This document shows positions 1 to 64,000 of a stretch of 64,000 bases of DNA, piece after piece. A model generated the notes under the pieces. It searched no databases and was not told the DNA's origin. It was given only the letters and a program-made list of their open reading frames with translations. Position 1 is the stretch's first letter. Every line of letters starts with the position of its first letter. The translations under genes and the position numbers were made by a program. Source of the stretch: Malassezia japonica (taxonomy: Eukaryota; Basidiomycota; Malasseziomycetes; Malasseziales; Malasseziaceae); contig NC_083373.1 in the NCBI RefSeq assembly GCF_029542785.1, positions 558,001-622,000 on the forward strand, given 5' to 3'.

Positions 1-51
1 TAACTAGAAAGATGCAAGGTGTGGTATAGTGTGTGCTACGAATGTTGGATG

Positions 52-1685
52 CTAGGGCGTGTCCGCCGAGACGATGAGGGGAATAGGGGAGATGACCGGA
101 GTGTCTTTTACGACTTCGCCGCTTGCGTGTTCCACGTCGCTTTCGTCCTCGTCGCGCCCTTCTAGTTGGTCGACGTACCACCCGCCGTCGGCACCGGGAA
201 ACTTGTACACATGGCTGTGTGAGAAGAAAAAAATAAAACGACGCACCTCTCGCCCACGCGCTCGGGCTGTGCATCGCTGTGGCTGCCCTCCCAGCCCAGC
301 TCTTTGCCGAGGTACTGCACAATGCCGTCCGAGTCGCCCAACAGCATCACGTCCATGGCCATGTGGGTAATCGGAGTCCGATTCAGCAGCACCACGGGCA
401 CGTTCGAAGGGAGATGCGTCAATAGATCGGCGACCGGTGCGACCTTGAGCGACGTGCCCATCACGAGGATCAGATCGACCTCCTCGCGGTCTGCAAACAC
501 ACACCGGTCAAACTCGTCAGGGAGCTTTTCGCCAAAAAAGGTAATGTCGGGCTTCATGATGCCGTACGCGAGGTCCGACTCGTCTTCCGACTCGTCACCG
601 CCCCACATGGCCGAGGTCTTGGGCCGCTTCGCACGCCGGCGCGCGTCCGCATCTTCACGGCGCGCCGTGCACCTGGGGCACGCCGGTATACGCTTCGCAA
701 GGAGATCGTCGCGGATCACGCTCCCATCCACCTTGTACCCACATGAGGGGTCCGTGCACGTCGCCGTCGCAAACGAACCATGGCACTGGAGCACGCGCGA
801 GATTCCCGCTTTCTGCTCGAGCGTGTCGATATTCTGCGAGTACATGCGCAGGAGCTTACCCCGCTCTTCCAATTGCTTGACAAAGTAGTGCGACGCCGAA
901 GGCTGAAAGTTGGCCGGATAAATCGAGTGGCTGCATAAGACACGCAACGTACGCAAACGAGTAAAAGAGCGACGGATCGCGCAAAAAGACTTCCTTGTCA
1001 AACATGTCCGAGGGATCGTCCAGCTCGTACTTTTCTTCCTGCGCAAGGATCGCGTAAATGCCGTCTTTCGAACGAAAGTCGGGGATGCCGCAGGATACAG
1101 AAATCCCTGCACCACATAGCACGACAATCTTTTTCGAGGTGCGCAAGAGGCGCAGTACGTCCTCGAGTGTATTAAATTCGTCGAGTTTTTGCCGCTGCCG
1201 GAGACTGCGTCAGAACATCGACCTACATTCGGGTGAGCACCATCTTGAGCAGAGGGAGTACCGCATATGGATTCGATTCCGCTTCTTCGAGCACGTTTCG
1301 TGGCTGCGTCAGTCGCCTCACCTACCAGCATCACGCCGAGAGAGAGGAGGAGCGGCACAATCTGGTGAGTCGGACGACGTACCTTTTCTGGCTGCGACAC
1401 CACATGCCGCTGCAAGCACACGAGGATTCCGTGCTCGCGCAAATCGTGAATCACGTCGCTGACCTCTTCGCGCGAAAGCGGGCCGTACTCGGGCTCGCTC
1501 GAGCTCGAGGCGCCTTCTTCTGCGAGCTCAGCGGCGCCTTGCACGCCTTCGCGCTCAAGCTCTTCCATCATTTCTTGCTCGGCCTCCTCTTCCAGTCGAT
1601 CAAGGTCCTCGGAATTGAGGTCATCGTCCAGAGTGGCGAGCTCTGCGAGCGCCTCTGCGCTCGGCCCCACCTCGTTCAGCGTCAT
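52..1685 (-). CDS. HST1: Sir2-family NAD-dependent protein deacetylase (SIR2/HST1, SIRT1 class)
   Basis: NAD-dependent histone/protein deacetylase expected to act in nuclear silencing. Six exons: 1383..1685, 1326..1361, 1227..1303, 953..1204, 247..930 and 52..214 (504 residues). Seen in the sequence: an acidic N-terminal tail rich in Glu; the Sir2 core with GAGISVSCGIPDFRS, QNIDTLE, the catalytic His in CHGSFATATC, two Cys pairs of the zinc module (CTDPSC and CPRC), PDITFFGE and GTSLKV. The zinc module carries a charged insertion rich in Arg and Asp. Introns are 21, 22, 22, 22 and 32 nt; each restores the family reading frame. The 21-nt one (1362..1382) is in frame and stop-free, so it is the least certain. 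The start at 1685 is the first ATG. It diverges from SQS1 across 83 bp. Choice of SIR2 versus HST1 is a family-level call. Confidence 0.88.
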
Positions 1686-1768
1686 GGTGCCCAAAGCGTC
1701 GTTTCGTAAGCAGCAGCCATGTGGAGGAATGCGCGACACGTTCGAGTGGCAACTTGAAACCTACCTGG
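1686..1768. promoter_or_regulatory. Divergent 83-bp promoter between the sirtuin and SQS1
   Basis: The two start codons face away from each other with only 83 bp between them, so both genes must be driven from this gap or from within the neighbouring coding sequence. No clear TATA or CACGTG element is visible. Confidence 0.5.
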
Positions 1769-4678
1769 ATGGGTAAAAAGAGCCGTGGTGGTGGTGCCCG
1801 CGGACGAGGCCGCGGAGGTGCTCGTGGAGCGCCCCGTGGTCAGTCCCGCGGGCGTGGACGTGGACGAGGACGTGGACGAGGCCGCGGTGGATTTAGTGGC
1901 ATGGACGTTGGCGAGTACGCAATGGCGAACGTGGTCGAGCACGTTGGACGCGCTGGCTTGGGCGCCGCGCCGCCAACGCGCGGCAGCGATCGCGGTGGCC
2001 GCGGTCGTGGGCGTGGGCGTGGCGGTGGTCGAGGACGTGGGCGTGGGACGTCGCTTGCAGTGACGAACCAGACGCATGTTCCTTTTGATTACAACAGCTT
2101 GCGCAAGCCCAAGAAGCTGCCTTCTGCTACAGATTGCGCCGACCCCAGTGTGCCTCCGCCGCGCGCCGAACCCAATGGACGCAATGACCCTCGTTTCAAC
2201 CCTGGTGAAGATAATGAAGAGGATAATGAAGATGATGAGGAGGAAGAGGATGACGACGACGACGAAGATGACGACGAAGATGATGATGACGAGGATGATG
2301 AGGACGAGAGCGAAGAAGATCTTCCGATTGAGCCCCACAAGAGCTATTCAAACAAGCACATTGAGCACCGACGCAAGCTCGAAGGCCTTGTTCTGAACGA
2401 GTTTGATATTGTGGTGACCAACAAGAAGTACGACTTTGATCGCGCGATGCGTCATATCAATCCTCTTCGTCGCCCGATTGTCTTTGTCCCTTCGTCGGGC
2501 GCGCACGAGCAGCGTGCCAAGCCGGAAGAAGAGGTCAGAGAGGAGATGACGCCTGCGGAAGCGTCCGAAATGGACGAAGTTGACCGGCTCGCGGCGGAAG
2601 CGATCGCCATGTCGAAAGAGTCGCTGCCGGCAGCTTCTAATCCGTTCGGTGAAGACTCGGGCTTTTTGTCGTCGTCGACACCGTTTGATGCGCCGACAAA
2701 GAGTGAGAGTATTCCGATGTCCGTGACGGCTGATGACGTTGCGATGCCAGAGGCAACTGCTGAGAGTGCCGCGGTACCTGCCGAGAGTGCCGAGGCACCT
2801 ATCGAGAGTGTCGAGGCGCCTATCGAGAGTATCGAGGCACCTGTCGAGAGTATCGAGGCCCGTGCTAAGAGTGTCGAGATGCCCATCGAGAGTACCAAGG
2901 CTCCTGCCGAGAGCGAGGCGCCGAGTGAGGCATGGTTCCTGGACACTACGCCGGATGTACTGCCCGATGCGCCCGTCGAGAATGCCGTGACTCCCAAAGA
3001 GTCATGGTTCATGGATACCACCCCCGACGTGCTGCCCGAGAAAGAGCGTACTGTGACATCGACGGCCATGCGAGTCGACGCGCCCCAAGCGGCGGCGGCT
3101 GTTACAAAGTCTGTGGACGTCGTCGTGCCGCCGCCCAAGCCGAAAGCTGCGCCTGAGCCCGACAGCGACTCGGACGATGTGGCCGAGGCAATCCCCCTGC
3201 CCGGCGAGCGTCTGCCGCCCAAGCCGCGCAATCGCCGCGCAAAGAAAAAGAAACCTTTTGCGCGTACCGATTCCGATATCGAGTGGGGCAGCGATGGCCC
3301 ACCGGTGGATACCGAAGACAATTTCATGTCGTTCCAGATCTCCGAGCAGCTCTTGCAGTCGAACCACAAGCCCCTGTCCGAGCAAGAAGCGATTCTTGCC
3401 GACTGGATGGAGAATGCGATGCTGCAGTCTGGAGGGGATGAGGAAGAGGAGGAGGGCGATGCTCCTACGATTACCGATCCCTATGGCGAGCAGCTTACGC
3501 TGGAGGACATTGCCGTCGATGCGCAGCGCCGCGAAGACCAGACGTGGTACTCGAGCGAGGGCGACGATGACGATGACGATAACGATGAGGACGACGACGA
3601 TGATGAGGATGAGGACGACGACGATGACGACGATGACGACGTCGAAATCGAGTTCTCCGGCGACGACCTGGACAACTACTCGTACGGCGAGCTCGAGGAT
3701 GGTGCGGCCGAGTCCGACTTTGGCCTCGACGCCGAGTCGCATGCCATCCTCCTCGAGGGTCTCGGTTCTCCTGACATGAACCTTGGCCTGCCCAACTGGA
3801 ATGGCCAAGCGAAGCGCAAAGGCAAGACGCTCTTTGACCAGATCGTGAATGGCGACTTTTCCGAGGCGTCGGATACCAATCTCGGCAAGATCGCGCGCAA
3901 GAACCGCACAAAGCCGCAGTTTGACGGCGACTCTCTCTGGGCCGAGGAGCTGCAGCAGCAGTGGGAAAAGGACCGTTCGAGCAAAGCCGCAAAGAAGCGT
4001 GCGCGTGCCGAGGCGCGGAATACCGCTGCGCTGAACCCCTTCCCCAACACGCATGGCCTGAGCAAGCGCACGCAAAAGGTCCTGAAGCGTACCGAGAAGA
4101 AGGAGCGTCGTGCGAATCTGAAAGCGCTTGCCGACGACGACGGCCCGGTGAATGGCGACATTGTTGCCCCCCCCGACTCGTTCTCCTCGATCAGTCTGAT
4201 GATTGAAGAGTTCCTGCTCGACGACGGCAAGACGACGCTGTCCCTCCCCCCCATGCTCAAGCACGACCGGGCGATGGTGCACAACATGGCCGACGCGTAC
4301 GCGCTCAAGAGCAAGAGCCGCGGTAAAGGTAAAGAGCGATTCCCTATTCTCTACAAGACCTCCAAGACCGGCAACCGTGTCGACCGCTCGCGCATCCGGC
4401 GCCTGGAGCGCACGCCCTTTGGCCGCATGGACGACGCCAAGTTTGACCGTGCGCAGACGAAAGGCCACGTACGCATCAACGCGCCCGAGGTCGCGCCCCG
4501 CAACCGCGACGGCGCGCAGGTCGGCAGCAACGCGAAGCGCATCACCGAAGACAACATCGGCCACCGTCTTCTCCTATCTATGGGCTGGCAGTCCGGCTCT
4601 GGCCTCGGCCAGTCGTCCGGCATCGCCGAGCCCGTCACGGCGACGATCAAGGTCACGCGCAGTGGCCTGGGTCATTAG
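1769..4678 (+). CDS. SQS1: R3H and G-patch protein, SQS1/PFA1-like activator of the DEAH helicase Prp43
   Basis: Single exon, 969 residues. The N-terminus is an RGG/GRG-rich tract (residues 1-90), followed by two long acidic runs of Asp and Glu (near residues 150-190 and 600-630). An R3H single-strand-nucleic-acid-binding domain lies around residues 807-880 and a C-terminal G-patch around 929-969, with MGWQSGSGLG and the closing SGLGH. This order matches yeast Sqs1/Pfa1, which stimulates the DEAH helicase Prp43 in spliceosome disassembly and ribosome maturation. The start chosen is the first ATG (MGKKSRGG); the frame is open a little further upstream but without ATG. A degenerate ESVEAP repeat sits in the middle. 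Prp43-dependent spliceosome recycling is of interest here because the introns are so small. Confidence 0.82.
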   Translation: MGKKSRGGGARGRGRGGARGAPRGQSRGRGRGRGRGRGRGGFSGMDVGEYAMANVVEHVGRAGLGAAPPTRGSDRGGRGRGRGRGGGRGRGRGTSLAVTNQTHVPFDYNSLRKPKKLPSATDCADPSVPPPRAEPNGRNDPRFNPGEDNEEDNEDDEEEEDDDDDEDDDEDDDDEDDEDESEEDLPIEPHKSYSNKHIEHRRKLEGLVLNEFDIVVTNKKYDFDRAMRHINPLRRPIVFVPSSGAHEQRAKPEEEVREEMTPAEASEMDEVDRLAAEAIAMSKESLPAASNPFGEDSGFLSSSTPFDAPTKSESIPMSVTADDVAMPEATAESAAVPAESAEAPIESVEAPIESIEAPVESIEARAKSVEMPIESTKAPAESEAPSEAWFLDTTPDVLPDAPVENAVTPKESWFMDTTPDVLPEKERTVTSTAMRVDAPQAAAAVTKSVDVVVPPPKPKAAPEPDSDSDDVAEAIPLPGERLPPKPRNRRAKKKKPFARTDSDIEWGSDGPPVDTEDNFMSFQISEQLLQSNHKPLSEQEAILADWMENAMLQSGGDEEEEEGDAPTITDPYGEQLTLEDIAVDAQRREDQTWYSSEGDDDDDDNDEDDDDDEDEDDDDDDDDDVEIEFSGDDLDNYSYGELEDGAAESDFGLDAESHAILLEGLGSPDMNLGLPNWNGQAKRKGKTLFDQIVNGDFSEASDTNLGKIARKNRTKPQFDGDSLWAEELQQQWEKDRSSKAAKKRARAEARNTAALNPFPNTHGLSKRTQKVLKRTEKKERRANLKALADDDGPVNGDIVAPPDSFSSISLMIEEFLLDDGKTTLSLPPMLKHDRAMVHNMADAYALKSKSRGKGKERFPILYKTSKTGNRVDRSRIRRLERTPFGRMDDAKFDRAQTKGHVRINAPEVAPRNRDGAQVGSNAKRITEDNIGHRLLLSMGWQSGSGLGQSSGIAEPVTATIKVTRSGLGH
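2740..2930 (+). repeat. Imperfect 21-nt coding repeat (ESVEAPI units) inside SQS1
   Basis: Successive units encode variants of ESVEAPI, about eight in a row, degenerating toward both ends. It is a low-complexity linker repeat rather than a domain. Confidence 0.7.
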
Positions 4679-4841
4679 CCACGTGCGTATCTCGGCCGAG
4701 GCTGTCATAGAGCGTTGTGGTAGCGCAGCCAATAAAAGCGGGTACGCATGCGCGGCGGTCGAAGTTACACACCGGCTGCAGGGCTGTTGATCCACAGTTC
4801 GCCACGACGCGCATCGAGGATCCGGCAAGAGCGTGACTGCC

Positions 4842-7800
4842 ATGGACAGTTTGCGAGCACAGTTCGCAGCTGCGGTGCAGCCACGTAGCGTGACGCCGCC
4901 ATCACCACAAAGAGCGCGGCCACAGCAGCCCGGCAAGGCCGCCAAGCTCAGCGCGTTCGAGACGTGGGAGCGTGCCTCGCCGCGCCGCGAGCCTGACTTG
5001 TTTGCAGGCCAGGAGAGTGCAATGTGGCGCACACGGTCATCCGGTGATGCGCCTTCCGATATCAGCGGCCTCCGTGCGCCTCGCCTCGCGTCATGGGACT
5101 TTGAAGAGCCTAATCTAGGCTTCACCATGCCCCAGTCGCCCGACGCGTCGCCTAGCCCCCGCAGCCCGCCGCAGCCGCGGCCGCGGCCGGGGGCGAAGAC
5201 GACGCCGCGCATTCCCAGCGGCTCGCCGCCGCTGCAGGACTCGCCCCAGAAGCACACCAGCCGTTCTGCCGTGCCGCCGCTGCCGCGCGACGCAGCCGAG
5301 CGTGTGCGCCAGGCCAAGCCCAAGACCAAGGGCAGCGCGCAGCGCAAGCCTGTGCAGCGCTTGCGGAGCGCATCACCGCAGGCACCCGAGCCCACCGCGC
5401 CCGTGCCGCCGGTGCCCCGCATCGCACCCCAGGCCCAGGCCCTGGCGGCCGCCGCCGCGCCCAAGACGCGCGTGTCGCGGCGAGCGCAGTCCACCTCGAC
5501 GCACTCGAGCGCCGATGCATACAGCCGCGCTGAGCAGCGCCAGCCGAAACTGCGCCGCACCGTGTCGACCGTGACAATTGTGCGCAAGCCGTCGGAGGAG
5601 CGTGTGCCTGACGTGCCCGACCTGCCGCAGACGGACCGGCAGGGCGTGCCGCTGCGCCAGCTCGTCGACCGCCCGTCGCAGCGCCCTGGAAGCACGGGCG
5701 ATAATTGGGCCGCGGCGTTTGACGCGTTCGACTCGTACGAGCCGACCGTGCCGTCGCTCGACGCGTACGCGCCGCAGACAAAGCGCCGCCTCTCGCGCCG
5801 TGGGTCCAGGGAACGCCGCGCGAGCGAGCCGTACGCGCGCGAGCCGCCGGCAGAGCTGCCGGCGCGCGCGCCGCCTACCGAGCCCCGTGCGCAAGAAGTG
5901 CCGCCCGAGCCGCAATCGGCGCCAGCGCCGCGCCTACCGAGCGAGCCGCCGCGCATGCAGAGCGCCACGAGCGAGCCGCACAGTGCGCCAGTCACGAGCG
6001 GTGCTGCGCCGAGCGATGCGATGCCGGAAGCAGACGCCTCGATGCAGACCGTGCACGATCTCGCGCCGCAGGACGACTCGAGCTCGTGCTCGTCGCTCGA
6101 GTCGGAAATGAGCCGGCCGTTCAAGTCGCCGCCGCAGCGCAAGACGCAGATCCGCGTGCTTTCGCGGAGCATCGAGCGAGTAATGTCGCCCGAAGGCGAC
6201 TCGCCGTACATGTCGCCGACGTCCTATTCGGCCTGGTCGCCTCGCCAAGTGGTGCGCAGGCAGACGCTGCGGATGCACCCAGATACCGTAATTACGCCGG
6301 TGCAGTCGCCGCGGTCGAGGCCGTCGCCGTCCAAGTTCTCGCTCGCGAACCTGCAGCGCACGCAGCGCGAGCCGAGCGGGCCGGGCTCGATGCCGTCGAG
6401 CGTGTCGGCGCCGACGATGCTCGCGCCTTCGGCAGACTTGCCGAGGACGCCGGAAGAACAGATCGTGCGCTCGCCTAATACGTCGTTCTTTGATGGGGCG
6501 CTCGACGGGCCAGAGTCGTGGTTCGCCGAGACGTCACTCCCAGGCGAATGGTCGCTGCAAGGCGCGCCGGCAGAGAGCAAGAGGGCAAGCAAGATCAAGG
6601 CAGAGACTGTGGAGCCCAAGGCGCCGGTCGAGGAGCCCAAGATGCCGATCGAGGGGCCCAAGGTGCTTGTGGACGAGCCCAAGGCGCCGGTCCAAGAGCC
6701 CAAGGTGCCTACCGAGCCAGCGGCACCCATCGACGAGTCAAAAGAAGCGAGCATGGCCGACGAGCAGCCCTCGTCCAGGTCAAAGCACGCGTCCAAGCCG
6801 TCGCTCTCTGGTATGGGCTTTGCAGGCGCTGCTGCAAGTGTCGGTGCCGCCGTTGCTGCGGTCGGCGCTGGCCTCGGAATCCGCCGCTCGACGCAAGAAG
6901 TGCCAGACGAGGTCAAGGACGACCTGGCCGATGCCGAAGCGCCCGCGCCCGAGCCCGAGACCAAGCCTCAGGCCGCGCCCGAGCCTCAGCCCAAGCCCGA
7001 AACCAAGCCCCAGGCTGCGCCCGAGCCCCAGTCCAAGCCCCAGCCGCAACGCAAGCCTTCTGTGCCCGTACGTGCTACCAAGACGCCTGCTTTGCCCATG
7101 CCGCCGATCGACGTCGACGGGCCGTGGTCGGTCATTGTCCCTCCGATTGTCATGCCGCGCCCGCCCAAGGTCCCGCCCATGGCGCAGACGCCCGAGGTGG
7201 GCTTGGGCGCGCACGCCGCTGGCGCCACGTCCGGTGCTGCCGGAGGTGCTGCGCTCGGCGCTGCCGCTGGGCCTGTCGGCGTGGCAGGCGGCGCGGCGGT
7301 CGGTGCGGCGCTTGGCGCTGCTGCGACGGCTGCGTCGCGTCCGGACGATGCTGCGGACCAGGCACGCGCTTTGGCCGTGGATACAACGGCCGAGGCGCCG
7401 TCGGCGGACTCGACGCTCGATACGCCGAACCCTTGGCCCGAGCAGGCCACGGACCAGAAGGCGATGGAGACTACGCAAAGCGAGCCAGAGCAGGCTGTGC
7501 CTGCGCAGACAACGGCGCCTGCGCAAGAGCCCGAGCCGCTTATTCCAGAGCTCGTCGCCGAGCAGCCCACGGCAAAGGCCGAGCCCGCTGCGCAGGCTGA
7601 GCCTGCACGGACGGCTGCGCAAGCGCCCGCTGAGCAGGCGGCGCCCGAGCCGTCTGGGGCGGCGGTCCCCGACCAGGCCGAGACGATGCAGATGCTTGCC
7701 TCGCCTCCGGTCGCGCAGCGGTCCCCCGAAGCACAGCGGCAAGCGCCCGAGACGTCGCCGGCCCCCACCGCCGCGCCGTCCGAGGCGCTCAATGCGACAG

Positions 7801-10800
7801 AGTCGCTGGCACCCGCCGCCGGCGCCACGGACGCGTCGCGCGCGTCTGTGCAAGATGTGTCCGAGGCCACGCCTACTCAACCTTCGCCTGCGGTCCCCGC
7901 CGGGCCCCTTCCTTCGAACTCGGCAGTGAAGCTGCCTACGCCCTCGTTTGCTGACCTCTCTCCCCTTGCGCATGCCCTCCCGGAATCTACCCCCCCAACG
8001 CAATCGGCCCCTATCCATGTGTCTACTGAGCCTACGTCATCACGTTCGATCCCTCCCCCATCCGCCCCCCCGCCGTCGGTCCCGTCGGCGCCTGCGGAGC
8101 CTGTCGTCGGGCTCGGTGTGCCGATGGATGTGGCGGCGCGTGCGTCGCCCAGCAATCCCTTTACACCTGCGCCTGCGCAGCTCGCTCCTTCCGAGGCGGA
8201 AGAGCGTCCCGTCTCGCGCAGTGCCATGTCGACAGAGCCGTCGTCGCGTCCCGAGTCGTCGGCATACAGCGACTACCAGCTCTTCCAAGAGGCTGCGAGT
8301 CAGCTGTCGTACAACGAGTCGCCTCCGATCGAAGTGGTGCAGCCCCGGATGGAGCCTCCCGTAATGGAGCTCAACACGCCCCGTGTCTCTGAGGACGGCG
8401 CTGTGCCGCCGACGCCGAGCCGCGCCGCTGCGCCACTCGACACAGAGACGCCGACGCACGGTGGGCGCCAGGCGCTCGCCGGCGCGCTTGCCACCGAGGC
8501 CGCGGCGCGCGTGCGTGACACGTCGCCCATGCCCGGCCAGCTTGGCCCCGAGGTCGAGGCGAACCTTGCGCCGCAAACTGTGCCGATGCCGGACCCGTGG
8601 CGCAAGACGCCGACCAAGCGCAGCACGCCGAAGCGTGCACAAGACAAGCGGCAGAGCACGCCGCGCTCGATGCCCGGCGAGCTCTCGCCGACCGTGCCTC
8701 GTGCGTCGCAGGCGATTGCTCTGGATGAGAATGCGTGGGCCAAGGCGATGCTCGCGCCGGACGACACGCTCGAAAGCGAAATGACCGATGTGCCTGCGCC
8801 ACTGCCGACGCGCCCTCGCGCGGGTTCGTCGCCCCGCCGCGCGTCGCCGCGGCGTGGCGCGCCCCGGACCACCTCGCCACGGATACCCAAATCGTCGCCG
8901 CGTACGGATCGCTCGCCGCGTACGGATCGCTCGGCGCGCACGGATCGCTCACCGCGCACGCGCCCTGCTGCGCCGGAGCACTCGTCGGCAGAAATGTACC
9001 AGGCGCCCGTCTTTCCAGCGCCGGTTCGTGCGCCGTCGCCGCCGCCGCCGGATGGCGAAGTCGAGGCGCGTGCCGAGTGGGAGCAGAAGCAGCTGGCCGC
9101 CAAGCCCGAAGCGGAAGTCGATCTCGACCAGCCGCTCGAGATGGTGCCTGCCCCGGACCCGCTGGCCTACCTGCGCGAGGTGTCGATGCCCATGTCGCCT
9201 GTTGCCGACATGTCGCGCACAAGCGGCATGAGCACGCAGCAACTGCAGCGCATGCAGGCCGACGAGCAGGAACACAGTGTCGACGCGGTGAACGCCTCGA
9301 TGACGTCGGGCGTCGACACGGCGGCCGGTGGCGCCAACGGCCCCTACCCCGTCGTCTCGCGCCCGGTCGGCCGCAGCGGCTCGCGTGTCTATGCTGGCAT
9401 GCAGCCGCAGCGCTCGCTCGTCCCGCCGTTTGAGCTGCAGAACCGCTCGCTGGTTCTTCCGCTCGGCGGCGATCCGCAGCGCCCGGGACAGCCGCCGTGC
9501 TTGGAGTGCATGATGCGCGACGAGGACATGATCGACGTGCAGGTCACCGATCCTGCCGTGTGGGAGCGCGAGAGCGACGCCGAGTTCTACGAAGCGATCC
9601 GCCAAGAGCACCAGGAGCGCATCTCGAACGAGACGCCCAAGAGCCCGGCGGGCCTGCGCCTGACACGTGTGCATGTGAAGAAGGTCGCGATGGGCGACAC
9701 GCTCTCCGCGTCGAACCTCAAGGAGCACACGGCGGCGCTGCGCATGTCGAGCTCGCAGCGCGCGCGCGTCATCCACCTATTTGTGGCCGACCAGCGGCGA
9801 TTGCTGGGCTTTGAGGACGAGCCGCCGCTGCCTGCGCCACCCGCGCCGGCATCGGCGGCTGCGCCTGCGCCTGCGCCCGCGCCTGCAATTCCCGTGCCCC
9901 TGCCCATGACCGCGCCGACGAGCACTTCACCTCGGTCGCCGCCGGTCTCGCCGCGGCGTGCGCCGCCCGTCGCGTCGTCGCAAAGCATGGCGGGTCCGTG
10001 GGGCGTCCCTGGCCTCGCGTCGGCTGTGCCGAACGTACCGAGCATGGTGCCGACGGCGACCAATGTCCTGAGCGTCGTGCCCGGTGCGCCCGGCCTCCCG
10101 TCTGGCGTCTCGCCGGGTCTGCCGCCGACCGTCTCGCCTGCGCGCCCGATGGTGACGAGCACGCCGCCGCGGCGTATGGACTATGGGCCGACGACGCCGC
10201 AGAGCGACCTGCGCCCCCCCGAGCGCCCCTTTGCGCGCGGCACGCGTACCGGCTCGCCCGGCACGCATAGTGCTGCTGGCTACACGTCGCAGGCGTCGCA
10301 GATCGACAGCGACTCGTCGATGGTCGACATGCACCTCGGCCTCGACAGCGGGCGCCGCGACGTGTCCGGCCGGCTCGATGCGCCGATGCAGGACACGCCC
10401 GAGAGCGCGCCAGTCGCTGCGTTCGAGAGCGAATCTGACCACGACGAGGGTCGGTACGACGACAAGCACCGGCGGCAGTCCTTTAAAGGCTTCTTCCGCA
10501 AGATGGTCACGGGCAAGCCGCCGCCCCTTCCTGTGTCTCCGAACCAGGATGTGCGCCGGCACCGCAAGACGCGGTCGTCGGTCACCGATGTGACCGAGTC
10601 GCCCGACACCTCCTGGGCGGAAAACGACGAAGGGCAACGCCCGCACTTTTGGCGCAAACTCGGCAAGTCGCCCAAGTCTGCGGCGTCGCATACACGCCGC
10701 TTCCCCTCGTCGCAGATGCCGCCGCTCCCGACGGACGCCGAGGCCGTCTCGCGCGCGCGCGAGCGGTCCACTAGCGCATATGCGCGGCCGCAGCGCCCTC

Positions 10801-10859
10801 AATACGAGCCGCCCCCGCCCGGCTCCAACTGGCTGCTGGACAGCATGCGCGATGGATAG
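4842..10859 (+). CDS. Very large Pro/Ser/Ala-rich, mostly disordered protein of unknown function
   Basis: Single exon, 2005 residues. I do not recognise a full-length family. Most of it is low-complexity Pro, Ser, Ala and Arg with many SP/TP sites. Features I can see: an EPKxPVxEPK repeat (residues about 590-630); two Ala/Gly-rich, glycine-zipper-like hydrophobic stretches near residues 657-680 and 787-830; an SPRTDR tandem repeat near 1352; and an ordered-looking segment with PPCLECMMRDEDMIDV near 1550, followed by KSPAGLRLTRVHVKKVAMGDT and SSSQRARVIHLFVADQRRLLGF (first 20 residues or fewer of each cited). The Cys-bearing segment recalls conserved motifs in large fungal proteins of unknown role; this is from memory only. 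The first ATG is used. It is 29 bp from UBA3 on the same strand. Confidence 0.75.
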   Translation: MDSLRAQFAAAVQPRSVTPPSPQRARPQQPGKAAKLSAFETWERASPRREPDLFAGQESAMWRTRSSGDAPSDISGLRAPRLASWDFEEPNLGFTMPQSPDASPSPRSPPQPRPRPGAKTTPRIPSGSPPLQDSPQKHTSRSAVPPLPRDAAERVRQAKPKTKGSAQRKPVQRLRSASPQAPEPTAPVPPVPRIAPQAQALAAAAAPKTRVSRRAQSTSTHSSADAYSRAEQRQPKLRRTVSTVTIVRKPSEERVPDVPDLPQTDRQGVPLRQLVDRPSQRPGSTGDNWAAAFDAFDSYEPTVPSLDAYAPQTKRRLSRRGSRERRASEPYAREPPAELPARAPPTEPRAQEVPPEPQSAPAPRLPSEPPRMQSATSEPHSAPVTSGAAPSDAMPEADASMQTVHDLAPQDDSSSCSSLESEMSRPFKSPPQRKTQIRVLSRSIERVMSPEGDSPYMSPTSYSAWSPRQVVRRQTLRMHPDTVITPVQSPRSRPSPSKFSLANLQRTQREPSGPGSMPSSVSAPTMLAPSADLPRTPEEQIVRSPNTSFFDGALDGPESWFAETSLPGEWSLQGAPAESKRASKIKAETVEPKAPVEEPKMPIEGPKVLVDEPKAPVQEPKVPTEPAAPIDESKEASMADEQPSSRSKHASKPSLSGMGFAGAAASVGAAVAAVGAGLGIRRSTQEVPDEVKDDLADAEAPAPEPETKPQAAPEPQPKPETKPQAAPEPQSKPQPQRKPSVPVRATKTPALPMPPIDVDGPWSVIVPPIVMPRPPKVPPMAQTPEVGLGAHAAGATSGAAGGAALGAAAGPVGVAGGAAVGAALGAAATAASRPDDAADQARALAVDTTAEAPSADSTLDTPNPWPEQATDQKAMETTQSEPEQAVPAQTTAPAQEPEPLIPELVAEQPTAKAEPAAQAEPARTAAQAPAEQAAPEPSGAAVPDQAETMQMLASPPVAQRSPEAQRQAPETSPAPTAAPSEALNATESLAPAAGATDASRASVQDVSEATPTQPSPAVPAGPLPSNSAVKLPTPSFADLSPLAHALPESTPPTQSAPIHVSTEPTSSRSIPPPSAPPPSVPSAPAEPVVGLGVPMDVAARASPSNPFTPAPAQLAPSEAEERPVSRSAMSTEPSSRPESSAYSDYQLFQEAASQLSYNESPPIEVVQPRMEPPVMELNTPRVSEDGAVPPTPSRAAAPLDTETPTHGGRQALAGALATEAAARVRDTSPMPGQLGPEVEANLAPQTVPMPDPWRKTPTKRSTPKRAQDKRQSTPRSMPGELSPTVPRASQAIALDENAWAKAMLAPDDTLESEMTDVPAPLPTRPRAGSSPRRASPRRGAPRTTSPRIPKSSPRTDRSPRTDRSARTDRSPRTRPAAPEHSSAEMYQAPVFPAPVRAPSPPPPDGEVEARAEWEQKQLAAKPEAEVDLDQPLEMVPAPDPLAYLREVSMPMSPVADMSRTSGMSTQQLQRMQADEQEHSVDAVNASMTSGVDTAAGGANGPYPVVSRPVGRSGSRVYAGMQPQRSLVPPFELQNRSLVLPLGGDPQRPGQPPCLECMMRDEDMIDVQVTDPAVWERESDAEFYEAIRQEHQERISNETPKSPAGLRLTRVHVKKVAMGDTLSASNLKEHTAALRMSSSQRARVIHLFVADQRRLLGFEDEPPLPAPPAPASAAAPAPAPAPAIPVPLPMTAPTSTSPRSPPVSPRRAPPVASSQSMAGPWGVPGLASAVPNVPSMVPTATNVLSVVPGAPGLPSGVSPGLPPTVSPARPMVTSTPPRRMDYGPTTPQSDLRPPERPFARGTRTGSPGTHSAAGYTSQASQIDSDSSMVDMHLGLDSGRRDVSGRLDAPMQDTPESAPVAAFESESDHDEGRYDDKHRRQSFKGFFRKMVTGKPPPLPVSPNQDVRRHRKTRSSVTDVTESPDTSWAENDEGQRPHFWRKLGKSPKSAASHTRRFPSSQMPPLPTDAEAVSRARERSTSAYARPQRPQYEPPPPGSNWLLDSMRDG
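8895..8963 (+). repeat. 18-nt tandem coding repeat (SPRTDR units)
   Basis: Three full 18-nt units plus most of a fourth, near-identical at DNA level, encode SPRTDR, SPRTDR, SARTDR and SPRT. Confidence 0.8.
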
Positions 10860-10888
10860 CTCTGTAGGATTAGACCTCCACCTCCACC

Positions 10889-12198
10889 ATGACGGCGCGG
10901 CCGGACGCAGCACAGGCGCAGCTCGCGACGCTGCTGCGCTACCCTTTGCGTGCGGAAGCGCCGATCCAGAATGTCGAGCAGTACGTATCGTGTCTTATCC
11001 AGTGCGAAATCATTTCTCGAGAACGAGTGCCGCGTGCTGGTGATCGGCGCAGGTGGCCTGGGATGCGAGATCCTGGCGAACCTCGCCTTGTCGGGCTTCC
11101 GCCACATTGACGTGATTGATATGGACACGATCGATGTGTCAAACCTCAATCGCCAGTTCCTGTTCCGGTACGTCGACCTGCTCACACAGCGAATCGGACA
11201 TTGGCGCGCCGAAAGCGACCACCGCCGCGGCGTTTGTCGAGCGCCGCGTGCCGGGCGTGCGCATCACGCCGTACGTCGGGCGCATCCAGGACAAGGACGA
11301 GGCGTACTACATGCAGTTCCACCTGATTATCTGCGGCCTGGACTCGGTCGAGGCACGCCGCTGGATCAATGCGATGCTCGTCAACATGGTCGACGAATCG
11401 CATCCCGAGTCGCTCAAGCCGCTCATTGACGGCGGCACGGAGGGGCTGAAAGGCCAGGCGCGTGTAATCCTGCCGACGATCACGAGCTGCTACGAATGCA
11501 GCCTCGACATGCTGCCGAAACGCACCACGTTCCCGATCTGCACCATCGCCAACACGCCCCGCCTGCCGGAGCACTGCATCGAGTGGGCGAGCGTCTTGGA
11601 GTGGCCGCGCGTGCACCCCGGAAAAAAGCTCGATACGGACAACCCCGACGACATCCAGTGGGTGCTCGACACGGCGCTCACACGCGCCGCGTCCTTCCAT
11701 ATCGACGGCATCACCTGGTCGCTTACGCAAGGCGTGATCAAAAACATCATTCCTGCCATTGCCAGTACGAATGCGGTGATTGCAGCGGCATGCACGCAAG
11801 AGGCGTTCAAGATCGCAACCTCATCGGCGCCGTACCTCAACAATTATATGATGTACGCCGGCAACGAGGGCGCGTATACCTATACATTCGACTACGAGAA
11901 GCGCGACGACTGCCCGGTGTGCGGTGGCGAGAGCCGCACGCTCACCGTCCAGCGCACCGCACCCCTCGCACAGGTCCTCGAGATGCTCCAGGAGCTGCCC
12001 GACATTCAGTGCAAGCGCCCGTCGATCGCATCCAGCAGCGGGCCCCTCTACTTCCGAACGCCGGCCGCACTCGAGCAGGCGACCAGTGTGAATCTCGTGC
12101 GCAGCCTGCCCGAACTCGGCGTGGAGGACGGCGAGGTGCTCACCGTGACGGATCCCCACCTGCCATTTGTCCTGAGCGTAGGAATTTCGTATGCATAG
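10889..12198 (+). CDS. UBA3: NEDD8-activating enzyme E1 catalytic subunit
   Basis: Catalytic half of the heterodimeric E1 that adenylates NEDD8/Rub1 and loads it onto Ubc12 for cullin neddylation. Exons 10889..10980, 11003..11167 and 11190..12198 give 421 residues. The nucleotide-binding glycine motif [10 protein letters not shown] and NLNRQFLFR are split from later sequence by the second 22-nt intron. The active-site Cys lies in [19 protein letters not shown]. Two CxxC-type zinc ligands follow (CPVCGG). The C-terminus holds a short ubiquitin-fold region. Both introns are 22 nt and restore the family frame exactly, giving [13 protein letters not shown] across the second. The stop codon overlaps an upstream ATG that could extend the next gene by 16 residues. 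Confidence 0.93.
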
Positions 12199-12238
12199 CC
12201 TCCACAAACGCTCAAATGGCCTTTTTTCTTCCAGTACG

Positions 12239-13403
12239 ATGCAGGACGGCGCAGGGGCCACGGCGCCTTCGGGCGCTCAGTCGGCGGTGCTCATGCGCTC
12301 GGAGCCGGTTCCTGAAGGGACGACACAGGTCAGCGGCCCAGACTTTGATGCGCAGCACCCGAACGACCTCGCTGCATTGCTCGACAGCATGGCAGCGATC
12401 GGCTTCCAAGGCACGTCGGTGCACGAAGCGGTGCGCATCATTGAACAGATGGTAGGTCGCGCTACTAATGCAGCGTACGTGGCGCCTCGAGAACGACCCA
12501 AAGTACAACAAGGACGACGACGAGAACGCGTCGCTGCCCCGCGACGATCCCCAGCACGCGTCACAGACCAAGTGCACCATCTTTCTGGGCTACACGTCGA
12601 ACCTCATTTCGTCGGGTCTACGCGAGGTGATCCACTTTCTCGTCAAGCACAAGTACGTCTCGGCGATTGTGACAACGGCGGGCGGCGTCGAGGAAGACTT
12701 TATCAAGTGCCTCGGCTCGACCTACCTCGGCGCCTTTCACCTGGACGGCGCGACGCTCCGCAAGCAGGGCCTGAACCGCATCGGCAACCTGATCGTGCCG
12801 AACGACAACTACTGCAAGTTTGAGGACTGGGTCATGCCGATCCTCGACAAAATGCGCGCGGAGCAGGACACGGCGCCGCCCGAGTCGGACGGCGAGCGCT
12901 TTGTCTGGACGCCGAGCCGCATCATTGCGCGCCTCGGCCACGAAATCAACGACGAGCGCAGCGTGTACTACTGGGCGGCCAAGAACGACATTCCCGTCTT
13001 TTGCCCTGCGCTCACCGACGGCTCGCTCGGCGACATGATCTATTTCCACTCGTACAAAAACCCCGGCCTGACGGTCGATCTCGTGCGTGATATCCGTCGC
13101 CTGAACGACATGAGCGTCAAGGCGAAAAAGGCAGGCATCATAATCCTCGGTGGCGGCGTGTGCAAGCACCAGATCGCCAACGCGATGCTCTTCCGCAACG
13201 GCGCCGACTACGCCGTGTACATCAACACCGGTCAGGAGTTTGACGGTTCGGATAGCGGCGCGCGGCCCGACGAGGCGATCAGCTGGGGAAAGATCAAGAG
13301 CCATGCCAATGGCGGTGACGCGGTCAAGGTATACTGCGACGCGACCATCATCTTCCCGTTGATCGTCGCCGCGACCTTTGCAAAGGCGCACTGGCAGTCA
13401 TAG
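12239..13403 (+). CDS. DYS1: Deoxyhypusine synthase
   Basis: Transfers the aminobutyl group of spermidine to one lysine of eIF5A, the first step of hypusine formation, in the cytosol. Exons 12239..12451 and 12474..13403 give 380 residues. The NAD-binding and catalytic signature is intact: [34 protein letters not shown], and the active-site lysine in ISWGKIK. The single 22-nt intron uses a GTAGGT donor and a CTAAT branch. Start at 12239 gives the usual N-terminal length; an in-frame ATG at 12191 overlaps the UBA3 stop and is the alternative. Confidence 0.94.
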
Positions 13404-13425
13404 TACACACCTCCATACAACCACC

Positions 13426-14533
13426 ATGCCCCCGACGCGGCGGCCCTGGGCGCGGCTCGCGGCCGTGCTCGTCGCACTGCTCGCCGTAGCGCTCGGCGCT
13501 CTGGTAGGTCGTGTTGCTGACCCAGCCGTACCTCGTGCCCGAGCTGTTTGTGGACAAGGGCCAAATTGACGCGCTCACGCGGTTCTTTGCGCCGACCGAC
13601 GCGGCGAACGCGACCGCCGCGCCGACGCGCTCGCAGCGCGCTGCGGCGCATACAAACAACTGGGCGGTGCTGGTGTGTACCAGCAAGTTTTGGTTTAATT
13701 ACCGCGTACGTCGCTTGGCTTACGCAGCATATGGCAAATACCTTGGGCATGTACCGCACCGTCAAGCGGCTCGGTGTGCCAGACAGCCACATTATTCTGA
13801 TGCTTGCCGACGACGCGGCGTGCAATGCACGGAATCCATACCCCGGCGCTGTGTGGCCTGCCTCGAGCAAGGACCTGGATCTGTACGGTGACGATGTCGA
13901 GGTCGACTACCGCGGCTACGAAGTGACCGTGCCCAACTTTTTGCGCCTGCTCACCGGCCGTGTGCCCGCGCACACGCCGCGCTCCAAGCGGCTCGAGTCG
14001 GACGAGCACTCGAACGTGTTCCTCTACATGACTGGGCACGGCGGCAAGGAGTTTCTCAAGTTTCAAGACTCGGAGGAGATTAGCGCGCACGATCTAGGTA
14101 CGTCTTGTATCTCACGCAGCCGATGCCGTGGAGCAAATGTGGGAAAAGCGGCGGTACCACGAGCTGCTCTTTATGATCGATACGTGTCAGGCGAGCTCGA
14201 TGCTGCAGCCGTTCTACAGCCCCAATGTCCTGGCGGTCGGCAGCAGCCAGACGGGCCAGAACTCGTACTCGGTACGTGGTGTTACTTATGCAGTACAATG
14301 TCGACAGCGGCGTCGGCGTGCCCTTGATTGACCGGTACACGCGTGCGGTGCTTGAATTTATGGAGCATGTGGACCGCACGAGCAACAAGACGCTCCAGGA
14401 CCTCTTTGACAGCGTGGACCCTGCCGCGATCCACTCGGACCCCGACGTGCGCAAGGACCTCTTTGCGCGCGCGATGGACCAGGTGCGCGTGACGGATTTC
14501 TTTGGCTCGGTCGCGCAGGTCGAGCTGACGTAG
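13426..14533 (+). CDS. GPI8: GPI-anchor transamidase catalytic subunit (C13 peptidase)
   Basis: Cysteine protease of the ER GPI-transamidase complex that cleaves the C-terminal signal and attaches the GPI anchor. Five exons: 13426..13503, 13526..13705, 13728..14097, 14120..14271, 14294..14533; all four introns are exactly 22 nt. The product has 339 residues. A hydrophobic signal peptide ([16 protein letters not shown]) is followed by the C13 core with catalytic His in MTGHGGKEF and catalytic Cys in [11 protein letters not shown]. It ends directly after [12 protein letters not shown]. Yeast and human GPI8/PIG-K continue with a tail and a transmembrane anchor; here there is none, and the next gene's stop is only 59 bp on. 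Convergent with VMA16. Confidence 0.92.
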
Positions 14534-14592
14534 ATGCATGCATAAATAGGTGATCACTACGGGAATCGGCGCCGGAGCGCAGCAACAGCCAC

Positions 14593-15284
14593 CTACTTGA
14601 ACTCTTCTGCGGAGCCGGTCTGGGTGAGTACGCGTGGAGACCTACCATGATCAAACCGACTAGTGTTAGTTACAACGAGTCACGTACCGATCAGACCAAA
14701 GAGACCCAGAATACTGCTAAAGACCTCGACCACGAGGATCTTGACAAAGAGCTGCGGGTCCGCAGCATCCGCGACCGCGGCGTTAGCGCCGGTAATGCCC
14801 ACCGACACACCGCACACTAGGTTGCACAGGCCGACGGTGAGGCCGCCCCAGAAGAGCGTGTAGCCGGTCATGTAGTTCTGCGGCGACCACAAGCCGTCGT
14901 ATCCGTTTTCCAAACGTCCCGAGATCTTGGACGAGAAGACGATCGCCATAATCACACCGTAGATCGCGACGACCTCGCAAAAGATAATGCTAATCAGGTT
15001 CTTGGTCGTGATGCGCGGCATGCGCACACCCGCACCCAGGATCGAGGTACCCGTAATGAATATACCCCATCCCGCACCGACGACACTCAGGCCGATGCAG
15101 AACGCAATGCCCATGTTCGCCCACACATAGGGGCTGACGCTTTCCAAGAATCCGCCGACATCAAACTGGTTGCCGGAACCTGGCGTGAGCTCAGACAAGA
15201 CCTACCAGTAAGCACAAGGTAGCCTGCGCCGTACACAAGCACCGCCGCCAGGGCACCGAGTGTGGTATACGCAACCGCACCCAT
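14593..15284 (-). CDS. VMA16: V-type ATPase proteolipid subunit c''
   Basis: Membrane-rotor subunit of the vacuolar H+-ATPase. Exons on the minus strand: 15206..15284, 14688..15179, 14646..14659 and 14593..14619 (203 residues). Several hydrophobic helices are visible, with the buried Glu in the [15 protein letters not shown] helix typical of the c-ring. The third exon is only 14 nt, between introns of 28 and 26 nt. Splicing it in gives the C-terminus [19 protein letters not shown], which closely parallels the yeast Vma16 end; skipping it destroys that frame. The first intron is 26 nt. The start at 15284 is the first ATG that gives the short lumenal N-terminus of the family. Confidence 0.9.
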
Positions 15285-15402
15285 CCTGTTCGTCGCACAG
15301 TGCAAGCCGAGGCGGCGCGGCGGCCGCGGCCCGCGGTGCTGACTAAACACCCACGCCGGGGCCACACTGGGAGCAGCAATTAGCGGGAACGTCTATGTAC
15401 GT

Positions 15403-17939
15403 CTACGAGTCCGACGTCAAACCAAACAGTACGGAAAGGCACACGTTCGTAAATTCGTCGTGTTGGTGGAAGTAAGAGTCCAGCAGGAACTGCATCTCGG
15501 ACCGCGACTGATCCACGTGGCTGGGTCGGTGCGCATGAAATAGGGAGAGCGTAGGGGGCGAGCCGTCCATGTGTTGGCGGTTGTCCAGGTGTGTCCGCCA
15601 GAGGCCAGCGCGGTCTGCTTCAAAGATATCTGCGACAGCAGGCAGCTCGACCGCCATCACGTTGCGCCAGTCGCTCGACGCCCACGGCGTTGTGCCGCGC
15701 GTCGTCGCAGGGAAGGGCGACAGGCCGAGGGTCGCGATCCCGACCGAGTCCGACGGGCTGCTGCTTTCCTCGGTCGCATTCAGAATGTAGCGCAAGAGGA
15801 CCAGGAGCGAGTAGGATGCAAGCACCGTGCGACGCAGCGACTCACACAGTCCCCACCAGACAAAGTCGCTGATCTCGCTGGACTGGGTACTGGGACCCGG
15901 CACCTCGGGCGTGGCGCGCTTTTGCAGGTCGTTCACGAGCGAGGCAGCGAGATGCGTGAGGGACTGGAGCGCGTCGATGGCATTCGGAAGCAGCGTCGCG
16001 TCCCATACGCGGTGCGTCAGCGTGCAGCGCGCCTGGCCGTCGGCACTCTGGGCGTCGAGCGCGTCGCCAAAGGCGCCGACCACGACGTAGAGCCAGATGG
16101 CTTGCAGGAGCGCCATGATCTCCATGGCCCCCTCAAAGGATCGGGCGTGGTCCAGGTACGTCTGCTGCTCGACGCTTTTCGAGACGGGCACCTCGGTTTC
16201 AAAGCAGGGGCCGAGTTTAGTCGTGAGATCGCGCGCGCTGTGGATATGGCGCTCGAGCTCGGTCGCGACCTGCGTCCAGGCCCATCGCTCGCTGGTCGGC
16301 AGGCGCAGCGTCAGGGCAGAGAGCGCGCAGCGCGCGACAGAAAGCGGCTCGGGAAGGGTATTACGTTGTGTCACTAGCAAATGACGGTGCAAAAAGGGTG
16401 GTTGTGGCGCATTGGGCTCGGCCAAGCACAAAAAGGTGCAGTAGGTCACAAAGCGCGAGATGGCCGACATGGCAAGTGTCGTCCGGAAATCGTTTTCGCG
16501 CAACAGGCCATGAGGGGGGGATGTCGTGAGCATGTAGCGGTGGAAGCGCTCCTGCGCGCCTTTGTCCCGCGACCACCAGTCCACGGAGCTGATCAGCACC
16601 GGCGAGACGGGCGTTAGCGAGTCCGAGTCGGACGTGCTCTTGCTCGGCGCCGAGATGCCTTCGTCCGACTGCGAGAGCACCTGGGGCCGCGGGCCTTTGA
16701 GCGAGTAGCGCTCGTTGTGGCGCGCCGAGTGCGCCGTCGGCGTCTTGCCGACGTCCATCGCCGACATGAGACCGCTCCAGCCGGTGCACGCTCCGAGTTC
16801 GTACAGGGGCGACGGCACGACGGGATCGTCCAGCCACGCCGAGAGGTCCATGTGCCCCAGCACCATCGCCGAGTGGCTCGGCGAAAAGGTGGCGACGTTC
16901 GAGAGGCGGCTCGGCGTGTGGGGAATCGAGAGCTGCAAGTTGCCCGGCGCAAGGCCGCCGGTGCTGAGGCGCGCCAGGTCTGACGGCCGCCGGGGCGGCG
17001 GCGGCATATCGCGGCGCAGCGACGGCGCGAGCGCATCCACCGAGAGTGCGGGCACACTGGGCGGAGGGGGCATCCCGACGTTTTCTGCGCCCCCTTCTGT
17101 CTTGACCGGCGGCGCGTCTGGCGGCGCGGTCGGGCGGCCGAGCATGTCGACGAGCCCCCCCGAGAGCTGTGGCATGCTGCTCTGTCCCTGAAAGAGGGCG
17201 TGGCCGTTACTCGGCCCCGGAATCTGAATCGAGGGCACGGCCGTGTCCTGCACAGGCCACTCGGTGTTGGACACTGGCGGAACGCCAAACGGATAGACAT
17301 TGTCCTCGTTCGACGACACGGAGCTGAACGAGCGGCGCGGCTCTGCGTTTTCCCAGCGCATGCCGGTAAAGTGCGAGTCGAGTGAGTCGATCGTGTTGTT
17401 GCTGTCGCTGTCCGGCTCGTCGCCCGACAGGTCAGTCGTGGGCACCGTGTTCATCGGCACGGCCGGCTCGGGCATGTGTAGGTTAGGGAGCGACGCGTGC
17501 CACTGCATGGACGTGCTCTCCCTGCGCGGATATACCGGCGGCGACGTGCTCGAGAGATAGGGCGATCCGCGCACGCTCTGTGCGTCGGTCCACTGCGACT
17601 GCCCCATGAGACCTGATTCGCGCGCCTTGCGCACGTTGGGATTGCCAGTGTGCGGGGCATAAACACAATGGATATTTCTCTTGCGACAGCGCTCGCACGC
17701 CGGCACGCCGAGGTCGCACCGCGCCTTGCTTTTCGCGCACGCGTAGCAGCTTTTTTGGCGGTCCACGGTGGGGTTCGCCAGCGCACGGGCCTCGCGGCTC
17801 TGGTGGCGGCGCAATAGGTCCTCTGCCATGAGCTACAATACATACCACGCGAGAACGATTTGCCGCAGCGTCCGCAAACAAAGCTGCGAAAACGCCCCGC
17901 CGCCGACGGACGCGGTGGGGCTTGCGAAGGGTCACTCAT
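15403..17939 (-). CDS. Transcription factor with C2H2 finger joined to a Zn2Cys6 cluster and fungal-specific TF domain
   Basis: Exons 17846..17939 and 15403..17822 (837 residues). The N-terminal C2H2 finger, VCGRCGKSFSREDLLRRHQ, is interrupted by a 23-nt intron; splicing joins the two Cys to the two His. A binuclear zinc cluster follows at once: CYACAKSKARCDLGVPACERC and onward to HCVY. A long Ser/Pro-rich linker leads to a mostly helical C-terminal half resembling the fungal-specific transcription factor domain (16560 down to 15403). Nuclear regulator; target genes cannot be deduced. An in-frame ATG at 17987 is the alternative start. Divergent from elongin C across 235 bp. Confidence 0.85.
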
Positions 17940-18174
17940 CGAAATGTGACCTGGCGGCTGTCCAACACCACCGGGGAAATCGCCCATAAACTTGGTTCAA
18001 GGTAAAATTTAGCTTTGCGAAGGATGCGGTACGGGAAGAAACACAGACCGGAGTTGCATGTCCTGGAACAAGGCTAATAAAGCGCCGGCAGCATGGGAGA
18101 CTGCTGCACGAGCCCTGGTCGCCGCAACTCCATTGTCTCGGCCGAATATGCAGCGCGCGGCGCGTTCGCCCACG
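17940..18174. promoter_or_regulatory. Divergent 235-bp promoter between the zinc-cluster factor and elongin C
   Basis: Gap between two start codons pointing outward. The reading frame of elongin C stays open upstream with ATGs at 18058 and 18148, so part of this gap could be coding. Confidence 0.4.
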
Positions 18175-18552
18175 ATGCCGGCTGCTTGGGTGACGCTCGT
18201 GAGCGACGTAGGTTCGTAGGCTAATGCAGGATGGCTATCGCTTTGTGATTGATCGGCGGTGGGCCGAGCTGAGTGGCACGATCAAGACGATGCTTTCGAT
18301 GGACTCGGGAGGTACGCTTCTTTGCTCACGCAGGATTCTCCGAGGCAGAAAGCGGCGAGTGCCGGCTGCAGATCCGCGGCCAGGTGCTCGAAAAGGTGGT
18401 CGAGTACCTGCAGTGGCACGCGCGCAACACGGACCGCACCGAGTTTAATATCAAGGACTTTGAGCGGAAAATTCCCCCAGAGCTAGCGCTCGAACTGTAC
18501 GTCGCTCTACTCACCCAGCCTGATGGCCGCCGACTTTCTCGAGGGTGCGTAG
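18175..18552 (+). CDS. ELC1: Elongin C
   Basis: Skp1-fold adaptor of cullin/elongin ubiquitin ligases. Small four-exon gene: 18175..18207, 18230..18311, 18334..18496, 18519..18552; all three introns are 22 nt. The 103-residue product reads AAWVTLVSDDGYRFVIDR at the start and closes with PPELALELLMAADFLEGA, matching the family length (about 100 residues) and the C-terminal helix. Only the spliced form shows the family, as each exon lies in a different frame. In-frame ATGs at 18148 and 18058 would add 9 or 39 residues. Convergent with the CLASP-like gene, 33 bp apart. Confidence 0.87.
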
Positions 18553-18585
18553 CGGCGCTAATCCAGTCTAGCTAGTGTACATATA

Positions 18586-20037
18586 CTACAAAGGCGCGAC
18601 GTACGGCCGCTCACCTTGATACGGGCTCTCGGTCCGGGAGTCATTCACCACACCAAACGGACGACGCTGGGGGGTAAATTGCGCACGGTGCACCGGGGAT
18701 GCGGCGCACAGAGGGTCTGTTTTTTTCTCTGCGCCGGCGCACAGAGGATTTTCGCTCGGCTCGGGCAGCGCGGAGTAGGGCTTGCGCGAGGGCGTGGTGG
18801 AGAGCACGGGTGGGCTCAGAGATGCAGGAGGAGGCGAAGCCGCCCGCGCAGACGGCTCCGACTTGCCGACCTTGACACGCCGCGCCGCGCCGGTCGTGGC
18901 CGTAGGAAGCAGCGCGCGCGACGGCCGTGTGGCATCGCGCTGCTCGGACCGCGCACGCGCTTGCTGCTGCGCGAGTGCCAGGCGGTACGCCACGCCTTCG
19001 CTCGGCGTCGCAAAGCGGCGGGGGGGCTCGGGAAGCGCAGGCTCCTGAAGCGCAGGCCCCTGAAGCGCTGGCTTGGCAGGAGGCGACGCGCTCCGGGGCG
19101 GCGACGCGCTCGCCTGGCGAGCTGGGCGCACCTCGCGCGGCGTTGCCGTCGCCGCATGACGCGCGTGGCGCGCGTGCGTCGCCGTGGCACGCGCCGCCTC
19201 GGGCCGCACCGCTGTACGAGGGGGCTGGTAGGATACCGCACGTTGTGGCACGGTCGTTGCAGGAGCACGCGCGCTTGGCGTCGAGACGCTGCGCATAGGC
19301 AGCGCGGGCCGTGCCTCGACGCTCTGCGCGAGCGTCACGGGCGCGGGCGTGCCGAGGTACCGCTGCGTGGTCGTCGGCAAGCTCGGCGCCCACCGTGCGT
19401 ACTGCTGCGGCCACTGTGCGGCATAGAGGGAATAGAGTGTACGGCAGAGCTGGCGCACCTCGCCGCTCGCATCGCCTGCGTGCTCGCGCAGCACCTGCTC
19501 GATATCCGGCACGCGTTTGTCGAGCCGTTCGGGCGAGCTTGATTCGACCAGTACGATGAGCGTCGCGATGGCCGCGACGCGTACGCCAGTGTTCTTGTCG
19601 TTCGTTGCACGCACGAGGTGCGGCACGGCGCCTGGCAGCTGGCAGTGGCGGCAGATAAGCTGCATGCTCTTTTCCGCGCGCTTCGCCATGACCTTGTTGG
19701 AACGTGCGCAGAGCGTGACGAGCGCCGGAAAGAACATCGGCAGCAAGCCCGCGAAGCGGTCGCCGAGGCGCGGCGCCATGGAATTAATCACGTCCGACGC
19801 GGCGCCCGTCAGCTTGGTGCGGTCCGAGAGCAAGGCGCGTGTGAGGTCCGGCGCGATGCGGCGGACCGTCGGCACGTACGCCGCGACGCGTGCGCCGCCC
19901 GATTTTGTGAGCGTTTGAAATTCTACAAGCGCATCATACACAGTCTCCCACGTATCTTCGGTATCGTCCAAAGCAATCTTGGCGAGGAGTGGCGCCACGC
20001 GCGCCTTCCACTCCGCGTCGCTCGTGATGCTCTCCAT
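18586..20037 (-). CDS. CLASP/Stu1-like TOG-domain protein, short form
   Basis: Single exon, 483 residues. The first about 230 residues are helical HEAT-type repeats resembling the CLASP N-terminal TOG domain (DTWETVYDALVEFQTLTK; DVINSMAPRLGDRF; NKVMAKRAEKSMQLIC; NTGVRVAAIATLIVLVES). The rest is a basic Ser/Pro/Ala-rich tail, which in CLASPs binds the microtubule lattice. Yeast Stu1 and S. pombe Cls1 are more than twice as long with further TOG domains, so this is either a reduced CLASP or another TOG protein. Expected role: microtubule rescue and spindle stability. The start is 28 bp upstream of the TSC13 stop. Confidence 0.7.
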   Translation of the reverse strand: MESITSDAEWKARVAPLLAKIALDDTEDTWETVYDALVEFQTLTKSGGARVAAYVPTVRRIAPDLTRALLSDRTKLTGAASDVINSMAPRLGDRFAGLLPMFFPALVTLCARSNKVMAKRAEKSMQLICRHCQLPGAVPHLVRATNDKNTGVRVAAIATLIVLVESSSPERLDKRVPDIEQVLREHAGDASGEVRQLCRTLYSLYAAQWPQQYARWAPSLPTTTQRYLGTPAPVTLAQSVEARPALPMRSVSTPSARAPATTVPQRAVSYQPPRTAVRPEAARATATHARHARHAATATPREVRPARQASASPPRSASPPAKPALQGPALQEPALPEPPRRFATPSEGVAYRLALAQQQARARSEQRDATRPSRALLPTATTGAARRVKVGKSEPSARAASPPPASLSPPVLSTTPSRKPYSALPEPSENPLCAGAEKKTDPLCAASPVHRAQFTPQRRPFGVVNDSRTESPYQGERPYVAPL

Positions 20038-20065
20038 GGAGGCCACAACACACGTCACGTGCTAT

Positions 20066-21042
20066 TTAAAAGACGAAGGGGTACATGATGCGGCGGTCCT
20101 TGGGGTAGGTGTCCTTGAACTCGCGGCGGTACGCCTTGTGCTTCTTGATGGCCCAGAGGGTCATTTGCACGGTCGAGACGACAGTAAAGAGGAGCGTGGC
20201 GAACGACATGGTGAGCACCGTGACAGCGGACCAGGCGACCATCTCGAAGAAGTAGTTCGGGCAGCTGACCCAGCGGAAGCCGCCGCCGTACGGGATCTTG
20301 CGCACGCGCGTGCCGGCCGGGCGCAGCGAGCGGAGGATCAGGTGCGACTGCAGGTTAAAGAGCTCGGCAAGGAGCCACACGGCGACGCATCCGGCGATAA
20401 AGTAGGGGTCGTCACGCACGGTGCCGCGCACGGCCTTTTCGCCGTGGTACGGCGAGTAGACGCCGACGGCGAGCAGGACACCCGAGAGCAACCAGTAGTG
20501 CGTCGAGTTTTTGATAATGTTAAAGGCGGGCATCGTCGCGTTCGAGAAGCGGTGCACAAACACCGTCTCGAGCTCGCGCTTGATAAAGTGCAGGAGAACC
20601 AGGCCGAGCGTGATGCTGTTTTAGTATCTAAACGTACCTCTGGATGTCGGATACTTGGAAAGGCCGGCCAAAGTACGCCCAGATGCTAGGCGCGGCATAG
20701 TAGATCAGGGGGTGGATGAACAGCGGGCCGAACTGCGTTAGTCGTACCACGTACGTATTCGACCAGGAAGACGGTACGCCACGAGATCTGGGGGCCCAGG
20801 TCCTTGACATAGAGCGTCGCACCGCTCTTCACGCCGAGGTCTCCGAGACGCTTCTCGTCTCCGACCAGCGGCGCCTTGTTCTCGTCGGTAATGCGCTGGC
20901 GATAAATGTTTAGCGGCCTGACGAGGCTGGCAATGCCGTTCTTGAGCGTTGCCAGCGTCGCATCGTCGGGCAGGTTAACTTCCAGGGGGAACTTGCCGCC
21001 CTTGATCGGGCCGCGGTTCTGGATCGTGAGTTGGAATGGCAT
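20066..21042 (-). CDS. TSC13: Very-long-chain enoyl-CoA reductase
   Basis: Last step of the ER fatty-acid elongation cycle, reducing trans-2-enoyl-CoA to make very-long-chain acids for ceramide. Exons 20755..21042, 20638..20732, 20066..20615 (310 residues). The N-terminal part is a ubiquitin-like fold (PFQLTIQNRGPIKGGKFP), then several membrane helices and the steroid-reductase C-terminal domain with FRWVSCPNYFFEMVAW and the YPFVF end. Both introns are 22 nt; splicing restores VEYFGPLFIHPLIYY. It supplies substrate to the ceramide synthase at 42.2 kb, although the two are not linked here. Diverges from the SET gene across 67 bp. Confidence 0.92.
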
Positions 21043-21109
21043 GGTGGAGTTACGGGACGCACGGCCCGATCGGGGAAGCCGATATGCACAGACTTTTTTT
21101 TGAGCTACA

Positions 21110-22826
21110 ATGGCCCAGGACAAGGAGGCGGAAGGATTCGTGCAGTGGTTCACCACGCACCAGGGGTGGATCGACCCCGGATGCACGCTGCAGCAGGTGC
21201 CGGGGATGGGGCGTGGACTCGTCGCGACGCGCGCGTTTGCGGAGAATGAGCGCGTGTTTGCGATCCCACGCACGATCCTCATGAACCTCGGCACGTCGCA
21301 CCTCGAGCCCGCATGCACGGCGGCGGAGCAAGCCAAGGCCCCGACGTCGGTCAAGTGGGAAGAGCTCGTGGAGCGGGGTTGGTGCCCGCTCATCCTCATG
21401 ATGATGTACGAGCACTGGCGCGCAAAGCACGGCGCGGATCCGTCGTGGGGCCCTTACTTTGGTACGTTTTCTTTCTGACCCAGACGTGATGCCGTCGACG
21501 TTCGAGACGCCCATGTTTTGGACGGCTGACGAGGTCAAGGAGCTCGCAGGCACTGACCTCGTCGACAAGATCGGCCAGGACGAGGCAGAAAAGGACTACC
21601 AAGAATGCGTCCTGCCCTACATCCAGCAGTACCCCCACGTCTTTGTCGGCACCGACGGCGAGAATGCGGCCCAAGAGATTGCGCAGTGGTACAGCCTCGC
21701 CATGTACCACCGCATGGGCTCGTCGATCCTCAGCCGCAGCTTCCACGTGAAGCGCGACCTGAAGCACGCCGAGTCGGACGACGCCGACATCCATTCGAAC
21801 CCCGCCGAGGTGAGCGTCCAGCGCGAGATGCCCGGCGAGGAAGAGGGCGAGGAGTCGGTCCAGGAAATCGCGCAAGGCGATGAGGAAGAGGACGACGACG
21901 AGGAAGAGGAGGAGGAGGAAGACGACGAAAACGTGCGCGACATTTCCATGGTGCCGATGGCCGACATGCTCAACGCGCGCTTCGGCTCGGAAAACACGCG
22001 CCTCTTTTACAAGCGCGAGGTGCTCGAGATGCGCTGCACCAAGCCGGTCGCGGTCGGCGAGCAGATGCTCAACACGTACGGCAATCCCCCCAACAGCGAC
22101 CTCTTGCGCCGCTACGGCTTTGTTGACGAGCCGAACCGCGGCGACCTCGTCGAGCTTCCTGCCGAGCTCGTGGTGGACGCGGCCGTCTCCAAGATTGTGC
22201 TCGCCACCGGCGCGCCACAGGCCCAGATCGAGGCGCTGGCCGCCACGCGCTTCGAATGGGCGTGCACCGAGCTGGGGATGGACGAGGTCTTTTTGCTCTC
22301 GCGCCTGTCCAAGCCCGAGAATGAGGCGCCGTACGGCTCGACGCTCGGCTTGGACGTGACGCAGCCCCCCCAGAGCCAGAAAAAGGCGCTGAGCCGCGCC
22401 GCGTCGCACATTCCCGAGGACGTTGTGAGCTTTGCGCGCCTCCTCTGTGCACCCGAGACGGCCTTTGCCAAGGCGCAAAAGCGCAATGCGCTGCCCAACG
22501 CGCGCCTCGACGCCGTGGAGGAGATCGACGTGCGCGGCCCCCGCCGCACCGAGAACGACGTGCTGCACCTCGCCGTCGCCTCGGTCCTGCTCGAGGCGAT
22601 GCAGAAGCGCCTCGAGTCGTACCCCCTCGCCTGGCAGCAGACGGCCGAGGCGCTGCGTGCGTGTGCCGAGCCGCCCAACACGCCGCACCGCATGGCGCTG
22701 GTCGTGCGTGCGGGCGACGAGACGATCCTCACCGAGCACGTCACCGTCCTGCAGCTGGTCCTCGAGCAGGCGGTCGCCGAGCGCAATCCCCGCCAAGACG
22801 CGGCGAAGAAACAGCGGAAAGCATAG
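21110..22826 (+). CDS. SET-domain lysine methyltransferase of the RKM4/SETD6 type
   Basis: Exons 21110..21461 and 21484..22826 (564 residues), with one 22-nt intron that restores GPYFDVMPSTF. The SET domain is of the Rubisco-LSMT kind, split by a long insertion: GMGRGLVATRAF at the N-terminal side, then ADMLNARF and NTYGNPPNSDLLRRYGFVD, the cofactor and substrate half. A run of Asp/Glu (near residues 240-275) lies inside the insertion. The C-terminal helical domain resembles the substrate-binding domain. Relatives methylate ribosomal proteins such as Rpl42 or, in animals, RelA; the substrate here is not determinable. Convergent with the CRZ1-like gene, 23 bp apart. Confidence 0.82.
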
Positions 22827-22849
22827 CATGATATAGTACATTGCCCTAT

Positions 22850-24904
22850 CTACCGTGCGACACTGATCGCAGACGAACTGCGCGAGGCGTCCACAGGACT
22901 ATGGCGGTCGCCTGCATTCAGTGTCTCTCCCTTGGCCTCGGCCTCGGCCATCAGCTGCAGCGCAACCTGGTGCACAACGTCGCCCGAGACGTTGCGCACT
23001 GCGTACGGTGACGCTGGGCTGTCGGGCTGCGAATCGCGCGCATCGTCCGTGTGCTCGGCCATGCGCTCGCAGTGGTGCCGGCGCAGCGCATCGCGGCGTA
23101 CAAACGCGCGCGTGCACTTGTCGCACCGGAACTTTTTGCCGGGCGCGCCGAGGCCCAGCGAGGCAAGGCCGCCCGTGTCCCCGCCGCTCACCACCTCGCC
23201 GGTGCTCTCGCTAACGCCCGGCTCGGGCTCCCACTCGTGCACACTCGCGACGTGGCGCTGCAGGTCATGCTTGCGCGAAAACGAGCGCCCGCCTTCAGAC
23301 TTGCACGACTTGTACGGGCACGGGAAGGGCTTCGCCCGGTTGGGGTCGGGGTCGTGCGTCGAGAGGTGCGTATTCAGATTATAGGCACGCGCAAACGCGC
23401 GCGAACATTTCGGGCACTGGAAGCGCTTCTGCGACGCAAGATCCGACGTCGACGCAGAGCGCTGCAGTTCCTCGGCACGCGCAAGCACCGGCGTCGTGCC
23501 GCCGCTCTTGGACAAGAGCTGCGGCTTGAACTCGGGCGGATGCGGCGTGTCGGAGCGCGCGCGCTTCGCCGGGCCATTCAACGGCTCGAGCGCGTGCTTG
23601 GCCGCCACATGGCTCGGCAGCGGCTCGTCGCCGTGCTTGAGCGGCATGCCCATCTTGCGTTGGTGGTGCTGCAGCGCAGCCGTCGAAGCCATCTGGTGGT
23701 GCGCACTGAGGTTGCGCACCGCCTCCTCGATCGCCTTGCGCTGCGCCTCCTCCTCGTCCGCACGCGGAATATGGCGCAGCGAGTCGGGCGCAGACAAGTC
23801 GCGCTCGAGCTTGACCAGATTCGGCCGTGGCAGCTCGGGCTCGCTCGCCGAGAGGTGCAAGAGGCTGTTTTGCGACTCGAACGACGCATCGCGCGAGATC
23901 GGCATCGGCGTCGCGATCGATCGCGGTGTATTCGGGCCGTAAAGCATCGCGTTTTGCACGTTGGACGGGCTCGGCGTGCGTGCAACGCTCTCAGGCGTGC
24001 TGCCGGCCGTGGCATCCAGACGGGGGCCGCCAAAGCTCTGCGCACCGAGTGACGCCTGTCGCATCATTGACAGGTACGAGGCAGGCGACTGCGGGGGGAA
24101 GAAAGGGGGGGGGATCGTTGGCAACTGGACGGCAGGGTCGGTGGGGGGCTTGGAGTACATGCCTTCGCTAAACTCGTTCGCCGCCGTCTCGCTCGCAGCA
24201 GACGCAATCGAATCTAGCTGTGTGGTCGGATCAAATGGCCCAAATGGCACAGGGAACGGTCCATTCCCCGATACCCCCGGCGCGGGGAATGGGGGAAGAA
24301 GCGGCTCCTGGAGGGGGGGAACATTGGGCATACCGTCCAGCACGGGCGGGGCCTTGCCTGTCCCGAGCGGCGGCGCCATCGGCGCTGCTGACGCAGCAGG
24401 GCGCATGTCCGGCACGGCACTCACCGGCGGCGGCGGCGGCGCATTCTGGCTCAGGGCAGCATTCGCCTCGCCAGGCCCAGGTCCATTGGGCAACATTGGC
24501 GGCGCGTGCGCAAAGTCGAATGTATTCCCCATCTCGCCATTCTTGGCATTCGGCACGAGCTTCAAGGTCAGTGAGAGAAGCAAGTTCATGCCGGGATTGC
24601 TGTTCGCGTCAGCTAACCGACCGTCGTTCTCGAGATCCTGTAGCGTTGGCGGTGCCATATTCGTCATAAAGTCCCCTGGGTGCTGTGCGAATGCCTCCTT
24701 CGGTGGCACGCACTCTTTTTGTGGCGCGGATGGCCCTACTGGCGCCGGGACCGCCGCGTTGACGGGGATCGGCTGGATCGGTAGCGAAGTCGCCGGTCCC
24801 TGGGGCATACCATCTTGTTGCGCGGCGTTATGCCATGATGGCACGCTGCTGGTCGGCACATCACTTTGCTGTCTGGCTCCGCGTCTCGCGTCGTCGCCTG
24901 CCAT
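22850..24904 (-). CDS. CRZ1-like C2H2 zinc-finger transcription factor
   Basis: Single exon, 684 residues. Residues 1-480 are Pro/Ser/Met-rich and disordered. Three C2H2-type fingers follow at about 490-610: CPKCSRAFARAYNLNTHLSTH; CPYKSCKSEGGRSFSRKHDLQRH with a long Cys-Cys loop; and CDKCTRAFVRRDALRRH with an atypical final ligand. The pattern (RAYNL then RKHDLQRH then RRDALRRH) resembles calcineurin-responsive Crz1. I could not find a convincing calcineurin docking motif, so the calcium link is inferred from the fingers only. The start is the first ATG (MAGDD). Confidence 0.72.
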   Translation of the reverse strand: MAGDDARRGARQQSDVPTSSVPSWHNAAQQDGMPQGPATSLPIQPIPVNAAVPAPVGPSAPQKECVPPKEAFAQHPGDFMTNMAPPTLQDLENDGRLADANSNPGMNLLLSLTLKLVPNAKNGEMGNTFDFAHAPPMLPNGPGPGEANAALSQNAPPPPPVSAVPDMRPAASAAPMAPPLGTGKAPPVLDGMPNVPPLQEPLLPPFPAPGVSGNGPFPVPFGPFDPTTQLDSIASAASETAANEFSEGMYSKPPTDPAVQLPTIPPPFFPPQSPASYLSMMRQASLGAQSFGGPRLDATAGSTPESVARTPSPSNVQNAMLYGPNTPRSIATPMPISRDASFESQNSLLHLSASEPELPRPNLVKLERDLSAPDSLRHIPRADEEEAQRKAIEEAVRNLSAHHQMASTAALQHHQRKMGMPLKHGDEPLPSHVAAKHALEPLNGPAKRARSDTPHPPEFKPQLLSKSGGTTPVLARAEELQRSASTSDLASQKRFQCPKCSRAFARAYNLNTHLSTHDPDPNRAKPFPCPYKSCKSEGGRSFSRKHDLQRHVASVHEWEPEPGVSESTGEVVSGGDTGGLASLGLGAPGKKFRCDKCTRAFVRRDALRRHHCERMAEHTDDARDSQPDSPASPYAVRNVSGDVVHQVALQLMAEAEAKGETLNAGDRHSPVDASRSSSAISVAR

Positions 24905-25203
24905 GTTCCGCAAAGGATCGCGTCACGAACACTGCACGGACGCCACAACACTGGCGTTCTCTTCCGTGGCAGTGGCGTGGTTAGCACGAGTTACGACACA
25001 CGTCTCCTCGCGACGCACTCTACTATGCAGTGGAGCGTAAAAAGAGGTTGTCGGCGAGAAAACGGTGCGTATGGGAAAGCGAATCTGCACCCTCGTCGTT
25101 CGAATCACTGCCCCGCCACACGAAAATTGGGCACGAAATTTTTGCGAGACGCTCATTGTCACGTGATGTCTTTGATACGGTCAGCTATTCACAGAGAACG
25201 GGA
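24905..25203. promoter_or_regulatory. Upstream region of the CRZ1-like gene and downstream flank of KRE6 copy A
   Basis: 299 bp without a supported gene. It contains a perfect TCACGTGA palindrome at 25159..25166, close to the KRE6-A stop. A GTTCGAATC string at 25098 resembles a tRNA T-loop but no tRNA fold can be drawn. Confidence 0.45.
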
Positions 25204-27671
25204 CTAGGAGGTGGCGGTGGGCACGGGCTTCGTCATAGCGTCGTTCGCACCGGGTTCGTTGGAGTTGGGAAGTGCCTTGGTAATACTGGGGTTTTGACCC
25301 TCGATCGTTTTGTAGATGCCCACAGTAACAGACTTCGAAGGAATGATCGGGGCGACATACTCGGCCTGGTCAGGATCGCCGGGGAATTGGCTGCGCTTGC
25401 CGTTGCAGCCCTTGGAGTAGAGCCTGTTCCTTGGCCATTCAGCCTCATAGCCACCCTCGTCGCGCGTGTTACCCCACAACGTGAGGTTCGCATTCGTGTA
25501 TGCCTCAATGTGCCTCTCGATGTAGTCCTTCGTAGGGTAGTCCTCCGTGTCACAGCCGACATTGATGTTGTCTGGGTCCTGGTAGACACGGACCCAGTCA
25601 ACCACCATCTCGAAGGGCCACAAATCTTCCAGGTTACTCCAGTCGATACCACCAAAGTTGTTCGACATACCCAGGTTGAAGATGATGTACTGCGTTAGAA
25701 TCAATAGTACGCACCATGGGTTCAGCAGGGAATTGACGATCGCCGATCGCCGAACGAGGGTCAGCGCGAATGGCGTCCTTGTATAACTCCCACGCAGGCT
25801 TGCCATTGCTCACCCACGCGACGTAGCCATCAGGACCGGGCGCATATTCCATCGAGTCTGTGTGAGCAGGGACACGTACAAAGAGCAAAGTTGGGATCGT
25901 TAGGGTCATCCGTCGGTATGTTACTCGAGGCGATATGTTGCACAGCAGTTTGGCTGGCCAGGTTTTCACCACTGAGCGATTGCTGCGTGACTTCACCGGT
26001 ATAAATATTGATGCCACCTTTCCGCCTGTAATTGTCATAGAAGTCGTACAACTTGCTATCGTTGTGGTAATCGATCTGGTAGAGCCAATTGTACGGCGCC
26101 ATCTGACACGACTGCGACACTTTCATACCATCCGATCCATCTGCCTGCGCTTCGAATACATCGATTTCCGGTGCAGCGCGGCCACGGTAGCGATTTTCCT
26201 CCTTAAGCCATGGACCAGGGTGATCCTCGCCTTTGCATGTGCACGCCGACAACTTTTGACCAGGCAGGAACGACAGTGCACGCGTGTTGTGTTTCTGGTT
26301 AAACATAGTCGCACCACCGTTCAATGTATCAGCGGGGAACCCGTTGGGGTAGGTAGAGTTGTAGATGGTCTGGTTCATTGTCGTTCCCACATCGCACTGG
26401 TCGTACGAGTAGGGCCAGGTTCCCTGCAGCGTCGCACCGTAGCCAGCACGGCCCAAGTTGCCCATCGCCCAGAAAGCAGGCCAGAGACCACCGACCTTGG
26501 GGCTACCAGGCATCTGGACACTGGCAATGAGAATACCACCAGTGTAGCAGAATTTGTTCCACGACTGAAGCATACCGCCACGGAAGTTGAGATTGTGCTC
26601 TGGATGCTGCTCCAGACGGATATGCAGTGCGCCGTCCTTGGTGAAGACAGCAGCAGGGTCGTACCATTCGTAGTTGCCCGTGGCCCAGTAGTGCAGATCA
26701 ACAGCCTCCCAGAATGGGTCCTCACCGGGGTAAAACGAGCGGCCGGCCGTGTTAAACTCATCCGAAAAGACAAGCTGGAACTTCTTGGGGTTACCTTCGG
26801 CATCCAGTCCCTTGGAATAGGTGCTTTCAAGCTGATAGGCATCCGCTGGCGTGTCTGGATCAATGAGCGTCCGCAGATCTGCGTCGGGCGAGCCTTTGTA
26901 CTGGGTGCTGTTCGCACGACCAGCCGGTACACCGGCCGGGATGTTGGGCTGCCGATTATTCTTCAAATGCGACGCGATCATGGCCGTGCGGTCGTCTTGC
27001 TGGTGCATCTCGGTATAATGGTGCAAAATAGGGTATCCAGCAAAAAGCATGAGCATCGCCAGAATCAAAAGAACCAGCGCGCCGACATTTAAAATTGCGC
27101 GCTGCGGTGCGCCACGCGTAGGAGGGTTCAGGTTGGGGTCATGCAGATCATCGTCCATTTCCTTAACGTCATTCATCTCCATCCAGTAGTAAGGAACTTG
27201 GTTTTGCGGCGTACTGTCGCTGCCATCGAACTTTTGATCGCGCGGCGAGTTGTTGTACTCAATCTGGCGCTGCGAGTCGCCGTAGGGAAGCTCACGCTGC
27301 GAGTTTCCGTGGGGAAACTCACGTTGCGAGTCGCCATAGGTCAGCTCACGCTGCGAGTCGCCATAGGGCAGCTCACGCTGCGACGGGGAGTACACGTACT
27401 CGCGCGGCGAGCTGCTTCCGTAGCCGTCAATGTCAGACTGCTGGCCCATGGAAATTTGCGTCATGCCACCCAGCGAGTGGCTCGGTTTGAAGTTGGAGGT
27501 GCTCGTCGATGCAAAGAGCGGCGGGTGCAGCTTGGGCGTGCTGGCGTCGAACGTGTCCGACTGCGCGAAGGATTCACTTTCGCGCAGCACAGCGCTGGAC
27601 AGCATCGGAGGGCTGCTCAGCGTCATGTCGCCTTTCTCCGACGCGTTGTACGTCACTTCCTCATCTGCCAT
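25204..27671 (-). CDS. KRE6: KRE6/SKN1-family beta-1,6-glucan synthesis protein, copy A
   Basis: Type II membrane protein of the secretory pathway needed for cell-wall beta-1,6-glucan. Exons 25880..27671, 25715..25857 and 25204..25689 (806 residues); introns 22 and 25 nt. A cytosolic N-terminal tail carries a Ser-Gln-Arg repeat (27270..27390). A single transmembrane helix (LVLLILAMLMLFAGYPIL) follows PQRAIL. The lumenal part is a GH16-like fold with FSDEFNTAGRSFYPGEDPFW, the EIDVFE acid cluster that corresponds to GH16 catalytic residues, and the C-terminal FEMVVDWVRVYQDPDNINVG. First gene of a head-to-tail triplet with copies B and C. Whether it is KRE6 or SKN1 cannot be decided. Confidence 0.92.
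27270..27390 (-). repeat. 30-nt tandem coding repeat in the KRE6-A cytosolic tail
   Basis: About four units of the form SQRELPYGD with substitutions (ELTYGD, EFPHGN), nearly identical in DNA. Copies B and C lack it, so the tail has diverged by repeat expansion. Confidence 0.8.
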
Positions 27672-27849
27672 CTTGGATTTGCAAATGAAACGAGCGCGAA
27701 GAGAACCGCGTAACGGCTGGCACGGCAAAAAGTGCTTCTACGCGCGCCACGTGCATTATGCGCGCTCCTTGCTGTGCCTTGCGTGCCACGCCCGCGTGCC
27801 TTGGATTATGTAATTCATGCACAGGCCAATCCAATCTATGGACAGGGAA

Positions 27850-30549
27850 TCAACGCGGATTGGCAGACGTTGGGCGCTCCGAGCCGGATTCACCAGGGAC
27901 CGGCAGAACCTTGGTGATGACCTGCTGCTTGTCGGAGTAGGTGTAGATACCTCTGGTCACCTCCGCCTGGGAAAGAACCGGCGCAATCAACTCATCCTCG
28001 TCGGGGTCGCCGGGGAACTTGCTGGGCGAGCTTTGGCAGCCCTTGGAGTAGAGCTTGTTCAATGGCCAATCGCCTTCATAACCACCCTCATCGCGCGTGT
28101 TGCCCCACAGCGTCAGATTGGGGTTCGTGTACGCTTCCATGTGCTTCTCGATATAGTCCTTCGTAGGATAATCCTTCGTGTCGCATCCGATGTTGATATT
28201 GTCGGGGTCCTGGTAGACACGGACCCAGTCAACCACCATCTCAAAGGGCCACCCGTCTTCGAGATCAGCAAAACTGAATTCGCCAAAGTTTTGGGAAATA
28301 CCGAGATTGAAAATAATGTACTGCATCAGTGAGAAAACGTACCATGGGCTCTGCCGGAAATTCACGTGCGCCAACCTGGGATCGTTCATCGGCACGGAGA
28401 GCCTCAGAGTGCAATTCCCACGCGGGGTTGCCCGCGCTGACCCATGCAGCGTATCCTTGGGAACCTGGCGCATACTCGAGCGAGTCTGTTGTTAGTAGTG
28501 CAACGTACAGATCGCAAAGTTGGGATCGTTCCACTTGCCGTTCGGGACGCTCGAGTCGGCATTATGTTGCACCGCCGTCTGGCTGCCCAAGTTGACACCA
28601 CTCAACGACTGCTGCGTGATTTCACCCGTGTAGATATTGATGTCTCCACCCCTGTTGCCATAAAAGTCATACAATGGCGTGTTGTTATGATAGTCAATCT
28701 GGTAGAGCCAATTGTACGGCGCAATCTGGCACGACTGCGACACTTTCATGCCAGCATTCTTGTCCGGCTGTGCCTCAAACACGTCAATCTCGGGTGCCGC
28801 ACGGCCACGATAGCGATCACCCAGCCAAGGTCCGGGATGGTCTTGGCCTTTGCATGTGCACGCTGACAACTTTTGGCCTGGCAAGAACGAAAGCGCACGC
28901 GTGTTATGTTTCTGGTTAAACATAGTCGCACCACCGTTCAATGTATCAGCGGGGAACCCGTCGGGGTAGGTAGAGTTGTAGATGGTCTGGTTCATTGTCG
29001 TTCCCACATCGCACTGGTCGTACGAGTAGGGCCAGGTCCCCTGCAGCGTCGCACCGTAGCCAGCACGGCCCAAGTTGCCCATCAGCCAGAACGCAGGCCA
29101 GAGACCCGGGACCTTGGTATAACCGGGCAGCTGCACACTGGCAATAAGAATACCACCCGTGAAGCAGAACTTGTTCCACGACTGGAGCATACCGCCACGG
29201 AAGTTGAGGTTGTGTTCCTCGTGCTGCTCGAGACGAATATGCAGTGCACCATCTTTTGTGAAGACAGCCGCGGGGTCGTACCACTCGTAGTTATTCGTGG
29301 CCCAGTAGTGCAGATCAACGGCTTCCCAGAATGGGTCCTCGCCGGGGTAAAACGAGCGGCCGTCTGTGTTGAACTCGTCCGAAAATACAAGCTGGAACTT
29401 TTTGGGATTTCCATCTGCATCCACCGCTTTGGTGTAGGTACTTGACAACGTATAGTTCTCCCGAGGCGTGTCCGGGTCAATGAGCATCTTGAGGTCCTGA
29501 TCGTAGCCATTCGGCAGGTTCGAGTGGTTTGCACGGTTGATCGGCACGCCACTCGCCACGTTCGGGGGGTTGTTGAACTTCAAGTACTCGGCAATCATCG
29601 CCGAACGGTCATCGTTCTCGTGCTTCTGAGTGAAATGGTGAAGAATGGGGTATCCAGCAAAGAGCATGAGCATAGCAAGAATCAGAAGTGTAAGAGCGCC
29701 AAGGTTTAAGATGGCGCGCTGCGGTGCACCACGAACAGGCATGTTCTTGGTAGGGTCATGAAGGTCGTCGTCCTCTTCCTTGACATTATTCATTTCCATC
29801 CAATAAAATGGCATATGCGGAAGTTTTCCGGTGCTCTGATTACTTCCTTGAGGAGGAGCCCGCTGAGAAGCCGCGACCGGAGGAGCTCCGGTTGAAGGCA
29901 TGACGCCTCCCGGCGCCCCCCTCTGTCCATTGCTCACGACAGGAGGACTTTGCGGCGGCTCGTTCGGCGGAGGACCGCGAGGCATGCCAAACTCAGACCG
30001 GTGCTGCGCGTCTTTCTTCAGGCCCGACTCACGCCGAGACTGAATGCTCTGTGTCGATTCGCGCTTCGATGCGCGGCTGGGAGCATTTTCGTAGTGTGAC
30101 ATGCGACTCGAAGCAGCATCATTGATCGACGCACGACTGGGCGCAGCTTCATAGTGCGACGCACGACTCGGCGCAGCTTCATAGTGCGATGCAGCACTCG
30201 ACGCATCATTCTGCGAAGCACGGCTAGGTGCGGCATCGCGCTGCGACATCCTGCTCGAGGGACTTTCACGTTGTTTGTTGCTCACAGACGAGGCCGGGCG
30301 CTGCTTTCTGGGGCTGCTCGTCACGGGAGCCTCACTCGTCGCAGGCGCCACGCCTGTCTCTGGAATAGATGAAGAGCTCACCAGCGATACTGTGGAAAAC
30401 AGGGGCGGATGCAGTCGTGGCACACTATTGTCCCCGGGCTGCACAGCCGACGCGCCACCTTGCGGGGCTGTGTTGGACGGCAACGGCACAATGGAGGGGG
30501 CCGCGCGCGCTTGGTTATCTGCGGCACTCTTCGTGTCGCCTTCTGCCAT
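27850..30549 (-). CDS. KRE6/SKN1-family beta-1,6-glucan synthesis protein, copy B
   Basis: Paralogue of the flanking copies. Exons 28509..30549, 28343..28485, 27850..28320 (884 residues); introns 23 and 22 nt sit at the same codons as in copies A and C. The cytosolic tail is the longest of the three and contains a Ser-Arg repeat (SHYEAAPSRA units). After PQRAILNLGALTLLILAMLMLFAG comes the lumenal GH16-like domain with FSDEFNTDGRSFYPGEDPFW and EIDVFE intact, so it looks functional. C-terminus as in copy A but with a QSSPSKFPGDPDEDE variant. Two CACGTG sites (30638, 30668) lie upstream of its start. Confidence 0.9.
30055..30235 (-). repeat. 30-nt tandem coding repeat in the KRE6-B cytosolic tail
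   Basis: Units encode variants of ASHYEAAPSR (also INDAASSR, HYENAPSR, QRDAAPSR), about six in total, with strong DNA similarity between the two central units. Confidence 0.75.
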
Positions 30550-30723
30550 GGCTAGCAAAGTCCCGTATCGACAATAACACGGAAGCAATAAAACACTGCC
30601 TTGGACGTAGCTAAAACGTTCCGGACCGCAACAACAACACGTGGACTTCAGCAGCGCACAGGCGGCGCACGTGATAAAAACCGTAGGCGTGCTATGAACA
30701 GGGCCAGTCGGCTGCGGAGGTAT

Positions 30724-33128
30724 TTAGCGGGAATGGGCCGAAGACGGCCGCTGCGCGCCGGCTTCGGTGGGATTGGGCTCGGGCTTGGTAATAGTAGGGT
30801 TTTGGCCATTGAAGGTTTTGTAGACACCCACAGTAACAGATTTCGAAGGAATGACCGGAGCGATCAGCTCGGGCTGATCGGGATCGCCGGGGAACTTGCT
30901 GCGCTTGCCGTTGCAGCCCTTGGAGTAGAGCTTGTTCAACGGCCAATCGCCTTCGTAGCCGCCTTCGTCGCGTGTGTTGCCCCACAGTGTGAGATTCGCA
31001 TTCGTGTATGCCTCGATGTGTTTCTCGATATAGTCCTTCGTAGGATAATCCTTCGTGTCGCATCCGATGTTGATATTGTCGGGGTCCTGGTAGACACGGA
31101 CCCAATCGACCACCATCTCGTACGGCCAGTGTGGTGACAGTTCTTTCCACCACACCGTACCAAAGTTCTTTGAAACACCCAAGTTCAACAGGATGTACTG
31201 TGTAAGCACAAAGAGCACGTACCATGGGCTCAGCAGGGAATTGACGAGCGCCAATCGCCGACCGAGGGTCAGCGCGAATGGCGTCCTTGTACAGCTCCCA
31301 CGAGGGCCTGTTATCGCTCACCCATGCAACATAGCCATCGGGCCCAGGCGCATATTCCATCGAGTCTGTGTGAGTAAGAACACGTACAAATAGCAAAGTT
31401 GGGATCGCCCTTTTTGCCCGTCGGTACGTTACTCGTGGCTTCGTATTGCACCGCAGTTTGGCTACCCAGGTTTTCACCACTGAGCGATTGCTGCGTGACT
31501 TCACCGGTATAGATATTAATGCCACCTTTCCGATTGTAATTGTCGTAGAAGTCGTACAGCTTGGTATCGTTGTGGTAATCGATCTGGTAGAGCCAATTGT
31601 ACGGCGCCATCTGGCATGACTGCGACACTTTCATACCATCTGTATTGTCCGCCTGCGCTTCAAATACATCAATTTCCGGTGCGGAACGGCCGCGATAGCG
31701 ATCGCCCAGCCAAGGTCCGGGATGGTCCTCGCCTTTGCAAGTGCAGGCAGACAACTTTTGGCCAGGCAGGAACGACAGCGCACGCGTGTTGTGTTGCTGG
31801 TTAAACATAGTCGCACCACCGTTCAGTGTATCAGCGGGGAATCCGTTGGGGTAGGTAGAGTTGTAGATGGTCTGGTTCATTGTCGTTCCCACATCACACT
31901 GGTCATACGAGTAGGGCCAGGTTCCCTGGAGCGTCGCACCGTAGCCAGCACGGCCCAAGTTACCCATCACCCAAAAGGCGGGCCAGAGACCGGGAATGTC
32001 GCGCATACCAGGCATTTGAATGCTTGCCACAAGAATGCCACCCGTGTAACAGAACTTGTTCCACGTCTGGACCATACCACCGCGGAAACGCAAATTGTGC
32101 TCATCATGCTGCTCGAGGCGTATGTGAAGGCCACCGCCCTTGGTGTATACTGCAGCAGGATCATACCACTCGTAGTTACCCGTGGCCCAGTAGTGCAGGT
32201 CGACGGCTTCCCAGTATGGGTCCTCGCCCGGGTAGAACGAGCGACCCTCTGTGTTAAACTCGTCCGAGAAGACAAGCTTGAACTTTTTGTAGTTTCCGTC
32301 GGCATCCTTCATACCCGAAAAAGTACTTGCGAGCTCGTAGGCATCTTCAGGCGTATCCGGATCAATGAGCATCCGCAACGACTCGTTCAGTGCCGCCGGA
32401 TAGTGGGAGTAGTTGGCACGGCCCACCGGAACGCCGCTTGCAAGGTGCGGGGGATTATTATTCCGGAGGCTCTTGCCCATCTTGGCGGCGAAGTCGTCCT
32501 GGCTGTGTTGCTCCGTGTAGTGGTGCAGAATGGGGTATCCAGCAAAGAGCATCAACATGGCCAGGACAAGGAGAATGAGAGTACCGATGTTGAGGATGGC
32601 TCGCTGCGGCGCACCCTTTGTTTGGGAGTGCTTGTTAGGGTCGTGAAGGTCATCGTCACCCTCTTTGTGGTCGTCCAGCGTCATCCAAGGATAGAGCTCT
32701 TGCTGCGTCTGGTGTGAGCTCACGCTATAGTCATCGTAGTGACGTTCACGCAGCGAGTTGCTGCTGTATGCGCCGTTCATTCCTGTTTGCGGATCGGTGG
32801 AGATTTGGGTTAGACCGCCAAACGACTGGCTCGGCTTAACGTTTGTTTGCGAGGTCGAGGAAAAGAGCGGCTGATACTCTTGCGACATATTCGCCTCGTA
32901 CGCCTTAGGACTCACAAGCGACTGGCTTTGAACCATGCTATCGTCCGCGTAGTTGTCGTAAAATGAGCCGTCTGCGCTCATTTGCGGGGAGAAGGGCGTA
33001 CGCCCGATGAGCCCCTGGTTCGTGTTCAGCGTGGACAGGTGCGGCCGCTGCGAATCGCCATCAACCATAACAGTGACGGGCGGCGCAGCGCCCTCCCCAT
33101 CGCCAATGGGGGGCTCTGGATAGCTCAT
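30724..33128 (-). CDS. KRE6/SKN1-family beta-1,6-glucan synthesis protein, copy C
   Basis: Third tandem paralogue. Exons 31388..33128, 31223..31365, 30724..31197 (785 residues); introns 22 and 25 nt at the same positions as in A and B. The short cytosolic tail shares SQSFGGLTQIST with copy A (SHSLGGMTQISM), so A and C look closest there. Transmembrane helix LILLVLAMLMLFAGYPIL; lumenal FSDEFNTEGRSFYPGEDPYW and EIDVFE are intact. Start at 33128 (MSYPEPP) is the first ATG giving a normal tail. Confidence 0.9.
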
Positions 33129-33350
33129 CGTCTCGCACTGCAACGATCCGCGGGATCGTAATCGAGACAAAGCGATCTTGTAGAACGGCAAAGTGCCACC
33201 ACTCGTGCCTGCCCCCCCTCTCTCCGCGGTGCGCCGTGCATTGCGCGTGCAGCTAGCTGGTTGGCGCTTCTTGGGCCAGCCAGCGCCTGTGATTGGTTCC
33301 AAATAAACACTGCACGATCGTACCCCTTATGCTTACTAAATAACACTGCA
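33129..33350. promoter_or_regulatory. KRE6-C upstream region and FEN1 3' flank
   Basis: 222 bp. A short palindrome, CGATCCGCGGGATCG, lies about 15 bp upstream of the KRE6-C ATG. Unlike copies A and B there is no CACGTG. Confidence 0.35.
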
Positions 33351-34775
33351 TTATGTACGCGAAGCCTTTTTTTTGGCCCCTTTAGCGCCGGCCGATCCCT
33401 CCGACTTGCGCTTGGCCGGCGCATCCTTGCGCGGTTGGACCCTGCAGGAGTTAGCTCCGGTCTGGGCACGCCAAGGTGGACCATTTCGGACTTACGTGAA
33501 AAATCCATCGAGGCGCCCTTGCTGTTTCTGTCCGACGGCCTTGGCAAGCTTCTCGCATCCGCGACGAACACGTTCCTCACTGGGTGAGTCAGGGGACGTA
33601 CCTGAATCCTTTGTCTCCACAGAGGAACTGGACGAGCTCCTCGGTCTTGGGCTGTTCCCATTTGAGCTCCACTTGGGTGCCGTCGGTGACGTCAGGGTGA
33701 TGAAATAGTTGGCGCGCTTCTTCGTAGGGCCAGAATTCAGGGACGTGAATCCCACCCACGCGCTTCTTGGGCGCAGCCTCAATCTCCTTGTCGCTCTCTG
33801 CGTCGGATGCAGGCTCGTGCTTCGGCTCCGGTGCAGGCTTCTTCTTCTGCTCTTTTTCTGCCTCGACCTGTTGGAGGTGCTCGAGGACGCGGTCGAGCGA
33901 CCTGAACTCTTGGATAAGCTTGAGTGCTTTCTTTGGCCCGACACCGCGGACAGGGTCCAAGTAGTCGCAACCCAGCAAGAGGCAGAGGTCGACAAACTGC
34001 TCCTTGGGCATGTCGAGCTCCTCAAGCGCCTTTTCCAGATTAATTTCTGTAACAGGCAGCTTCTTTTGCTCGCTCGCCGTCAGATTCTTCAGCAGGATCG
34101 GCGTGCCGAACGTCAGCGTATCCATATCTTCGGAGCCAGCGCCATACACCTGTGTCAGTCTCGCGGCGTACCTTGCCAGCACGCGCCAGCTCAGCACACT
34201 GCGCCTCGGCCTCAGACGGCGCCTGGGTGAGTAGGGCGACGTACCACGACCCATGGGATGCCCATCAGCGTGAGCAGGCGCTGCACCTCGGCATTGTGCT
34301 CGCGCGTGGGACGCACTTGCCGACGTGCAAGCTGGTCGAGCATTTGGTTGTCGGCTACATCAGAAAAAGCACATACCGATATCTTTGTTCTCCTCCTCTT
34401 GCTCGCGTGCCTCTTCGCGCTTGCCGAAACGCTTGACGAGCTGGGTGAGTCGGGATACGTACCACCTCTTTTTTCAGGTCCGGCGGCTTTCCGTCAAAGA
34501 CGTACGCAGGCTTGATGCCATAGTCGACCATACGAAGCGTCCTGTAAAAGAATCCAAGCAAATGGCTCGTCACCTCGCCAGATTCCGACATCATCTGCTG
34601 CCCGTCGGCCTGGCGCACGGCAATCAGGAACTGATACAGGCTCATCGACGCATCGATCGCCACCTTGCGCCCAAAAAGCGTCTTGATATCAAACTGCTTG
34701 ATGCACGACGGCGCCTCGTCCGTGAGCAGTGAAGTAAGGCCTGCATAAGCCGCCGCACCTACCTTTGATTCCCAT
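33351..34775 (-). CDS. RAD27: Flap endonuclease 1
   Basis: Structure-specific 5' flap nuclease of Okazaki-fragment maturation and base-excision repair. Eight exons: 34763..34775, 34463..34740, 34377..34440, 34245..34354, 34172..34222, 33602..34149, 33496..33579, 33351..33441 (412 residues). The first exon is 13 nt. Six introns are 22 nt and the last is 54 nt. Seen: MGIKGL start, N-domain acidic ligands ([23 protein letters not shown]), I-domain [20 protein letters not shown] and [30 protein letters not shown] helix-hairpin-helix, the PCNA-binding PIP box QGRLDGFF, and a basic tail ending AKKKASRT. A Lys/Glu-rich insertion ([12 protein letters not shown]) follows the hairpin region. Head-to-head with the ATRIP-like gene. 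Confidence 0.95.
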
Positions 34776-34851
34776 CCTACGCGAAACGAAGCAACGCGTC
34801 GTGTGGAGAAGCACGTGGAGCGCGTAAGTGGAGACTTCATCGTGCGGCACG
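34776..34851. promoter_or_regulatory. Divergent 76-bp promoter between FEN1 and the ATRIP-like gene
   Basis: Two DNA-maintenance genes start 76 bp apart on opposite strands; shared control is likely. No named motif is obvious. Confidence 0.45.
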
Positions 34852-37511
34852 ATGGACGGCGAGGGGGACGAGAGCTTTGACGATGACTGGTGGGACTCGC
34901 TGGCGATCGATCCAGTGACAGATACGCAGCTCCAGGAACTGGAGCTGCAGGCACAGGCATCCGGGAGCGTCACGACCCCGGCCCCGAGCTCAGAAGGCTC
35001 GCTGCAGACCCAGCTCCAGGAACTTCGCGCGCTGCATGCCGAGCAACAAAAGCTCATTGATACCCTTACACGACAAACACAGCAGCAAAAAGGAGAGATC
35101 TCGGTAGTGCGTGCGAACTGGAGCCGCGTTCAGGAGCAAAACTCGGGACTGCAGCACCAAAATGCAGAGCTCGAGGCAGAGTACCGCCAGCGCCTCGAGC
35201 GCATCCAGCAAGAGAACCGGCGGCAGATGGAGAAGCTCGAGACGGCCGCTGCGTTTCGGGTACGTTTCTAGGCTAACGCAGCGCATTGAGCAGGATACAA
35301 GTCGCACGGCATGGCCGTCGACGCTGCGGCGACGGCCGCCCGTAATGCTCCACGAGCCGAACTCGTCCAAGCGCACGCCGGGACAGGGCATACTCACGAC
35401 ACCAACACGCACGCGCATTGTGCATCATACCCACTCGCCGACATCGTCGCAAACTCCCGTCTCGCCCCTTTCTCTCACACGCCGGAAACGGTCGCTGCCT
35501 GCAGACGACGAGCCGGTGAGCCCATCGCGCACACGCAGCGCCAAGGTGCAGCAGACCCAAGGGAAAAAGGCCGAGTTTCCGCGGTTTGTCAACTCGTTTC
35601 TTCCCCCGCCGCCGACGGGGCTCACGACGCCGGCGACACGGACGCAAGTCAAGTCGCCGCCTTCGAGTCAGCTCGCTGCGACACGAAGCAGCTCGCCCGC
35701 GACCCCGTCGCCGGAGCTGCGTGCAGTCGAGGTCGAGACGAGCTTGCCGGTACCCGACGCCACGACCTATGTGCTGACTGTTCTGTTCTGCTACCGGACG
35801 CGGTGGGCGACGCATGTCATGTGCCAGCCGTACATTCCGCTGCCGCCGCCTGCCACGCTGCCTGGCACGGCCTACTTTCCGCTGGGCCCAGGGCTCCACC
35901 CGTGGAGTAGTGCGCTGGATCCGGATGCGCCGGTCGGCCGTGCAGGCCCCGGCCCGCCGCCGATGCTATTGCACCTGCTCTCGATGCAGCTGCCCAGCTG
36001 CGTGCCTGACGTGCTCCGCCGGCGATTTTCCCACGCGGCCGACACGCTCTGGACGTGCGTCACAAAAGGAAGCTCGTACAGCGTCTTTCTGGCAGAGTGT
36101 GGGCACGTCGTCGACGAAGTGCTGCGCAAGGCCCAAGGCGAACATGCGACGCGCGACGCGATGGATGCGGCCATTGAGCGCGTCTGGGAAACGCAGGCAG
36201 CCTCGCTCTATGGCACGGTCGCTGCAGCGCTGCGCGTACTCACCGGCCTCTTTTTGCGTTTGAACTGGGTACGTCGCTCTGCTCACACAGACCCATCATG
36301 TCGCTGCGATGCTCAACTGGATGACTTCGCTCGGCGTCGCGCACCCCGGCTTTGTTTTTTTCTTCCTGAAAAAGATGCAGTACCTGGACTGGAGTGCGCC
36401 CGACGAGGAAAAGAAGGAAAATGGAATGGTACCAAGCAGCCAGGACGATCTCGACATGCTGCCCTCGTCGCAGGATACCGAGGTCCCGAGTGCGCCAGAC
36501 GTCCATCTGGGCACGCCCACGAGCCTCGTCAAGATGCTCATCGAGTCGATTCGCAAGAGCCACATCGTGCCGCTCTCGGTCGCGTCGCCCGCGTCGCAGG
36601 TCGAGACAGAAGGACAGAGTGTGCCGGTGTGGGACATGGGCGAGTCGGCACGCACCGCGCTCCTTGTATCCGTGCTGCGCTGCGCCAAGGTGCTTGCATG
36701 GAACGTCGGCGGGACCGGCGTGCACGAGCTCCAGCCGCTCTTTCAGGAGCCAGGCGTGCTGCTTACGCTCCTCGACGGCCCTGCGTGCGTGCCCCAGATC
36801 CTCCTGCATGCCGTCGAGCTGCTCACGCTGCTGGTGCCCGATCCCTTGACGCTGCACATTGCACTTGCGAGTCCGTACGACAAAGCACTGCAGCCCCGTG
36901 CGCCTGCGCGCCTCCTCCAAGTGCGCTTCCCTGTGGTGGATATCCTGGCCAAGCACCTAGTCGATCGGCGGGGCGACACGTCGGCCGTGCACATACACCG
37001 CTTCCACCGCGCCGTGCTCCTATTCATGTCGGCCGCGGCGCGGCATGGCGACACGGCGGTCATCTTTAGCGAGTCGGTGCCTCTTCTCCCCGCGCTGATC
37101 CAGTGTCTCAGCTGGGACACGGAAGAGGTGTGGAGCGGCCCCGCTGGACAAGAGCGTACCGAGCGAGCGCTGGAGCGCGTATGCCTCAGCACGCGTCTCT
37201 TGCACCAGCTCTACACGCCCGAGACGAGCGCAGGCCGCAGCCTCGCAGAAAAGCTCCTGTCGACGCAGGCCCAAGCAATCCTCAACGGCATCCGCCACGC
37301 GTTCATCGTCGCAATGGGCCGGACGGCGTTTGCGCGCGAGCCGAGCTGGCTCAGCGTGCATGCGCCCGGCGGCGACTCGCAAGAGCGCAGCCGCATGCGC
37401 TCGCAGCTCGAGAATGCCGCCGTGCTCGCAGGCGACCTCATCGACCTGGTTCTTTCCCCCAGCGAAACGGATGAGATCTACGAACTCCTCGCCGAGGATC
37501 ATATGGCATAG
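34852..37511 (+). CDS. DNA-damage checkpoint protein, ATRIP/Rad26/Lcd1-like
   Basis: Exons 34852..35259, 35282..36268, 36291..37511 (871 residues), both introns 22 nt. The N-terminus has an acidic aromatic motif ([12 protein letters not shown]) like the RPA-binding element of ATRIP/Ddc2, followed by a coiled coil (about residues 45-140) containing [11 protein letters not shown], close to the conserved GEI/V-R-x pattern of this family. A basic Ser/Thr-Pro region and [13 protein letters not shown] follow. The C-terminal 550 residues are helical and HEAT-like. In the family this protein recruits the Mec1/ATR kinase to RPA-coated DNA. Assigned by architecture and short motifs rather than overall similarity; other coiled-coil proteins remain possible. 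Confidence 0.66.
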
Positions 37512-37515
37512 ATAT

Positions 37516-38937
37516 CTACAACGTGGGGTATACCTTTTCAATCGGCGTGTGGGCCCACGGACGCGGCGCATCGCCCGGCGCAAAGGACGCGGCGGTGTGC
37601 GCACCGCTGCCGGCGCCACGCAGCACGTACTTGTAGATCACCAGACCGTCGAGGCCGACCGGGCCACGCGCGTGCGTGCGCCCCGTGCTGATGCCGACTT
37701 CTGTGCCGAACCCGTAGCGGAATCCGTCGGCAAAGCGCGTCGACGCGTTCACAAACACGCTCGAAGAGGAAAGGGAACGCGCAAACGTCTCGGCGGCCGC
37801 GTTCGGCGCATCCGAAAGCGGGGCCGTGAGGATCACGTCGGTGTGGCCCGAGCCATGCTCGTTGATGTGGTCGATGGCCTCTTCGACGCTGTCTACGACG
37901 CGCACAGCGAGGTCCAAATCAAGAAACTCCATGTCAAAGTCTTCGGGCGTGGCCGGCGAGAGAAGCGAGGCATGCTCGCCCTCGAGGTCGGCGAGCGCCG
38001 CGAGCGACTCTTGGTCGCAGTGCAGGTGCACCTTCTTTTGGAGCAGCGCCGAGGCAATCGCCTTCCAGAGCCCCGAGGCGAGGTGGCTGTGGTGGAGCAG
38101 GAGCGTCTCGAGCGCGTTGCATGCCGACGGATAGTCAAGCTTGCTGTCGAGCAGCGTGCCGATGGTCAGCTCCGGCACCGCGTCCTCGTGGACGTATGCC
38201 GCGCAGATTCCGTCTGCGTGCCCCATCACCGGCATACGCGCCTCGCGCTGAATGCTCTTGACAAGCGCGTTCGAGCCGCGGGGAATGACGAGGTCGATGT
38301 AGCGTTCTTCGTGAAGAAGCGTCTGTATCTCGTCGCGTGTCTGCACGGTCTGCACGAGGTGCTCCGGCAGCTCGCTGCGTGCGAGTGCCCGCGCGATGCA
38401 GCCGCTCAGGACCGCTGCAGAGTGCTTCGACTCCTTGCCTCCCTTGAGGATCGCAGCGTTGCCCGACTTGATCGCGAGGCTCGCAATGTTGACAATGACT
38501 TCAGGGCGCGCCTCGAAAATGCACAGGAGCACGCCGATCGGGCAGGTGACACGGTACAGGTCGAGCGCCCCCGCCGCGCCCGCTGGTGCGGCCAGGCGGC
38601 TGGCGGACGTGCAGACGTCGAGCGGCGAGGTGAGCTGTGCGACGTCGGCGACGCCCTGCAGCATCGACTCCCACTTGCCCGCCTTGGAAAAGAGGTCCAA
38701 GCGCGATACGAGCTGCTTCGAGAGCTTGCCTTGCGCGACGAGCGCATTCGCCTCGTCGACATCTTTTTGGTTCGCCGTGTGAATTTCGTCGCGCGCAGAC
38801 TCCAGTTCCGCGCAGATTTCGTGCAGCGCCGCATTGCGGGCCGCGTCGGCCCTTTCCGATCCCCGCAGAGAGAGAGACTTTTGCGCAGCATCAAAAGCAA
38901 GCCGCGCCTGGCGCGCAATGTCGCGCGCGTCGGTCAT
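37516..38937 (-). CDS. PRO2: Gamma-glutamyl phosphate reductase
   Basis: NADPH-dependent second step of proline synthesis from glutamate. Single exon, 473 residues, close to the family length. Aldehyde-dehydrogenase fold with CPIGVLLCIFEARPEV, AIKSGNAAILKGGKES, the IPRGSNALV loop and the catalytic Cys in YPSACNALETLLLH. The start at 38937 (MTDARDIARQ) is preferred over an upstream in-frame ATG because it matches the usual N-terminus. Its stop is 4 bp from the stop of the ATRIP-like gene on the opposite strand. Confidence 0.95.
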   Translation of the reverse strand: MTDARDIARQARLAFDAAQKSLSLRGSERADAARNAALHEICAELESARDEIHTANQKDVDEANALVAQGKLSKQLVSRLDLFSKAGKWESMLQGVADVAQLTSPLDVCTSASRLAAPAGAAGALDLYRVTCPIGVLLCIFEARPEVIVNIASLAIKSGNAAILKGGKESKHSAAVLSGCIARALARSELPEHLVQTVQTRDEIQTLLHEERYIDLVIPRGSNALVKSIQREARMPVMGHADGICAAYVHEDAVPELTIGTLLDSKLDYPSACNALETLLLHHSHLASGLWKAIASALLQKKVHLHCDQESLAALADLEGEHASLLSPATPEDFDMEFLDLDLAVRVVDSVEEAIDHINEHGSGHTDVILTAPLSDAPNAAAETFARSLSSSSVFVNASTRFADGFRYGFGTEVGISTGRTHARGPVGLDGLVIYKYVLRGAGSGAHTAASFAPGDAPRPWAHTPIEKVYPTL

Positions 38938-39000
38938 GGTACGAGCACGACGCTTGTGACTCCATTCGTTCGGCCGAAACATGATTGTCGTTACTCTATT

Positions 39001-41769
39001 CTAGTCATTATGCAGGTCATTAACGGGGTTGCGTTCGGAGATCGGCGTGCGTGGCCGGCCTTCCCAAGCGCGAGCAACCCATGGATGAGTGCGCAGGTTC
39101 GCGATGGAGATGCGCTTGTCGACGTCCACGGTGAGACACGAAACAAGCACGTCCCATGCGCCCTGGCTGTAGAATCCACGCGGGGTGGACAGTTCGCCGC
39201 GCACGGCGGCGTCGGGGTGTGCAAATGGGCAGTTGCCTGTGATGAGGATGCTGAGCAGGACGCCCAGACTCCACACCTCGGCGCTCGGTGCGCGGTAGGG
39301 TTGTCCACGGAGGATTTCTGCGCTGGCAAAGGTCATGGTCCCAAAGAATTTACTGTACAGAGGCTGGGGTTTCCGTGCGTCGGTAATCACAGAGGAGCCA
39401 AAGTCGATCAGTTTTACGTTGAAGTCAGCGTCAATCACACAGTTTTCATCTTTTATGTCGCAGTGGTAGATGCCGAGCGTCGACAGATAGTACACGGCCT
39501 CGACCACCTGGGCAAAGATCCACTGCGACGTTTTTTCCGAAAGGTACGAGTGCTTGTCGATGCACTCAAACAGGTCACTCGGCGTGCACACCTTGAGATT
39601 CGGCACATTCTGTAGGGGCGGCGCAACGCTGCCCAAGACACCGCTCGGCGCGAGGAGCGCAGGCGTGTCGTCGGGCACAGTCTGCTTTGCGACCTCGGCC
39701 ACGGTCCGGACGGAGTCGTGAGCAGATTCGCCCTCTTTCGGCTCCAAGTTCCAGTCGGAGCCGTGGCGTTCCATGACCAGGTAAAAGAAGCGCCCGTCTT
39801 GGAACAGGTCGACGAACCGGATAATGTTGGGATGCCGCACAATCTTCAGCACAAAGACCTCCATCGGAATGGGGCCGTAGTGCGGATCGTGCACCCACTG
39901 GTGCTTGGGCACCTTGTGCCGCCAGATAAACTTGACCGCGACCTTGACATTGTCAGACTTGCGCGTGGCACCGACCACAAAGCCAAAGCCACCTGAGCCA
40001 AGCTCCTCTTCGACCGTGTATTTTTCCTTGAACGCGGCATTCAGCACACTCTCGTCCACATGTTGGGCAATCGACGCCTTGGGCGTGGGCTTGGACGCAG
40101 CAGGCGCCACCGAGTCGCGCATCAGCGGCCGGATAGGATCGGTCAGCGCAAACTCAGTCGAGGGTTGCGGTGAATCGAGCGCTTGTGGCTCGTGCTCGGC
40201 AAACTGAGACATGGGCGTAGTCGTGAGATGGAACACGGGGCCGCCATTCGGCAACTCGATCCGCTGGACATTGTCACCCATCGCCTGCTGTTCGTGGCCT
40301 TTGAGGACATGCAGTGTATGCCGGATCGTGTCATCCACCGAATCATTCATGCCCGCGCCGTCGGCGGGCGGCAGCGCATCCGCGTGCAAGCCTATGCCAC
40401 GGCGCTGCAGCTTGTGCAAGACAGGCGGCGGGCCTAGGCGCGTGCGTGCGGCCGCACGCGGCGACTCGGTCGCAAAGTGCGCGTGGCGCTGGTGCGAAGG
40501 CCCCTTGAGCATCGAGTGCGTCCTGCGGTACTCTGCAAGGCGCGCCGCCGGTACGCTAGACCGCGACGTGCTGTCGTAGTTGTGCAAGACTGGCCGCGAT
40601 GCTGCGTTCGACCCTTCCTGCCCAAAGCCCATGTCGGACCCGTCGCCCAAGCGCGCGACGGCCGTCGGCGTCAGCACCGAGGCAGTTGGCGCGACGTACG
40701 GCGGCCAGTCCGGGTGTTCGAGCGGCGCAGCGTTCTGCGGATGCGACCGCTGCGAGTTGTACCGCGGCAGCGTCCGCCGCAGATGTGGCGGCATGGGCGA
40801 AATGGGTACCAGGTCAGGGAGCAGCGGCCCGCTGCTATTCGCCGGAAAGACGCCATTTGCGTCGCCCGACGTAGGCGGATGCAGATGAAGACGATTGTAC
40901 AAGGAACGTGACATGCCGTATACGCCACAGTTCAATGGCGTAGTAACGTGCGAGCGAAGCGCTGGGCGCGCCGGCATAGAAGAGAATGGACCCCGGTCGT
41001 CCCTGGTGTGGTGACCAGAGGCATCTGCCAAGTCGGTCGAGCGTGGTGACGAGGGTGCGATGCCGGGAAACAAGTCGGAATGGGGTCCTGGCAGAGGCGA
41101 CGAAGGCGTTGCGTTGCCAGAACCCATGCATTGCGACGCAACAAACAGCGGCGTAGGCGGAAAAGCCGCCATGTGCGAGGGGCTGTCCAGTTGCGCCGCG
41201 TTTTCGGGTGCCACTGGTGGGCGTCTTGGCATAGGGCATGGCGGAATGTAGGGATGGTGCATCGCGGCCGAGGACGGTGCGTTTATATCCGACATGGTGG
41301 ACGGCGCACTCCGCGTCCCTAGCATGGGCGCCGACATTTGGGAGTACGGTCCCATCCGCCATGCTGTCTTGTGCGCTCCCAGTGACGGTAAAGAGCTATT
41401 GTGGACCGATAAATTCGTCATTGTCGAAGACGACGAGGCGGAGGAGATGGGCGTGTCAAAAGACCACGCTCTCGGCGACATTGACGACGAGGAGGAAGGC
41501 TCGCTTCGCCCACCGCTCGACGGGCTCGAATCCGGATAATGCGTGCAGAGGGAATGCGCAGGATGTAGATAGCCGCCGCCATGGGTGGCCGACACGTCGT
41601 CTGGGGACGCGGACGTTCCTGTATCGGCGGTCGGCGACCCAGTCCCTATGCCCTTCCGGAGTCGTTGCGGCGCAGGAAGAGTCGTGGACGAATCAGGCCA
41701 CGATGCCCTTGGCTGCGTCACGGACTCCGTTGGTGCACGGTGGCACCCAGGAGACGCGTTGACCTCCAT
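39001..41769 (-). CDS. Ser/Thr protein kinase, PAS-kinase/Ppk6-like, with HCD instead of HRD
   Basis: Single exon, 922 residues. The N-terminal 570 residues are Ser/Pro-rich and disordered; I see no clear PAS domain. The kinase domain covers about 581-905: GSGGFGFV glycine loop, VAVKFIW lysine, HWVHDPHYGPIPMEV-like segment (QWVHDPHYGPIPMEV), catalytic loop HCDIKDENCVID, DFGSS, and SAEILRG in place of APE. IPxE in the helix-C region and HxDIKDEN resemble PAS kinases (yeast Psk1/2) and S. pombe Ppk6, which tune sugar flux and translation. The Arg before the catalytic Asp is Cys, making it a non-RD kinase. An insertion rich in Glu and Pro lies between the hinge and the catalytic loop. Confidence 0.8.
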   Translation of the reverse strand: MEVNASPGCHRAPTESVTQPRASWPDSSTTLPAPQRLRKGIGTGSPTADTGTSASPDDVSATHGGGYLHPAHSLCTHYPDSSPSSGGRSEPSSSSSMSPRAWSFDTPISSASSSSTMTNLSVHNSSLPSLGAHKTAWRMGPYSQMSAPMLGTRSAPSTMSDINAPSSAAMHHPYIPPCPMPRRPPVAPENAAQLDSPSHMAAFPPTPLFVASQCMGSGNATPSSPLPGPHSDLFPGIAPSSPRSTDLADASGHHTRDDRGPFSSMPARPALRSHVTTPLNCGVYGMSRSLYNRLHLHPPTSGDANGVFPANSSGPLLPDLVPISPMPPHLRRTLPRYNSQRSHPQNAAPLEHPDWPPYVAPTASVLTPTAVARLGDGSDMGFGQEGSNAASRPVLHNYDSTSRSSVPAARLAEYRRTHSMLKGPSHQRHAHFATESPRAAARTRLGPPPVLHKLQRRGIGLHADALPPADGAGMNDSVDDTIRHTLHVLKGHEQQAMGDNVQRIELPNGGPVFHLTTTPMSQFAEHEPQALDSPQPSTEFALTDPIRPLMRDSVAPAASKPTPKASIAQHVDESVLNAAFKEKYTVEEELGSGGFGFVVGATRKSDNVKVAVKFIWRHKVPKHQWVHDPHYGPIPMEVFVLKIVRHPNIIRFVDLFQDGRFFYLVMERHGSDWNLEPKEGESAHDSVRTVAEVAKQTVPDDTPALLAPSGVLGSVAPPLQNVPNLKVCTPSDLFECIDKHSYLSEKTSQWIFAQVVEAVYYLSTLGIYHCDIKDENCVIDADFNVKLIDFGSSVITDARKPQPLYSKFFGTMTFASAEILRGQPYRAPSAEVWSLGVLLSILITGNCPFAHPDAAVRGELSTPRGFYSQGAWDVLVSCLTVDVDKRISIANLRTHPWVARAWEGRPRTPISERNPVNDLHND

Positions 41770-42198
41770 GGAGCGGACAGGCCCAAAGGGCACTAAGTTA
41801 GAAGATTAATATGTGTTGTGCAGCAGCACGAATAGGCGAAAACCTGGATCTAGGCACAGTTGGTTAGCGGAAAGAAGTCTGCGGCCGTGCACCATTCGAA
41901 AACTTGGCTCAAGTGCCACTGCTGCTGGGTCAACCGCAGTTCCCAGGTTTGCCCCGGTACTGTGGAGGGATGCGTGGCAATGAGCTGTACACTCGTTTGG
42001 AATTTAGCAAATAAGCCAATGACAAGGCGCATATGCAGTCCCAAAACGACTTCAGCGTGCATTCCATATGTATCCCACGTGGGTTGCGCAGCGTGGGCCG
42101 CGGACTAAGCCTATGATGCACCGCAACTGGGCCCAGGCCCGGCCCTCGGCCGGCAGCGCGAATGGCTCGAGCGCTGCCGGTAAAGTCGTCCAGCGGCG
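41770..42198. promoter_or_regulatory. Divergent 429-bp intergenic region between the kinase and LAG1
   Basis: No gene is supported here. It is lower in GC than its neighbours and holds a perfect CCCACGTGGG palindrome at 42074..42083, about 115 bp upstream of LAG1. Likely holds both promoters. Confidence 0.5.
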
Positions 42199-43589
42199 AT
42201 GGCCAAAGGAGGGAAAAAGACGGCAAAGAAGGGCGCGGCCGCGAAGCGCTCCGCGCCGCCTGCTCAGGAAAAGCAGGCCACAAAGGAGGCTGCCCAGGGC
42301 CCTGTCACCCCCAAGAATGACTTGTTTTGCATGACGGCGAGCAGTTGGGGAACGGGCCTGTCCCTCCTTGCGTTGGGTACGGTCGCCTTTTTGTGCTGGG
42401 TGACGCAATCGGAGCGCTGCAATACGCTCTCCTACTGGGAGCCGGTGTGGGGCACCTTGGAGAAATACGGGATTGCCTCGCGCCCCACCGATGTGGCCCT
42501 GGCGAATGTCTGCACGACGATCCACGAAGTCACGCGGAGCTGCCTCTTTCTTTCAGGCGGCGTGACCAGTACCCAGGGCAAGGTGCACAACAGTGTTTCG
42601 CATGCGTGGGAGCGTCTCCAGTCGGTGTGGGGCGTAGAGACGACGTCGCATGCCTCGGCCGTGCCCGAGGTGCTGTACGAGCGCGACCGGCGCGACGTTC
42701 TTTTTGCCGTGACGTGGGGTATTGCGCTCCTCGCGCTGCGCGGCCTGCTGATGCACCTCGTGCTGCTTCCTAGTGCGCGCCTCCTGGTGCAGCGTCCGCC
42801 GCCGCAGAAAATGGCACAGATCGGCCACCGCAATAAATACTACCGGAGCATCGACCGGTTTGCCGAGCAGTTCTGGATTGCGATTCTGAACAGTGCCTCG
42901 CTTGTGCTGGTTTTGGTACGTATCCCTACAACTCACCCAGTGCGTTGCCCACCGCCAGTCCTTCTGGGTGTGGAAGCCCGAGCAGCTGTGGATCGGCTAC
43001 CCCCACACGACGATGGATGCGTTGACCAAGGCCGTGTACCTCTGGGAGGCCTCCAACTACATCCACCAGCTCTTTGTGCTCAACATCGAGGCGCGTCGCT
43101 CCGACCATGTGCAGATGATGGTGCACCATATTGTCACGCTATTGCTGATTGGTGGCTCCTACGTCTGTTGCTTCTCCCGTGTGGGACTCGTCATTCTTTT
43201 GCTGATGGACCCGAGCGACATTTTGCTGGCGGTACGTGCTTCTTCTCACACAGCTTGCGAAAATGATCAAGTACATGGGCCTGCAAAATCTCTGCGATGC
43301 GATGTTTGGCGCATTCATGCTCTCGTGGACCTTTACGCGGCACATTGGCTACATGATTGTCATGTGGTCGTGCATCTACGACGCGCCGCGGCTCATCCCA
43401 TATCAGTCGCCGGCGGACCTGCGTACGGGCCACGTCTTTACGTACCCCACGTACGTGGTGTTTATTGCGCTGCTAGCCATCCTGCAAGTCATCCTCCTGA
43501 TCTGGTTCAGCATGATCCTCAAAGTCCTCTACCGCGTGCTGACCAATGCCGGCGCCATCGATTCACGCAGTGACGAAGACTCGGATTAA
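42199..43589 (+). CDS. LAG1: Ceramide synthase
   Basis: Joins a very-long-chain acyl-CoA to a sphingoid base in the ER. Exons 42199..42915, 42941..43231, 43254..43589 (447 residues); introns 25 and 22 nt. N-terminal Lys/Ala-rich tail, then multiple membrane helices. The TLC/Lag1 motif is clear: WLWE-like YLWEASNYIHQLFVLNIEARRSD (only key part cited), the active-site HHIVTLLL double His, and LLLMDPSDILLALAKM across the second intron. C-terminus is acidic (RSDEDSD), as in yeast Lag1/Lac1 where it is a CK2 site. Works downstream of TSC13. Confidence 0.93.
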
Positions 43590-43709
43590 CGTGCACATAA
43601 AATGTTCATAGGTGCCAAGCCGCAAAGCGGTCAACGCGGCAGACTATGGTCGTATAAAACGTGGCATACAGAAACGAAATCATAAGCAACATGCCTGCAT
43701 GTTGCATCA

Positions 43710-44426
43710 TCAGTTCACAAAGGACCACTTGACGCCGGAAAGGCGGCCCTTCGAGGTAGAAGCAAGCTCCTTGAATGCGGCCGGCGAAAAGTCAAGGTCA
43801 TTGCTAGAGCAGCCAGTGCACCGGTCAACGACCGTAACCGTAGTCGACTTGCCTTGGTAGGTAGCCTTGATCTTCTTGCCGCAGACCTTGTTGGCGTTGG
43901 GGTTTCCGCCAGCAGAATACTGGTCAAACATGCTGTGGGCAATGGCGACAATCTTGTCCGAAGACGAGCTCGACTTGCCGCACGCGCCCATGCCCGGTTG
44001 GTAGTAGGTGCCCTCACCCGAGTGGTCCGAATCGCCGCCAGGGCTGCTTCCCGACGCACTTGCGCTCGCGCTCGAGCTGCTGCTCGAGGTGGAAGTCGCG
44101 TGGCCGTGGCCCGAGCTCGAAGAGCTCTGCGCAAAGGGGTTCTCCTCCTGGGAGCGCTTCACAACCTTGGGGTAGCGCTCCTTGAAATCGTCAAGAGAGA
44201 GCGGCTGGCGCCCCTCACGCTTTGCCTTTGTCACAAACTCTTGGTACATGTCCCGAAGTGCCGCATCCGCAGCAGCATCGCGCGCACGCAGACGACCAGC
44301 GTCTGCATGGCGGCGCATCATACCCGAACGCTGGCCGAGCGTCTCTTCCGAGGCACTCGCAGCGACAAGCGACGCGGCGAAAAGGGCAGCGCCCAGCACT
44401 AGCACAACTTTACGCAGGGAGAACAT
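43710..44426 (-). CDS. Secreted double-psi beta-barrel (expansin/RlpA-like) protein
   Basis: Single exon, 238 residues. A signal peptide (LRKVVLVLGAALFAASLVAA) is followed by a charged pro-region with a Lys-Arg Kex2-type site (PKVVKRSQEE), then a Ser/Gly-rich, probably glycosylated linker, and a C-terminal barrel of about 100 residues: ACGK..., KVCGKKIKA, TTVTVVDRCTGCSSNDLDFSP. The Asp after VTVVDRC and paired cysteines are typical of the DPBB/barwin/expansin superfamily. Predicted extracellular; related fungal proteins include wall-modifying proteins and protease inhibitors, so the activity is open. Confidence 0.82.
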   Translation of the reverse strand: MFSLRKVVLVLGAALFAASLVAASASEETLGQRSGMMRRHADAGRLRARDAAADAALRDMYQEFVTKAKREGRQPLSLDDFKERYPKVVKRSQEENPFAQSSSSSGHGHATSTSSSSSSASASASGSSPGGDSDHSGEGTYYQPGMGACGKSSSSSDKIVAIAHSMFDQYSAGGNPNANKVCGKKIKATYQGKSTTVTVVDRCTGCSSNDLDFSPAAFKELASTSKGRLSGVKWSFVN

Positions 44427-44650
44427 TACAATTGTACAAAGGGTAAGGAGGGGCCGGCTTGCGGTTGTGGATTCCCATCCTTTCCAGCCCTTTTTATGCA
44501 TCCTACCCCGTACTGTGGAGAACAAACGGCTGTGCTCGCCCGCTGCGAGGGGTCGCCGCCGAAAGCACCCCCTACGTCAGCACGTGGCTGTGCTCCGCTG
44601 CGGTCCCCTCTTCTGACAAGTGGAGGCGCCAATTTGGGCACGGCCGCAGC
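44427..44650. promoter_or_regulatory. Divergent 224-bp promoter between the DPBB protein and the S49 peptidase
   Basis: Gap between outward-facing starts, with a CACGTG at 44581. The S49 frame is open through most of the gap (in-frame ATG at 44459), so a longer N-terminus is possible. Confidence 0.4.
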
Positions 44651-47031
44651 ATGAGTGCATCGCCCGAAGGCAAGGGAAGCGGGGGCCGAGTGGCCGAAGC
44701 ACCCCGCGTCATGGGAGCCACGCAGCGGCGCTTTCCCCAGATGTATGCGCGTTTCGAACGCTTGGCGCGGTCGCGCCTAGGGGTATTTGCCCAAGGCGCC
44801 TGGGCGCGGCGCCGGCCCATTGCCTTGGGACTGATCGTAGGTGCTTTTGGGGTACAGTACGTGGTTGCGCGGCGCGAAGCATACGTGCGTGATTATCTAC
44901 ACCCCGATACGTATCTGGTGTGGAAGGTGCACGACGGGAGCGTCGTCGAGGCGCGGCGGCCGCCGTCGGTGAGCCAGCTCTTTGCGCCGTCCGCACCCGG
45001 CGACGAGCCGCCGCGCGTGCTCGAGCTGCACGAGGTGCTCCACGCGCTCAAGTGGGCGCAACGGGATGAGCGCGTGCGCGGCCTCGTCGCCGACTTTAGC
45101 ACGCTACATGTGCCGCCGTCCGTGCCGCCGAAACGCCTTGGACTCGCGCAGATCGAGGAGATCCTGCAGGCACTGGTACGTTGCAAATGCTCACGCAGCA
45201 CGACTTTCGCGAGGCCAAGCGCCAGCAGTTTGGCTCGGATACCACGTCGACCGTCGCGTGGACGGATACCTTTACGAGCCAGGGCGCGTACCTGCTGGCC
45301 TCGGGCTTTGAGCGCGTCTACATGCAGCCGACCGGCCAGGTGCCGCTGGTGGGCCTTGCGTCGCAGATGCCCTTCTTTAAGCGCCTGCTGAACTGGGCCG
45401 GCATCAAGATGCACGCCGAGGCGCGCGAAGAGTACAAGTCGATGGTCAGCCCTTTTACACAGACCGATTCGCTTACCCCGGCGCAGCTCGCGAACCAGGC
45501 CGAGCTGCTCGGCGAGCTGAACCAGGGCTATGCGCATGCCGTGGGCGTGCATCGCTTTTCGGGTGAGGACGCAGAAAAAGCCGCGGCGCGCGTCGCAAAG
45601 CTCGCCTACGACGGACCCTTTTCCGCACGCGAGGCGCTCGAGGCGGGCCTCATTGACGGTACGCGCTTCAAGCGCGACGTGATTGAGGAGCTCGCGCCGG
45701 GCGACGCGTCGAAGCGCTGGAAGACGCTGGCGCACTATGTGCAGCTCAGCGAGCGCAAGCTGCGCGACGTGCTGAGCGACGACCAGGTTGTCAAGGTCGG
45801 TGTCGTCTACCTCCTCGGCACGATCAGCAACGCGTCGGGGCCGCACTCGGTCGGCGCGGCGGTGCAAGGCCTCAAAGAGGCCGCCGAGGCCAAGGAGATC
45901 AAGAGCATCGTGCTGCGGATCGACTCGGGCGGCGGCGATGTCGTCGCAAGCGAGACGCTCTGGGACGCGGTGCGGCGCATCCAGGACGAGCACAAGAAGC
46001 CGGTCGTGTGCTCGTTTGGCAACACGGCCGCGAGCGGCGCGTACTACATCGCGACGGCCGCCGACGCGATCTTTGCGTCGGAGAGCACCGTGACCGGAAG
46101 CATTGGCGTCGCGGCGCTGCGGCCGACGATTACGCAGACGCTCCTCGACCGCCTGCAGCTGCATGTACAGACGCTCTTTACCGGATCCACCTCGCAGAGC
46201 GCGCTGCAGGAGCTCAGCAGCGAGCAGCGCGCGCGTATGGAGCGGCATATTGACGAGACCTATGCCGAGTTCCTTGCCAAGGTGCGCGACGGGCGCAGCA
46301 TGTCGGACGAGGCGCTGCGCACCGTGGCCGGGGGCCGCGTCATGACCGGCCTTGCGGCGTGGACGCTGTGCGACGGCGCGCACGCCAAGGTGCCAGAGCT
46401 GCTTGCCGCGTTCAAGAGCGGGCCGGCGCCCGAGCGCAGCACCTGGGCGACGCACGCGGATGCCAACGCATCCGGCATTGACGCGGTGCACGTTACGCGC
46501 GCCGCCGACACGCCGGCCGACCCTGCGGACGAGACGCCCGACGCGGAGCTTGCGACGGCGCAGGCCGGCGCGCTCGCCGCGGACCTCGCGGCGGTTGCGC
46601 CGCCGTACGGCCGCGGCCTCATTGACGCGATCGGCGGCCTGTGGGAGGCGGCGCTGTACGCCACTGCGCGCACGCTCCAGGTCGAGCTCGAGGAGCTGAA
46701 AGAGCGGCTCGGCCTCGACGACGAAAAAGCGATGCCGCTCCTGCGCCCGCAGTGTGCACGCACCGGCAGCGGCGACGCAGTGGCTCTGTCGGCAGACGTG
46801 CGCCTCGTGCGCTACCCCGCCGAGCGCCCGTTCTGGCAGCGGCTGCAGCAGTATGATCCGCGCACCGAGCCGAACCTCGCGCTGCGCGTCCTCGCCGCTT
46901 TCCTGCAGCCGTGGGTGGCGTGGCAGGCACCGAGCGTCGCCGAGGCGCTCGACGCGCTCGAGGAGCGTGCATCGGGCCTTGCGACGGCGCGTATGCATGC
47001 CGAGTACCCCTTCCGTACCGAGTATCTGTAG
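44651..47031 (+). CDS. Signal peptide peptidase SppA-like, family S49 (67K type)
   Basis: Exons 44651..45175 and 45199..47031 (785 residues), with a 23-nt intron. A single membrane helix (PIALGLIVGAFGVQYVVA) near residue 60 precedes two ClpP/crotonase-like S49 domains in the long E. coli SppA order. The catalytic Lys is in REEYKSMVSPF (about residue 255) and the nucleophile Ser in NTAASGAYYIATAADAIFA (about 453), followed by STVTGSIGV. Both match the Lys/Ser dyad of E. coli SppA, so it should be active. The C-terminal about 250 residues are an added fungal extension. S49 peptidases are chiefly bacterial and plastid proteins; GC content and codon use look like the neighbours, so any transfer is old. 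Confidence 0.88.
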
Positions 47032-48582
47032 CTATGACTCGTCCTCTTCGGGTGCAAAGAACTCGACGTCAGCCTTGGGCGGCGCGCGCCCCAGCTCGGG
47101 CTCCGCGCCGCCGCGGCCCTGGTAGTCTGCGGGTTCGTGGTACCGCTTCCGGCTGTGCGCCGCGTCGATCGCGGCGGTGCGTGCGTCGGGCGAAAAGAGC
47201 TGCCAGAAGGCGTGCTCTGCGCCTTCGACCGCGCGGTCGAGCGTCTCGGTGGGATTCGCGATCGGCTGGTACGGCCCGCTGTCCTCGAGAAAGAGCGACG
47301 AGCGGGTCGTGGTGCTTGGCACAGCACTGGTATCAATGTACGCCGGCGCAGGGACCGCGGCATGGGTCTTGGGTATCGGCCGGGCGTAATGCATGGTGAT
47401 GAGCGCCTGTGTCTCGCCCTCTTCCAAAAACGTCAGGAGGAGCTCGACGGCGTTCTTGAGCTGCTGCGCGTCGGTTTCCGCGTGCGTCACGAGGTAGTAG
47501 ACGTACTGCCCTTTGGGGCACGAAAACGTGCCTTCGCCCTGCATGAGGACCATGATGGCGTTGGCATTGGGCCCCGGCACGCTCCCCGGCGGCAGGACGA
47601 CGAGCGCCGTTTCCGGCGGCGCATCTACCGCCTCGGCAAGGCGCGCCCAGTCGATCGGCTGGGCCGTCACGACGAGCGCGAGGTGCTCATAGTACGCCAC
47701 GTCGCGAGGCGGCGCCTCTTGCCTCGTCGCCTCGGCCCACGCCTCGGGCGTGCAGGCGAGCGTCTTGGCGCAGAACGTGGTATCAATGTCGGCGAGCCTG
47801 AGCACCCACTGCCCGTCTTGGTGCACAAGCGACTCGACCGCATGGCCGAGGATAAACGTGCCGCCCTTCACGGCCGATGCGCGGCAGAAGCCCTGGGCTA
47901 GCTCGCCCGCGCCGCCGTACTGGCCGACGAGGTACGCCGCGTCGCCGTAGCGCCCCAGTCCCTGGAGCGCTTGGCGCGTGCGTGCGAGTGCGGTATCCGC
48001 GCGCTCCTCGCCGTTCCACGCGAGGCACACGCCGTACTGCACCGCGCGCTGCAGCGCCGGTGCGAGGTCGAGGCTATGAAGAACGTCGGCGAGCTTTTCG
48101 TCCGGCGGCGCCTCGGTCGCGAGCTGCAGGAAGCGCATCAGGCGGCGCTTGTCCGGCAGCGAGATCCCCTTGTGCCGAAAAATCTCGCTCTTGCTGCTCG
48201 GCACGCGCTCCATGTGGCCGTCGTTGTAGACGCCGACGCGTTCCAAGAGGCGGAACGTCGCGTAGGCCGCGACATTCGAGCGCACGAGCGCCTCGATCAT
48301 CGGACCGTGCGCCGGCAGCAGCGCCGGGCGCACCGACAGCGAATAGTGCCGGTCGACGGCCGCGAGCGCGTCCGGCATGCCCTGTGCGCCGCCAAACTCG
48401 ACCGTCGCGCCGTGCTTTGCTGCCCAGTCGCAGAGCTCGGTGAGCGTAAGGCTCGCCCATTCCGACCCATAGTACTGCGCCTCGTCCACATGCAGCACGC
48501 GCTGCCCTGCGCGGCTCAGCGCCGCAGACAGCACGGCCTCCGGCACGCCCGTGCCCAGCACGATCACGTCGAGCGCCTCCAT
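47032..48582 (-). CDS. MRS6: Rab escort protein (REP/GDI family)
   Basis: Presents newly made Rab GTPases to geranylgeranyl transferase II. Single exon, 516 residues. FAD-like dinucleotide fold at the start (DVIVLGTGVPEAVLSAALSRAG), then the sequence-conserved regions: RVLHVDEAQYYGSEWASL, VPSSKSEIF, GGTFILG. It is longer than Rab GDI (about 450) and ends with an acidic Asp/Glu tail, which fits REP. Start is the first ATG. Its stop codon directly abuts that of the S49 gene with no spacer. Confidence 0.86.
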   Translation of the reverse strand: MEALDVIVLGTGVPEAVLSAALSRAGQRVLHVDEAQYYGSEWASLTLTELCDWAAKHGATVEFGGAQGMPDALAAVDRHYSLSVRPALLPAHGPMIEALVRSNVAAYATFRLLERVGVYNDGHMERVPSSKSEIFRHKGISLPDKRRLMRFLQLATEAPPDEKLADVLHSLDLAPALQRAVQYGVCLAWNGEERADTALARTRQALQGLGRYGDAAYLVGQYGGAGELAQGFCRASAVKGGTFILGHAVESLVHQDGQWVLRLADIDTTFCAKTLACTPEAWAEATRQEAPPRDVAYYEHLALVVTAQPIDWARLAEAVDAPPETALVVLPPGSVPGPNANAIMVLMQGEGTFSCPKGQYVYYLVTHAETDAQQLKNAVELLLTFLEEGETQALITMHYARPIPKTHAAVPAPAYIDTSAVPSTTTRSSLFLEDSGPYQPIANPTETLDRAVEGAEHAFWQLFSPDARTAAIDAAHSRKRYHEPADYQGRGGAEPELGRAPPKADVEFFAPEEDES

Positions 48583-48725
48583 CGTATCACGTGCCAAAGC
48601 GTGACGCGGCGGCGCGGCGGCGCCGCACGGTATGCGCACGGTGCGTTGTCTGGCTAACGTAGGTGTGGGCGTCGCTGGGTAGCCAACTGCTACGACCGAC
48701 CTCTTTGCGTGTGTATACAAGGACG
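48583..48725. promoter_or_regulatory. Divergent 143-bp promoter between MRS6 and TPP2
   Basis: Contains CACGTG at 48588..48593, only 6 bp from the MRS6 ATG. The TPP2 frame is open upstream without ATG. Confidence 0.45.
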
Positions 48726-51700
48726 ATGAGTAGTGCCGCGGTGCCTGCCAAAGGCCCGTTTCCCGTGAACGGCCTGCTGCCGAAGCAGGCGACGCATGCC
48801 GATGCGTTCCTGAAGCGCTTCCCCGAGTACGATGGCCGCAACGTGCGTGTTGCGGTGCTGGATACCGGTGTGGATCCCGCAGCACTCGGCCTCGATGGGC
48901 CGAACAAGGTGGTGGATGTGATCGACTGCAGCGGCGCCGGCGATATGCCGCTGCAGCCGGTCGAGGCGCAGCCCGCGCACGACGGCGCGGCGCTCGCGCT
49001 GACGTCGCCCACGACGAAGCGCACGCTGCTCGTGTCGCCCGAGTGGAAGAACCCCACCGGGGTGTGGAAGGTCGGCACGAAGCGCGCGTACGACCTGTGG
49101 CCGACCGAGCTCGTGAAGCGCCGCAGCGAGCAGCGCAAAAAGGCGTTTGACGTGAGCCATGCCGCACTCCTCCAGGCCGCGCAGCGCGAGCTCGCGCAGT
49201 TTGAGCAGAGCGGAGTGAAGGACGCGCTCAAGAAGGACGAGCTGTCTGCCCGCATTGCGCTTCTGCGCGACCTGCAAAAATCCTGGAAGGACGCCGGGCC
49301 GATCGTCGAGGCAGTCGTCTTTCACGACGGCAGCCACTGGCGCGCGGCCGTCGGCGGCGGCGAGGGCGACGCGGCGGACCCCGCCTCGGGCGAGCCGGAC
49401 GCGGTGCGCACGCCCGAGCTCGACCTGCGTGGCGCCAAGTGCCTGACCGACTTTCGCACCGAGCGCGAGTGGTCGTACTTTGGCCAGATGGACCTCTTGA
49501 CGTACACGGTGAACATTTTGGACGACGGCGCGCTCCTGTCGCTCGTCACGCTCAGCGGGACGCACGGCACGCACGTCGCGGGCATCATTGCCGCCCAGAC
49601 CAACGAGGCGGCGACGAACGGCGTCGCGCCCGGCGCCGAGATCGTGAGTCTGCGCATCGGCGATGCGCGCCTCGCGAGTATGGAGCAGGGCCAGGCGCTG
49701 CTGCGTGCCGCGCAGGCGATGATCGACACCAAGTGCGATGTCGCCAACATGTCCTTTGGCGAGGACGGCGCGCTGGGCATCGAGGACAAGGGCGCGTTTG
49801 CCGAGGCGCTGCACAAGGTCATCCGCGAGCACGACGTGTGCTTTGTGAGTAGCGCAGGAAACGACGGGCCCGCTTTGTCGACCGTCGGCCAGCCTGGCGG
49901 AACGACGTCGGGCGTGCTGAGCGTCGGCGCGTACGTCACCGACGGCGAGATGCAGCAGGCAGAGTACGCGCTCGTCGAGTCGGACGTCAAGTCGAGCGTC
50001 ACGACGTGGTGCTCGCGGGGCCCCGCGGCCGACGGCGATGCGGGCGTCTCGATCTACGCGCCGGGCGCTGCGATCACGTCCATCTGCCGCTACGCGCTGC
50101 AGTCCAAGCAGCTCATGAACGGCACGTCGATGAGCAGCCCGAATGCGGCCGGCGCGGTCGCGCTGCTCGTGAGCGGCCTCAAGGCGCAAGGGCGCCGCGT
50201 GTCGCCTGCGCGCGTCTTTGCTGCGATCCGCGAGACGGGTACCGACGTCGGCGACGCGCTCGGCGTGCGCTTCCTCAACGTGAACAAGGCGTGGGACTAC
50301 CTCGAGGAGCACGCCGACGAGCCGTACGGCGACGCCGACTTCCGCGTGCGCGTCACGCCGGCCGGCAAGCCGCCAGGCAGGGAGACGGACCTGCGTGGCA
50401 TCTACCTGCGCGAGGCCGAGGAGACTTCGCGCCTGAACCAGTTCAGCATCACGGTCGCGCCGACATTTAAGCTCGCCGAGACCGAGCGTGCATTCGCACT
50501 CGAGATCCGCGCGCGCCTCGAGGCGAGCGCGCCGTGGATCTCCGTGTCCGAGTTCCTGGTCCTTGGCTCGAACGGCCGCACGTTTGAGGTGCGCATCGCG
50601 GCGGACACGCTGCCGCCGGGCCTGCACGTCGGCTGGGTGCGTGCGTACGACACGGACGCGAAGAAGGCAAAGCTGTTCGAGGTGCCGGTCACGGTGACCA
50701 AGCCGCATGTCCTGCCGTCGCCGACGTACACCTACCCGCCGGTGCACCTCGAGGCCGGCGCGATCCGCCGCGAGTTTGTCAAGGTGCCGGACGGTGCGAC
50801 GTGGGCCGAGGTGCGCGTCTGCAGCCGCAACCACGACGTGCGCAGCGCGAATGTCAAGTTCTGGCTGCACCTCTTGCAGCTCGTGCCGCAAGCGCGCCGC
50901 AGCGCGATTGAGCACTCGTTTGTCTTTGCGCTGAACGAAAACGAGCCGGTGGTCAAGCGCGTGGCCGTCGAAAGCGCACGCACGATCGAGATCTGCGCCG
51001 CGCAGTTCTGGGCGAGCCGCGCAGGGTTTGACTTGGAGCTCCAGGTGGACTTCCACGGCCTCGACGTCGGCGCGACGCTCCAGGCGCCGATCACGCTCGT
51101 GAGCGGCGAGGGAATGCACCGCCTCACGGCGACGAGCCGCCTGCGCATCGAAGAGTGCAAGCCGACTGCGACGCTCGACACGCGCCGCTCGTTTGTGCGG
51201 CCGACCAAGAGCGAGGTACGTCCGCTCCTTGCGCCGCGCGACCGCGTGCCGTCCGGCCGTCAGCTGAGCGAGCTCGTGCTGCAGTACCCCCTTGCGGTGA
51301 AGGAGGCGAGCGGCGTGACGTACCGCCTGCCGATCTCGGGCAACCTGTACGACTCGGGCGTGTCGCTCCTGACGCAGCTCGTCGACCAGGACAATGCGAC
51401 GGTGCACTTTGGCGACGTCTATCCCAAGGAAGTGTCGCTGCAAAAGGGCGACTACACGCTCTATGCGCAGGTCCTGCACGACGACGACGCGGCGCTCGAG
51501 CGCCTGCGCCACATGCCGCTGTCCGTCGACGAGAAGCTGAGCAAGCCCAAGGAGGTCGCGCTCGACGTGTACGCCGACCACGTCGACGCGCTCGGCACCG
51601 CCGATGCGCCCAAGCTCGACATGGTCAAGCTGTTCCCGGGTGAGCGCCGTGTCTTGTGCATCGACACGCACCTCGAGGGCGACAGCCTGCCGCCGTCCGC

Positions 51701-52493
51701 GGCGTCGGGCGACCTGTTGCTCGGCACGCTTGCGCTCGGCGCGCACGACAAGCACCCTCTGCGCCTCGTCGTGCCCCCGGCGCCGGCCAAGACCGGCGAC
51801 GAGGATGCGCCGGACGCGCCGCGCCTCCCTGCGCTCCTCGCCGGCGTCGCGTCCAAGCTGAGCGGCGAGCACAAGAGCCAGTTTTTGGCCAAGCTCGTCG
51901 CAGAGCACCCTACGGACCTCGACGTGCTCCTAGCGCAGCTCGATGCGACCGACGCGGACAAGGCCGAGGACGCGGACAGGGCGCTCGCCGCAGCCGACGC
52001 GCTCCTTGCGACGATCGACGAGCAGGCGCTCCTCGTCTATCTCGGCGCCAAGCACCCGCCCAAGGCCGAGCAGAGCGACGAGGACAAGGCGCTCGCCAAG
52101 CAGCGCGAGGCCGAGCAGCGTGCGCTCGAGCTTGCGCTTGTCCGCAAGACGCGCGCGCACCTCGCCCAGGGCGACCGCGCGGCGTTTGACGCGGCGGTGC
52201 AGCACGCACGCAAGTTTTTGGCCGACACCGGCAGCGGCTCCAAGGCGCAGGCGATGCATGCTAACATGGTCATCGAGTGGCACATGCACCACGAGCGCTA
52301 TGCACAGGCGCTGCAGCTCCTGCGCAAGCAGCTCACCGAGCTCGGCAACGGCACGCGCGAGTCGGCCGCCGAGCTGCGCCGCGCCAAGGACCTGCAGCTT
52401 GCGCTGCTCGACAAGCTCGGCTGGGGTCTCTGGCAGCACCACCACGCACGCTGGACGTGGCTCGGGCGCAACGAGGGCCCGGCTCCGTTCTAG
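48726..52493 (+). CDS. TPP2: Tripeptidyl-peptidase II (subtilisin family S8)
   Basis: Giant cytosolic exopeptidase that removes tripeptides from proteasome products. Single exon, 1255 residues, the normal family length. Catalytic triad: Asp in VAVLDTGVDP (about residue 45), His in SGTHGTHVAGIIAA (about 278), Ser in NGTSMSSPNAAGAV (about 465). The long spacer between Asp and His is typical of TPP II. The oxyanion Asn lies in VSSAGNDGPA. The beta-sandwich and helical C-terminal regions follow (HVGWVRAYD; VLPSPTYTYPPVHLE). The chosen start is the first ATG (MSSAAVPAKGPFPV). Its last codons overlap the stop of the convergent SET gene. Confidence 0.95.
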   Translation: MSSAAVPAKGPFPVNGLLPKQATHADAFLKRFPEYDGRNVRVAVLDTGVDPAALGLDGPNKVVDVIDCSGAGDMPLQPVEAQPAHDGAALALTSPTTKRTLLVSPEWKNPTGVWKVGTKRAYDLWPTELVKRRSEQRKKAFDVSHAALLQAAQRELAQFEQSGVKDALKKDELSARIALLRDLQKSWKDAGPIVEAVVFHDGSHWRAAVGGGEGDAADPASGEPDAVRTPELDLRGAKCLTDFRTEREWSYFGQMDLLTYTVNILDDGALLSLVTLSGTHGTHVAGIIAAQTNEAATNGVAPGAEIVSLRIGDARLASMEQGQALLRAAQAMIDTKCDVANMSFGEDGALGIEDKGAFAEALHKVIREHDVCFVSSAGNDGPALSTVGQPGGTTSGVLSVGAYVTDGEMQQAEYALVESDVKSSVTTWCSRGPAADGDAGVSIYAPGAAITSICRYALQSKQLMNGTSMSSPNAAGAVALLVSGLKAQGRRVSPARVFAAIRETGTDVGDALGVRFLNVNKAWDYLEEHADEPYGDADFRVRVTPAGKPPGRETDLRGIYLREAEETSRLNQFSITVAPTFKLAETERAFALEIRARLEASAPWISVSEFLVLGSNGRTFEVRIAADTLPPGLHVGWVRAYDTDAKKAKLFEVPVTVTKPHVLPSPTYTYPPVHLEAGAIRREFVKVPDGATWAEVRVCSRNHDVRSANVKFWLHLLQLVPQARRSAIEHSFVFALNENEPVVKRVAVESARTIEICAAQFWASRAGFDLELQVDFHGLDVGATLQAPITLVSGEGMHRLTATSRLRIEECKPTATLDTRRSFVRPTKSEVRPLLAPRDRVPSGRQLSELVLQYPLAVKEASGVTYRLPISGNLYDSGVSLLTQLVDQDNATVHFGDVYPKEVSLQKGDYTLYAQVLHDDDAALERLRHMPLSVDEKLSKPKEVALDVYADHVDALGTADAPKLDMVKLFPGERRVLCIDTHLEGDSLPPSAASGDLLLGTLALGAHDKHPLRLVVPPAPAKTGDEDAPDAPRLPALLAGVASKLSGEHKSQFLAKLVAEHPTDLDVLLAQLDATDADKAEDADRALAAADALLATIDEQALLVYLGAKHPPKAEQSDEDKALAKQREAEQRALELALVRKTRAHLAQGDRAAFDAAVQHARKFLADTGSGSKAQAMHANMVIEWHMHHERYAQALQLLRKQLTELGNGTRESAAELRRAKDLQLALLDKLGWGLWQHHHARWTWLGRNEGPAPF

Positions 52494-55087
52494 TTACGTG
52501 CTAGATATGTCTGTAGAGCGCGCGCGTACGGGCCGTGAGGCTCGCCCGCGACGCACTCGCCGTAGCGCTGCAAAAAGAGCGCAAGACCGCCGCCGATCAT
52601 GCACGTATGGGTATACACGGCGGTCGCGACCCATGTGCAGCACTCGTCCTCCTCGCCGAGGTCGAGGTGCAGCAGGCCCAGCAGCAGCATGCACTGGATC
52701 GCACCGTCAAAGTGCACGTCGGGCAGCTGCGCGATGCGGCGCGGGTGCACAGGCGCCAGCACGCTGCCCGACGCCGCGAGGCCGGCGCTCGCATGGGCGA
52801 TCGCCGCGTGCGTGTCGTACGTCCGGACGTGGCTCGCGGCGCGGTGGTACACGTCGACGAGGTCGGGGCGCAGTGCGCCGCGTTCCGCGCCGTAAGTCTC
52901 TTGCAGCGACGCGGCGAGGTCCAAAAGGGACTGTGCGATCTCGGCGTGTGCATCCGCGTCGGCGAGTGCCGCATTCTTCTCTAGCGCGCGGCTGCGCTCG
53001 ACCAGCGGGGGCAGGACAGTCGCATTGAGTTCCTGGCGCTTGCGCAGCGCCGCCTTGCCGTCCTGCTCGTCAAGACGGCACAGGCCACAGGCGCACTGGA
53101 AGCCGTGCTTGGACAGGAGCGACTGCCGCGTCTCGTACGGCAGCTCACCTTGCACATATTGGTGCATGATCTGCGTGCCTTTGGGCAGGGGATGCAGCGC
53201 ACGAGTCGTGACCATATCGCCGAAAAAGACCGATGAGACGTTCGGCAGGCAGGCATGGTTCAAAATCGCAGGCAGGGGGTGCGGCATCGTCGAGCGCGAC
53301 ATGGGATCGTTGCCGCTCGCGGCGGCCGGCGTCGCCGCGGGGCCAAACGCGTTAAAACGCAGCACACCATTGGTATACGCCGAGGACACGTACGGCGGCG
53401 TGTACGACGCAATCGCCTGCTTTGCGTCCATCTCGGCCGCAGTGCGCAGCGGGTATGTCTCGGCGACGTACGGCGAGTAGGCCAAGTCGGGGCCCGCTGT
53501 CAGGCCCAGGAACGGCAGCGCAAGCTCGGGGCGGTCGAGGATCGCGTGCATGCACCGCGCCGCGGCCAGGACCTGAGTCGTGGTGCTCGTCACGCCGGTA
53601 TCAGGATTGCAGCGGAGCAGCGGCACGCCGCGGCACGCCGCGTCCATGCTGTAGCTGCTGCCGATCGCACGGCACAGAAGAAGCAGCTCGCCTTCTTCGA
53701 CGTCGCGCGTCAGCACGAGGCCACGCCCGGCATTCGGGATGTCTTCCACAGCCACCGGGCCGATAAACTCGGCGTACGAAAAGCGCGGCGTCGCGTCCTC
53801 GAGCGTCGTCTCAAACATGCGCTGCAGCTCGGCATCGGACGGGCCCCGCGCGCCGATCTCGATCGCCTTGGCGACCGATGCCGCACGCTCCGCCCAGTGG
53901 GGAGGCGACGTGCGTTGATCGAGCACCTTTTTTGCGTCGTCGTATGCACGCAGCGCCACAAGGACGTCGGCGCGCAGCAGCTCGTCCTCGATCTGCTCGT
54001 CACCGCTCGTGGCCCATACGCCAAGGAGCGAGGCGGCCTGCATCTCGCGCCATGCTGCGCCGGGGCGGTCTTGTGCAAGGAAGCGCGCAATAGTCGTGCG
54101 TGCGTCGGTGCGCGACGCGTCCGGCACGCTCAACGCACCCGGAAGCTGCGTGCGCACGGCACGTGCAAGCGGCCCTTCTTGGCGCCAGAGGGCGAGCCGA
54201 GGAGGGGGCGGTGCGTCGGGCCATGCATCTTTAAGCCACGGCTCGCTGCCGTCGAGAACGTGTACGTCCGACGGCGTGTCTACACGAATACCCGTCGTTC
54301 CCTTGCCCCCCGCAATCGGTCCGCCGACGCCGAGGTAGTGCGTGCTAATGTACGGCTCGCGGATGAGAAGGAGTGTACCTTCAGGGAGCATCGCATCCAG
54401 TTCGTCGCCCTGCAAGAGCAGGTTTGGCGTAAAGTACGCAATGCTCACTGGGATCGCATTCCCCGACGGCAGCTGCCCCACAAACGAGCACGAGGCGTAC
54501 AGACCGAGGCGCGAGGCGACGCGCACCACGACGTACCTCGTGTCAAAGCGCTTTGGCGCCTCGAATTCATCCATATCCAGAGGCGTGAGCGCCTCGACAG
54601 GGCGCGTCGAGCAGTACGTATAGTCTGAGTCGACAATCTGGCGGGGCATGTACACGCGCCCCTCCTCGTCGGTAGCCGCCGCGCGTTCCTGCTCGCGGCG
54701 GCGAATCATGGCGTTCTGCTGGGCAAGCAGTGCCTTAAGCGGGACGCGCTTGACCGGTTTCGGTGCGTTGCACTGCTCCTTTTCGCGCCGGAGCGCCTCG
54801 ACCTCGCTCTGGAGCGCGCGGTTGTAGTTGGCGAGCATCGCCTCGGTCGCGCCGCTGAGCAGCGCCGCGTCCATCAGCGCCGCCGCCGCGTCCTCCTCGC
54901 CCAGCGAGTCAAGGCGCGCCGGAACTGCGAGCTCCTGAGCGAGCTGCTTTTCTACACGTGGATCCGCATCGACAAGCGACACAATCTGCTCGCCGCGCGG
55001 CGCGCCGAGCTCCAAGTTGCGCAAGGAGCGCACGAGTTCCTCCATGCAGCGTCGAAGAAACCTCCACTTTACCGCAGCAACATTCAT
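52490..55087 (-). CDS. SET-domain protein of the SMYD/TPR-SET type
   Basis: Single exon, 865 residues. A coiled N-terminal third (EALRREKEQ; ALLAQQNAMIRRREQER) leads to a barrel-like region and helical TPR-like repeats (residues about 340-420). The SET domain runs from about 435 (VEDIPNAGRGLVLTRDVEEG) through LNHACLPNVSSVFFGD (about 612), and ends with a post-SET cysteine cluster, CACGLCRLD. A helical tail follows. The order resembles SMYD proteins without an evident MYND finger. Substrate unknown. An in-frame ATG at 55045 is an alternative start. Two CACGTG sites lie just upstream. Confidence 0.78.
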   Translation of the reverse strand: MNVAAVKWRFLRRCMEELVRSLRNLELGAPRGEQIVSLVDADPRVEKQLAQELAVPARLDSLGEEDAAAALMDAALLSGATEAMLANYNRALQSEVEALRREKEQCNAPKPVKRVPLKALLAQQNAMIRRREQERAAATDEEGRVYMPRQIVDSDYTYCSTRPVEALTPLDMDEFEAPKRFDTRYVVVRVASRLGLYASCSFVGQLPSGNAIPVSIAYFTPNLLLQGDELDAMLPEGTLLLIREPYISTHYLGVGGPIAGGKGTTGIRVDTPSDVHVLDGSEPWLKDAWPDAPPPPRLALWRQEGPLARAVRTQLPGALSVPDASRTDARTTIARFLAQDRPGAAWREMQAASLLGVWATSGDEQIEDELLRADVLVALRAYDDAKKVLDQRTSPPHWAERAASVAKAIEIGARGPSDAELQRMFETTLEDATPRFSYAEFIGPVAVEDIPNAGRGLVLTRDVEEGELLLLCRAIGSSYSMDAACRGVPLLRCNPDTGVTSTTTQVLAAARCMHAILDRPELALPFLGLTAGPDLAYSPYVAETYPLRTAAEMDAKQAIASYTPPYVSSAYTNGVLRFNAFGPAATPAAASGNDPMSRSTMPHPLPAILNHACLPNVSSVFFGDMVTTRALHPLPKGTQIMHQYVQGELPYETRQSLLSKHGFQCACGLCRLDEQDGKAALRKRQELNATVLPPLVERSRALEKNAALADADAHAEIAQSLLDLAASLQETYGAERGALRPDLVDVYHRAASHVRTYDTHAAIAHASAGLAASGSVLAPVHPRRIAQLPDVHFDGAIQCMLLLGLLHLDLGEEDECCTWVATAVYTHTCMIGGGLALFLQRYGECVAGEPHGPYARALQTYLARN

Positions 55088-55607
55088 TTAGGGCCACGTG
55101 GACCGGCACCCGCGGATGAGTCACGTGTGTGACGTACATGGCGTTGAGTGGCAAACGTGTGGACCACAGGGGTCCACGAGCTTTGTCTCCTAAGCAGAAC
55201 GAACCGTCCTGCGAGCGGGTAGATAACCTTTCCTCCCGTACTGTACATTTTGTGCAGGATACTTTCAAGCTGGTAGCTCTGTGAATAGCAGAGCTCACCG
55301 AGACCTACACTTCGTGCCCATTGTGTTACGTATTGCCACACCACCCTATCCAACTCGATTGGACCCGGCCTTGCTGCCGCACTGAATACTGCTCCTACTC
55401 TATACGAATTGATTGACAAGATGGTTTCCGCGATTGTGTCCGTGAAGGACGCTCGCGCTCACTAAACTTGCCGTCGATACGAGACTGGAACAACGCGCGC
55501 CCGACACGGACGTGACTCACGCTTAGCGTGCACAAGAAATCTTTGGATCGCTCTGCGGTCCCTGACTGTTTATCGCCTTTCTGATCAACTCCTTCTGCCC
55601 CACTAGC
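55088..55607. promoter_or_regulatory. Divergent 520-bp intergenic region between the SET gene and the cyclin gene
   Basis: Largest gap in the window. CACGTG at 55095 and 55122 sit next to the SET-gene start. A 7-bp perfect inverted repeat (AGCTCTG with CAGAGCT, 7-nt loop) lies at 55275..55295. Open frames on the minus strand through the gap have no recognisable protein. Long cell-cycle promoters upstream of cyclins are common in yeasts. Confidence 0.5.
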
Positions 55608-56847
55608 ATGCAAATGGATACAGAGAATCACTCGGCTCTGTGGGAACAAGCTGCACACTACAAGCAGCGGAACCCTCACCCGAGTGCATTCTCGACCTCA
55701 TCGACTTCGTCGCAGTCCGACGCCTCCTCGACCTTCTCGCAGAACGATGACTCACCCCCGACGAGTCTGTCGAGTCAGAACACCTCGCCGAGCCTCTCGC
55801 AGGCCTCTGGCAAGGGCCGGCGCTCCAGTGAAGAACTGTCGAGCGCGGATGAAGACCTGCACGAACCCTCTTCGGAGCCTGCACTGAAAAAGTGCAAGCT
55901 GCGCGCATCCGACGCGCGCACCGAAGCCGTGGAAACAAAGCCGGGCGCAAATGCGCCCAAAGCCGGGCGCGAATGCGCCGCACTGCGAATGAGCCGCACG
56001 CTCTTCGTGGAAAACTTGGTCGGTACGTATATGGATGAGAGGAGGATGTTAACACGGTATAGATGTGGCCGTGAACACCATTGCCTCGATCTGGGGGCGT
56101 TTTTCGCGTGAAAGCAGGACATCCGCTCGGTGTGCCACGCAAAACAACACGCTCCCCCTGGATCTCTTTGTTCGCGAGATTCTGCGACGTAGCCGCACGA
56201 GCTGCTCGACGCTCCAGGCGGCGCTCCTCTACTGCATCCGTTGCAAGGAAGCGGTGAATGCCAGCGTCGAGAAAATGGCCGACGCCACCGACGGCATCCC
56301 TTCCGACGCGGATGCAGAGCAGGGCCGCCTGCCGTCGCTCTCGCCGCCGCATGCCTTGGGCATGTCGGAGGTGTCGCCCGAGGCAGCTGCCAAGGCCCCG
56401 TCGCTCTCGCCGCTCCTCTGTGGCCGCCGCATGTTTTTGGCTGCGGTCGTCGTCGCGTCCAAGTTCCTCCAGGACCGCACCTACTCGAACCGGACGTGGT
56501 CCAAAATCTCTGGTCTGAATACCAAGGAAATCGAGCAGCTGGAGCGTGTCTTTTTGCACACCATCCAGTACGACTTGGTCGTCGACGCATCGCACTGGTC
56601 GCGCTGGACTTCGGAGCTCTCTTCGAACTGGGGCCGTGCCAAGCAGGCACTGGCGACCCCCGGCGCAGCAGCGCAGCAGCGCATCGACCATGCAGAGATG
56701 AAGAGCGCGCGTTTCGACACCCGCTTGCATCGCGCACACTCGGAAAACGTCCTTGGGCAAGCCCTGCCGTTCGACGCAGGCCTGCTCCAGGCGGACCGGA
56801 CCCGCGCAGCAAAGCCGGGCTTTGCACGACACGAATCGGCCACGTAA
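55608..56847 (+). CDS. PHO85-type (PCL) cyclin
   Basis: Exons 55608..56022 and 56063..56847 (399 residues), one 40-nt intron, longer than most here. The first 125 residues are Ser-rich and contain PEST-like stretches. The cyclin box begins at SRTLFVENLVDVAVNTIASIW and continues with PLDLFVREILRRSRTSCSTLQAALLYC, then MFLAAVVVASKFLQDRTYSNRTWSKISGL and ERVFLHTIQYDLVV, the usual Pcl/Pho80 pattern (only parts cited). An insertion of about 60 Ser/Pro residues interrupts the box after its third helix. Expected to activate a Pho85-like CDK in cell-cycle entry or polarity. A strong hairpin lies in the 3' flank. Confidence 0.83.
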
Positions 56848-56880
56848 CGCTTACGGGCTATGTTTTCATATTTGAGGTGT

Positions 56881-56917
56881 AGGGAACGAGCATGCTCTTG
56901 CGAGCATGCTCTTCCCT
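56881..56917. repeat. Strong hairpin with two copies of a 10-bp palindrome, 3' flank of the cyclin gene
   Basis: The left arm reads AGGGAA-c-GAGCATGCTC, the loop TTGC, the right arm GAGCATGCTC-TTCCCT. Arms pair over 16 bp with one bulged C. GAGCATGCTC is itself a palindrome, so it is also a direct repeat. It begins 33 nt after the cyclin stop. Confidence 0.85.
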
Positions 56918-57070
56918 GCAATGTATCTACATAGAAGCATGTACCCAACCACATGCCGACATCTGCCGCTTTTGTTACTTACCCTGCCTACGATGACTAA
57001 GCAAATTAGGGTCTTGGCACAATGGCTGCGCGTAACACCGAGACAAGCTTAGTACCGACTCAACGCCACG

Positions 57071-58845
57071 ATGAACGGGACTGTAGTGCAACCCGAGATC
57101 CTCTTGAAGGATCGTGCGACGCATCCCCTTTATGGGTATTTCCCGAATCTTGCAGCGGCGATTGTCTTTATCGTGCTGTTCGCAGTGACCTCGGTTGCGC
57201 ACTTTGCCCAGGTGCTCATCCACCGCCAGTGGTGGATGATCATTATGGTCATTGGCACGCTCGCTGAGATGTGCGGTTATATCATGTACGTTTTTTTGCT
57301 GACGCAGGCGCGTCCTCGGCCACAACGATCCTTACGTGCGTGACCCCTACGTGGCGATGGAGTGCTTGTTGATCATCACGCCTTGTTTATTTGCCGCAGT
57401 AGGTTATCTTGTTGCTGACGATTAGGTTCACTTTACGTCGATTGGACGCGTCGCGACCTTGTTCCCACGCAAGTACTCGGTCGTGCGCCCTATCCTCGTG
57501 ATGCCCATCTTTGTTACGATCGACGTCGCGTCGCTCGTGATTCAGGGTATTGGAGCGGGCATGGCCGGTACATCGGACTCTGCCTCGGTACGTTGATTGT
57601 CTCACACAGGATTCGCACAAGGGTTCGATGATTGTGGTCGGCGGTGTCGCTGTCCAACTCGCAGGATACCTCTTGTTCAACATGGTTTTTCTTTCGTTTT
57701 GGCTCAAGGCGCGCAAGGACAACCCCCCGCTGCTGCGCAGGATGTACACCTTCCTCGTTGCTGTTTTCCTTTCAAGCTTGTTTATCGTCCTCCGTTCGAT
57801 CTATCGTGTGATTGAGATGGCTGTGGGGTGGACGGGTGTCATCAACCAAACCGAGTGGGCTTTGTACGTCTTTGACAGCACTTTTGTCTTTATTGCTTGT
57901 GCTATCCTCAACGCTGTGCACCCGGCCATGTACCTGCCCCGCAACTTTAAGTGGACGTACGACCCTGAACGCGATGGTCCTATGACGGAGGAGTACGAAC
58001 TGCCGTCGCGCAAGAATGCCGGGGATTTGGAGGCCGGCGAAAAGGGTGATGCGCCGGACGGCGGTGACACTGGTGCTGGTGTTGGTACTGGTGCTGGTGA
58101 GGCCGGTGCTGCTGGTGCTGCTGGTGCTGCTGGTGCTGCTGGTGCTGCTGGTGCTGCTGGTGCTGCTGGTGCTGCTGGTGCTGCTGGTGGTGCTGGTGGT
58201 GCTGATGCCACTGATGCAGCCGGTGCCACTGATGCAGCCGGTCCTGGTGCCGGCGCCGCTAGCGATTCTGCCGGCGCTGCTGGCGTTGGTGCTGGCGCCG
58301 CTGACGGTGGTGCTGCTGGCGCGGATGCCGCTGGTGCTGACGCGATAGGCACTAATGCTGCCACCCGCGGGGCTGATGCGCCTACCAGTGGCGCGGATGC
58401 GTCTCTCCCTGTCGGTGCCGATTCTGCCACCGGTGCTGCCGACACCGCGACAGGTGCCGCTGCCCACCCTACTGATGCTGTGCCGAGCGGCACTGATACC
58501 GCTGTTGATGCTACTAATGCGGCTGGCCAACCCAACCTGGACACCAGCAACGCAGCGGCGACGGCTGCCACGGGTGCGACGACCGGCGTGGACGCGTCCG
58601 TCCCCGGTGCTCCGGACGCGACCGGCGCCACGGGTCTGCCTACGCACACCGCCGAGGCCACCGAGGCGCCCGCGCCTGTACAGGATGCGCATATCGCTGG
58701 TGTTCCGAGCGCCGAGGCGCATGCCGCCCAAGAGGTGCCCGCTGCCGCATCGCACACTGGCGCGGCCCCTGCGCTGCTGAACGAAACATATGGTCTGGCC
58801 CCTGTTCTCCCGGGCTCTGGTAATGAAGGCGCGCCTGCCGCCTAG
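57071..58845 (+). CDS. RTA1-family multi-pass membrane protein with a long Ala/Gly-rich tail
   Basis: Four exons: 57071..57285, 57308..57398, 57426..57587, 57610..58845 (567 residues); introns 22, 27 and 22 nt. The first 300 residues form about seven helices in the RTA1/Rsb1 pattern: YGYFPNLAAAIVFIVLF near the start, FTSIGRVATL, FVTIDVASLVIQGIGAGM, and RSIYRVIEMAVGW late. RTA1 proteins (Rta1, Rsb1, Rtm1) are linked to lipid translocation and drug resistance. The 270-residue cytosolic tail is Ala, Gly, Asp and Thr, including nine exact copies of a 9-nt unit; such a tail is not usual in the family. The 27-nt intron has an in-frame stop, so retention would truncate. Confidence 0.85.
58105..58185 (+). 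repeat. Nine exact tandem copies of a 9-bp unit (GGTGCTGCT)
   Basis: Encodes Gly-Ala-Ala nine times in the tail of the RTA1-family protein, then decays into GGTGGTGCT and GATGCC variants. A minisatellite likely to vary in copy number between strains. Confidence 0.95.
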
Positions 58846-58935
58846 CTATGACGCATTACACCCAGTTGATAATGCAGGCAACTTATATAAATGTAAGACC
58901 TTTTCTGTGCCTAGCAAGCCTACGACGTAGATGGT

Positions 58936-59909
58936 TTAATCGTCGTCCGTCTGTGTAAGTCGAGCTGTACGTACCTCGGCCAGCTTCGGGGCAAGGTAGT
59001 ACCGCACATGGCCGTTCTCGAACGCGAACTCGACCAGCAGGGGCACCTTGTCAGCCATGTGAAGTGTCACTGCGGACGAGAGCGGGGCCGCCTTGGTAAA
59101 GTTCACGAGGTATTGCACGCTAAAGGTGAGCGCGACCGCCTTCTCGAGCTGGATCTCGACCGGGACGACCGAGCCGCCCGCAGAGCCACCAGCCAGGTCC
59201 GCCTTCCTCTTCTTCGAAGGCTGCTCGCTCTCCTCACCGAGGCCGCCCTCGTCGTCCTCGTCGTCGAGACGCGCGGCCGAGCCCGAGCCCTGCTTGAGCG
59301 TCATGCGCGCGTCGCCGATTTCACCCTCGGTCGAGAAGGTAACGCCCTCCTTGGTGATGGTGATCTTGACACTCTCGCCGACGTTGGACAGGTCACGGCA
59401 GATGCGCGCAAACTCGTTCGAAGACAGCTTAACCACCGCGTCGTACTCCGTGTCGGGGATGCCGAGGTGTTCGGTGTCGATGTCCATGAGCTTCAGGTCG
59501 AATTCACCGATACGGTCCGAGCCTGTGTCAGCGTCGATACGTACTCGTGCCCTCAAAGACGAGGTGCAGACTGTCGGCATTGTCGCCCTTGCGCATGTTG
59601 AGGATATCGTTGTTGTTGGCGCTGCGCAGCACCTTGGTCAGGCTGGTGATCGCCACACCGATGCTCATCGGGCGGTCGCAGCGGTACTCCTCGAAACCGT
59701 CCGCACGCAGCTCCACGGCAGAGAGGGCGACGTGCGAGCTGTCCATCGCTTGGAGGCGCTGGGTAAGCCACGGGACGTACCAGACCCTCTTCGTTGCAGT
59801 CAAAGTTGGCATGCTCCACCAGATCCTTGATAGCGTCCAGGACGCGCTTAAACTACCATAAGCCAAACATACGCACCACCACAGCCTGCTCAATCTTTGC
59901 TTCCAACAT
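58936..59909 (-). CDS. POL30: Proliferating cell nuclear antigen (PCNA sliding clamp)
   Basis: Homotrimeric DNA clamp for polymerases delta/epsilon and partner of FEN1, also in this window. Exons 59877..59909, 59781..59852, 59545..59758, 58975..59522, 58936..58950 (293 residues); introns 24, 22, 22 and 24 nt. Seen: MLEAKIEQAVVFKRVLDAI, LQAMDSSHVALSAVELRADG, LKLMDIDTEHLGIP, FARICRDLSNVGESVKI, LTFSVQYLVNFTKAAPLSS, VRYYLAPKLAE. An extra segment of about 33 residues follows TLKQ (about residue 184): acidic, then PSKKRKAD, then Gly/Ser. The first 24-nt intron ends in an in-frame stop, so it must be spliced. The last 24-nt intron is in frame and stop-free; if kept, the tail gains eight residues. 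Confidence 0.95.
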
Positions 59910-60005
59910 CGTAACACGAGGACACAAGAAACGACGCGTCGCGCGCGCGCCCGAAAGAGGCGCGTTCGGCCGTGCTTAGTCATACACGTGTGGTGGGCTA
60001 TGGGG

Positions 60006-62780
60006 CTACCAGTGGACGGTCGTGGTATTGGCTTGGAGCATGACCAGTCGCTTGACCAAGCGATAGTATGCGTATATAATGAATGGCACACATCCAACAA
60101 ACGCAATGATCGCACCAAATCCGTAGAAGGAGGTATGGGGGCGGCCATCCATTTGGTTTTCTAGCGGGACCATGACGTTCATCGAGAACGTGCTCGTGGC
60201 CAGCTGGCACATGAGCGTGCCCGAGGCCACGGACGCCGCGAGCAAGAGGTATTTGATTTTTCCGATCTGGAAGCGTTTGTTGGCGATTTGAGAACGCGCA
60301 AGGAACGAATTGTGGGTATGTGAGAGCGCGTTCTCGCGGTCGTGCAGCTGGACAAGCATCAAGGCGACGTGGTCAAAGATATCGTCCATGTACAAGATAA
60401 TCATGCTTTCGTCCATCTCCGCCTCGGCATCAGAGAGACGCTTGCGGAACCCACGGAGCACGTCGGTCTTGGGAATCAGCAGGCGCGAAAGGCCCGTGAC
60501 AATCTCGCGCGTGTGCGACAAATGCCAAATGAAGCGGCTCTGGCGCACGGCGTCCACCGTCGAAAACGACGAGCTCTTTTTGTCGTGCTTGGCGTTCGAC
60601 GTGCCTTCCATGGCCCCGAGCGGGGTGTCGAGGTGGGTATCAAGCTGCGCGGGCTTCGCCTTCCGGCGCCACGAGCGGAAGGGCTTGCGCATCGGGCGCT
60701 TCTCTTTCGGCTCCGGTTCTTTAAAGGGGGATATGCCCAGATCGTTGGAGAGCGCCTCGATCTCGCCGACCTGCGTTCGCAGGAAAGTAACGTAGGGGGT
60801 AAAGGCGTCGACGATCGAGTCGTACAGCCCGTGCACGATCCACTCCGAGCTAAAGTCGGTGGGAAAGACGTGGCTTTCGAGGCGCGATCGCACGCGGTCC
60901 GTGTGCTTGCGCACGTCTTCAAAGTGAAACGAGAGGACGCCGTGCGCAAAGACGACGAGGTACATGCTCACGCTGCCGGCGTTCAGACCCTCGAGACCCT
61001 CTTTGGACCGTTCGTCAGTACAGATCTCGAGGCTCACGAGCGACTGCCCGGGCATCTTCTCGTCCATCGCATCATATTCGTGCGCGAGGCGCGCCTTGTC
61101 CATCTGTTCTTCGACGAGCCGCGGCGAGATCATGCCGGGGTCCTTGCCGCCGCGCGTAAAGCGAAAGTAGCTCTCGTCCAGCGCACGTACCACGACAAAA
61201 TAGTAGCCGAGCCGGTCGAACGACTCGACCTTTTCGCGCGGCTCCTGCTTCAGGATATCCTCGACCGTTAGCGGGTGCAGCGGAAAGAGCAGGCTCAGCT
61301 GCTGCATGTCCTTGTACGTCGGGCAGTGGATATCGAGCCACCACGGGTTCGCACGCAGCTCCGCCGGTGGATTCGGCGGAGGAAGCACGTCGGCGATCGG
61401 CGGCGCGCGGGGCGACTGCTTCGCCGCACGTGGCAGCGCGAGCATCGGCTCACCCAGCAGCGGCGCGTCGAGGTCGTCGAGCGTCCCCTCTTCGGCGATC
61501 GTCGGCACGTTGCTGCGCGGCGTGCGCGCCGCGCGCCCCGGCCCCGGCGTCCGTGCAAAGGGGATCGGCGACACCCATTCCGTGCTGGGCCGCGTGCGAA
61601 ACAAGGGCGTGAGCGGGACGTCGGACATGTGTCGTCCGGTGCTCCGCTCGCGCTCGTACCATTCCTGGTCGTCGTCGAGTTCCTGGAACGAGGTGTCTTC
61701 GGACGGCATGTCAAGTGCAGGCGGGGGTAAGCCCATGTCCAGCTCGTCGTCCTGCCGCGGTGTCGAGGTCTGTGGCGCGTGTGTATCCGATGCACTCGGT
61801 GCGCCGAGATCGCCGGCGTGGCCGTCGCGCTGCGCATAGTACATAAAGTAGTAGTGCAGACGGTCCTGCACGGCCCGCCACGACTGAGCGCGGAGTAAAG
61901 GATCCTCGCCCGGCGCCGTCGGCGCGTACAGTGCATACTCCGTGACGCCTCCTGCGATCTCGCGGAGGCGGCGCGCATTGCGCCGAGCCTTGCGGCTCGC
62001 CTTTTGCATGTGGACCGCTTCGCGGTTGGCGCGGCGCTTTCTGCGCCGCCGCCGCCGCCGCCCCGGCCGTCCGCCGAGGCGCGGTGTCCACGCCGAGAGC
62101 GCCGAAGGGAGCGCCGGCGAGTCGGTCGTCGATCCCTCGAAGCGTGTGTGCCGTGAGCGGCGGCTCATGAGCGACATGCGGTCTGTGTCGTGGTCCACGG
62201 CCGAGCGTGTTGTGCCTGATGCGATCGACGTGGCCCCGTCCGACTCGGTGTCGCTCGAGTCCGAGCTCGAGCTCGAGCTCGAGCTGTCCGAGTCGCCAAA
62301 GAGGGCACGCAGGCGAGCCATGCCGCCCTGCGCCGTCTGGCTCGAGCTCGAGCTGCCCGATGAGCTATGATCCGAGTCCGAGTCGCTCTCTTCCGTCCGC
62401 CTGCGTGCGAACTGGGACTGTGCGAGGGCGGCGCGCCGCTCCTGGCGGCGTTTCTGCCTGCGCTGCGTGCTGCGCGCCGCGAGGTACGCATCGAGCCCGC
62501 GGTACTCGTCCCCGGGCTCGTACCCCTCTGGCAGATCCTCCGGCCGGACGCTCACCGCTGTATTCGCAAATTGGAGCTGGCGCGCAGGCTTGCGTGCGTC
62601 GCGCTGTGCCGCGACGGGCTGCATCTCCACCGTCTCGGCAGGCGGCGTGCTCTGCGCCGTGCCGCGCCGCCGAAACAGGGGCGGCCACCGGCTTTTTTGC
62701 CCTGCCCGTGGGCTCTCGGCAGCAGGCGCCCCGGTGCCTTCCGCCGCAAGCGGTGCCGGCGCCGAGCCCCGCTCCGTCAT
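60006..62780 (-). CDS. CorA-family divalent cation transporter (Alr1/Mnr2-like) with SMN in place of GMN
   Basis: Single exon, 924 residues. The N-terminal 450 residues are basic and Ser-rich, with poly-Arg and Ser/Asp runs, as in fungal Alr1 and Mnr2. The CorA core starts near NPWWLDIHCPTYKDMQQLS and includes HPLTVEDILKQEPREKVE and the YFVVVRAL strand, then the long stalk helix with DAVRQSRFIWHLSHTRE. Two C-terminal helices enclose the pore motif, which reads SMNVMVP; the family signature is GMN. Function is expected to be Mg2+ transport at the plasma or vacuolar membrane. The insertion KEPEPKEKRPMRKPF lies in the stalk. The first ATG is used; it touches an antisense ATG of the F-BAR frame. 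Confidence 0.82.
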   Translation of the reverse strand: MTERGSAPAPLAAEGTGAPAAESPRAGQKSRWPPLFRRRGTAQSTPPAETVEMQPVAAQRDARKPARQLQFANTAVSVRPEDLPEGYEPGDEYRGLDAYLAARSTQRRQKRRQERRAALAQSQFARRRTEESDSDSDHSSSGSSSSSQTAQGGMARLRALFGDSDSSSSSSSSDSSDTESDGATSIASGTTRSAVDHDTDRMSLMSRRSRHTRFEGSTTDSPALPSALSAWTPRLGGRPGRRRRRRRKRRANREAVHMQKASRKARRNARRLREIAGGVTEYALYAPTAPGEDPLLRAQSWRAVQDRLHYYFMYYAQRDGHAGDLGAPSASDTHAPQTSTPRQDDELDMGLPPPALDMPSEDTSFQELDDDQEWYERERSTGRHMSDVPLTPLFRTRPSTEWVSPIPFARTPGPGRAARTPRSNVPTIAEEGTLDDLDAPLLGEPMLALPRAAKQSPRAPPIADVLPPPNPPAELRANPWWLDIHCPTYKDMQQLSLLFPLHPLTVEDILKQEPREKVESFDRLGYYFVVVRALDESYFRFTRGGKDPGMISPRLVEEQMDKARLAHEYDAMDEKMPGQSLVSLEICTDERSKEGLEGLNAGSVSMYLVVFAHGVLSFHFEDVRKHTDRVRSRLESHVFPTDFSSEWIVHGLYDSIVDAFTPYVTFLRTQVGEIEALSNDLGISPFKEPEPKEKRPMRKPFRSWRRKAKPAQLDTHLDTPLGAMEGTSNAKHDKKSSSFSTVDAVRQSRFIWHLSHTREIVTGLSRLLIPKTDVLRGFRKRLSDAEAEMDESMIILYMDDIFDHVALMLVQLHDRENALSHTHNSFLARSQIANKRFQIGKIKYLLLAASVASGTLMCQLATSTFSMNVMVPLENQMDGRPHTSFYGFGAIIAFVGCVPFIIYAYYRLVKRLVMLQANTTTVHW

Positions 62781-62883
62781 GGCATCGGTACGCTCCTCTG
62801 TTGCGCCGCCCTCTCGCTATGCGCACGTGGACTCGGCCGAAACGCGCTCCGCAACACGCGCGCGACCGACACCCCAAGCCACG
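62781..62883. promoter_or_regulatory. Short divergent region between the CorA-like and F-BAR genes
   Basis: If both annotated starts are right, about 100 bp carries both promoters. An ATG at 62779, in frame with the F-BAR gene, overlaps the CorA ATG on the other strand; using both would leave no promoter at all. Confidence 0.35.
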
Positions 62884-64000
62884 ATGCAGAGCAACACGGG
62901 CTACGGGGAGGCGAATGCCGACCCGTACGCATTTTGCAACGCCTTTTGGGTGCGTGGTATGACTTATGCAGGGTAACAACGATGCCGGTTACCATGTGAT
63001 GCAGCATTTTATCAAAAACACCACCAAGACGCTCGAGGATCTGCGTGGGTTTTACCAGGAACGGTACGTATTGTAGCTGATCCAGTGCGGATATTGAGCA
63101 AGAGTACTCCAAGCGCCTGAGCAAGCTGGCCAAGACGGCCCTCGGCAAGCACGAGACGGGGTACGTTGTGCGACTGACACAGCCCGATGCGCCATGCCCT
63201 CGACAAGGTACGCATTGAGACCGAAGCCATGGCGCGCTCCCATGCGCAGCTCGTGCACTCGGTGCGCAAAGAGATCGAGAGCCCACTGTCCGACCTGATG
63301 GCGCGCTCGGAAAATGTGCGCCGCCCAGCGCAGGTCGCGGTGACCAAGCTGTATAAACACAAGCAGATGCAGATGCAGTACGTGCAGCGCTCGCGCGAAA
63401 AATACGAGCAGGACTGCACCAAAATCAACGCATACACCGCACAGAGCAACCTCGTCCAGGGCAAGGAGCTCGACAAGCTCATGGGCAAGCTCGAGCGCGT
63501 CCAGGCGACCGTCGGCCAGAACGACAAGGACTACCAGAGCTACGTCCGCGCACTGCAGGACACGACGTACAAGTGGAACTCGGAGTGGAAGAGCTTCTTG
63601 GATGTGTGTCAGGACGTGGAAGAAGAGCGCCAAGAGTTCCTCAAGACAAACCTGTGGAGCTTTGCCAACGCCATCTCGAGCGTGTGCGTGACGGACGACG
63701 AGGCATGCGAGCGCGTGCGTGTCTCGCTCGAGGACTGCGACTCGATGCGCGACGTCGAGGGCTTTGTGCGCGAGTTTGGCACCGGCGCCGCGATTCCCGC
63801 CGCGCCAGAGTACATCAACTATGCCCAGGGACAGGCCCAGCCCCAGGACGAGCCTGTGTCTGCCGCCCAGTTCCACCGCCTCTCGACGCGCATGTCGGAC
63901 GTGCTCCCGCCGCTTAGCACGGGCACGCCGGTGCCATCGGGCGCCACGCCGTCGCTCCTCGGCGCCACGCCGGGCTTTGGCGCCACGCCGGGGCTCGGGG
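62884..64000 (+). CDS. F-BAR protein of the Cdc15/Imp2/PSTPIP type (partial, runs off the right edge)
   Basis: Membrane-curving scaffold of the cytokinetic ring. Exons 62884..62949, 62972..63063, 63086..63160, 63183..>64000; all three introns are 22 nt. The FCH/F-BAR domain is readable: ADPYAFCNAFWGNNDAGYHV, TTKTLEDLRGFYQERADIEQ, EYSKRLSKLAKTALGK, then a coiled coil. The stretch LWSFANAISSVCVTDDEACE followed by VRVSLEDCD closely parallels PSTPIP and Cdc15, favouring that branch over Bzz1 or Rgd1. After the domain a GATP repeat begins at the edge; an SH3 domain would be expected beyond it. An in-frame ATG at 62779 could add 35 residues. Confidence 0.86.

Follow-up and report, generated by a model that had tools for sequence, protein, structure and literature searches.

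A candidate class of 22-nt introns with a fixed layout in Malassezia japonica, and the donor-to-branch spacing that may set it

Why should gene after gene in a stretch of yeast DNA be interrupted by segments of exactly 22 nt built to the same internal plan? The window considered here, i.e. the whole 64,000 nucleotides analysed from Malassezia japonica (contig NC_083373.1, positions 558,001 to 622,000), raises this question, as the restoration of its protein frames had pointed to a population of introns of that length laid out as GTRNGY-N7-CTNAY-NYAG. Judging from sequence, this Malassezia genome contains thousands of candidate introns, whose commonest length is by far 22 nt with this fixed layout.

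That such a population exists in the window, as the original prediction held, is borne out by 36 matches to the composite, where 100 shuffles gave a mean of 0.12 and a maximum of 2. A motif-informed decoder called 53 introns, 36 of them of 22 nt; 35 of these carry the full composite and the last one (20616-20637) has A at position 18, which fits the single departure from Y at that position announced beforehand, while C14, T15 and A17, described as invariant, are present in 36 of 36. The earlier tally of 51 introns, 35 of them of 22 nt, is similar, but a 27-nt intron, a 54-nt intron and one of three 23-nt introns were not recovered, from lists that were not paired one by one; the decoder's own window calls of 46, 52, 90 and 97 nt are considered doubtful. 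The predicted introns of the window and one further match are as follows, with their evidence in brackets.

931..952, minus: 22-nt intron, SIR2-like gene (composite, motif-informed decoder; SIR2 Pfam)
1205..1226, minus: 22-nt intron, SIR2-like gene (composite, motif-informed decoder)
1304..1325, minus: 22-nt intron, SIR2-like gene (composite, motif-informed decoder)
1362..1382, minus: 21-nt intron, 16-nt donor-branch distance, 4-nt tail (motif-informed decoder)
215..246, minus: 32-nt intron, same motifs as the 22-nt class (motif-informed decoder)
10981..11002, plus: 22-nt intron, UBA3-like (ThiF/E2_bind) gene (composite, motif-informed decoder)
11168..11189, plus: 22-nt intron, UBA3-like gene (composite, both decoders)
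12452..12473, plus: 22-nt intron, deoxyhypusine synthase region (composite, both decoders)
13504..13525, plus: 22-nt intron, peptidase C13 (GPI8-like) gene (composite, motif-informed decoder)
13706..13727, plus: 22-nt intron, peptidase C13 gene (composite, motif-informed decoder)
14098..14119, plus: 22-nt intron, peptidase C13 gene (composite, both decoders)
14272..14293, plus: 22-nt intron, peptidase C13 gene (composite, both decoders)
14620..14645, minus: 26-nt intron (motif-informed decoder)
14660..14687, minus: 28-nt intron (motif-informed decoder)
15180..15205, minus: 26-nt intron (motif-informed decoder)
18208..18229, plus: 22-nt intron, Elongin C-like gene (composite, motif-informed decoder)
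18312..18333, plus: 22-nt intron, Elongin C-like gene (composite, motif-informed decoder)
18497..18518, plus: 22-nt intron, Elongin C-like gene (composite, motif-informed decoder)
18545..18566, plus: 22-nt intron, Elongin C-like gene (composite, motif-informed decoder; weaker, with just the last residue and stop downstream, past the aligned part)
20616..20637, minus: 22-nt intron, steroid-reductase (TSC13-like) gene, A replacing Y at position 18 (motif-informed decoder)
20733..20754, minus: 22-nt intron, TSC13-like gene (composite, motif-informed decoder)
21462..21483, plus: 22-nt intron (composite, both decoders)
25858..25879, minus: 22-nt intron 1, KRE6/SKN1 paralog A (composite, motif-informed decoder)
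25690..25714, minus: 25-nt intron 2, KRE6/SKN1 paralog A (motif-informed decoder)
28486..28508, minus: 23-nt intron 1, KRE6/SKN1 paralog B, with gap 7 retained and a tail judged by eye to be 6 (motif-informed decoder)
28321..28342, minus: 22-nt intron 2, KRE6/SKN1 paralog B (composite, motif-informed decoder)
31366..31387, minus: 22-nt intron 1, KRE6/SKN1 paralog C (composite, motif-informed decoder)
31198..31222, minus: 25-nt intron 2, KRE6/SKN1 paralog C (motif-informed decoder)
33580..33601, minus: 22-nt intron 6, FEN1 (composite, protein alignments)
34150..34171, minus: 22-nt intron 5, FEN1 (composite, protein alignments)
34223..34244, minus: 22-nt intron 4, FEN1 (composite, protein alignments)
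34355..34376, minus: 22-nt intron 3, FEN1 (composite, protein alignments)
34441..34462, minus: 22-nt intron 2, FEN1, a site with 8 additional residues in the public model of M. brasiliensis (composite, protein alignments)
34741..34762, minus: 22-nt intron 1, FEN1 (composite, protein alignments)
35260..35281, plus: 22-nt intron (composite, motif-informed decoder; the motif-free decoder chose another AG)
36269..36290, plus: 22-nt intron (composite, both decoders)
42916..42940, plus: 25-nt intron, TLC-domain gene (motif-informed decoder)
43232..43253, plus: 22-nt intron, TLC-domain gene (composite, motif-informed decoder)
45176..45198, plus: 23-nt intron (both decoders)
48641..48662, plus: 36th composite match, upstream of TPPII and outside any coding model, perhaps an intron of the 5' leader, or else fortuitous (composite)
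56023..56062, plus: 40-nt intron (both decoders)
57286..57307, plus: 22-nt intron, RTA1-like gene (composite, motif-informed decoder)
57588..57609, plus: 22-nt intron, RTA1-like gene (composite, motif-informed decoder)
58951..58974, minus: 24-nt intron 4, PCNA (motif-informed decoder, protein alignment)
59523..59544, minus: 22-nt intron 3, PCNA (composite, motif-informed decoder, protein alignment)
59759..59780, minus: 22-nt intron 2, PCNA (composite, motif-informed decoder, protein alignment)
59853..59876, minus: 24-nt intron 1, PCNA (motif-informed decoder, protein alignment)
62950..62971, plus: 22-nt intron (composite, motif-informed decoder)
63064..63085, plus: 22-nt intron (composite, motif-informed decoder; motif-free decoder, acceptor only)
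63161..63182, plus: 22-nt intron (composite, both decoders)

Over the window and twenty 10-kb stretches, 22 nt accounts for 77 of 145 decoded introns and 21-32 nt for 123, so that one length makes up most introns, as in a uniform ultrashort class, with a dominance weaker than the 93-97% of Stentor and Mikrocytos; the branch position, as called by motif, and the short tail appear fixed as well. The composite is found in 76 of the 77, a figure on which the score bonus that the motif-informed decoder grants to it bears. A motif-free decoder, knowing only GT..AG, also placed 36 of its 134 introns at 22 nt, 33 of them with the composite, against 0-3 for five control dinucleotide pairs, and the expected length peak is thereby recovered; as the wrong dinucleotides yield equal totals (124-140 introns), this peak is the sole informative output of that decoder. 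At the scale of the genome, the strict form of the composite occurs at 2039 sites against 1 for the reversed control, which upholds the idea of a genome-wide class. Extrapolation would give about 3,000 composites (2039 x 80/54) and 5,500 introns (2039 x 145/54), from a sample that is uneven, since strict sites number 30 in the 20 sampled stretches vs. about 48 by share and 24 in the window vs. about 15 expected. GTACGT is the dominant donor, in a window of 56-69% GC, and the information content of the composite, 24.5 bits over 22 positions, is close to the 24 bits needed for uniqueness on both strands of 8.4 Mb. Recent copying of the introns, i.e. an introner burst, is not seen, as among the 100 22-mers listed no pair is identical and three N7 cores repeat. 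Regarding an avoidance of 3n lengths, no clear signal emerged in the 100 sites listed, the decoder being blind to stop-free 3n introns.

Removal of these segments restores conserved reading frames, as found both in a frame test with 90-nt flanks and in the alignments of FEN1 and PCNA. At 79 sites, the frame test gave 31 clear cases, all shifted by +1 as the loss of 22 nt (3n+1, as anticipated) requires, and 48 of unclear result, whereas the 31 clear cases among 183 control GTACGT sites were 25 unshifted, 4 at +1 and 2 at +2. In FEN1, whose protein is 85% identical to that of M. brasiliensis, the junctions of all six 22-nt introns lie within parts aligned to solved FEN1 as well as to other Ustilaginomycotina models; in PCNA, three of the four junctions fall in parts aligned to the solved protein and four Malassezia models span all four without gap. 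The TPPII protein shares 98% identity with one other protein and 74% with that of M. obtusa, and the SIR2 Pfam score rises from 135.8 bits before splicing (longest open frame) to 203.7 bits for the spliced protein. In the KRE6 paralogs A, B and C, the introns occupy matching positions, codon and phase included, and measure 22, 23 and 22 nt for intron 1 and 25, 22 and 25 nt for intron 2. We infer that the candidate introns are spliced from RNA. Their great uniformity and shortness could also evoke DNA elimination of the ciliate IES type, tRNA-type endonuclease splicing, programmed frameshifts or assembly errors, all of which we regard as extremely improbable: GT donor, U2-complementary CTNAY and AG acceptor succeed each other in fixed order, as in U2-type introns, in a genome with canonical U2 and U6, the same signals are found in longer introns of the same genes, the 31 clear shifts fit the removal of 22 nt, and a 24.5-bit word would not be common to assembly errors. 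IES segments are TA-flanked; the segments here are retained in the assembly, with GT and AG at their ends.

Public models from relatives cross these FEN1 and PCNA junctions as well, and the damage that some of them show is often located there (M. furfur PCNA, as well as M. brasiliensis FEN1 with its 8 extra residues at intron 2), probably since gene callers look for longer introns; both observations suggest that the relatives have the introns too; it is on such protein comparisons that their apparent conservation across the genus rests. Could the class then be the general form of Malassezia introns, already described by specialists in RNA-seq-based annotations? We find this somewhat doubtful. 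In the accessible portions of the Malassezia and short-intron literature, no account of a predominant 22-nt class was found, though one might be expected in M. sympodialis proteogenomics. Within those portions, 'very short introns' are mentioned in Malassezia (PMC7426719) and annotation minima of 20 and 15 nt are given for M. restricta (PMC6473144), so that the original remark on novelty among fungi holds in part only. The lengths reported for the same genus, i.e. a median of 30 nt in M. restricta and 40 nt in M. arunalokei (PMC9241646) and a mean of 76-79 nt in M. globosa (PMC4634964), come without a 22-nt spike, a difference for part of which annotation choices may account, and neither a 22-nt class nor a fixed spacing is named in the parts searched.

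Regarding the gap between donor and branch motifs, values of 0-6 nt are represented by 5 sites against 5 in the control, i.e. at chance level, gap 7 by the 2039 strict sites and gaps 8-30 by 509 sites against 16; as the motif-informed decoder excludes gaps below 7 by construction, the floor is judged from these separate site counts only. Such a step indicates that the constrained quantity would be 16 nt from the donor to A17, presumed to be the branch adenosine, plus a tail of mostly 5 nt. The layout is thus as rigid as first described, but the primary constraint appears to be this donor-to-branch distance, with a floor of 16 nt, and not the total of 22 nt. A 5-nt tail is found in 105 of the 131 introns that carry CTNAY and do not exceed 60 nt. 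Among the 45 introns of 21-32 nt with CTNAY (22 nt excluded), it is 5 nt in 27, longer in 13 and 4 nt in 5, in agreement with the view that extra bases sit mostly between donor and branch, and the four 21-nt introns all hold the 16-nt distance with one tail base lost. From 22 to 23 nt, numbers drop about 9:1, as estimated from 100 of the 509 longer-gap places listed and from 80 vs. 9 in the sample, with a flatter tail beyond. Introns above 32 nt, a small set with 8 of 22 lacking CTNAY and hence some false calls, have A at +7 in 10 of 22 cases vs. 8 of 77 for 22-nt introns (Fisher p 0.0006), as expected if extended 5' pairing were dropped in the latter. Since C at +7 is similarly seen in GTACGT sites outside introns, 'CGC' at +7 to +9 was rejected as a motif of 22-nt introns and the claim is limited to the lack of A at +7.

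The best explanation, which we consider probable, is that of U2-type introns of the major spliceosome cut down to a lineage-specific minimum, the limit being the 16-nt donor-branch distance. The donor would have to stand at least 16 nt from the branch adenosine, mostly followed by a 5-nt tail (YNYAG), and with most introns exactly at the minimum, 16 + 1 + 5 gives 22 nt. Recognition would proceed by one-step intron definition, with donor and branch site forming a single compact unit for the binding of U1/U6 and U2; the space past the branch would be too small for a polypyrimidine tract, and the two helices of the human B complex, the extended U6/5'-splice-site helix and the U2/branch helix of 14 nt, could not be accommodated together. 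In the genome, U2 (GUGUAGUAUC) and U6 (AUACAGAGA) agree with the Rfam consensus and have canonical recognition sequences (branch, ACAGAGA), CTNAY being the expected pairing partner of this U2. The changes envisaged for the U snRNAs are not seen in these two, and U1 was found neither by an RF00003 covariance search of the genome, even at E up to 10, nor by a pattern with the loop I motif (0 matches in the genome). The usual U1 5' end ATACTTACCTG is absent among 17 assembly matches to ATACNTACCTG, a 5'-end pattern, while ATACGTACCTG, present six times in the assembly, may correspond to antisense donors. The RED_N profile has no match in the genome, nor in the control genomes. The U2AF large subunit has a strong match of 224.4 bits, below the curated cut-off of 310.3; its presence counts against the proposed minimum, whose introns would lack a tract for U2AF.

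A spike this sharp suggests some preference for the exact spacing, in addition to deletions pushing introns to a wall. Alternatively, the spike could be just the equilibrium reached where a deletion bias meets a steric wall, with spacing unselected and no special recognition of the composite, a reading that overlaps the preferred one and to which we give rather less than an even chance. The floor at gap 7, the ordinary-looking U2 and U6 and the variation of homologous KRE6-paralog introns between 22, 23 and 25 nt all speak for it, but a one-parameter balance of indels would yield a constant ratio of successive lengths, where about 0.11 (22 to 23), 0.31 and 1.2 were found as scaled from 100 of the 509 places listed, an argument that is not decisive as rates may depend on length. 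It seems unlikely, at the other end, that the spliceosome of this lineage reads donor and branch site together as a composite word in which a 16-nt ruler is built in, needs neither a pyrimidine tract nor the U6/5'-splice-site and U2/branch helices in their extended form, and has a U1 whose 5' end may have been altered to fit GTACGT.

The old question of a lower limit to introns, and of the distance that determines it, has in our judgement mostly been addressed in organisms that do not lend themselves to manipulation, namely ciliates, nucleomorphs and oyster parasites. With about 2,000 strict sites, a sharp floor, ordinary U2 and U6 and slightly longer introns alongside, this Malassezia yeast would make the floor measurable base by base and the minimal size for splicing testable in a yeast, 22 nt being among the smaller intron sizes on record.

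As regards known systems, in the accessible parts of their sources, the problem stated for human short introns needing Smu1/RED or SPF45 is a short donor-branch distance or a truncated pyrimidine tract, and for the human B complex the estimated requirement is about 52 nt between donor and branch (PMC6692369, PMC8363638) vs. 16 nt here. Chlorarachniophyte nucleomorph introns, of 18-21 bp (PMC10245619), are likewise numerous and within a narrow short range, but belong to a relict endosymbiont nucleus, are slightly shorter and are given no single fixed length in the part seen of that source. Mikrocytos mackini, with 16 bp in 217 of 224 introns and 17 bp in 7 (same source), shares many introns, a highly uniform length and a conserved sequence, yet mikrocytids are reduced intracellular rhizarian parasites with introns of 16-17 nt, in contrast to 22 nt at 2039 strict sites in a yeast. 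Stentor coeruleus, with 15 nt in 92.81% of introns and 16 nt in the rest (PMC9505925), shares one dominant length, a fixed branch A and a 5-nt tail past it. Stentor introns are AU-rich without a strong branch consensus, whereas this Malassezia has a strict CTNAY and GTACGT in a GC-rich genome, with about one fifth of its strict class above 22 nt. With the branch A of Stentor at position 10, 16 nt is no universal limit; the same 5-nt tail combined with unequal donor-branch distances, 9 nt in Stentor against 16 nt in this yeast, would separate two constraints that are usually lumped together as intron length.

In the 64-kb window, the 22-nt composite GTRNGY-N7-CTNAY-NYAG was matched 36 times against 0.12 expected, and a grid of donor-branch gap by branch-YAG gap over 264 kb (the window and twenty 10-kb stretches at fixed coordinates) exhibited a single dominant cell, gap 7/gap 1, with 80 matches vs. 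0 in the reversed sequence, the next-ranked cells holding 9, 7, 5 and 5. Across the assembly (8,433,779 bases in 9 contigs, the window being C4:558001-622000), the strict form GTACGT-N7-CTNAY-NCAG was matched 2039 times vs. once with the reversed pattern. The rigid 22-nt class of the original prediction and its genome-wide occurrence are both borne out, these segments being candidate introns as read from the genome. With a decoder given a bonus for the composite, 77/145 introns were 22 nt long, doubtful calls being present among the longer ones; despite this bonus, 4/80 composites found no place in gene models. One full match to the composite, at 48641-48662 (plus strand), lies upstream of the TPPII start and may represent a leader intron or be due to chance.

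A motif-free decoder, combining a three-periodic coding model trained on long open frames with introns defined solely as GT..AG of 10-150 nt under one flat penalty, called exactly 22 nt in 36/134 introns at the lowest penalty and in 26/82, 17/54 and 14/39 at higher ones, vs. 0, 2, 1, 3 and 3 among 124-140 introns for five control dinucleotide pairs at the lowest penalty. Since the controls yield comparable intron totals, only the 22-nt peak is informative here, the calls at other lengths being mostly noise; the composite was present in 33 of its 36 calls and absent from three. Regarding the reading frame, 90 nt were scored on each side of every composite. Flanks sufficed at 79 sites; the outcome was unclear at 48 of them, and the 31 clear ones were all shifted by +1, as the removal of 22 nt requires; longer flanks gave the same shift in 27/27 (120 nt) and 21/21 (180 nt) clear sites. 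Among 183 control GTACGT sites, 152 were unclear, the others being unshifted (25), at +1 (4) or at +2 (2). The frame change expected of each intron of 3n+1 length was recovered at every clear site.

Conserved genes of the window place these candidate introns within known proteins:

33492-34775, minus strand: FEN1, six 22-nt introns
25204-33128, minus strand: three adjoining KRE6/SKN1-type beta-glucan genes
PCNA: four introns of 24, 22, 22 and 24 nt
Elongin C-like gene: four 22-nt introns within 424 bases

The claim that the predicted splicing restores conserved frames held up in comparison with solved structures: spliced FEN1 aligns over residues 1-264 and 308-382, which together hold all six junctions, and three of the four PCNA junctions lie within the alignment. 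The FEN1 junctions agree with other Ustilaginomycotina models, the M. sympodialis model carrying a two-residue insertion at the second and those of M. vespertilionis and M. pachydermatis stopping short of the last, and all four PCNA junctions are crossed gap-free by the M. obtusa, M. pachydermatis, M. vespertilionis and Malassezia sp. CBS 17886 models. In the Elongin C-like gene, three introns fall inside the aligned part and the fourth directly before the stop. The three KRE6/SKN1 paralogs have introns at identical codons and phases, with lengths of 22/23/22 and 25/22/25 nt. The window TPPII protein shares 98% identity with an environmental protein, 74% with that of Malassezia obtusa and 68% with that of M. 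yamatoensis; Malassezia proteins are the best named matches also for FEN1 and PCNA.

Public Malassezia gene models (protein records P0122 and P0253) are damaged at these intron sites. In the M. brasiliensis FEN1 model, an insertion of 8 residues might represent a 24-nt GT..CTNATNCAG intron left in the coding sequence, and the M. furfur CBS 9595 PCNA model misses 16 and 14 residues beside two intron positions. Record P0126, labelled Heliothis virescens FEN1, ranked among the Malassezia matches at 50% identity. At 10889-13403 (plus strand), the decoder joined a UBA3-like gene (ThiF, E2_bind) and a deoxyhypusine synthase gene via a 46-nt intron; these are probably two adjacent genes, less probably a fusion.

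With the donor GTACGT and the tail NCAG held fixed and the gap to CTNAY varied genome-wide, gaps of 0-6 nt gave 5 matches vs. 5 in the control, gap 7 the 2039 vs. 1, and gaps of 8-30 nt 509 vs. 16; among the first 100 listed of these 509, 45 were 23 nt long, 14 were 24, 17 were 25 and 24 were longer. Gap 7 persists in the sample's four 21-nt introns, whose tail is shortened, and likewise in the 23-nt intron from one of the KRE6 paralogs, whose tail is lengthened. This floor, together with introns varying in the tail, points to the 16-nt donor-branch distance as the constrained quantity, with a mostly 5-nt tail (105/131 introns, the decoder having favoured gaps of at least 7 and short tails).

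The splicing machinery was searched for in the whole assembly:

C2:763486-763677, plus strand: U2 snRNA, with GUGUAGUAUC as in the Rfam consensus
C9:407313-407417, minus strand: U6 snRNA, with AUACAGAGA as in the Rfam consensus
C9:362333-363526: strongest hit for the U2AF large subunit, 224.4 bits (E 3.9e-66), covering 32-460 of the 510 profile positions
C8:266816-267695, minus strand: Methyltransf_10 (PF05971) match (E 6.1e-41)

The changes in U snRNAs for which inspection had been proposed were thus not seen in the key sequences of U2 and U6, and U1 was not found in the assembly by covariance-model and sequence-pattern searches. Among 17 assembly matches to ATACNTACCTG, none had T at N, and the usual U1 5' end, ATACTTACCTG, was absent; six had G, giving the exact complement of CAG|GTACGTAT, and could just as well be opposite-strand donors. 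The U2AF match falls short of the curated 310.3-bit cut-off, a second piece of 28.9 bits extending downstream to 363724. The METTL16-type Methyltransf_10 match is present although donor +4 is mostly C (64/77 in the 22-nt class), a base that would have to suit a U6 carrying m6A.

In the human B complex, 15 nm separate the donor/U6 helix from the 14-nt U2/branch helix, and the stretch from donor to branch is estimated to require 52 nt (PMC6692369). Compared with this estimate, 16 nt would leave no room for both extended helices. Extended pairing with U1 and U6 would favour A at +7, and this base occurs in 10/22 introns >32 nt vs. 8/77 of the 22-nt class (p 0.0006), an excess in the longer introns consistent with such pairing given the U6 sequence found here. 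Only three bases separate the predicted branch from the final AG in the 22-nt introns, so they hold no tract of the kind that U2AF65 would bind, a minimum of eight pyrimidines being given for it (PMC8363638). Donor and branch may be recognised together as one compact unit. The 22-nt word holds 24.5 bits over its 22 positions, close to the amount needed for uniqueness on both strands of 8.4 Mb; as the motif itself served to pick the sites, this value is an upper estimate.

In the fungus Ustilago maydis, EST-supported introns range in length from 24 up to 1,899 nt and average 169.8 nt (PMC2219887). Very short introns are already reported for Malassezia, so that the novelty suggested by the original prediction does not extend to shortness itself; it may stand for the 22-nt spike, of which the Malassezia intron literature covered made no mention. 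Very small introns are documented elsewhere, with 18-21 nt in chlorarachniophyte nucleomorphs, next to 16-17 nt in Mikrocytos (PMC10245619), and 15 nt in Stentor, where the branch A is at position 10 and the tail is 5 nt (PMC9505925). Dominance of a single length is higher in Stentor and Mikrocytos than the 77/145 at 22 nt observed here; Stentor shares the 5-nt tail of the M. japonica introns but differs from them in its donor-branch distance.
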